A stretch of DNA of 27,928 nt from a virus, in IMG/VR virus record IMGVR_UViG_3300003267_000135, positions 909 through 28,836 of that record; one strand, 5' to 3'. The notes under the pieces were generated by a model. It had not been told where the DNA came from and did not search any database. It was given only the letters and a program-made list of their open reading frames with translations. Numbering within the stretch: position 1 is the first letter of the stretch; each line of letters starts with the position of its first letter. The translations under genes were made by a program, and so were the position numbers. This document shows positions 1 to 27,928 of the stretch, one piece after another.

Positions 1-37
1 GGCGGGCAGACGGATTGGCCTCTTCTGGTTTTCATTT

Positions 38-937
38 TCACGTTAATTCCAACCGCTCGCGCTGTTTCAACAACCGCTCCTCGGCCTGTTTCACCGACCA
101 CACAGGGAAATCCAACTCCTCGATTTCAGCCGGCAAGCTCCACTCGCCCGTTTCGTAGCAACGCCGAAGCAATCTCAAATCCATCATCACTTCGCCGTAT
201 GCAACCGGCAATGACGCTGCGCCCAAATGGAACACGCGGCACTCGTGCGGCGGCTCCGATTCACTGACGATCCAGAACCCATCGGGCTTGGGAATGTCGC
301 CGGTTGGTTGTTCAGCAGATTGGCAGGCGGTGATGACCTCGCGGTAAAAAACACACTGCCGCGGGTAGCCAAAGTTGATCCAGTTCTTTTTGAACTGCGC
401 GATCGACGTGCAGGTTTTGAAGTCAACGAAGTGCGTGTGCAGTTGAAGCGGTGCGCCCGGCTTCGTAGGCAATATGATTTCACGCGGCTTGTCGCTCCAT
501 CGGTCGGCGCGACATTGCACGGTGAACTTGCCAAATGATCGTCGCCATGTGACCTCGGCCTCGGTGTTGGCGATCAGTTGCGACGCGATCGGATGAGCCT
601 CAACGCGCGCCTTCATCTTGCGCAGCGCCGTCAACTCATCGGCGGTCACGATCAGCTTTTGCGCTGCGGCCATTTCGTCGCGCCATTCCTTCGCCTTGTT
701 GGTGCGAAAGTCGGGGAACTGCATCGGCACGACCGCAGATTCAAAGGCTGCGTCCGATTCCATCGCAAAATGAAACGCCGATCCCATATCTAAAGACCAC
801 GTGTTTTCCGGCCTTAAGACCTTAGTAACATAGGTCTCGAAATAGCGAAGTGGCGAAGTGTGGAACGCGTCGAGCTTTGTAGAGCTAACGGCGTCTGCCG
901 AATGATAATCCCAAATTTTCTCGTTCAGGATTTTCAT
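38..937 (-). CDS. RecE-like PD-(D/E)XK exonuclease (DUF3799-like)
   Basis: Probable 5'-3' exonuclease of the RecE/exonuclease VIII C-terminal type, which resects double-stranded ends so that the RecT-family annealing protein can load. The 299-residue protein shows GSAFHFAM at residues 52-59, an acidic strand around E126-E128, VQCRADRW at 140-147 (D145), VDFKTC at 171-176 (the D...DxK signature of PD-(D/E)XK nucleases) and a YPRQCVFYREV helix at 191-201 with the Q..Y residues usual in RecB/RecE nucleases. It is last in a minus-strand operon, and its ATG overlaps the stop of the HNH gene by 4 bases. A recT gene lies 1.3 kb upstream, which supports the role. Size fits the isolated nuclease domain rather than the long E. 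coli RecE. Fold confidence is high; the exact substrate is inferred. Confidence 0.85.
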   Translation of the reverse strand: MKILNEKIWDYHSADAVSSTKLDAFHTSPLRYFETYVTKVLRPENTWSLDMGSAFHFAMESDAAFESAVVPMQFPDFRTNKAKEWRDEMAAAQKLIVTADELTALRKMKARVEAHPIASQLIANTEAEVTWRRSFGKFTVQCRADRWSDKPREIILPTKPGAPLQLHTHFVDFKTCTSIAQFKKNWINFGYPRQCVFYREVITACQSAEQPTGDIPKPDGFWIVSESEPPHECRVFHLGAASLPVAYGEVMMDLRLLRRCYETGEWSLPAEIEELDFPVWSVKQAEERLLKQRERLELT

Positions 938-1533
938 ATATGCTTCCAGTTAATCCTACGAACGATTGCATAGACACAATACTTCTTGACCCCAAACATG
1001 CGCGCCAAATCGGCTTGCTTTACGCCGGACCCAAAAAGAGCGCGCATCTGCAACACCTGCCGCTCTGTGAGCTTTGAATCAGGATGATTCTCTCCCCAGC
1101 GCCGAGGATTCCTGTTAATCCTGCCCTTGGCGACGCAATCCCGCATGTTATCGGCTTGGGTGCCGCAAAAGAGATGGGCGGGATTAATACACATTCTATT
1201 GTCGCAATGGTGACAAACAAACATTCCAGCAGGAATCGGCCCACGAAACAGCTTATAGGAAAGAACGTGGGCTAGAATCTGCCGTCCATTCCATGTGATG
1301 TTTCCATAACCATTGCTAAGGCACCCCATCCACTCCCAGCAACCACGGACAACCAGTGTGGATTCAATCAACACGGTTTCCATTTCCTTTTCGGTGGCGA
1401 CTCCGCGTGCTGCGATTCTTTTTCCACCGCGCTTTAGCCGCCATCTTGGCGATGTTCTTTCGGAGCTTTGTGCCTTTTCCTGCGGCACCTCCCTTAGCTC
1501 CAATTGCTGCAAAATATTTTCTGACTGATTCAT
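934..1533 (-). CDS. HNH endonuclease with C-terminal HTH (homing type)
   Basis: Free-standing HNH_3-type endonuclease. Residues 65-70 (CWEWMG), H89 and the block CHHCDNRMCINPAHLFCGT at 107-125 form the zinc-binding HNH core. Residues about 155-197 (SKLTERQVLQMRALF, then ADLARMFGV) look like the nuclease-associated modular HTH that reads DNA. Such genes are common mobile intruders in phage genomes. Here it sits between the DUF1643 gene and the recE-like gene and shares 4 bases with the latter, so it is translated within the recombination operon. The first about 60 residues are lysine/arginine-rich with no recognisable domain, so a later start is possible. Confidence 0.85.
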   Translation of the reverse strand: MNQSENILQQLELREVPQEKAQSSERTSPRWRLKRGGKRIAARGVATEKEMETVLIESTLVVRGCWEWMGCLSNGYGNITWNGRQILAHVLSYKLFRGPIPAGMFVCHHCDNRMCINPAHLFCGTQADNMRDCVAKGRINRNPRRWGENHPDSKLTERQVLQMRALFGSGVKQADLARMFGVKKYCVYAIVRRINWKHI

Positions 1534-1566
1534 TCATAATTCAAATGTGCGTAGCCGCTGTGCATG

Positions 1567-2055
1567 TCAAGGGCTGAACAACAGCGGTTTCTGTGTGCCT
1601 GAAACGTAAAGCGGGTGACGTGGCGATTTGTCCTTCGCGTTCAGCCCGAGGCAAAACAGCGGCGTGAACTTCTCTAGTAGGTTGATCACGCCCACGTCGC
1701 GGCACAGGTGTTTGCCGTGCGCGCCCCAGCACGCGATCACGATTAAAGCCGCCTTCCCGTGTTCAAGTAACACGCGGTTGTTTTCCGGCCCCACTGGCTC
1801 GGCATGGCGCAACATCGCACGCGGGTCCGTGGCCCGATAGGCAAACAGGTTGGTCATAACGAACTCGTTGAAACCCCATGCGGTCGAGAACGCGCGGATA
1901 CGTCGCAACGTGGGATCAAGCTGGTTCTCATCGGCGACCGAAGGGTTGAGCCCGATCCACATGATGCGCCTCCGCTCACTCACCAGTTCATCCCACCGAT
2001 GCACGAGGCTGTAGCGGTAGATGCGGCAAGGAGAGAACTGGCAGTCATTCGTCAT
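1567..2055 (-). CDS. DUF1643 domain protein
   Basis: Resembles the DUF1643 family: RYSLVHRWD near the N-terminus, then IMWIGLNPSVADENQLDPT, TNLFAYRATDP and IVIACWGAHG further on, all hallmarks of that family. The 162-residue length matches a complete single-domain protein. The family is frequent in phages and mobile elements; its biochemical role is not known to me. It lies 33 bases upstream of the HNH gene and about 130 bases downstream of a 34-codon gene, all on the same strand, so co-transcription with recT is likely. The ATG at 2055 is the first in frame. Confidence 0.8.
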   Translation of the reverse strand: MTNDCQFSPCRIYRYSLVHRWDELVSERRRIMWIGLNPSVADENQLDPTLRRIRAFSTAWGFNEFVMTNLFAYRATDPRAMLRHAEPVGPENNRVLLEHGKAALIVIACWGAHGKHLCRDVGVINLLEKFTPLFCLGLNAKDKSPRHPLYVSGTQKPLLFSP

Positions 2056-2184
2056 TAGAAAATCTTTGTGCCCACCGGACTCTCGCGGGTTTGCGCATTC
2101 CGCGCCTGATGTCGTGTCAGGACGGCTCGGCTTTCAGTTTTTGGGCGGTCAACCGGCGAACGTAGCCACGTGGAAAACAGGTTG

Positions 2185-2289
2185 TCAGGGTAGGCGTTTT
2201 AGTTCCTCAGCCAGTGCGGCGGCAAACGCGTGAAATCCGGATTCCTTGGCCCGCTGGATGGCGAGCATGAGGCGAAGTCGGTAGTTCAT
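2185..2289 (-). CDS. 34-residue protein coupled to recT
   Basis: Very short gene that starts inside the recT stop (ATGA overlap at 2286-2289). It encodes a 34-residue, mostly helical, amphipathic peptide: MNYRLRLMLAIQRAKESG, then FHAFAAALAEELKRLP. No family is recognised. The main support is the exact 4-base overlap, the junction type used throughout this operon, and the compact helix-forming composition. The 129 bases between its stop and the DUF1643 start show no further gene. Confidence 0.45.
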   Translation of the reverse strand: MNYRLRLMLAIQRAKESGFHAFAAALAEELKRLP

Positions 2290-3335
2290 GGCGTGGTCGC
2301 CTCCTTGGCCTTCTGTTCCAGCCACGCGCGCAGCTCTTGAAGCGTCGCGTAGGGCAGATCGGTCAGCCGTTTCGCGCTCGGGGTCTTGGCGTGCTCGAAC
2401 AGCTTGGCCGGGGTGATACCCAAATTGAGCGCGTAGTTCTCCACTTCCGTCACGAGGGCTTTCAATTGCGCCTCGGTGTAGGCGACGCCGGACGTTTGCC
2501 CGCTATGTCCGTTTCCTTCGCTTTTGGCGGCATCTGCCTTCGGATCATCGCCAAGCACCGACCCCATGCTTTCGGACGCCTCCACGTCGAAAATACCGGC
2601 GTTGTCGTCGTGTTTAACAGGCGCATCAATGTCGTCTTGCGATCCTTGGTCGTGCTCAATCGCGCGCTGCATGTCCACGGACAGGATGCCCCATTTGCGA
2701 AGCTCATTTGCGATGACCGTTTTCATCGCCATCGCGTCGAAGTTGTCTTGCCATGGTTGGCCCGGTTTGCGCGAGCGATACGCTTGTGAAAACCGTTTGG
2801 CATGGTTCTCAACCTTCGCCTTCGACCAATAGCAGGTTTTTACGAAACCCGTTGTGAGCCGCCACGCGAACGCATAGCCGGCAACTGGTTTGTCGTCGTC
2901 CACGTTTTGCCAAAGAATGATCGGCTCGCCGGTCGCCTTGTCGAATCCGCCAAACGCCTCGGCGTTAATCGGCTTGGCGTTCATTACCTCGTATTGCGCA
3001 GACCGAAGCGCGAGTTGGATGTAGCCCTTGTATCCCATTTGGAACGATGCACGTTTGGCATACGGGACGATCCAACAAAATCCTAGGTTCTTATCCACCG
3101 GGAACCCAAGCGTCGCGGCGACAAATGCCGACGCGATCACCGTCTTGGGGTCGCACTCGGCAACCTGCTTCGACTGGTTGACGTAGTTCGTGATACTGGC
3201 AAGGAACTGCGGAGCACGCTTGCCCATCACTTCATCGAAACGGGATTTGTAGGCCGGGAGCGCGAGAAAGTCTTTGACCGACTTAGGCTCGGACTTGGGC
3301 TGAATTGCAGGTGCGTTGGTAGGTGTGTCGCTCAT
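2286..3335 (-). CDS. recT: RecT-family single-strand annealing protein
   Basis: Single-strand annealing protein that would bind the 3' overhangs made by the RecE-like nuclease and anneal them to complementary strands. The N-terminal half contains the RecT core: KSVKDFLALPAYKSRFDEVMGKRAPQF is split over residues about 19-45, followed by CDPKTVIASAFVAATLGFPV, the conserved YKGYIQLALRS block, and DNFDAMAMKTVIANELRKWG near residue 210. The last about 110 residues are acidic and low in complexity (DQGSQDDIDAP) before a short helical tail, typical of the variable C-terminus of RecT/RecT-like proteins. Length (349) is slightly above E. coli RecT (269) because of this tail. The start has no purine-rich ribosome site; see the leader entry. 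Confidence 0.92.
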   Translation of the reverse strand: MSDTPTNAPAIQPKSEPKSVKDFLALPAYKSRFDEVMGKRAPQFLASITNYVNQSKQVAECDPKTVIASAFVAATLGFPVDKNLGFCWIVPYAKRASFQMGYKGYIQLALRSAQYEVMNAKPINAEAFGGFDKATGEPIILWQNVDDDKPVAGYAFAWRLTTGFVKTCYWSKAKVENHAKRFSQAYRSRKPGQPWQDNFDAMAMKTVIANELRKWGILSVDMQRAIEHDQGSQDDIDAPVKHDDNAGIFDVEASESMGSVLGDDPKADAAKSEGNGHSGQTSGVAYTEAQLKALVTEVENYALNLGITPAKLFEHAKTPSAKRLTDLPYATLQELRAWLEQKAKEATTP

Positions 3336-3427
3336 GAGTAAAAAAGGTGAAAAAACGAAAGAAAACGGTAAAACAAAGAGGCAGTCTTATGCGTGTTTTT
3401 GTGGAGATGCGACAAGCCCGGCGTTGC
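3336..3427 (-). promoter_or_regulatory. T-rich leader and possible promoter before recT
   Basis: On the minus strand a possible -35 (TTGTCG, 3415-3410) and -10 (CATAAG, 3391-3386) are separated by 18 bases. The 50 bases before the recT ATG are almost pure pyrimidine with runs of T and no GGAG-like sequence. This is one of few gaps in the operon, so an internal promoter is plausible; both hexamers are only fair matches. Confidence 0.3.
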
Positions 3428-3697
3428 TTATATCGTTAAGGTGTTCCACGTCCCATCGGGATTGAGTTGGATTTGAACCGGGCAATCTTCGTCCTCCTGC
3501 ATTCCATCGGGTAAATGCGCGTTGAGAAAGCCGCTGGCCTTTGCCGCCTTGAACACTTCTCGCAGGCAGCGACGACAAAACCGCGTGTTCCAGTTACCGG
3601 CGAGTATATTGAAAATCTGGCCGCGGTTGTGCCCGCAGGCTGTGCAATAGCCGTTGCTCGCGTCTTTCGGTCCGCACTGGAGACGTGCCGTGCTCAT
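3428..3697 (-). CDS. Small zinc-ribbon protein
   Basis: An 89-residue protein with two CxxC knuckles, C18-x2-C21 (YCTACG) and C41-x2-C44 (FCRRCLR), spaced as in a zinc ribbon. The rest is polar, ending in an acidic stretch (QEDEDCPVQIQLNPDG). No named family is recognised; a nucleic-acid or protein-binding ribbon is the likely role. Its ATG overlaps the stop of the preceding 67-residue gene by 4 bases (3694-3697). Confidence 0.7.
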   Translation of the reverse strand: MSTARLQCGPKDASNGYCTACGHNRGQIFNILAGNWNTRFCRRCLREVFKAAKASGFLNAHLPDGMQEDEDCPVQIQLNPDGTWNTLTI

Positions 3698-3897
3698 GGC
3701 TCCGCGTGCGCAACCACGTTGCCCTTGGCGTCGGTGATCACGAAGTTGCGCCGGTCGCCCTGCTTCCGGTATTCGCGCAGCAACGCGAGAATGTCGGCGC
3801 TCGTGAGGTTCGCGCTGATTCCCACCAACCCGTTGCCGGTATTGTGGCGCAGCGTGAAGCGGTTCGCGAGAAGTTGAGTCGGACGATTTGTGCTCAT
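3694..3897 (-). CDS. 67-residue hypothetical protein
   Basis: No family recognised. The protein has a basic N-terminus (NRPTQLLANRFTLRH) and a compact alpha/beta pattern ending in FVITDAKGNVVAHAEP, which resembles a two-strand hairpin. It starts four bases after the stop of the Toprim gene and overlaps the zinc-ribbon gene by 4 bases, so it is expressed as part of the same operon. A gene call is favoured by its position and by codon-phase continuity of the cluster. Confidence 0.6.
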   Translation of the reverse strand: MSTNRPTQLLANRFTLRHNTGNGLVGISANLTSADILALLREYRKQGDRRNFVITDAKGNVVAHAEP

Positions 3898-3901
3898 GTT
3901 G

Positions 3902-4801
3902 TCAGTTGAATTTGGAGTTTTTCGCGAAAGTCTTCAGCTCGGCTTTCATCTTATTTTCGACGGCTACGGACTTCTTCCAAACCGCATCGTCGCGAAACTG
4001 CGCGACAGCATCGCGCACCAATTTGGCGAGTGCGTTCGGCTCGATGGCGTCCAACTCCCACGAACTGTGCCCATGCTGCGCAACGTAGGCGTTCGCGCGG
4101 CTGTCGCTCATCTTCGCCGGGTTCTTCGGGGGATTGAGCTTCGCGATTTGGTCGCGGTTAAGCGCGACGCGATGCACGAATACGGCAATTTCATCGCCTT
4201 CGGTGTGGTTGGTGAAAAGGCGCAGCCGGTCTTGCACGTCGCGCGTCATGTCGATGCCGCTCGGATCGTGATCGCCAAGGTAAATCACATGAACGCATTT
4301 GTCGTCGCGAATGCGCTGATACATGCGGCGCGCGGCCTCATACATTGCGCTTTGCGAGCTGTAGCCCTTGTTCGCCGTGAATGGAACGTCAAGTTGCCGA
4401 CACACCGGCTCAAGCACGCCTTCGAGTGCCTGCTTTTCGACCATCACCTCAACGTAGCATTTTTGGTCAGCCCACTTGTCGATTTGGTATTGGTTGGCGC
4501 ACGCTTCAAGAATCTGCGCGGGGCTATCCCAATGAGAATTTGTGACAGTGTTTCGCCCGCGATCTTTAATGATGTCCCAATCGATCAAGCCGGCGAGCCG
4601 GGCATCCGACACCAAGTTGCCGATGTTTTTGTAACTGCGCTCAGTGTTCGGCACGACGTTCGCAGCAACCAACTGGTAGTAGAGCTGGCGCAAGCTCAGG
4701 TCATAGCCCTGCTGAGAATAGTTCTCCAACACGGCCTGAATCTTTTCGAGCAACGCGGTCGCGTCTGCCCCAAATCGCTTGGTGATGAATGCCTGTTTCA
4801 T
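3902..4801 (-). CDS. Toprim protein related to topoisomerase VI A / Spo11
   Basis: A 299-residue protein combining an N-terminal winged-helix-like region containing LSLRQLYYQLVAANVVP (residues 36-51, including tyrosines Y41 and Y42) with a Toprim domain: acidic strand YVEVMVEKQAL at 116-126 (E118, E122) and GDHDPSG at 176-182 (D177, D179). The order 5Y-CAP-like region then Toprim is the plan of the topoisomerase VI A subunit/Spo11 superfamily. It is shorter than Spo11 (about 350-400 residues), and no B subunit (GHKL ATPase) is visible. Similar stand-alone genes occur in phages and bacteria with unproven function. DNA cleavage by a tyrosine is possible but not shown. It starts downstream of a structured intergenic element. 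Confidence 0.75.
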   Translation of the reverse strand: MKQAFITKRFGADATALLEKIQAVLENYSQQGYDLSLRQLYYQLVAANVVPNTERSYKNIGNLVSDARLAGLIDWDIIKDRGRNTVTNSHWDSPAQILEACANQYQIDKWADQKCYVEVMVEKQALEGVLEPVCRQLDVPFTANKGYSSQSAMYEAARRMYQRIRDDKCVHVIYLGDHDPSGIDMTRDVQDRLRLFTNHTEGDEIAVFVHRVALNRDQIAKLNPPKNPAKMSDSRANAYVAQHGHSSWELDAIEPNALAKLVRDAVAQFRDDAVWKKSVAVENKMKAELKTFAKNSKFN

Positions 4802-4828
4802 TGAAGTGGAATGCGGAAAAAATCTGGT

Positions 4829-4916
4829 GACAGGGCCGGCGCGTGGGTCTCGGGGTTCCAGCTCCCCGATCGGGTCGTGTTTCTTACCGCACGCCTGAAA
4901 CGTCGCCGGCCCTGTC
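4829..4916 (-). other. Structured intergenic RNA element (three nested stems)
   Basis: The 126-base gap before the Toprim gene folds almost entirely. A perfect 12-bp stem pairs 4829-4840 (GACAGGGCCGGC) with 4905-4916. Inside it, 4841-4848 pairs with 4886-4894 as eight pairs with one bulged base. At the tip, 4850-4855 (TCGGGG) pairs with 4864-4869 around an 8-base loop. On the minus strand six T follow the outer stem after seven bases. It could be a leader, attenuator, processing site or small RNA; the strand is inferred from the flanking genes. Confidence 0.5.
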
Positions 4917-4927
4917 GTAAGTGTGTT

Positions 4928-5386
4928 TTAGCTGTTGTCGTCGTCGTCGGTATCAGCCGGAACGGTGACAACGCCGCTTTCCGGATCGCTGTTCACCGCC
5001 GTCTTGACCGTCGTGCCGCCATCGGGATCGGCGAGCGGCAAATTCGCCTGCTTGTCGGCGTCGATCATGTCGAGTGTTTCGATGACTTCCTTCGTGTCCA
5101 TGCGCACGAGCTGCTTCTTGCCGACCTCGGGCGTATCCAGCAACCATTCACAACGCACTTGATCCAGCCGGTAGCCGTTGGCGATCTGCTGCGAGAGTGT
5201 CGCGATCTTCGCTTCGGCGGCTGATTGATCGGCTTTGAACTGTGCCATCGACGCCTTCTTGTCCTCGGCGATGGTTTCCAATTTCTGCGACGACTGAGCC
5301 AACTGACGGCCCAGCTCGATGCGCTCCTTGTCGGTCAAATTGACGCGGAGCTGACGGACGGTTTCCTGTTTCGGTGAATCACTCAT
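4928..5386 (-). CDS. Coiled-coil hypothetical protein with acidic tail
   Basis: 152 residues. Residues about 15-75 (NLTDKERIELGRQLAQS, then KLETIAEDKKASMAQFKADQ) form a long helical, heptad-like region. The middle contains RCEWLLDTPEVGKKQLVRMDT, which looks like a small beta unit, and the C-terminus ends in an acidic run (PADTDDDDNS). No family is assigned. The layout resembles phage proteins that describe a polymer-binding or scaffold-like helix, but nothing specific can be claimed. Its ATG overlaps the stop of the 77-residue HTH-like gene. Confidence 0.65.
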   Translation of the reverse strand: MSDSPKQETVRQLRVNLTDKERIELGRQLAQSSQKLETIAEDKKASMAQFKADQSAAEAKIATLSQQIANGYRLDQVRCEWLLDTPEVGKKQLVRMDTKEVIETLDMIDADKQANLPLADPDGGTTVKTAVNSDPESGVVTVPADTDDDDNS

Positions 5387-5616
5387 TTGTTATCGGTGGA
5401 TTGTTGGGTTGAGCTGACAAACTGTTGCTGACGACGCTGACGGATGAGTTGCCATTCATCGTCGGTGAGAAACTGCCGCTTGATGCCGGCGTTCCAAAGC
5501 GTGCGGCAGACCCACACAATCGACACGCCATTGTCGGCGGCGAACGTCTTGGGTGCGCCGCCGTTGAGGACGTGGGTGACAGCCGGATCGCGCAGACTGT
5601 GACGAGGACGGCTCAT
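5383..5616 (-). CDS. Small HTH-like protein
   Basis: A 77-residue protein. The start MSRPRHSL at 5616 was chosen over an upstream in-frame start because it gives a 4-base ATGA overlap with the preceding gene. Residues about 22-55 (APKTFAADNGVSIVWVC, then RTLWNAGIKRQFL) fit a helix-turn-helix pattern in which a conserved small residue precedes the recognition helix. A DNA-binding regulatory role is likely but unproven. The C-terminus is glutamine-rich (RQRRQQQFVSSTQQS). Confidence 0.55.
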   Translation of the reverse strand: MSRPRHSLRDPAVTHVLNGGAPKTFAADNGVSIVWVCRTLWNAGIKRQFLTDDEWQLIRQRRQQQFVSSTQQSTDNK

Positions 5617-5873
5617 TCGCACTCCTTGCGCAGTCGCGCCAACTCCGCATTCAGCAGGCGGCACTTCTCGCCAATGTGTTCCTTCGGTTCGTCCGCGCTG
5701 AACCCAAGGAACATGCCAGCCGTCGCCAGCTTTTCGGCCATGTTGGTCATTCCCTTGACGGCGTGCGTAACGGCTTCGTCCATACGGCGAACGTCGGCGC
5801 GCAGGAGTTCAATCGTGCGGCGTAGTGCATCGTTCTCACGGTTCGCGTCGGCAAGCTGTGTCGAATCGTCCAT
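5613..5873 (-). CDS. 86-residue coiled-coil protein
   Basis: Start at ATG 5873 (MDDSTQLADANRENDALRR). An upstream in-frame extension is rejected because it would overlap almost all of the next gene. The whole chain is helix-forming with leucine/isoleucine heptads (ALRRTIELLRADVRRMDEA and, at the end, CRLLNAELARLRKECE). No family is recognised. It overlaps the HTH-like gene by 4 bases and follows the 89-residue gene by 7 bases. Confidence 0.6.
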   Translation of the reverse strand: MDDSTQLADANRENDALRRTIELLRADVRRMDEAVTHAVKGMTNMAEKLATAGMFLGFSADEPKEHIGEKCRLLNAELARLRKECE

Positions 5874-5880
5874 TGGCTGT

Positions 5881-6150
5881 TCAGTTCCCGCTTGGATTCT
5901 TCGGCGGCAATTCACCGCCCTGAAATTGCTTTTCGAGCGTGCGCACCTCTGCGTCGCCGCTGCAATTGTGCGTCCGCGCGAGTTTCTTAGCCGCCATCCC
6001 GCGAGACGCCTCGCGCAGAAAATCGCCCACCATTTTCTCGATGCAATCGGCGTAGCCTTTTTCGAGCACCGTCGCGGGCTCGCCTTGTGCAACCATGAAA
6101 ACGCCCGTGTCGCCTTTGGCGTTCGTCGAAATGGAAATGATCAGCTTCAT
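5881..6150 (-). CDS. 89-residue hypothetical protein
   Basis: Begins MKLIISISTNAKGDTGVFMV, a beta-hairpin-like start, followed by helices (EKGYADCIEKMVGDFLREAS) and a polar tail. No family recognised. The ATG overlaps the stop of the 128-residue gene by 4 bases (6147-6150), consistent with coupled translation. Confidence 0.6.
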   Translation of the reverse strand: MKLIISISTNAKGDTGVFMVAQGEPATVLEKGYADCIEKMVGDFLREASRGMAAKKLARTHNCSGDAEVRTLEKQFQGGELPPKNPSGN

Positions 6151-6533
6151 GCGGTGGCAGCTTCGATTTCCTTGGCGCGCTTCAACAACTCGGCGGCTTC
6201 GTCGCGTAGCCGCTTGGCCTTGATCTTCCGACCGTCGGCAATCGCGGTCTCAATCTTCACGATGAGCGCGGCAACCCTCTCGGTTACTTCGCTGACGGTT
6301 CGGCCATCCATGTAAATCGTATCAGCAACCTGCGGCGTGCTGTTTTTGTTCGATTCGTAACCGCCGACAAACACGCGCACGGAAACCTGATCAACGTAGG
6401 GCGAGAAATCTACGCACACGTCTGCCACATCGCGCGGCGTTCCGATGGCGAGTCCTGCAAGCTGGAGTAGCGCCGTCTTCACCTCGAATGGGTAAGGGCG
6501 ATCCGTGATTTTGGCTTCGGGTGCTGTGCTCAT
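6147..6533 (-). CDS. 128-residue hypothetical protein
   Basis: The N-terminal two-thirds is a beta-rich segment (VCVDFSPYVDQVSVRVFVGG) containing many valines. The C-terminal third is a charged helix (KIKAKRLRDEAAELLKRAKE). No known family is recognised. It is coupled by 4-base overlaps at both ends, to the nucleotidyltransferase gene upstream (6530-6533) and to the 89-residue gene downstream. Confidence 0.6.
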   Translation of the reverse strand: MSTAPEAKITDRPYPFEVKTALLQLAGLAIGTPRDVADVCVDFSPYVDQVSVRVFVGGYESNKNSTPQVADTIYMDGRTVSEVTERVAALIVKIETAIADGRKIKAKRLRDEAAELLKRAKEIEAATA

Positions 6534-7351
6534 GTCTGGAATTGGTTTTCGGCTGGCAAGTGCGCGATGTGGCGTGGGTCTATATCGGGATCGACCTCCC
6601 GCAAAAGTTTCGTCAGCTCGCTCGCCAGTTTCACCTCTATGGGCAGATACCAGCGATCAGGATCGTTCTCCTCAATGGCGCGAGTGCGGACGCCCATCGC
6701 CAAACGGGCAATCACAGCACCGAGCGAATCAATCGGCATCCGGTATCCGCGCTGATAATACTTGAGCACGCGGAGCATTGAGCCGCCTGCGTCCTCGTTG
6801 CGAATCGGCATCGTGTAAACGAGCCGCTTCGCCGCTAGATCGGAGTAGAACCGGCTGTCGCAAATGGAGTGCCAGCCCGATCGCTCGTGATCTACCAGTG
6901 GCGTCAACGTGTCGTCGCCACTTGCGGGATCAATCTCGTGCGGCGCTTTGTAAACATTCTCCCACCAAAACGCAGCCCGCGAGATCGTGAAGTCGAATGA
7001 CATGATAGCATCACGCGGCCCCGTGAACGTCCATCGGTGGATGATCTGAATCGGCGTCTGATACTTCGTGATCGTGTAAGCGTTATCCGATTCGTGGATG
7101 AACTTCCGGTTTTCGGATGCAATGGACAACTCAACGACGTATTCGGCCACCTCGCGGGCTTTGGCTTTCGATGTGGTGAAACAGTCGATGTCGTTCACCA
7201 ACTCACCAGCCACACACGCGCGGACGTAGCCGCCAGCTACGATCAGCTCACAACCAAACTTCTTGCACGCGGCAAGAAGCATGACAGGAGCACGGCGCAA
7301 CGCCTGTTGCAGATCGTGACGAGCTAACGGCTGTGTTGCTGTTTCGACCAT
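6530..7351 (-). CDS. Pol-beta superfamily nucleotidyltransferase
   Basis: Nucleotidyltransferase-fold protein resembling the head of CCA-adding/poly(A) polymerases. From the ATG at 7351 the protein has 273 residues with VAGGYVRA at about 38-45 (the conserved GG), NDIDCF at about 53-58 (paired aspartates D54, D56) and a third acidic strand SFDFTISR with D120. The C-terminal part (ERSGWHSICDSRFYSDLAAKR split, then LRVLKYYQRGYRMP) resembles the neck helices that follow the catalytic head. Phage copies might modify tRNA ends or protein targets; the substrate is unknown. A TTG at 7402 would extend it by 17 residues and overlap the RNase H stop, but that start lies inside a dispersed repeat, so ATG 7351 is preferred. 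Confidence 0.75.
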   Translation of the reverse strand: MVETATQPLARHDLQQALRRAPVMLLAACKKFGCELIVAGGYVRACVAGELVNDIDCFTTSKAKAREVAEYVVELSIASENRKFIHESDNAYTITKYQTPIQIIHRWTFTGPRDAIMSFDFTISRAAFWWENVYKAPHEIDPASGDDTLTPLVDHERSGWHSICDSRFYSDLAAKRLVYTMPIRNEDAGGSMLRVLKYYQRGYRMPIDSLGAVIARLAMGVRTRAIEENDPDRWYLPIEVKLASELTKLLREVDPDIDPRHIAHLPAENQFQT

Positions 7352-7392
7352 CTGGAAAGTTTGACCGCCAGCACCAAAATCACTCGGGCGAG

Positions 7393-7410
7393 CTTGCGTC
7401 AAGCAAAAGT
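7393..7410 (-). repeat. Dispersed element copy a
   Basis: ACTTTTGCTTGACGCAAG on the minus strand, a full 18-base match to copies at 19146 and 27131. It contains the RNase H stop codon (TTT GCT TGA) and ends 41 bases before the nucleotidyltransferase ATG. It reads in the direction of transcription. Confidence 0.85.
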
Positions 7411-8001
7411 GAAATGATTTTTAGCAGCAGCTAGCGCCAGCCGGTCACATCGCTCATTATCCAAGTCGCCCGCGTGTCCTTTCACCCACAAGATCGTCAC
7501 GCGATGCTGGCCGGTCAGCCTGCGATAATCCGTAATTAGATTTCGGATATGCGCGTATTTCGGATTCGTGAAAAACTTCGGCTTGTTGCATAGCCGACAC
7601 CATGCGGCAGCGGTCTTGCTGTCAGTGCGAATGGTCACAGCGCATGGCGATCTCAGCACGCGCAATCCTTCAACGATGGCGCGAAATTCAGCGGCGTTAT
7701 TTGTTGCCCAAGGTTCGGACCCGCTTAGCTCACGCACGGCACTTCCAAAGCGAAGAATGCAAGCCCATCCTGCGGGACCGGGATTACTTCTGGGACAGCT
7801 TCCGTCTGTCGTTAATGTTACCGCTTTTAGTCCATGCGAGGCATCGCCGAGCAATGAGAGTAGTTCGTTTCGGTTCCGGGTTAGTCGCGAGCACACTTCA
7901 TCCCCACTGTGGAGGATGAAGGATGGAGAGCTATTCGCCCCGGACTCGGAAGCCTGCTTCGCATCTCCCGTCAAACCATGCTGGTTCTGCTCTGCGCCCA
8001 T
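7399..8001 (-). CDS. rnhA: Ribonuclease HI
   Basis: RNase H type 1 that cleaves RNA in RNA-DNA hybrids, useful for primer removal in phage replication. Catalytic residues are visible: D66 in TLTTDGSC, E105 in TNNAAEFRAIV, D127 in IRTDSK, H176 in WVKGHAGD and D186 in ERCDRLA. NPGPAGWA at 73-80 is the usual glycine-rich turn. The domain begins near residue 58. The first about 57 residues are not recognisable, and part of them (7896-7921) coincides with an 11-bp hairpin, so the true start may be later, for example GTG at 7896, which has a GGGGA a few bases upstream. The gene ends inside the dispersed repeat. Confidence 0.88.
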   Translation of the reverse strand: MGAEQNQHGLTGDAKQASESGANSSPSFILHSGDEVCSRLTRNRNELLSLLGDASHGLKAVTLTTDGSCPRSNPGPAGWACILRFGSAVRELSGSEPWATNNAAEFRAIVEGLRVLRSPCAVTIRTDSKTAAAWCRLCNKPKFFTNPKYAHIRNLITDYRRLTGQHRVTILWVKGHAGDLDNERCDRLALAAAKNHFTFA

Positions 8002-8007
8002 GTTTTT

Positions 8008-8292
8008 TTATCGGGTTACGGACCGACAAGTTTTGACGGCATTCACCGTGGTTTGCAGTCCCACCGCGACATTAACCCCGTTCGGATGATACGGGGGCCA
8101 GTTTCTACTTCTGGAGCACTCCAACCCTTCTCGGGTGAGTGACATTCCGGACTTATCCCGTCCCCGGCGAACGGCCCTCAAAGGCGAAACGAGGCATAGG
8201 AACGTTTCCGATACACTGGCAAGAAAAAACCCGCCGAGCCTTTGAGGGAACGCGACGGGTAAAAGTGCTGACACCTTTATTGCAGACATCAT
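8008..8292 (-). CDS. Doubtful 94-residue reading frame over a structured region
   Basis: The frame opens at ATG 8292 (a second ATG follows at once), 20 bases after dispersed-element copy b. That is the same distance class as at the other copies, so a gene here is expected by context. The translated protein (KVSALLPVAFPQRLGGFF, later LTREGLECSRSRNWPPYHP) matches nothing I recognise, and its composition is not clearly protein-like. The same DNA folds into nested stems (8153-8262). It may be a small gene, an RNA, or neither. A shorter version from ATG 8145 (45 residues) is also possible. Confidence 0.25.
   Translation of the reverse strand: MMSAIKVSALLPVAFPQRLGGFFLASVSETFLCLVSPLRAVRRGRDKSGMSLTREGLECSRSRNWPPYHPNGVNVAVGLQTTVNAVKTCRSVTR
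8153..8262 (-). other. Structured element between the 8308 gene and RNase H
   Basis: An 11-bp perfect stem pairs 8175-8185 (CCCTCAAAGGC) with 8238-8248. An outer stem pairs 8157-8162 (CCCGTC) with 8254-8259, extended by three more pairs past a bulge. An inner 5-bp stem pairs 8186-8190 with 8204-8208. The arrangement suggests a folded RNA; no known riboswitch or small-RNA family is recognised. Confidence 0.4.
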
Positions 8293-8307
8293 CGGATGCA
8301 GATACGT

Positions 8308-8778
8308 TTATGTTGCGTCAAGCAAAAGTCGCTTCGATTTCTTCGCCATCTGAATCCGCGTGCTGATGCACATGGATTCCTCAATTGGCCAGTGTTCGCC
8401 CCGTGCGTGTTTCATCGGGACGCGAATGGTGACAATCCCACGCCGATCCGCGTGCTCGCGTATGCCCTTCATCATTTCCGTCTCGGCCAACCATCCGCCA
8501 AACGGCAGCACAAACAGCACACTGCCGCGCGTGAGCCTGTCCGTCAGCCCTTCAGCCTGTCCGTTGTCCAATGCAAAGCAGTAAAATTGATCCGCGTAGT
8601 GCGTGCGAATGCTCCAGCTCCAAAGGAAACAGCCTACTTGATCGGGGCTGTATCCGATAACGCCTGACGGTTTGGGTAGCTTGCGCATCCATTCGGGCCG
8701 ATCCTTGCGCTCGTTTTTGCGGCAACCCTCTTTGATCGCAAAGTCGCCGTAGTGCTGACGCGGAAAGTGCAGGATCAT
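8308..8778 (-). CDS. 156-residue hypothetical phage protein
   Basis: Start ATG 8778 (MILHFPRQHYGDFAIKEG) gives a 4-base overlap with the preceding gene; a longer frame upstream is rejected for this reason. The sequence has several aromatic motifs (GCFLWSWSIRTHYADQFY) and RGSVLFVLPFGGWLAETEMMK, with an alternating strand-helix pattern, and ends KKSKRLLLDAT, part of which is encoded by the dispersed repeat. LFVLPFGG suggests a nucleotide- or sugar-handling alpha/beta fold (for example DUF4406/nucleoside deoxyribosyltransferase-like), but this is a guess. Confidence 0.6.
   Translation of the reverse strand: MILHFPRQHYGDFAIKEGCRKNERKDRPEWMRKLPKPSGVIGYSPDQVGCFLWSWSIRTHYADQFYCFALDNGQAEGLTDRLTRGSVLFVLPFGGWLAETEMMKGIREHADRRGIVTIRVPMKHARGEHWPIEESMCISTRIQMAKKSKRLLLDAT
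8313..8329 (-). repeat. Dispersed element copy b
   Basis: Minus-strand ACTTTTGCTTGACGCAA; the eighteenth base differs (C for G). It overlaps the 3' end of the gene at 8308 and supplies its last residues LLLDAT, in a different reading frame from copy a. A start codon follows 20 bases downstream. Confidence 0.85.
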
Positions 8779-9257
8779 GGCTTGCCATTCAGCGCATCCA
8801 AGTGCCGATGCTGCGCAATCGCGATCACCGTTTCGGCCTGCATGTTTACCTCGATGGGGAAATGAGCGAAGATGATCCCGAGTTCTCGCTTTTGCGCCCG
8901 CACGGTGCATGGTGGCAATTCGATTACGGGATTGCCCTTCTCGCGCCAGAACTTGACCGGGCAGAAATCGAAAATCATTTCCCCATCTTCACCGTCCGGC
9001 AAAACAAGCAACGGATGTGTGGGCGTTACGTTTTTAATGTCGTTCACCAGCAGAATCCGCGCGCATTCCGTGTCGTCCAATTTCCACGTCTTTTTGAAGT
9101 CAGCAAACTGGCGCTCATGCTTGGCGACTATCAGCAGCGGGCGACGAATGCGATCCAACCAGTCTGGCCGCGCCGGATTCTTTGTCCGCGTGATCGGTCT
9201 TCCCTGCGGAACGTAGAGAGCCGGTAGCGCCTTCCCGTTGGTTTCAATCTCAGCCAT
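8775..9257 (-). CDS. 160-residue hypothetical protein
   Basis: No family recognised. The protein begins MAEIETNGKALPALYVPQG, has a basic middle (RPDWLDRIRRPLLIVAKHE) and a beta-rich centre (EDGEMIFDFCPVKFWREKG). The stop overlaps the next gene's ATG (8775-8778). The composition is that of a soluble globular protein. Confidence 0.6.
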   Translation of the reverse strand: MAEIETNGKALPALYVPQGRPITRTKNPARPDWLDRIRRPLLIVAKHERQFADFKKTWKLDDTECARILLVNDIKNVTPTHPLLVLPDGEDGEMIFDFCPVKFWREKGNPVIELPPCTVRAQKRELGIIFAHFPIEVNMQAETVIAIAQHRHLDALNGKP

Positions 9258-9273
9258 TGTATTGCGAAAGTTA

Positions 9274-9336
9274 TTACGCCGCTATGCGTTCGTTGTCGGC
9301 CTGTCGTGTTTCAGACAGCACACGGGCGAAACTCAC
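9274..9336 (-). CDS. Possible 20-residue peptide
   Basis: GTG at 9336 overlaps the stop of the 48-residue membrane-protein gene in the GTGA manner common here, and encodes VSFARVLSETRQADNERIAA before TAA. The overlap is the only support; it could be chance. Confidence 0.2.
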   Translation of the reverse strand: MSFARVLSETRQADNERIAA

Positions 9337-9479
9337 CGCTGCGCAAAGTGTGAAAGAATGCCCATGACAATTGAGCCAAGCCCGACACCGCCCAGCAGCG
9401 CGAGCGTGTAAATGACGAGTTGTTCGCGACGCGTTGCCGGTTCCGGCCCGCGGGGAATGGGGACGATCATGCGTTTCAT
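9333..9479 (-). CDS. 48-residue single-pass membrane protein
   Basis: A short gene from ATG 9479: basic, proline-rich N-terminus (MKRMIVPIPRGPEPATRRE) followed by one hydrophobic segment, LVIYTLALLGGVGLGSIVMG, then a short tail. The charge pattern fits an N-in single-span protein. No family recognised. A longer competing frame over the same DNA has low-quality, arginine/histidine-rich content and is rejected. Confidence 0.5.
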   Translation of the reverse strand: MKRMIVPIPRGPEPATRREQLVIYTLALLGGVGLGSIVMGILSHFAQR

Positions 9480-9503
9480 GGTCTCGGGTGATAAAAAATG
9501 GTT

Positions 9504-9824
9504 TCACGCCTGCGGCTCTCTCATGACGATCTCGTTTCGGCGCACGTCCACGAGATGCCCCTTGCTGTTAGTGTAAATCTGCGGGAAGGCGTCGGGCCGC
9601 TTGCCGAGCAACCAAGGCAACACGTCGTTTGCAAATAGCAGCCTTGGCGGCGTCACGTCGTCGTCAAAAACCGTCGCGTTTTGGATTACCTTTGTGCGAG
9701 GCCGATAGATCGTCGCCTCCCCCTTGAACTCGCGAACCAATGCGAAGCCGCGATAGCAATGCACTTGATCGACCTCCAAGAAATTCCGCTTACGCTGCCC
9801 GTTCGTTGTATAGAAGACTAGCAT
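9504..9824 (-). CDS. Tandem paralogue 4 (MIVF/TPPxL family)
   Basis: 106 residues from ATG 9824, which is preceded by a good GAGGTGA site. It shares with its three upstream neighbours the start MLVFYTT, the central FDDDVTPPRLLF and the C-terminal PQIYTNSKGHLVDV followed by a short strand (NEIVMREPQ). A long upstream extension in the same frame runs over the neighbouring gene and is rejected. No characterised family is recognised. The conserved G(H/D)L/I turn suggests a small beta-rich domain. Overlap with the previous paralogue is 7 bases. Confidence 0.65.
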   Translation of the reverse strand: MLVFYTTNGQRKRNFLEVDQVHCYRGFALVREFKGEATIYRPRTKVIQNATVFDDDVTPPRLLFANDVLPWLLGKRPDAFPQIYTNSKGHLVDVRRNEIVMREPQA

Positions 9825-10234
9825 GGCTTCACCTCGCGCAGAGTTGCCGATGGTCCCGGCATCATTGGTGTTTTGGAATAGGAATCCGTTTCCCAAATGT
9901 CGCCGTGCTCCCCGATGTAAAACGCAGGAAACAACTGGTGCGTTCTCCGCGCATCGTGGAATGAAAAGTCCACGCCGCGAGCACGATATTTCAACGTTGG
10001 TGGCGTTGTGTTTGGATTGAAGACGGCAAAGGTGAGTGCCGGTTGTTTGTTGCCAAGCCATTCCCGCAACTCGTCCTGCGTGCCGCGAAATGAATTGAGC
10101 ACGTCAAACGACGGCAGAATCTTTCCGCCAGCCCCGCTTAGGTCCCTAAAGTAGAAAATCAACATCGCTTCCGGTCGCATCGGCTGACCGTTTTGCACGG
10201 CAATCGCGTCCTGTTCAGAATGGAAAACGTTCAT
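9818..10234 (-). CDS. Tandem paralogue 3 (MIVF/TPPxL family)
   Basis: 138 residues if started at ATG 10234, which overlaps the preceding stop by 4 bases. The part homologous to its sisters begins at an internal methionine, MLIFYFRD (residue 24), so that may be the true start. Shared motifs are FNPNTTPPTLKY and PAFYIGEHGDIWET. It is longest between the first two motifs (GKILPSFDVLNSFRGTQDE). No known function; soluble protein. Confidence 0.6.
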   Translation of the reverse strand: MNVFHSEQDAIAVQNGQPMRPEAMLIFYFRDLSGAGGKILPSFDVLNSFRGTQDELREWLGNKQPALTFAVFNPNTTPPTLKYRARGVDFSFHDARRTHQLFPAFYIGEHGDIWETDSYSKTPMMPGPSATLREVKPC

Positions 10235-10572
10235 GCGTGTTTCGGGCCTTGCATGATCACTTCGCCCTTCGCATTCACGATGTCGCCGGCAAAACTAATA
10301 TAGGATTGCGGCAGTTGCGCTTTCAGCTTTCGCAAAAACTTCACCTCGTAATCTTCGCGGATCAATCGTGGCGGTGTCGTGTTGTCATCAAACAGAGTGC
10401 ATTTTTTTCGCCTGCAAAACACACTGCCATCCTCGCGCAATAGGTGGACTTGATTTCCAACAAGCGAAACGCCGCCCGTGTGGCAATGGGCGCGAGGTCT
10501 GCCACTATACCGCTCGCGGCGATGGCGCACGCGTGCTGATGTTTCCTCGTAGGTTAGAAAAAAAACAATCAT
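10231..10572 (-). CDS. Tandem paralogue 2 (MIVF/TPPxL family)
   Basis: 113 residues: MIVFFLTYE start, FDDNTTPPRLIRED in the centre and PQSYISFAGDIVNAKGEVIM near the end. The central region has VSLVGNQVHLLREDGSVFC, an alternating strand pattern. The ATG is not preceded by a strong ribosome site. It lies 5 bases after the stop of paralogue 1 and overlaps paralogue 3 by 4 bases. Confidence 0.6.
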   Translation of the reverse strand: MIVFFLTYEETSARVRHRRERYSGRPRAHCHTGGVSLVGNQVHLLREDGSVFCRRKKCTLFDDNTTPPRLIREDYEVKFLRKLKAQLPQSYISFAGDIVNAKGEVIMQGPKHA

Positions 10573-10577
10573 CGGAA

Positions 10578-10976
10578 TCAGAACGGCAGATCAATTGCCT
10601 GTTGAAACTCGTCTTCCTTCAGCTCGTTCCACTCCGGACCCATCAGCACGAGTGTTAGCTTTTCATCGGTGCGCCGGATGTTGCCGTGTCCATCAATATA
10701 GGTTGGCGGCAAGTGCTCGCGAGCTGTTCCGCCTGAAAACAACGTCGCCTTGGTAAGCGCCTCAACATTGCCCGTCAATCCACCAAACGGGGTGACGAGT
10801 TGCGGCGGTTGCGAGCGTTGATCGTCAAACGCAATGAAGTCCGTTAGAACCGAGCGCCGTCCGTTGCACGGGTAAATATGCAATGCGAGGTTCCGCAATT
10901 TCGCGCGGCCCTTGTAGCAGCGCCAGACATAATGCCCGTAGTCCTGCCGCTTGTGATGACGCCAGAAAACGATCAC
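10578..10976 (-). CDS. Tandem paralogue 1 (MIVF/TPPxL family)
   Basis: 132 residues, starting at GTG 10976 with AAGGA seven bases upstream. The motifs are M(V)IVFWRHH at the start, FDDQRSQPPQLVTP in the middle and PPTYIDGHGNIRRTDEK near the end, followed by LTLVLMGPEWNE. It is first in the array of four, downstream of the HNH gene. The four proteins have diverged strongly outside the shared motifs, so the duplications are old. Confidence 0.6.
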   Translation of the reverse strand: MIVFWRHHKRQDYGHYVWRCYKGRAKLRNLALHIYPCNGRRSVLTDFIAFDDQRSQPPQLVTPFGGLTGNVEALTKATLFSGGTAREHLPPTYIDGHGNIRRTDEKLTLVLMGPEWNELKEDEFQQAIDLPF

Positions 10977-11004
10977 GTCGATCCTTTCGCTGACTGTTCC
11001 GAAG

Positions 11005-11616
11005 TTATTCGTGCATTGAGGCTTTGGGCATTAATGCGCGTTCCAGCGGCAAACGTTTAAGCCGAGCGTGCAATCCGCCTGCGCTCCATCCAAGCAAACG
11101 CGCCCACTGTGAAAGCGTCCGCGTTTCGCCGTCGAAAGTGATTCGCCTGTTCTGTCGTGTGTTTACTCCCTGCTCTTGAGGCGTTGCCCACCGGCAATTT
11201 TGCTTGTCGTAATTTCCATTCACGTTGCGCCTTTCAAGCGTCTTGCCCGCTGGGGCGTTGCCCATATCGGCGAGGAAATTCGCAAACTTGCGCCAGCGAT
11301 CACAGACGCAGATTCCGCGACCACCGTAAGCCGGCCACTTCTCATTTTTCGGGTTTGTGCATCGCTGGAGCATTGCGGCCCATGAACCATAGGTGCGCGT
11401 CCACCGTCCCGACGTGTGCCCATGGGTGAAATTAGCCGGACCGTTTATCCCCTGCCGATTCAGACAGCCGCAGCTTTTAACCTCACCGCTTCGTAGATAT
11501 TTGCCCATTCTGATTACTTCCTTCCCGCAGTCACATCGGCACTTCCACATTGCGCGCTTATTGACCGTCGGGGCCGGCTCGATCACGACGAGCCGGCCTG
11601 ATCGGAATCCTAGCAT
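11005..11616 (-). CDS. HNH-type homing endonuclease with zinc ribbon
   Basis: Start ATG 11616 (MLGFRSGRLVVIE), which overlaps the VWA gene stop by 7 bases; a start 20 codons earlier would overlap by 67 bases. Residues 24-51 (WKCRCDCG ... SCGCL) form a four-cysteine zinc unit. Residues 76-152 carry the phage HNH/AP2-type block: YGSWAAMLQRCTNP, YGGRGICVCDRW, LADMGNAPAGKTLERRN and NCRWATPQEQ. The C-terminus has a small HTH (TLSQWARLLGWSAGGLHARL). Genes of this layout are mobile in phages. The canonical histidine of the LDRIDN-like motif is replaced here by LERRNVNG, so activity is uncertain. Confidence 0.8.
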   Translation of the reverse strand: MLGFRSGRLVVIEPAPTVNKRAMWKCRCDCGKEVIRMGKYLRSGEVKSCGCLNRQGINGPANFTHGHTSGRWTRTYGSWAAMLQRCTNPKNEKWPAYGGRGICVCDRWRKFANFLADMGNAPAGKTLERRNVNGNYDKQNCRWATPQEQGVNTRQNRRITFDGETRTLSQWARLLGWSAGGLHARLKRLPLERALMPKASMHE

Positions 11617-12857
11617 TCCACAACGATTACGCGCCCAAATGGGGGCGGTTGGTAGGTTGGCGTCACACATAACCATAGGGTTGCGAAGTCGGGCGGTTCG
11701 CTCGCGTGGGAACCCGCCAAATCGGTCAGGTAAATAAGCCCCGCGATCCGCTCGCCTTGCTCAATCATCTCCGCAACCCGAGCGAAGACACAAGCAAAAT
11801 CAGTTCCGCCTCCGCCTTTTGCCTCGCGCGGAACGACTTCACCGGGTTCTATCATGTGCTCGGCATGGATCGCCGCGTCGCAGTCCATGACGATCGCCCG
11901 GCAGTTGCTTTCTGCCATGCAGGACTCGATTAGGCCGTTGAACTCGGCGATCACCTCGTCGCCGATGCTGCCGGACGTGTCGCGCACTGCCACGATTAAC
12001 CCCGTCTCGTCTTGCCGCTTGCGCGGGTAGATCACGGGTTGCCAAGCGTGCCGACGCGCGGACCGGCTCCAATCGTTGCGTGAACTGATTCGTTCTTTCA
12101 CGAAGTCGGCCATCTCGCGACGCCAATCGACTTTCTGGTTGAGCGTGCGATCGATGATCCGTTGCAAGTCAGCCGGGCAATTGCCCTGTCCGAGTGCCTT
12201 TGCCGCTTGCGCCGCTTGAATCACGCGCTCTTTCCATTGGTCCTCAAGCGACTCATTAAGGGCGTTTCCATGCTCATTCTGCGGGTTTTGACCGTTGGGG
12301 GGTGTCTTGGGCTGTCCTTTGCCGTTATCGGGCTGTTTACCGCCCTTTCCCGGCTCGCCTTGGCCCTCGCCATCGGGAGCGGGCTTGCAGAAGTCGCCGC
12401 AGGCAGACCCTTGGCCTTGTCCGTTGCCGTTGCCGCCCTTGGGTGGCGTTGGCGGAATGCGGTTGAGAATTTCTTCCTCTGCGAGCCCATCGAATGCGGG
12501 ATTGAGCAAACCGCCCGCAGGCATTTTCAGCCCCGGCAGTTTCGAGAGCGTCGCGTTGATCGCGTAGTCGCCGGCCATGTTCCCGCGTTCGTCCGGCGGC
12601 AAGCGCCACAGATGACCATGCGCGGGGTGCATCGTTTCATGCAGGAGAACGAAGCGCGTTTCCTCGTCACAAAGTTTCGCGAGGAAGTCGCGATCCCAGA
12701 AAATCCGCTTGCCGTCGGTGCAAGCGGTTTTCCCGTGCGGATTGCCCAGCACGTCTTGCAGGCCCATGCAGAGCGAACCGTAGAAAGGCGCATTGCTGAG
12801 AGCCCACCACCGCGCGCGCTCGATCTTGAGCGTCAGAGCGTTGTCTTGCGCGCTCAT
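11610..12857 (-). CDS. DUF2201-like metallopeptidase-VWA protein
   Basis: 415 residues from ATG 12857, preceded by AGGAGGTG. The N-terminal domain has HETMHPAHGH at residues 73-82, a zinc-metallopeptidase-like HExxH. A glycine/proline/glutamine-rich linker spans about 135-205 (PPKGGNGNGQGQG). The C-terminal VWA-like domain has DTSGS at 293-297, GGTDF at 350-354 and LTD near 379, the three parts of a MIDAS metal site. This is the DUF2201 arrangement. It is encoded with a MoxR-type AAA+ ATPase, as in bacterial MoxR-VWA chaperone systems, where the ATPase acts through the VWA partner. The cellular target in the phage is unknown. Confidence 0.85.
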   Translation of the reverse strand: MSAQDNALTLKIERARWWALSNAPFYGSLCMGLQDVLGNPHGKTACTDGKRIFWDRDFLAKLCDEETRFVLLHETMHPAHGHLWRLPPDERGNMAGDYAINATLSKLPGLKMPAGGLLNPAFDGLAEEEILNRIPPTPPKGGNGNGQGQGSACGDFCKPAPDGEGQGEPGKGGKQPDNGKGQPKTPPNGQNPQNEHGNALNESLEDQWKERVIQAAQAAKALGQGNCPADLQRIIDRTLNQKVDWRREMADFVKERISSRNDWSRSARRHAWQPVIYPRKRQDETGLIVAVRDTSGSIGDEVIAEFNGLIESCMAESNCRAIVMDCDAAIHAEHMIEPGEVVPREAKGGGGTDFACVFARVAEMIEQGERIAGLIYLTDLAGSHASEPPDFATLWLCVTPTYQPPPFGRVIVVEC

Positions 12858-13090
12858 TTCGCACCTCCTGTCCACTCGGTTTCAACTGTGGCTTTCGCCA
12901 TGGTTTCGGCCAACGCTTCGATCTGGCGACGGACGCCGCGCAGCTTGTTGCCCGCGATCGTTTGCTTCCGCTCCCAGCGTTGCCGCTCAGCCTGCAACGC
13001 ATGGAGCTTGCCGAGGTTGGTTTTCGCCAACCGGCGCTTGCTGTCGCGAATCAGGCGCGACGCGGCTTTGTCTTCAGTGGTCGTCGGCAT
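12854..13090 (-). CDS. 78-residue coiled-coil protein of the MoxR/VWA cluster
   Basis: Highly charged, helix-forming protein: KAASRLIRDSKRRLAKTNL, then KLHALQAERQRWERKQ and GVRRQIEALAETMAKATVE. No family recognised. The ATG overlap with the metallopeptidase-VWA gene and its position between it and the 266-residue partner suggest an accessory subunit. It starts 3 bases after the partner gene stop. Confidence 0.6.
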   Translation of the reverse strand: MPTTTEDKAASRLIRDSKRRLAKTNLGKLHALQAERQRWERKQTIAGNKLRGVRRQIEALAETMAKATVETEWTGGAK

Positions 13091-13093
13091 GGG

Positions 13094-13894
13094 TTATTGC
13101 GCTCCCAACGCGGCGAGGATGGAGGTTGCCCGGTTCGCCGCATCACGGCGCGCGGATTTGCTCTCGCGGATCATGTCCGCGTCCAGCTTCGCCAACTCTG
13201 CGGCTTGTTGCGCGGCTTGTGCGACCGCAACCGACTCGCCGAAATTGAAGTCCGGCACGAGCGGCAACAGCTCGGCGAGGTTGGAAAAGAGCGAATCGTA
13301 AATCTTCGGCTTTTCCTTCGCGCAGTTCTCGGCGATGCGTTGCAGGCAGTCCGTCAGCCGCTCGCGCAACTCGTCCTCAGCCGCACGCGCCGACTCAGTG
13401 ATCCAGTCGGCCCACGATCCATCGGTCGGGCAGGCCATATAGCGCGACGTAAACAGGAACTTGCCGCCGATAACGGAACGATCCGGCCATTGCCGCGCAT
13501 CGTAAAGCCCGTTGAGGCGAACCGGCGCGGTGCGCTTTTCGTCGTCGTATTCGCCGAGGAACTTCGCCACTAGCGCGCGGTGCTTCGCGCCGAACTCCTG
13601 CATTTTCGCGCTGTGTTCGAACTCGCGGCCAACTGGCAGCAACCGGAAACCGTCTTGCGCGGCGGGCAGCGTCAACTTGCGGTGCGCGTCGTATGCCTCA
13701 GCGGTCAGGCAGTTGATCGCGCGGAGCGTTTCCGAGTTGGTGAGGCGAACGTGAACCTTCGCCGCGTCGCCCGTGTGGTGATCGGCGTTCACCTTGTCTG
13801 TCTCTTTGCGGTTTAACCGCGTAGCGCGCCACGCGCCCGTATTCAACGCGGTCAGTTTGATCCGCGATGCGATTTTCGTGATGTCTGCTTGCAT
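13094..13894 (-). CDS. Conserved partner of phage MoxR/VWA module
   Basis: 266 residues, soluble, mixed alpha/beta. It contains TAEAYDAHRKLTLPAAQDGF, RLLPVGREFEHSAKMQ, YDARQWPDRSVIGGKFLF and a long C-terminal helical segment (AQAAQQAAELAKLDADM). Phage MoxR/VWA clusters usually encode a middle protein of this size (some are DUF3150). The resemblance here is mainly of position and pattern, so the family assignment is tentative. The start lies in the shared AAGGGTCAAAA start-site motif. Confidence 0.65.
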   Translation of the reverse strand: MQADITKIASRIKLTALNTGAWRATRLNRKETDKVNADHHTGDAAKVHVRLTNSETLRAINCLTAEAYDAHRKLTLPAAQDGFRLLPVGREFEHSAKMQEFGAKHRALVAKFLGEYDDEKRTAPVRLNGLYDARQWPDRSVIGGKFLFTSRYMACPTDGSWADWITESARAAEDELRERLTDCLQRIAENCAKEKPKIYDSLFSNLAELLPLVPDFNFGESVAVAQAAQQAAELAKLDADMIRESKSARRDAANRATSILAALGAQ

Positions 13895-13909
13895 GGACTT
13901 TTGACCCTT
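13892..13909 (-). promoter_or_regulatory. Start-site motif, copy 1
   Basis: Minus strand AAGGGTCAAAAGTCCATG: the last three bases are the start codon of the 266-residue partner gene. The AAGGG lies about 10 bases upstream of ATG, where a ribosome site is expected, but conservation extends to TCAAAA and CC as well, beyond what a ribosome site needs. Confidence 0.6.
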
Positions 13910-13948
13910 TCACTAATCGTTTTTGAGTGCGTGTCTGGACTCGTCAGC

Positions 13949-13982
13949 GTGCGCGATTACGCACGGACCGGCTTGCGCCGGT
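13949..13982 (-). other. Two small hairpins between AAA+ gene and partner gene
   Basis: GTGCG (13949-13953) pairs with CGCAC (13960-13964), and ACCGGC (13967-13972) pairs with GCCGGT (13977-13982) around a TTGC loop. They occupy the gap after the AAA+ stop, without a T-run, so attenuation or transcript processing is more likely than simple termination. Confidence 0.4.
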
Positions 13983-13989
13983 TTCGTCC

Positions 13990-15045
13990 TCACTTCGCCG
14001 AACTCGTCGCAAATAGCTCTTGGTTCTTCTGCCACCACTTGCACCACTCACGATTGCCGCTCAGCTTAGCGCCAAGTTTCCGATAGGCGTCGCGGCCAGC
14101 GAGCGCGCCAAAGACGCGCGGCATCCGGTCAATATACTGGCAGAACGCGCCCGCGTGTTTGTCCGTCACTGCCGCGGACAGCATACCTGCGGCGAGATAC
14201 AGACTCGCCGGATCGTCTTGCGCCGGCACGGGTGCGCCCATCGGGTCCATCCAGACTTGCTCGGGAGTCGGCAGCTTTTCCGCGAGTCGCGCATACGCCA
14301 TAAACTCAGCCGCAGCGGGTTTGCCGATGGCCGCTCCGACGGTGGACAGGTCAGCCAAACCAGCCTTGAACACGCGGATCACCGTATGCCACGAGCGGAA
14401 ATCGGGCATCCGGATCGCCGGATCGGCGTGCGGCTTCCACTGGTACAGCGTCCGGCCTGTCGTGCTGCGATGCCACGCGACGATCGCCGGATCGGCATCC
14501 TGATCGAATGCCCAATCGCACCACGAATCGATCTCGTCTTTCCATGAGCGGAGAAGCGTCGCGCCGTCGGGTTTTTCCTCCTGTCCGGGTGTCGCGATGG
14601 CGAAGGAAAAGTGAAACTCGGAACGCAGCGCCTCATGCAGCGAATTAACGCCGGTTTTGTCGCCGGGCCGATTGGTTGCCGCCCAAATGGTGACGTAGGG
14701 GTGACGGTAAAACGGACCGCCGCGAGTCACGAGACCCTTGAGCGCCGCTTGAACGTCGGTCGGAGCGTTGCCGAGGTCATCCCAGAGCCACAGCGTCCGC
14801 TTTTTGGTCTCTTGTAGCCGCTTGAACTGTTCCAAGGGCAGCAAACGGCAAACGCCGTTCGCCATGTCCGGCGCGAACACGCCGCCGAAGTCCGTCCGCT
14901 CTTGAATGCCGGGAGTACTCACCTCGAACTCGAAACCGTGCGCGCGGGCGCAGTCCTCGATCCGGGACGTTTTGCCGAGTGCGGGCGGTCCAACGAGCAA
15001 CACGCGTTCGCCGGCCTGCATGAGTTGATTGAGTCTGTCTTGCAT
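13990..15045 (-). CDS. MoxR-like AAA+ ATPase
   Basis: 351 residues from ATG 15045. Walker A is GPPALGKT (19-26), Walker B is TLWLWDD (84-90), sensor 1 is WAATNRP (121-127), and an arginine-finger region lies near ALRSEFHFSF. LLVGPPALGKT right at the N-terminus is typical of MoxR/CobS-type ATPases that act on VWA proteins. The C-terminal 200 residues are helical and phage-specific. It belongs with the metallopeptidase-VWA protein downstream. The start is fixed by the shared AAGGGTCAAAA motif; an upstream in-frame extension of 65 codons is not supported. Confidence 0.85.
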   Translation of the reverse strand: MQDRLNQLMQAGERVLLVGPPALGKTSRIEDCARAHGFEFEVSTPGIQERTDFGGVFAPDMANGVCRLLPLEQFKRLQETKKRTLWLWDDLGNAPTDVQAALKGLVTRGGPFYRHPYVTIWAATNRPGDKTGVNSLHEALRSEFHFSFAIATPGQEEKPDGATLLRSWKDEIDSWCDWAFDQDADPAIVAWHRSTTGRTLYQWKPHADPAIRMPDFRSWHTVIRVFKAGLADLSTVGAAIGKPAAAEFMAYARLAEKLPTPEQVWMDPMGAPVPAQDDPASLYLAAGMLSAAVTDKHAGAFCQYIDRMPRVFGALAGRDAYRKLGAKLSGNREWCKWWQKNQELFATSSAK

Positions 15046-15060
15046 GGTTTTTTGACCCTT
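15043..15060 (-). promoter_or_regulatory. Start-site motif, copy 2
   Basis: Minus strand AAGGGTCAAAAAACCATG, ending in the ATG of the AAA+ gene. It is identical to copies 1 and 3 except at the two bases before CC. A small hairpin (GCGGT/ACCGC, 15081-15094) lies 20 bases upstream. Confidence 0.6.
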
Positions 15061-15131
15061 CCTGATTTGGTTTTTGTTAAGCGGTAAACACCGCAACTTG
15101 CCCCCACTTTCGCAGGAGCAAGGCGCGAGGT

Positions 15132-15407
15132 TTAGCACCGGGAAAAATCGGGATAGGTCATGCGGCGAACGTTTTTGATCGTGCCGCGATTGCGCCGGCT
15201 GGCTGTGGTGGGTGTCAGGGGTGCCCACTGCCACGCGCATTCTTCACACGCCGCCGTCAGAACATTTTTCGGCAGTGAATAATTGTCGTCAGCCGATTTC
15301 AACTCGAACGCGCCTGATTTCAACGCGGCTTCACCGTAAACGCGAATCATGCGCGCCGTCTTGCGTGACAGCTCGCGATATTTCGCGCGGAATTGTGCCT
15401 TTGTCAT
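15132..15407 (-). CDS. 91-residue hypothetical protein
   Basis: First gene of the leftward operon. It has a basic N-terminus (TKAQFRAKYRELSRKTARM), a middle with AACEECAWQWAPLTPTT (two cysteines, C53-type CEEC) and a basic tail (RRNRGTIKNVRRMTYPDF). No family recognised. As the promoter-proximal gene of a phage early operon it may be regulatory, but nothing in the sequence proves that. The start is set by copy 3 of the start-site motif. Confidence 0.55.
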   Translation of the reverse strand: MTKAQFRAKYRELSRKTARMIRVYGEAALKSGAFELKSADDNYSLPKNVLTAACEECAWQWAPLTPTTASRRNRGTIKNVRRMTYPDFSRC

Positions 15408-15422
15408 GGAATTTTGACCCTT
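15405..15422 (-). promoter_or_regulatory. Start-site motif, copy 3
   Basis: Minus strand AAGGGTCAAAATTCCATG; the ATG is that of the 91-residue gene. With copies 1 and 2 it defines AAGGGTCAAAA-NN-CCATG, 16 of 18 bases constant. Confidence 0.6.
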
Positions 15423-15666
15423 GGTTTCCCTCTGCGTTGTTCCGGGCTTGGGACCGTATCGGAAACGTGATTACGTATCCGATGCCGCATTACAACCGCC
15501 CGGCATTCCCACGGGAAAGACCCGCTCTGCCGTAGAGGGGACGCTTGATCCGCTCCGTCATGTTCCTGCCGTGACCCAGAGCCTACTTGCCGCCGCTCAG
15601 CTCCTTTCGGGAACCCTGACCGGCCCTCACTCGTGACAACCTGAAAACACATTGTCAACACCGAAC

Positions 15667-15683
15667 CTTGCGCCATGCAAAAG
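15667..15683 (-). repeat. Dispersed element, variant copy f
   Basis: Minus strand CTTTTGCATGGCGCAAG: 15 of 17 bases match the CTTTTGCTTGACGCAAG core. It points toward the leftward operon, but about 260 bases from the first start codon. Confidence 0.5.
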
Positions 15684-15716
15684 AACTCACGAGCGACGGA
15701 CGCCCAGAAAACGGCA

Positions 15717-15787
15717 CTGACTCGGTTTGAGTCAGCACCCAGAAAACCCAACTGACAGCGGAAACCGCGCTGTCCCGGCATCGGGAC
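15717..15787. other. Cluster of three hairpins in the control region
   Basis: CTGACTC/GAGTCAG with a 5-base loop (15717-15735), GACAGCG/CGCTGTC with a 7-base loop (15754-15774) and GTCCCG/CGGGAC with a GCAT loop (15772-15787). Each has a perfect stem of 6-7 bp. The last two overlap by three bases and so exclude each other. No T-run follows. Confidence 0.45.
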
Positions 15788-15796
15788 CAGCCCTTT

Positions 15797-15824
15797 TCGG
15801 ACCGTCAGAAATCGGACCGTCAGA
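15797..15824 (+). repeat. 13-bp direct repeats 1 and 2 (TCGGACCGTCAGA)
   Basis: TCGGACCGTCAGA occurs at 15797-15809 and 15812-15824, start to start 15 bases, and again at 16080-16092. Two close copies plus one distant copy fit a regulator operator or iterons. Confidence 0.65.
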
Positions 15825-15886
15825 TCAGATCAGTTTTCTCTTAGTCCGGCATCAGGTTTTCCCCTATGATCAGACTGTCCGACAAC

Positions 15887-15903
15887 CTTGCGCATGGCGC
15901 AAG
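15887..15903 (+). repeat. Dispersed element, palindromic variant copy g
   Basis: CTTGCGC-ATG-GCGCAAG is a perfect 7-bp inverted repeat. It differs from copy f by two bases and from the core element by four of 17. It points rightward, so f and g form a divergent pair. Confidence 0.4.
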
Positions 15904-16079
15904 TCAGCCGCAAAACCGAGCTTGACACCCTCTTTTTCCAGACCCCACAACGCGCGCGCTTTCTTCGTCGGAGCGGTCCCACGACCGCGCAGACTCTGAC
16001 CGTAGCGGCAGCCAAGCGAGCAATGTCGAGCGCAGGACGACGCGCCGAGGTAAGCGACAGCGCACCGAGCATCCTCTCT

Positions 16080-16092
16080 TCGGACCGTCAGA
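16080..16092 (+). repeat. 13-bp direct repeat 3 (TCGGACCGTCAGA)
   Basis: Exact third copy, 75 bases before the ATG of the HTH gene, in the same orientation as copies 1 and 2. Confidence 0.6.
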
Positions 16093-16166
16093 TTTTCGCG
16101 ATTGACGCTCACTCAAATTCCGCGCTTGCGTGCGCGCGTGCTCAATCGCGCGATTCCCTGACTCCC

Positions 16167-16856
16167 ATGGTTGCCAATTGCAGGCCGCGCAAACCCTCAA
16201 AGAAGCCCCAATACGCTCTCGCGTTCTCCCTCTACTGCGACGGCGTTGACTGGCCGGAAATCGCTCGCAAAACGGGTCTGCCGCAAGAGCTGGTCGAACG
16301 TTGTGCAGCCCAGCAGAACTGGGCGAACAAACGCGGCAAACTGGCCGGTTCCGAGTCGATCGCCGCACTCGAAACACGCTTGCAGGCGCAGAACGTGGTC
16401 GATTCAACGCTCGTCCGAGCATCGCAGGAAAGCGCCGAAACGCTCGCGCAAGCCTACGTGCGGCTCATCGGCGAGGCTTCAGCGTTGCCAACTGAGCCTT
16501 ACGCGGACGCAGAGGCCGCGAAACTCACGGAACAGGAGCGTTATCGGCATCATTGCACGATGATTGAGCGCAAAGCCGGGTTGATGCGGATCGCGACAAG
16601 CGGACTGCGCGAGCTGATCGAAACCGCGCAAAACGTTGGCTTGCTCAAGGTTGAGCGCGGAGGGAAACCATCCGACGGGAGCGACGACCGCGACAAGCCG
16701 ATCGACCTGTCGAAGCTCACGCAGCTTAACATTGCGATCGTTCAGGCGACGAGCGGCAACGGGCCGGCCAAGGTGCTCGCGCAGATTGCCACGCCAGCCA
16801 GCGATGACTTACGCAATGTCGAGCCGATCCCGGTGGACGCGAAAATGGCAGGGTAA
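16167..16856 (+). CDS. HTH protein, possible small terminase or regulator
   Basis: 229 residues from ATG 16167; the same frame is open back to 15888, but that part carries the direct repeat and low-quality sequence. Residues about 15-60 (FSLYCDGVDWPEIARKTGL, then PQELVERCAAQQNWANKRG) are an HTH ending in the W..KR pattern common in phage small terminase subunits. The rest is helical (ETLAQAYVRLIGEAS, then CTMIERKAGLMRIATSG) with an acidic linker. No large terminase lies next to it, so a regulatory role is equally possible. No strong ribosome site precedes the ATG. Confidence 0.6.
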   Translation: MVANCRPRKPSKKPQYALAFSLYCDGVDWPEIARKTGLPQELVERCAAQQNWANKRGKLAGSESIAALETRLQAQNVVDSTLVRASQESAETLAQAYVRLIGEASALPTEPYADAEAAKLTEQERYRHHCTMIERKAGLMRIATSGLRELIETAQNVGLLKVERGGKPSDGSDDRDKPIDLSKLTQLNIAIVQATSGNGPAKVLAQIATPASDDLRNVEPIPVDAKMAG

Positions 16857-17239
16857 ATCAACGACTTGCAGAACGGCGAGCGTTCCACCGCACCGCATAA
16901 CGTAAGCGTCCGGTGACGTGTCCGGTGATGCTCAACGCGTTAGGCGATTTCCTTCGCACTTCGCACAGAATGTTAAGTAAACGTCAAAATCTTGCGTAAG
17001 TCGATCCGGGCTGGCTGCATCCAGCATCGCACCGCGCAACGTCCGCAACGCACTGCCGCGGACCGTGTGAGAGCATACCGCGCGAGCGTCACGCCAGCAG
17101 GGAGCAGACACGACGCGGGCCGGCACGGTGCAACCGCTCGCCACAAAATCAGGCGTGGCACCCCCCCCGCGCGCCCACCGGCCCACAAGTCTTCACCACT
17201 TCCCCTCCACAAATAAAATTTTTGCCCCCCGTTTTACAA
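16857..17239. other. Convergent intergenic region without a clear gene
   Basis: 383 bases between two genes that end toward each other. Seen here: a tandem repeat GTCCGGTGA at 16908-16916 and 16920-16928, a 5-bp hairpin GAACG/CGTTC at 16871-16885, an 8-base run of C at 17161-17168, and GTTTTACAATT at 17231-17241, repeated at 17280-17290. No convincing intrinsic terminator. Minus-strand frames of 79-84 residues here are arginine/alanine-rich and unconvincing. Confidence 0.5.
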
Positions 17240-17824
17240 TTAGGAGTGAGGATGATTTTTAATTTCTGAGAGGACGCGGGTTTTACAATTGGCGTCCGGA
17301 ATGGCGGCGTGAAAAATCGAGAGGAACTTTATGGACCAAAATAGTGTGTCCCCTTTGTAATGTTTGCGAGCGAAGTGGATGACGCCGGCCATTGAGGTTA
17401 CGCGCTGGCCGGAAAAGATTCTCCACGGCAGATGACCTAAATCGAACGCCGAATTTATCTCATCTACGGGTAGGCTGAAAATCGCTGCGAGTTTGTCCGC
17501 GTTGAAAAGAACGGCGTTTTCTTCAAACCACTCGGCAAATCCTTGTTCATCGACCTTAACGACGGCGTAGCGATAGATGTTGTGCAAGGGGTGTTCGTTG
17601 CGAATGGCAATGCGTTCAGCCATGGCAGCTTCGCGCAGCGTATCAAAAACCTGAATATCAACGCGGCGAATATCGTTGAACCAGTGAGCCTCGCGCCGAT
17701 GTTCAGCGAGTCGGGCGATTGCGCTCAGTGAAATGCCAACATAAAGCAATCTGCCGGTGGCGTCGAAGTGACGATAGAGGTGGTGTGCCATGGGTAAGAG
17801 TGCGGCCCATGGATCGCGACGCAT
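17240..17824 (-). CDS. GIY-YIG nuclease
   Basis: 194 residues from ATG 17824 (or from 17791, MAHHLYRHF). The GIY-YIG core starts at HHLYRHFDATGRLLYVGIS (residues 14-32, with LYR...YVG as the two short strands), followed by ARLAEHRREAHWF and the catalytic-glutamate helix AAMAERIAIRNEHPLHN. The domain covers about 100 residues. The C-terminal half (FNADKLAAIFSLPVDEINSA) resembles a small DNA-binding HTH for target choice. Such nucleases are mobile genes or restriction-like enzymes in phages. It lies 90 bases downstream of the ART-like gene. Confidence 0.8.
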   Translation of the reverse strand: MRRDPWAALLPMAHHLYRHFDATGRLLYVGISLSAIARLAEHRREAHWFNDIRRVDIQVFDTLREAAMAERIAIRNEHPLHNIYRYAVVKVDEQGFAEWFEENAVLFNADKLAAIFSLPVDEINSAFDLGHLPWRIFSGQRVTSMAGVIHFARKHYKGDTLFWSIKFLSIFHAAIPDANCKTRVLSEIKNHPHS

Positions 17825-17916
17825 CAAACGCGTTTTTCACCGAACAGCTTACCGAACACCAATTTGTTAGCAGAGCTAATGTGACCACATATGGAGGGAT
17901 CGCGTCGAACCTCCTA

Positions 17917-18546
17917 TCATTTCGGGTTTGCTGGGCATTTGGAGACAACCGGGATTTCTTTGGTGAGAGTGACCTTGGAGCGATCGAGGAGAAGGATTTC
18001 GTGTTCCTTGCGGCGCAGGAAAAGGCAGAGGGCGTCGGCCTTGGGGACAGTGTATTGGGCAACCTGAGACACGTTGCGTTCGCGGGCGAAACGGGCGGCG
18101 ATGGCCGGGACGAGCGTGGTCGCAAGCCAGTCGGTTTCGTTGGGACGATGAGCGCGATAAACCGTGAGGGTGTTGGGAAGGTCGGTGAACGCGGCGAGTT
18201 CGCTGGGCTTCATCAGGGAAGTTGCGCGGTTGGGGCGCGGCGAGCTGAGGAGGCGACGCCAGAGAGCGATGTCGGAATGGCCGGTGTAACTGACCCAGAG
18301 TGTCCCGAGCGTGAACCAATAGCCGTAATCGGTCATGTCACGGTGCAGCTTGGCAAACTTGCGGATCGCGCGCGGCGTGGCCTCGTGGCGCAAAAGCATG
18401 GTGATAACACGGCGATCGATGACGCTCGGCGTGAAGTCGGGCGAAACGTCGTGGTAAACGGTTGGGTGGATGGCGGTGCCGATCTCGACGGAGTGTTGTC
18501 CGCGTCGGATGCGCCGTTCCAGCGTGATTTGCAGATTGGCGCTCAC
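17917..18546 (-). CDS. Hypothetical phage protein, possible ADP-ribosyltransferase fold
   Basis: 209 residues from GTG 18546, which overlaps the previous stop (GTGA); a longer start would overlap that gene heavily. Features: YGYWFTLGTLWVSYTGHSD, then PNTLTVYRAHRPNETDWLATT and AARFARERNVSQVAQYTVPK, ending with EHEILLLDRSKVTL. The order R-(YR) strand, then TDWLAT (where S-W-T is usual), helix with FA.R, then a late E.EI acidic motif recalls the YRG...SWT...FA...ExE pattern of ART-like phage proteins. The usual second-motif serine is absent, and activity is not established. Confidence 0.55.
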   Translation of the reverse strand: MSANLQITLERRIRRGQHSVEIGTAIHPTVYHDVSPDFTPSVIDRRVITMLLRHEATPRAIRKFAKLHRDMTDYGYWFTLGTLWVSYTGHSDIALWRRLLSSPRPNRATSLMKPSELAAFTDLPNTLTVYRAHRPNETDWLATTLVPAIAARFARERNVSQVAQYTVPKADALCLFLRRKEHEILLLDRSKVTLTKEIPVVSKCPANPK

Positions 18547-18707
18547 CGGATTCGAAAATTCATTTTGCGGGTCGATCGCTGGGCCTTGCGGACCTTCCGC
18601 ATGAATGCAGCCACTTCGGCATTGCCGATCATTTTGCACGTGAATTCACGCACCGGATGGCCGGTTTTGGCGGCAATGGCCTCGGCAACTTGGCGTGCTT
18701 TGCTCAC
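18543..18707 (-). CDS. 54-residue protein, GTG start
   Basis: VSKARQVAEAIAAKTGHPV, then REFTCKMIGNAEVAAFMRK and a basic tail RKAQRSTRKMNFRIR. The GTG overlaps the stop of the 49-residue gene, and its own stop overlaps the ART-like start, so three GTGA couplings run in a row. Basic, helical; no family. A longer frame upstream crosses two genes and is rejected. Confidence 0.5.
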   Translation of the reverse strand: MSKARQVAEAIAAKTGHPVREFTCKMIGNAEVAAFMRKVRKAQRSTRKMNFRIR

Positions 18708-18853
18708 GACGGATTTTCGGGTTGCGACAAGTCGGGCGGGATGGGCGACGCTTCGGCTTCGGTGATCTTGCGCTTCACGATCGCGAGTTGGTCGGTGAGG
18801 CGCTTTTCGCGCTCGGTGCAGCGCGGTTTGTTTGTGGCCTGAAGTGGTTTCAC
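18704..18853 (-). CDS. 49-residue charged helical protein
   Basis: VKPLQATNKPRCTEREKRL, then TDQLAIVKRKITEAEASPI and a proline-rich end. Strong charge and a continuous helix suggest a coiled coil. Found by GTGA overlaps at both ends (18850-18853 and 18704-18707). No family recognised. Confidence 0.45.
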   Translation of the reverse strand: MKPLQATNKPRCTEREKRLTDQLAIVKRKITEAEASPIPPDLSQPENPS

Positions 18854-19101
18854 TTGTAATGCCGAACGTATCGCTTTTGCGCGTCAAAACTCGCGCAGCC
18901 AAACGCCTGCTCGATCTCCATCGCATGAACGTGCAACAACTCGCTTCGCGCGATGCACTCAATCTGCCACTCGCGACAATTCGCGCTGTTTTTAGCGGCG
19001 CGGCTCGCAAGCTCGGCGGTGTGTTCCCAATCCGCGAGGATGGGCCGCAGAATCGGCGCGGCAATAGCCCACCGCAGACGTAATACCAGTCGCTTTATCA
19101 T
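18850..19101 (-). CDS. 83-residue protein, first gene of a coupled cluster
   Basis: Start ATG 19101 (MIKRLVLRLRWAIAAPILRP), a basic amphipathic or weakly membrane-seeking N-terminus, then LASRAAKNSANCREWQIEC and AFGCASFDAQKRYVRHYK. Three cysteines; no family. It is divergent from the methyltransferase gene, with an 89-base region between them. Confidence 0.5.
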   Translation of the reverse strand: MIKRLVLRLRWAIAAPILRPILADWEHTAELASRAAKNSANCREWQIECIARSELLHVHAMEIEQAFGCASFDAQKRYVRHYK

Positions 19102-19145
19102 AGCGCCCGCACACGAATCAGAAATCAGACGACACGGCAAGTCCG

Positions 19146-19163
19146 ACTTTTGCTTGACGCAAG
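19146..19163 (+). repeat. Dispersed element copy c
   Basis: ACTTTTGCTTGACGCAAG on the plus strand in a divergent intergenic region, ending 27 bases before the methyltransferase ATG. TTGACG resembles a -35, but no -10 follows at 16-18 bases. Confidence 0.85.
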
Positions 19164-19190
19164 ATCATCGTGGGCAGTAGTTGTGATGGC

Positions 19191-19865
19191 ATGTCAGCAA
19201 CAGGCCGAGGGACCACGCGCGATCCGAAAGATTTTTACGCAACGCCGCGCCCGGCGTTTGCGCCCATGTTGCTTCACCTTCCGCGCTCGTCGCAGTTCTG
19301 GGAACCGTGCGCTGGTGACGGACGGCTGGTTGAGATGCTGTGTAATTCCGGACGCAACGCCTACGGCTCCGACCTGTATCCACAATCGACTGACGGTAAG
19401 TTGTATTTGCCCCAGCCGGTCGATTACCTGAAGGACAACGCGCAACGTGATTTTGTAGTAACCAATCCGCCGTTTTCCGTGGCGTTTGAAATGTGCCAGC
19501 ACGCGATGACGCATAGCAGCGAGTTCATGTTTTTGCTGCGGCTGTCATTCCTCGAATCAGAGGAACGCGGTCCGTGGCTAGAACAGCATGAGCCCGCTGG
19601 GTTGTGGGTGCTGAAAAAGCGCCCGTCGTTCGTGATGTCGATTACGTGCAAATCTGTGCCGACCGCTGAGGAGATGGACAGGCTAAATATCGCATTGCCG
19701 ATTGAATGTCGCCACAACTGGCTTTTGCCGATCGAATCCGATCGCCCGAAGGTTTGCCCGAAGTGCGGCGGCAAAACGCTGTCAATTTCCACGTCGGACA
19801 ATTCAGGATACGCGTGGTTTTATTGGGGACCGCGCGCCGAGCTGTCAGGCATTCATCACATATGA
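19191..19865 (+). CDS. SAM-dependent DNA methyltransferase (orphan)
   Basis: 224 residues. Motif I is EPCAGDGRL (38-46, SAM binding), motif IV is TNPPF (91-95, catalytic, N6-adenine-type), and FYATP lies at 15-19. A probable zinc knuckle C173/H175...C189/C192 near the C-terminus (CPKCGG) may help target recognition. No cognate restriction enzyme is next to it, so it probably protects phage DNA or regulates. ATG 19191 is the first ATG; an in-frame GTG 21 bases upstream is possible. Confidence 0.85.
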   Translation: MSATGRGTTRDPKDFYATPRPAFAPMLLHLPRSSQFWEPCAGDGRLVEMLCNSGRNAYGSDLYPQSTDGKLYLPQPVDYLKDNAQRDFVVTNPPFSVAFEMCQHAMTHSSEFMFLLRLSFLESEERGPWLEQHEPAGLWVLKKRPSFVMSITCKSVPTAEEMDRLNIALPIECRHNWLLPIESDRPKVCPKCGGKTLSISTSDNSGYAWFYWGPRAELSGIHHI

Positions 19866-20107
19866 GCCGTGATTCGACCTGCAAGCTGCGCCTGTTCTTC
19901 TACGAGAAATCCGAGAGCGGAAAGGCGCTGCGCTTCGTGGACAAGCCGACGCGGGCTGACGTGAAACGCTGGGAGTGGATTCCGGTAAGCCTGATTCTGC
20001 ACACGACGAAGTTTCCCAAGGTCGCCGGCCGCGACTATCAGGAATGGGAGATCACGGTACCTGAGTTCATCGCCGAGCAGAAAAACCTTGGCGATTTCGA
20101 GGTGTGA
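19862..20107 (+). CDS. 81-residue hypothetical protein
   Basis: Starts inside the methyltransferase stop (ATGA). The protein is MSRDSTCKLRLFFYEKSESG, then RADVKRWEWIPVSLILHTTK and a tail ending EQKNLGDFEV. The pattern is beta-rich. No family recognised; it may be a small partner of the methyltransferase. Confidence 0.55.
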   Translation: MSRDSTCKLRLFFYEKSESGKALRFVDKPTRADVKRWEWIPVSLILHTTKFPKVAGRDYQEWEITVPEFIAEQKNLGDFEV

Positions 20108-20202
20108 TCATCGCGCTCGTTATCGCCCTTGCAATTGCTGCCGCGTTTGTCGGCGGGTTGTGGGCGATCGACCGATTCTTCCGCGATGACGATTGGGAAT
20201 AA
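20104..20202 (+). CDS. 32-residue single-pass membrane peptide
   Basis: GTG overlaps the previous stop (GTGA). The chain VIIALVIALAIAAAFVGGLW is one continuous hydrophobic span, followed by AIDRFFRDDDWE. The composition is so typical of a membrane segment that a coding role is likely despite the length. No family recognised. Confidence 0.55.
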   Translation: MIIALVIALAIAAAFVGGLWAIDRFFRDDDWE

Positions 20203-20437
20203 TCCCGACTTAGCTCGTCGGTAAGTTGCGAATAAGTTGCGTGGGAATTTTTCCGGATTTGTCTTGCAGAACGCGGCTGAGTTGTCGTGCATTGTGCCAC
20301 GTCCACGCGACCGAGAGACCTGTAACCTCTCCTCGCACTTTCAAATTTCCAGAGGCGCGGCGCGTCTCAATTTGGAAACAAAGTCCTGAGCGTCGGAACC
20401 GGGTTACAGCGGTCCGACGCTCAGGCATTTCTATCCC
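20203..20437 (+). promoter_or_regulatory. Leader region before the HNH gene with repeats and a strong hairpin
   Basis: 235 bases without a gene. It contains TAAGTTGCG twice (20222-20230 and 20233-20241, 11 bases apart) and, at the end, a 15-bp stem with one bulge: CCTGAGCGTCGGA (20385-20397) pairs with 20413-20425. The hairpin lies 12 bases before the ATG of the HNH gene, where it could mask ribosome access or act as a processing site. Confidence 0.5.
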
Positions 20438-20794
20438 ATGAGTTACGCCGATAAGCTACGTGATCCGCGTTGGCAAAAGAAGCGACTGCTGATCCTTCAA
20501 CGTGATCGATTTGAGTGCCGCGACTGTCGCAACTCGCACCGTGAATTGCAGGTTCATCACTGTTTTTACTCCAAGTGCGAACCGTGGGAGATCGCCGACG
20601 AAATGCTTTTGACGCTGTGCGTTGATTGCCACGAGACGCGCCAAGCGATGCAGAATGAGGCTAAGTTTAATTTGGCTCGGCTAATGGCGCATCTCAGTAA
20701 AAACGAGCTGCTCGCGTTTACTGAATCACTTGATGATGCAGCAAACAACGAAACGCCGTGGCCAGTCATCAGCGGACAGAAAGGGGAGTCATGA
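20438..20794 (+). CDS. HNH endonuclease
   Basis: 118 residues. Zinc ligands are C27xxC30 (ECRDC) and C61xxC64 (LCVDCHE), with the catalytic HH at 40-41 (LQVHHCFY) and the H65 downstream; this is the standard HNH layout with the first metal knuckle. The C-terminus is helical (FNLARLMAHLSKNELLA). Possibly a packaging-linked or mobile nuclease. It overlaps the replication initiator by 4 bases. Confidence 0.85.
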   Translation: MSYADKLRDPRWQKKRLLILQRDRFECRDCRNSHRELQVHHCFYSKCEPWEIADEMLLTLCVDCHETRQAMQNEAKFNLARLMAHLSKNELLAFTESLDDAANNETPWPVISGQKGES

Positions 20795-21537
20795 GCGCGA
20801 TCCCTTACGTCAAGTTCTTCCCATCGGATTGGCTGAGTGAGGAGAGTTTGCGACTCGTCTCATACGCTGCTCGTGGCCTTTGGATCGATATGCTTTGTCT
20901 AATGGCGAAGAACCAGCGACGCGGTTACCTTGAGGTAACGGGGGGCTTAACGGGGGGGGTTAAGCCCACCCTTGCGCAACTGGCTAAACTTACGTGTGGA
21001 AACGAGGCTGAAATAGGGGCTCTTTTGGATGAGTTAAAAGGCGCAGGCGTGTGCTCGATTGAGCCGGAAACAGGGGTCATATACAGTAGGCGCATGGTTC
21101 GCGATACTGAGCTTTACAATCAATCAGTTGCATTCGGAAAACAGGGAGGAAATCCAGTCTTGAACAGAAGGCGGAACAAGAGGCTTAACCCCCCCGTTAA
21201 GCCAAACGGACAACCCTCTCTGGGTTCTGGATCTATGGGTTCTGGCTTTAATTCTTCCTCCGGATCGGAATCGCCGATAAATGGGCATTCGGGGCGTCCA
21301 TCACTTGACCTTTGGATTGCCGAATGTGAACGCCGTCACCCTGATTGGCCGCGTAAAGATGCCCAGCGGGCTTGGGAACACTACGAAAAAGTTGGCTGGC
21401 GAACCAGCAGCAACGTCCCAATCAAAAAGTGGGAAATGTGCATCGGAACGTGTTACGGGCGCTGGGAGGAAAAGCATGGGCGGAATGGCTCCCAACTTCA
21501 GCTCACCGCTGAGGAACTGAATAGCCGCCGCGTATGA
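20791..21537 (+). CDS. Phage replication initiator-like protein
   Basis: Start ATG 20791 behind AAGGGGAG. The 248-residue protein begins IPYVKFFPSDWLSEESLRLV and continues YAARGLWIDMLCLMA, the winged-helix opening found in many phage replication organisers. The central 60 residues are a Gly/Ser linker (SGSMGSGFNSSSGSES). The C-terminus SLDLWIAECERRHPDWPRKD with WEHYEKVGW resembles the end of such proteins. It lies directly upstream of the primase-helicase gene (4-base overlap). The gene contains two G/C-tract palindromes, so it may encode and contain the origin. Confidence 0.7.
   Translation: MSAIPYVKFFPSDWLSEESLRLVSYAARGLWIDMLCLMAKNQRRGYLEVTGGLTGGVKPTLAQLAKLTCGNEAEIGALLDELKGAGVCSIEPETGVIYSRRMVRDTELYNQSVAFGKQGGNPVLNRRRNKRLNPPVKPNGQPSLGSGSMGSGFNSSSGSESPINGHSGRPSLDLWIAECERRHPDWPRKDAQRAWEHYEKVGWRTSSNVPIKKWEMCIGTCYGRWEEKHGRNGSQLQLTAEELNSRRV
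20943..20967 (+). repeat. G-tract palindrome copy 1 (candidate origin site)
   Basis: GGGCTTAAC, seven G, GTTAAGCCC: 9-bp arms that can form a hairpin. A related half-site (TAACGGGGGG) precedes it at 20936-20945 and recurs inside it at 20948-20957. It lies in the initiator N-terminal domain and encodes the short insertion TGGLTGGVKP. Confidence 0.75.
21182..21203 (-). repeat. G-tract palindrome copy 2, inverted
   Basis: GGCTTAAC, six C, GTTAAGCC: on the minus strand it is the same site as copy 1 with one fewer G in the tract. It falls at the start of the linker of the initiator and encodes LNPPVKP. Confidence 0.75.
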
Positions 21538-23411
21538 ACGCCGCCGAAGTTAAAACACGACTGGCCGACCGAGCGTTGGAGATTTGCGAAATGCTTTTGC
21601 CGCTTGGAAAGCGCGTCGGTGCGGAGTGGTGCGTCGGCTCTCTCGGCGGGGAGGTTGGCAACTCGCTGAAAATTCATCTGACTGGCAGCAAGGCCGGCGT
21701 CTGGCAGGACTTTGCTGGAGATGCCAAAGGCGACATCATTGATCTTTGGATGGCCGTTCGCGGCCTTCAATTCCCCGAGACGCTGAAACAGGCGAAGGAA
21801 TTTTTAGGCGTTGCCGACGACGCACGCGAGTTTCACAGGCCGGCACAGCGTGCGGCACAAAAGGTTTACTCGAAACCGATCACGAGCCCGGTTGAGCCGC
21901 TTCAATCTGGTGGGGCTGTTTTCGATTACCTGACCCAAGTTCGCAAACTGCACGTGCCGACATTGCACCGCTACAAAGTCGGCCAGTTCTCGCATATGCG
22001 TGTCGGCGCTTCGATGGTGTTCCCGTGTTACGATCCCGAAGGCAAGGAAATCGACCTTTTGAAATTCATGGGTGTCGAACGGCCCGAAGGCAAAAAGATG
22101 ATTTGGGCGTCGCCTGACAGCAAACCGCGTTTGTTTGGCTGGCAGGGCATTGATCGCAACAAACGCGAGGTTCACATCACCGAGGGGGAGATCGACGCCT
22201 TAACGCTGGCAGGGTGGGGCCTAAATGCCGTTTCCCTGCCACAGGGCTGCAAAAACATGGAATGGATCGAACACGATTACGAGGCGTTGGAGTATTTCGA
22301 GAAAATCCATGTTTGGACGGACATGGACGAGCCGGGCAAAAAAGCGGCGGCGGAAATCGCACAACGGTTGGGCCGCGAGCGATGCTTTCGCGTGGAATTG
22401 CCGTCTCCCTACAAAGACGCGAACGAGGCGCAGTGTGTCGGCAGCTTTGATTTTGCAGATTTTCAAGACTGCATCGACTGTGCAAAAACGCTGGACCCGG
22501 TTGAACTACGAAACCTGTCCGAGTTCTCGGCAGATGGTTGGGAGGCACTTCACCCAACGACGCAAGCGACCCTCGGAACTGAAACGCCGATAGGTTTGCC
22601 GTGGCGATGCCGCTTTGGTGAGGTTTCGATTTGGACTGGTTGGAGCGGCCACGGGAAGACCCTCGCGCTAAATAATTTTCTCATTCACGACGCGTCGCAG
22701 GGCGAACGATGCTGCGTCGCGTCGCTCGAAATGCCCGCAAACAAACTCGTGGCCGCGTTCGTAAAACTTGCGCTTGGCACGCACCCGCCAAAAGAGCGGC
22801 GAGATCGATACGATGCCGCGTTACAGTGGCTCTCCGACAAGGTTTGGATCGTCAACAAGGTTGGCGTCATGCATTGGACGAAGGTGATTCCGATCATGGA
22901 ATACGCCGCGCGCCGCTATGGTTGCACGCGGTTCGTCGTCGATTCGTTGGTGCGACTTGGAATCGGAGAAGATGACTACGATGGGCAAAAGGAAGCCGTT
23001 GGAGCCATGGCGGAATTTGCCGCTCGGTTCGGCCATGTGCATCTCGTCTGTCACTCGCGAAAGCTAGAAGATGAGAGCAAGGCACCGGGCAAACTTGATG
23101 TGCGCGGCTCAAGCACAATCACCGACTTAGTTCACAACGGATTCACGGTATGGAGAAACAAGAAGAAGGAACAGCAGATGGAGGAATTTCAAAACGGGAG
23201 AGATGATCCCGGTAAGCGCGGAGAGATTGAAAAGCTACGCGACGCACAGATCGCGCTTTGGAAGGAGCGTGACACAGGTAATGAGCCGTGGCGCAACCTT
23301 TGGATTCACCGCCCAAGCGGGCAATACCTCAGTGCGCCCGATGCGCAACCGCGAATCTACGTGCCAGAACCGCAGATGAAAACAAGCCGAATTAATGTCA
23401 CAGGACACTGA
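21534..23411 (+). CDS. Primase-helicase (Toprim plus DnaB-like, T7 gp4/Twinkle type)
   Basis: 625 residues. Residues about 45-75 (SLKIHLTGSKAGVWQDFAG) start a primase-like domain. Toprim motifs are EGEIDAL (217-223), TDMDEPG (262-268) and KDANE (294-298). The RecA-like helicase domain has Walker A GWSGHGKT (369-376), Walker B FVVDSL with D470, and HLVCHSRK near 503-510. The N-terminal part has few cysteines and no clear four-cysteine zinc finger, so primase specificity may differ or be lost. It overlaps the initiator by 4 bases. In a phage this one protein would unwind the fork and possibly prime. Confidence 0.9.
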   Translation: MNAAEVKTRLADRALEICEMLLPLGKRVGAEWCVGSLGGEVGNSLKIHLTGSKAGVWQDFAGDAKGDIIDLWMAVRGLQFPETLKQAKEFLGVADDAREFHRPAQRAAQKVYSKPITSPVEPLQSGGAVFDYLTQVRKLHVPTLHRYKVGQFSHMRVGASMVFPCYDPEGKEIDLLKFMGVERPEGKKMIWASPDSKPRLFGWQGIDRNKREVHITEGEIDALTLAGWGLNAVSLPQGCKNMEWIEHDYEALEYFEKIHVWTDMDEPGKKAAAEIAQRLGRERCFRVELPSPYKDANEAQCVGSFDFADFQDCIDCAKTLDPVELRNLSEFSADGWEALHPTTQATLGTETPIGLPWRCRFGEVSIWTGWSGHGKTLALNNFLIHDASQGERCCVASLEMPANKLVAAFVKLALGTHPPKERRDRYDAALQWLSDKVWIVNKVGVMHWTKVIPIMEYAARRYGCTRFVVDSLVRLGIGEDDYDGQKEAVGAMAEFAARFGHVHLVCHSRKLEDESKAPGKLDVRGSSTITDLVHNGFTVWRNKKKEQQMEEFQNGRDDPGKRGEIEKLRDAQIALWKERDTGNEPWRNLWIHRPSGQYLSAPDAQPRIYVPEPQMKTSRINVTGH

Positions 23412-23419
23412 ATACTAAA

Positions 23420-23875
23420 ATGACATGCCCCTCACCCGAGCCGAGCTTGAAAAGTATTTCCCCGGAAAGCCGGAAAGTTTTTACGTCCGCAACGCCAGTG
23501 ACGCTGCGCCTGCGCGGAATGAACCTGTGCAGCTACAAAAACCACAAGCGCGCGATTTACAGCCCCAAAAAGCAGCGAACTTTTCTCATAACCGACCCCG
23601 ACATAAAAAAACGGATACAGGTGATCGTGGACAGTTTCGCGTCACAATTAACTGCCGCTTCGCAAGCCGCCACCGGGTCGATCTCGACGGAATCGCTGCG
23701 AGCATTTTTGATGCGCTCATTACCGCACGACGATTGTTGGACGGCGATCCCTGAGTTGAGGATCACCGGGCAGCTCGTCGAAAGCGAAGCGGAGGCGGGA
23801 GCGGACATAACGATTGAAAGATTGGACGCGCCTAAGCCGAGTCAGCTTTTGCTTGACGCAAGTTCCGGCGCGTAA
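23420..23875 (+). CDS. Conserved phage protein with RusA-like outline
   Basis: 151 residues. VTLRLRGMNLCSYKNHKRA, the LITDPDIKKRIQ region, and late MRSLPHDDCWTAIPELRI with GADITIERL form a pattern I know from phage proteins next to replication genes (LPxDD.W..IPE ... E.GA.I.IER). The opening resembles the N-terminus of RusA-type resolvases, so a Holliday-junction or nuclease role is possible. Codon use looks coding in this frame to the end. The first about 27 residues are weakly protein-like. The last residues (LLLDAS) are encoded by dispersed element d. Confidence 0.7.
   Translation: MTCPSPEPSLKSISPESRKVFTSATPVTLRLRGMNLCSYKNHKRAIYSPKKQRTFLITDPDIKKRIQVIVDSFASQLTAASQAATGSISTESLRAFLMRSLPHDDCWTAIPELRITGQLVESEAEAGADITIERLDAPKPSQLLLDASSGA
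23425..23754 (+). CDS. Alternative-frame 109-residue protein, RusA-like
   Basis: A frame shifted against the 151-residue gene starts five bases later and reads MPLTRAELEKYFPGKPESF, then YVRNASD; later GQFRVTINCRFASRHRVDL and DGIAASIFDALITARRLL, ending DGDP. The start resembles short phage nuclease N-termini, and VDLD...FDAL...LLDGD resembles the RusA acidic motif (RxxDLDN...DAL...DD), although the usual asparagine is glycine. Either it is a true overlapping gene, or one of the two frames arose by a frameshift. Confidence 0.4.
   Translation: MPLTRAELEKYFPGKPESFYVRNASDAAPARNEPVQLQKPQARDLQPQKAANFSHNRPRHKKTDTGDRGQFRVTINCRFASRHRVDLDGIAASIFDALITARRLLDGDP
23846..23862 (+). repeat. Dispersed element copy d
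   Basis: CTTTTGCTTGACGCAAG inside the 3' end of the 151-residue gene, 26 bases before the ATG of the next gene. It is preceded by G instead of A. TAATAA follows 14 bases after TTGACG. Confidence 0.85.
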
Positions 23876-23888
23876 TAATTGGCGTGTC

Positions 23889-24404
23889 ATGGCACTCCTG
23901 AATTACACCACCGAGGTTCCGGCAAGTCGCAGCATTGCCGAGATCACGCAGATGCTCACCGACGGCGGCGCGACTCACATCATGCTCGAAAACGGACCCG
24001 ACCGCGAGATCGTCGCCATCAGCTTTATGATGGACACGACGTTTGGGGCGCGCGTCCCATTCCAGTTGCCCGCGAACGTCCCCAAGGTGATTGCGACGAT
24101 CAACGCGCAGATTGCTGCCGAAACGAAACTGGTGAATCAGCGGAGCAACTACAAGCGGCGCATTCCTCGTTCGCTTTGGAACAACAAAGAACAAGCCGAG
24201 CGCATCGCGTGGCGGATTGCTAAGGACTGGCTTGAGGCACAGATGGCACTCGCGCAAATCGGCTCGTCAAAGTTCGAGCAAATTATGATGCCGTTCGCGC
24301 AGATCGCCGGGCGCAGCTTTTACGATCATGTTGTCGAACGCGGCTCTCTCGCGCTGATGCCGCCGAACAAAGAGGAAAACGCAATTGCCGTGGAGCCCGT
24401 CTAA
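23889..24404 (+). CDS. Conserved phage hypothetical protein
   Basis: 171 residues. The start MALLNYTTEVPASRSIAEI and the later KEQAERIAWRIAKDWLEAQ match a pattern seen in many phage proteins of unknown function: LLNYTT.VPA..S..EI at the N-terminus, RI.WR..KDW.EAQ..L in the middle, F.PY/FAQ..G...Y near the end. The ATG follows dispersed element d. Confidence 0.75.
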   Translation: MALLNYTTEVPASRSIAEITQMLTDGGATHIMLENGPDREIVAISFMMDTTFGARVPFQLPANVPKVIATINAQIAAETKLVNQRSNYKRRIPRSLWNNKEQAERIAWRIAKDWLEAQMALAQIGSSKFEQIMMPFAQIAGRSFYDHVVERGSLALMPPNKEENAIAVEPV

Positions 24405-24931
24405 TGTCCCTCGCAGGAATACAACCCAAGCAGAAGATTCCCGGCGCAGTCGTCGAAGACTTGAGGAACTACGCGTCGGCACTTGGATTGCCGCACGACT
24501 GGCACGAGTTTGTTACCGTCAAAACAAGCACATCGCTCAGCGAATCGAAGTGGTTTGTTGAATACAACGGTAAGGCGCTTGCGACCTACGAGCTGGATTT
24601 GTTGCACAAGATCAAGGACGCCAAGCACCACGTTCCAATTCCCCCACCCGTCGATCCGCTCGTGGTCGCGTCCGAGCTGGCGGTATTGCAGCCGACCGAT
24701 TTGAGGTTTCGGCGATTCAACGACTGCATTTTTCGCGTGGATGAAATTGCCGCCGTTGACGGAAAGTTGATTAAAGACGGCAAGATGCGATTTCGCGTGA
24801 TTCTGAAAAACGGCAAAGAGTTTGAGGGTGAAAACGAAAAAAACTACGCCAACAGCGGCATGAGCACGTTCGAGTTTTTCATTGAGCACGTCCTTGGACT
24901 GACGCCGATTTCCCGTGAGCCCAATCGGTAG
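24404..24931 (+). CDS. Hypothetical protein, paralogue of its neighbour
   Basis: 175 residues. The part from 84 onward, DPLVVASELAVLQP then TDLRFRRFNDCIFRVDE, and the C-terminal FEFFIEHVLGL align with the next gene product. The N-terminal half is unique (PKQKIPGAVVEDLRNYASA). It starts in the stop of the previous gene (TAATG). No known family. Confidence 0.6.
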   Translation: MSLAGIQPKQKIPGAVVEDLRNYASALGLPHDWHEFVTVKTSTSLSESKWFVEYNGKALATYELDLLHKIKDAKHHVPIPPPVDPLVVASELAVLQPTDLRFRRFNDCIFRVDEIAAVDGKLIKDGKMRFRVILKNGKEFEGENEKNYANSGMSTFEFFIEHVLGLTPISREPNR

Positions 24932-25382
24932 CATTTTCGGCAATGCGGCTGCGTCGTGTGCCGCGCAGGCCGCGATCAGCAATGCGCAAGCCTCTATCGG
25001 CGGCGGAACATATCCAAACGGGATGGGCGGTGCGTCAAATCAGGCAAGTTATCCCGGCTTTTCTGGTTGGTCTGGCACACCAATCGCCACGCCGGCACAG
25101 CGCGATCCGCTGGAATACGCGACGGAGACCGCGTTGAAGCAACCGGCCGACAAGCGTTGGCGTCGCTTTCAACACGCGCTGTTTTTGGCCGAGGACGTGA
25201 TCGGCGTTCACGCGGAGGGCAGCGGGAGCATTTGCGTGCGGCTCCATCACTCAAATTCCGGCTCGACGATGAGCGATTATAATTACGTGTTCACGCTGCC
25301 GTTTGATTGCGCCGATCCTGTGCAATGGTTTGCTGAGCACGTGCTGAACATGGATTTTCCCAACGCGAAACACGCGACATGA
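24915..25382 (+). CDS. Hypothetical protein, paralogue of its neighbour
   Basis: 155 residues from GTG 24915, overlapping the previous gene by 17 bases. A glycine/serine-rich N-terminus (NAQASIGGGTYPNGMGGAS) precedes DPLEYATETALKQPADKRW, then RRFQHALFL and WFAEHVLNMDFP, matching the paralogue. No ribosome site is obvious. It ends in ATGA with the membrane-protein gene. Confidence 0.6.
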   Translation: MSPIGSIFGNAAASCAAQAAISNAQASIGGGTYPNGMGGASNQASYPGFSGWSGTPIATPAQRDPLEYATETALKQPADKRWRRFQHALFLAEDVIGVHAEGSGSICVRLHHSNSGSTMSDYNYVFTLPFDCADPVQWFAEHVLNMDFPNAKHAT

Positions 25383-25798
25383 TCACGCTTTCCGACATCG
25401 AAGTATTTGCCGTGGTATGCGCGCGAAATGATGGGCGCTTGTTGGCGATCAGCGTCACGGACGATGATCGAGTGACATTCGTTTTCACAACCGGCGAGCT
25501 TTGGGGCAAAGCACGAAAGGCGCTGGTCATCTGTGGCGTGGTTTTCAGTGTTATTTCGTTGGGATTCATTATACCGGCAATCCACACGATAACTCCGATC
25601 TTTGATGTTTTCGGATGGCTGGCGACGGTGTTGATGTGGATGTGCATTGGGTGCCACTACTACCTCACGAAATACCAGCAGCCAAAAACGGCTGATGAAA
25701 TTCGCGAAGAGTGGGTGCGGGAATTGCGCGCCTATCACGAGGGGGACGTAGGTGTTCATTGCGAGGACGGTGTTGTTTTTATTGCCCGCAAATCGTGA
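25379..25798 (+). CDS. Two-pass membrane protein
   Basis: 139 residues. The N-terminal soluble part (ITLSDIEVFAVVCARNDG) looks beta-rich. Two hydrophobic spans follow: LVICGVVFSVISLGFIIPAI at about 49-68 and FGWLATVLMWMCIGCHYYL at about 77-95, then an acidic soluble C-terminus. Both ends are probably on the cytoplasmic side. No family recognised. Confidence 0.65.
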   Translation: MITLSDIEVFAVVCARNDGRLLAISVTDDDRVTFVFTTGELWGKARKALVICGVVFSVISLGFIIPAIHTITPIFDVFGWLATVLMWMCIGCHYYLTKYQQPKTADEIREEWVRELRAYHEGDVGVHCEDGVVFIARKS

Positions 25799-26307
25799 GC
25801 AAGTTCCCATTTCCAACCGATCACGAGTTCGCGGCAATGACCGCTGATGAGTTCGTCGCATTTTGGGACGCGTTTGAAAAACTCGGCATCGCGCAAACCG
25901 AGCCGTTCGTGGGTCGGTGGTATATTTCGCGAAACGACATTCGCGACATCAACACGCTGAAGCGCGCTGGATGGACGCCTGAGTTTCCGTCAAAGATGCC
26001 GCAGCCGATGTCGTGGTATTGGCGGCGCGCATTGAGGCCGGGAACGCGCGACAAAAAGGGAAAACGATTTCTGTCCACGAGTCAGGCGCTCTCAGATTTG
26101 CGCAGACAGCAAGCGGCGCGGGCGGACGTGCCAATAACGCAATGGACGGTGGAGTTGACGATCGCGGGCGAAAAGCACCGCGGCAGTTTGCCAGCAAAAG
26201 GATTTCTCAACGCGCAGCAATTGGCCGACTCCATCGGCGCAAAGGTGATTGACAACGAGAGCGCGTCGCCCACGTTCCTCGCCATCCCCTCGATGGGGAA
26301 AAGTTGA
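25795..26307 (+). CDS. 170-residue hypothetical protein, GTG start
   Basis: GTG 25795 overlaps the previous stop. VSKFPFPTDHEFAAMTADE begins a helical region. A strand-rich C-terminus (ITQWTVELTIAGEKHRGSL) follows, with FLNAQQLADSIGAKVIDNE after it. No family recognised. Last gene of the rightward cluster before a convergent hairpin. Confidence 0.6.
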   Translation: MSKFPFPTDHEFAAMTADEFVAFWDAFEKLGIAQTEPFVGRWYISRNDIRDINTLKRAGWTPEFPSKMPQPMSWYWRRALRPGTRDKKGKRFLSTSQALSDLRRQQAARADVPITQWTVELTIAGEKHRGSLPAKGFLNAQQLADSIGAKVIDNESASPTFLAIPSMGKS

Positions 26308-26316
26308 AGCTGGCTG

Positions 26317-26347
26317 CGCCGCCGCCGTTAATTCGACGGCGGCGTTT
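26317..26347. terminator. Bidirectional terminator-like hairpin at a convergent junction
   Basis: CGCCGCCG (26320-26327) pairs with CGGCGGCG (26337-26344) around a 9-base AT-rich loop, followed by TTTGCTTTC on the plus strand. It lies between two converging genes. The T-run is short, so efficiency is uncertain. The stop codon of the minus-strand gene falls in the loop. Confidence 0.55.
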
Positions 26348-26630
26348 GCTTTCGGACCATGCGACGCAGCTTGCGTTCGATGATAGGGAGTCGCCGCAGG
26401 GCAAAGTCGTCCCCGTCTCGCGCCAAGTGGGCCATGCCAGTGTAAATCGAAACCGCGTTGCGAATATCGTGTGAACGCTCGGGGGTGATCGAAGCCATCA
26501 ATGATTTCACGAGCGGGCCGTCGTAGTAGATTTCAGGCATATTCGTCCGCAGACCATAGCCGCTAACGGGCACATTGTCACCGGGGCCGATTCCTTGCGA
26601 TTTGGCGGGCGATCTCCCGGTCGCAGCCAT
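26328..26630 (-). CDS. 100-residue hypothetical protein
   Basis: From ATG 26630: MAATGRSPAKSQGIGPGDN, then MPEIYYDGPLVKSLMASIT and a basic C-terminus (IIERKLRRMVRKQTPPSN). A further upstream part of the frame overlaps the neighbouring gene and is rejected; a 70-residue version from MPEIYYDG is possible. No family recognised. Confidence 0.5.
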   Translation of the reverse strand: MAATGRSPAKSQGIGPGDNVPVSGYGLRTNMPEIYYDGPLVKSLMASITPERSHDIRNAVSIYTGMAHLARDGDDFALRRLPIIERKLRRMVRKQTPPSN

Positions 26631-26652
26631 CAGGACACTTACCGACCAAATA

Positions 26653-26856
26653 TCAGGGCGCGTTGGCGGCGCGATGGCCCAAGGCAACGGCAGTCTGGAG
26701 ATCAACCAGCGAGATCGTGCCCCATCCGTCGCATATTTCAATGAACGGAGCGTTACACATGAGCACGTTTTCACGCTCTCGCGCCTGCCGGTAAACCTCG
26801 GCAATCGAGGCGTCGGACGAAACCTGTTGGCCGATGTTATCCGGAATCCCGCTCAT
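26653..26856 (-). CDS. 67-residue hypothetical protein
   Basis: From ATG 26856 (MSGIPDNIGQQVSSDASIA), then YRQARERENVLMCNAPFIE and DLQTAVALGHRAANAP. It overlaps the previous stop by 4 bases. A small soluble alpha/beta protein; no family recognised. Confidence 0.5.
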   Translation of the reverse strand: MSGIPDNIGQQVSSDASIAEVYRQARERENVLMCNAPFIEICDGWGTISLVDLQTAVALGHRAANAP

Positions 26857-27101
26857 TTTGACGCCGCCTGCACAACCGCTTTCGCCAGCTTGTCCAAAAA
26901 CTCGTTCCCGGCGCGGATGATTTCGCTTTTCAACTGCGGCTGCGCGTCGGCCATATTCTGCATATCCACTCCCACAATACGCACAGCCTGATCGATGTTC
27001 TTCACGCGAAGCAACTCCTCGCGCGCCAGCCTCGACCAACGCGTGCGCCATTCCAAACGGCGAGCTTCGGCGGCGGCTTTCCGGTCGGCTCTTGCGCTCA
27101 T
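26853..27101 (-). CDS. 82-residue helical hypothetical protein
   Basis: From ATG 27101: MSARADRKAAAEARRLEWR, then RWSRLAREELLRVKNIDQA and LDKLAKAVVQAASK. Strongly helical and basic at the N-terminus. It follows dispersed element e by 29 bases, and GGAGAAG stands upstream. It is divergent from the XRE gene. Confidence 0.55.
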   Translation of the reverse strand: MSARADRKAAAEARRLEWRTRWSRLAREELLRVKNIDQAVRIVGVDMQNMADAQPQLKSEIIRAGNEFLDKLAKAVVQAASK

Positions 27102-27130
27102 GCAAAGCCACTTCTCCAACCAACACGCAC

Positions 27131-27148
27131 CTTGCGTCAAGCAAAAGT
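27131..27148 (-). repeat. Dispersed element copy e
   Basis: Minus strand ACTTTTGCTTGACGCAAG in the 89-base divergent region between the 82-residue gene and the XRE gene, pointing at the former. A separate TTGACC (27154-27159) with TACATT 15 bases later might serve the XRE gene. Confidence 0.85.
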
Positions 27149-27190
27149 AAGGCTTGACCCGTCGGCGAAGCGCATACATTTCGCCAATCC

Positions 27191-27418
27191 ATGCCCAATA
27201 GCGGTCACACCGTCAAAGAACTGCCTCACGTCGGAAAACGCATCGCACAACGGCGCGAACAATTGAGGATGACCAAGACCGAGGCCGCAAAAGCGGTCGG
27301 CATGTCGCTAGGTGGTTATGCCAACATCGAAGCCGCGAAATATCTCCCCGGACTTCCGCTTTACCGCAACATTTGCAGGGTCCTGAAAGTCTCACCCGGC
27401 AAGTTGCTGGAGAAATGA
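27191..27418 (+). CDS. XRE-family transcription regulator
   Basis: 75 residues forming one Cro/C1-type HTH: GKRIAQRREQLRMTKTEAA, then KAVGMSLGGYANIEAAKYL and CRVLKVSPGKLLEK. Helices 2 and 3 (MTKTEAAKAVGMSLGGYANIE is split here) are the DNA-reading pair. The short length means dimerisation uses the HTH itself. It may repress one of the early promoters in this window. It is coupled to the next gene by ATGA. Confidence 0.85.
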   Translation: MPNSGHTVKELPHVGKRIAQRREQLRMTKTEAAKAVGMSLGGYANIEAAKYLPGLPLYRNICRVLKVSPGKLLEK

Positions 27419-27573
27419 AAACGCACGCGATGATCGGCGCGCACAAGCGAATCGTTCCCGGTGGGTTCCTGATTCGGCGTAAGCGCAAGATTCCATCGCC
27501 GAAGGAAGTCGCGGCGGCGGCAACACGGTTTCTCGCGTCACGCATCGCGCGAGGCAAAGAGGTTCACCCATGA
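27415..27573 (+). CDS. 52-residue basic protein
   Basis: MKTHAMIGAHKRIVPGGFL, then IRRKRKIPSPKEVAAAATR and LASRIARGKEVHP. Rich in lysine/arginine, helical; a nucleic-acid contact is plausible. Coupled to both neighbours by ATGA. No family recognised. Confidence 0.55.
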   Translation: MKTHAMIGAHKRIVPGGFLIRRKRKIPSPKEVAAAATRFLASRIARGKEVHP

Positions 27574-27878
27574 AAAACGAAATGCCCGCACAGCCGTCCG
27601 AGCTGCGCCAATATCTCGACGTTCTCGGCACGCAGTTCGACGCGGACAACGCGGATCGAGACGTGGTGTTCAAAACCTGCCAACTCATCGCCATGTGGGC
27701 GGCAGACGAAAAGAAGGAGATGCCGGATGACGTTTTTCCCGCGGGCATGAACAAGCGTGTTGCCCGGCTCATGCTTAGTTCGGCCTGTGTCATGGCGGTG
27801 CGGATAGCGTCAGCTCCACAAGTTCCGCCGCAGGGGAAAGGGCCGCGGGTTCTTGGCGCAAACGGCAGGCCGGCGTGA
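27570..27878 (+). CDS. 102-residue hypothetical protein
   Basis: MKNEMPAQPSELRQYLDVL, then DADNADRDVVFKTCQLIAM and MPDDVFPAGMNKRVARLML. Helical protein, ending in a proline/glycine-rich tail (APQVPPQGKGPRVLGANG). No family recognised. Starts in the previous stop and is coupled to the next gene by GTGA. Confidence 0.55.
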   Translation: MKNEMPAQPSELRQYLDVLGTQFDADNADRDVVFKTCQLIAMWAADEKKEMPDDVFPAGMNKRVARLMLSSACVMAVRIASAPQVPPQGKGPRVLGANGRPA

Positions 27879-27928
27879 TTCCCGAAAACCTGACCGCGCG
27901 CGAGGTGTTGTGTTGGATCGATGCGGTG
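27875..27928 (+). CDS. Partial gene at the right edge
   Basis: GTG 27875 overlaps the preceding stop (GTGA) and reads VIPENLTAREVLCWIDAV, then runs off the window. Too short to assign. Confidence 0.45.
   Translation, partial: MIPENLTAREVLCWIDAV

Follow-up and report, generated by a model that had tools for sequence, protein, structure and literature searches.

We examined a window of 27,928 nucleotides (bases 909-28836 of a 66,462-base IMG/VR virus record) and the rest of the record, and found eight near-identical copies of a 17-bp element at control regions and gene junctions, as is expected for a dispersed phage operator. With a probability of about 0.6, the element is predicted to be a phage-specific protein-binding DNA site that is used as such an operator. 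Among the genes are those for homologs of RecE and RecT, a topoisomerase-like protein, a primase-helicase, HNH and GIY-YIG endonucleases, a large terminase, tail-spike-like proteins, and several conserved proteins of the structural region. No match to the 788-aa portal-candidate protein or to the conserved 409-aa structural protein was found among cultured phages. Eight IMG/VR contigs are related to this phage through the structural module (64-66% for the portal candidate and 77-83% for the 409-aa protein).

Five exact copies of the 16-mer CTTTTGCTTGACGCAA are present in the window, precisely where the sequence-only reading had reported five copies of a 17-18-bp element with 16 identical bases, and no sixth exact copy exists elsewhere in the record. 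When up to three mismatches were allowed, seven matches to the 16-mer were obtained compared to 0.50 expected, and none of 100 shuffles reached seven. That reading had also proposed a scan of the complete phage genome, and searching the 66-kb record recovered three further copies. Two of them are variants that share an identical pair of substitutions (CTTTTGCATGGCGCAA, found at window positions 15668-15683 on the minus strand and at record positions 38118-38133 on the plus strand, the latter beyond the window), and the third is a perfect inverted repeat, CTTGCGC-ATG-GCGCAAG, spotted at 15887-15903 when reading around one of these variants (site 6 below). The eight sites score 19.3-22.7 with a symmetrised matrix, and the next best position in the record (15.0) is an integron attC core at L010:3451, which matches the element at 12 of 17 positions.

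Based on sequence, the copies fall into three types: type A (CTTTTGC-TTG-ACGCAAG, five sites, one of which ends in C), type B (CTTTTGC-ATG-GCGCAAG, two sites), and type C (the perfect inverted repeat, one site). Types A and B have two differences, namely T to A at the first base of the central triplet and A to G at the first base of the right half. Conservation ends sharply at the edges of the 17-mer (16-17 bp). One half, CTTGCGY, is near-constant, with site 2 deviating at its first base, and the other half is CTTTTGC in seven of the eight sites. The type C copy (site 8) was counted as a member because it is at most two changes away from type B and shares a common control region with site 6, from which it is 203 bp away; only 0.25 matches within three changes are expected per shuffled record. 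A partial dyad, CTTG-ACG-CAAG, had been noted before; it is better described as a 7-3-7 arrangement, in which 3-4 of seven positions pair in type A, 3-5 in types A and B taken together, and all seven in site 8 alone. Because the type A dyad is weak and perfect 7-3-7 dyads also arise by chance (about four per record of this 66-kb size), the argument from symmetry rests mainly on site 8.

Four sites lie between co-directional genes. Site 1 (type A, 7393-7409, minus strand) overlaps the stop codon of an RNase H gene (7399-8001) and precedes by 41 nt the ATG at 7351, a start that is supported by homologs with starts at about the same position. Site 2 (a type A copy ending in C, 8312-8328, minus strand) overlaps gene 8308-8778 at its 3' end and is 310 nt upstream of the RNase H gene; at both sites the overlap covers the stop codon or the last codons. 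Site 4 (type A, 23846-23862, plus strand) overlaps the last codons of ORF 23420-23875 and is followed after 26 nt by the ATG at 23889. Site 7 (type B, record 38118-38133, L009:18118, plus strand, outside the window) is located directly after a stop codon, 26 nt upstream of the start of a structural gene that is conserved in the relatives. Divergent gaps contain two further sites: site 3 (type A, 19147-19163, plus strand), 27 nt before a methyltransferase start at 19191, and site 5 (type A, 27131-27147, minus strand), 29 nt before the ATG at 27101 in an 89-bp gap between gene 26853-27101 (minus strand) and a gene for an XRE-type protein starting at 27191 (plus strand). Finally, site 6 (type B, 15667-15683, minus strand) and the unoriented site 8 (15887-15903) flank a non-coding control region (15684-15886) that heads a leftward operon, with site 8 lying 263 nt before a TerS-like start at 16167.

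Several additional features were observed near these sites. Site 8 comes just after TATGAT and a TATATT is present shortly 5' of site 7, both of which are suggestive only. The sequence GGACCGTCAGA occurs three times (window positions 15799, 15814, and 16082), in and just past the control region by site 8. A probable twister-P1 ribozyme (15424-15496, minus strand) lies in the leader that separates gene 15132-15407 from site 6; its score of 50.1 bits is below the gathering score of 67.2, and the conserved core is present. The direct repeats formed by sites 1 and 2 enclose the RNase H gene and a 310-nt non-coding stretch 5' of it (8002-8311, minus strand), which contains an 11-bp stem (CCCTCAAAGGC/GCCTTTGAGGG), has a fold z-score of -1.8, and has no Rfam match.

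On a gene map built from coding potential and family matches, all seven sites in the window are outside gene bodies, with the last 35 nt of genes counted as outside, whereas 14.4% of random 17-mers pass the same rule. Moreover, all seven asymmetric copies (sites 1-7) are oriented with the downstream gene, on both strands, which extends to the new copies what had been claimed for the five exact ones. Since site 5, on the minus strand, sits between the plus-strand sites 4 and 7, orientation tracks the gene and not the position in the genome. The next supported start is 26, 26, 27, 29, or 41 nt away at five sites and about 260-310 nt away at sites 2, 6, and 8. Previously, a start codon had been placed 20 to 41 bases after each exact copy. 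The distances of 41, 27, 26, and 29 bases hold, but the 20-base distance at site 2 is that to ORF 8008-8292, in which no signature of coding was seen (-0.36 bits/codon), and the next supported start there is that of the RNase H gene at 8001, 310 bases off. It was also correctly noted that the element overlaps coding sequence in at least two frames. Upstream genes read it differently (HFTFA-stop, RLLLDAT-stop, and QLLLDASSGA-stop), which rules out a coding motif. An apparent start frame common to the sites (FCLTQ/FCMAQ, where the element itself contains TTG or ATG) was rejected as well, as only some of these frames remain open into the next gene.

The main rival is a promoter or activator element, that is, a site for a phage activator or an alternative sigma factor producing leaderless mRNAs with the start codon at or near +1. 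The fixed orientation fits it, as does the ATG found 26-29 nt past sites 3, 4, 5, and 7, since TTGACG read as a -35 element would put +1 on this ATG. This spacing is tighter than a pure roadblock requires and counts against the operator reading. Few genes in the whole record carry Shine-Dalgarno sequences, a scarcity that favors leaderless mRNAs and points to a host lineage not reliant on such sequences. Nevertheless, searches for a -10 downstream of the sites and for motifs upstream of them revealed nothing in common, in agreement with the earlier remark that no shared -10 follows, and the suggested -35 TTGACG does not stand, as it is replaced by ATGGCG in three of the eight sites. A sigma-70 promoter (-35/-10 hexamers, 15-19 bp apart) was rejected on the same grounds, with TTGAC missing in these three sites. 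In addition, the next supported start is 260-310 nt distant in the case of sites 2, 6, and 8, and no sigma factor was detected among the scanned proteins. We regard this explanation as unlikely.

An RNA signal in mRNA leaders, either a regulator-bound hairpin or an aid to initiation, appears very improbable. Most sites are just 5' of start codons, and a 4-bp hairpin, UUGC-N5-GCAA, is possible, in which types A and B differ only in the loop. However, leader folding is no better than that of shuffled sequences in six of seven cases (the exception being site 6), the predicted fold varies between sites, no Rfam family matches at the sites, and at three sites the next supported start is distant.

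When IMG/VR and GTDB were scanned for exact and degenerate forms of the motif, the matches were single, unrelated, and at chance level, as expected for the target of a phage-specific regulator. No copy was found in the eight relatives, which are without the early genes and the XRE regulator of this phage; the repeats detected in them are mostly collagen-like coding repeats. Searches with the primase-helicase, the XRE protein, RecT, and the nucleotidyltransferase identified no virus with the same early module. Loss of the motif from relatives in which the genes are conserved had been named as evidence against the element; such loss is seen for the structural genes only, and relatives that share the early genes were not found. 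This is not decisive, because the early region is not conserved in these relatives. The absence would fit a regulator-specific element that changes between phages, and stoperators are known to change between subclusters (PMC6550527). As a separate observation on the relatives (L049-L054, L068, and L070), the structural module is followed in most of them by long collagen-like Gly-X-Thr repeats, and their terminase gene and portal candidate are on opposite strands, unlike in this phage.

It is also conceivable, but improbable, that the element marks a recombination boundary, a repeated junction sequence where cargo genes are gained or lost. Sites 1 and 2 are direct repeats around an RNase H gene whose codon usage is foreign (-0.15 bits/codon compared to +0.17 and +0.19 for its neighbors), gene 14 of phage Corndog between 17-bp direct repeats offers a precedent (PMC4351075), and the phage carries an integron. 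On the other hand, the remaining sites bracket no obvious cargo, and the orientation follows transcription on both strands. The element also lacks the GTT/AAC core of attC sites (RYYYAAC ... GTTRRRY), an identity that was rejected, and true attC cores are present elsewhere in the record.

The integron occupies L010:2035-4890 (record positions of about 42035-44890, outside the window) and comprises an integrase gene, attC cores (for example GCCTAAC...GTTAGGC at L010:3366-3462), and small cassette ORFs in a row. A first family search had assigned the recombinase (L010:2035-3015) as an integrase, which would point to a temperate life style. However, it belongs to the integron integrases (TIGR02249, score of 266.5 bits with the cut-off at 265), and its best solved relative is IntI4 (E 1.5e-53). 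Two Ns lie within the integrase gene. The flanking structural genes are only about 220-265 bp apart, in the same order, in the relatives that have both on one stretch, so the block was inserted into the phage. The presence of integrons in phages has been reported before (PMC9892861), and this genome is a useful case of one inside a phage structural operon.

Of the earlier suggestion of an operator or promoter read by a phage or host factor, the operator part is thus favored and the promoter part is not; the general kind of control is already known from a few other phages. In the operator reading, a helix-turn-helix protein of the phage itself would most likely recognize the 17-bp pseudo-palindrome as a dimer. 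Such a regulator might block initiation when bound at the control region (sites 6 and 8) and in the divergent gaps (sites 3 and 5). Between co-directional genes (sites 1, 2, 4, and 7), it might obstruct transcribing RNA polymerase as a roadblock, which could explain the fixed orientation. The first candidate reader of the sites is the 75-aa XRE-type protein (27191-27418, plus strand; Pfam HTH_31 5.7e-10 and HTH_3 2.9e-9), which has a weak similarity, below cut-off, to RstR/DicA. With site 5 located in the gap 5' of its gene, it is the closest candidate. As the sole integrase found is that of the integron, neither a temperate life nor an immunity repressor can be taken for granted. A more specific picture is put forward tentatively: an oriented, stoperator-like silencing network outside actinobacterial phages, in a phage hardly using Shine-Dalgarno sequences, whose pseudo-symmetric graded sites (perfect, one half changed, and both halves changed) may rank affinity between the control region and the downstream junctions. 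If both elongation and initiation are blocked, control of the stoperator type would extend beyond the mycobacteriophage lineage, and uncultured phages could be searched for it by motif alone. The eight natural variants provide a set for measuring the effects of half-sites and orientation on silencing.

Comparison with known systems revealed several partial likenesses. The Start-Associated Sequences (SAS/ESAS) of Cluster K phages are repeats that are also found just 5' of start codons and mostly in one orientation; they are tied to translation initiation sites and partly pair with 16S rRNA (PMC3203893), whereas the element described here is 26-41 nt or further upstream and overlaps gene ends. 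The repeats of the Cluster O phage Corndog have the same architecture, 17 bp with two 7-bp inverted halves and a 3-bp center, and are likewise dispersed. However, the 34 Corndog copies are invariant perfect dyads with no meaningful orientation, about a third of them are inside genes, and their function is unknown (PMC4351075), whereas the copies here are mostly imperfect, without invariant halves, oriented, and all at junctions. The operators and stoperators of Cluster A mycobacteriophages (L5, Bxb1) resemble the element in being spread in many copies over the genome, at promoters and in short intergenic spaces, with a fixed orientation relative to transcription (seven of seven asymmetric copies here) and specificity to a phage group (PMC6550527, PMC9283540). 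The protein bound at stoperators is proposed to stall RNA polymerase (PMC9283540). They differ in that a 13-bp asymmetric site is bound by a monomer and present in 20-30 copies (PMC6550527, PMC9283540), and the 17-bp, partly symmetric element with eight copies does not match that consensus. The clearest precedent is the SPBRE of phage SPbeta, a 15-bp motif repeated at about ten intergenic or promoter places of one phage, which was found in silico and later shown to be bound by the master repressor MrpR (PMC10516654), although MrpR has a tyrosine-recombinase fold, unlike the helix-turn-helix candidate considered here.
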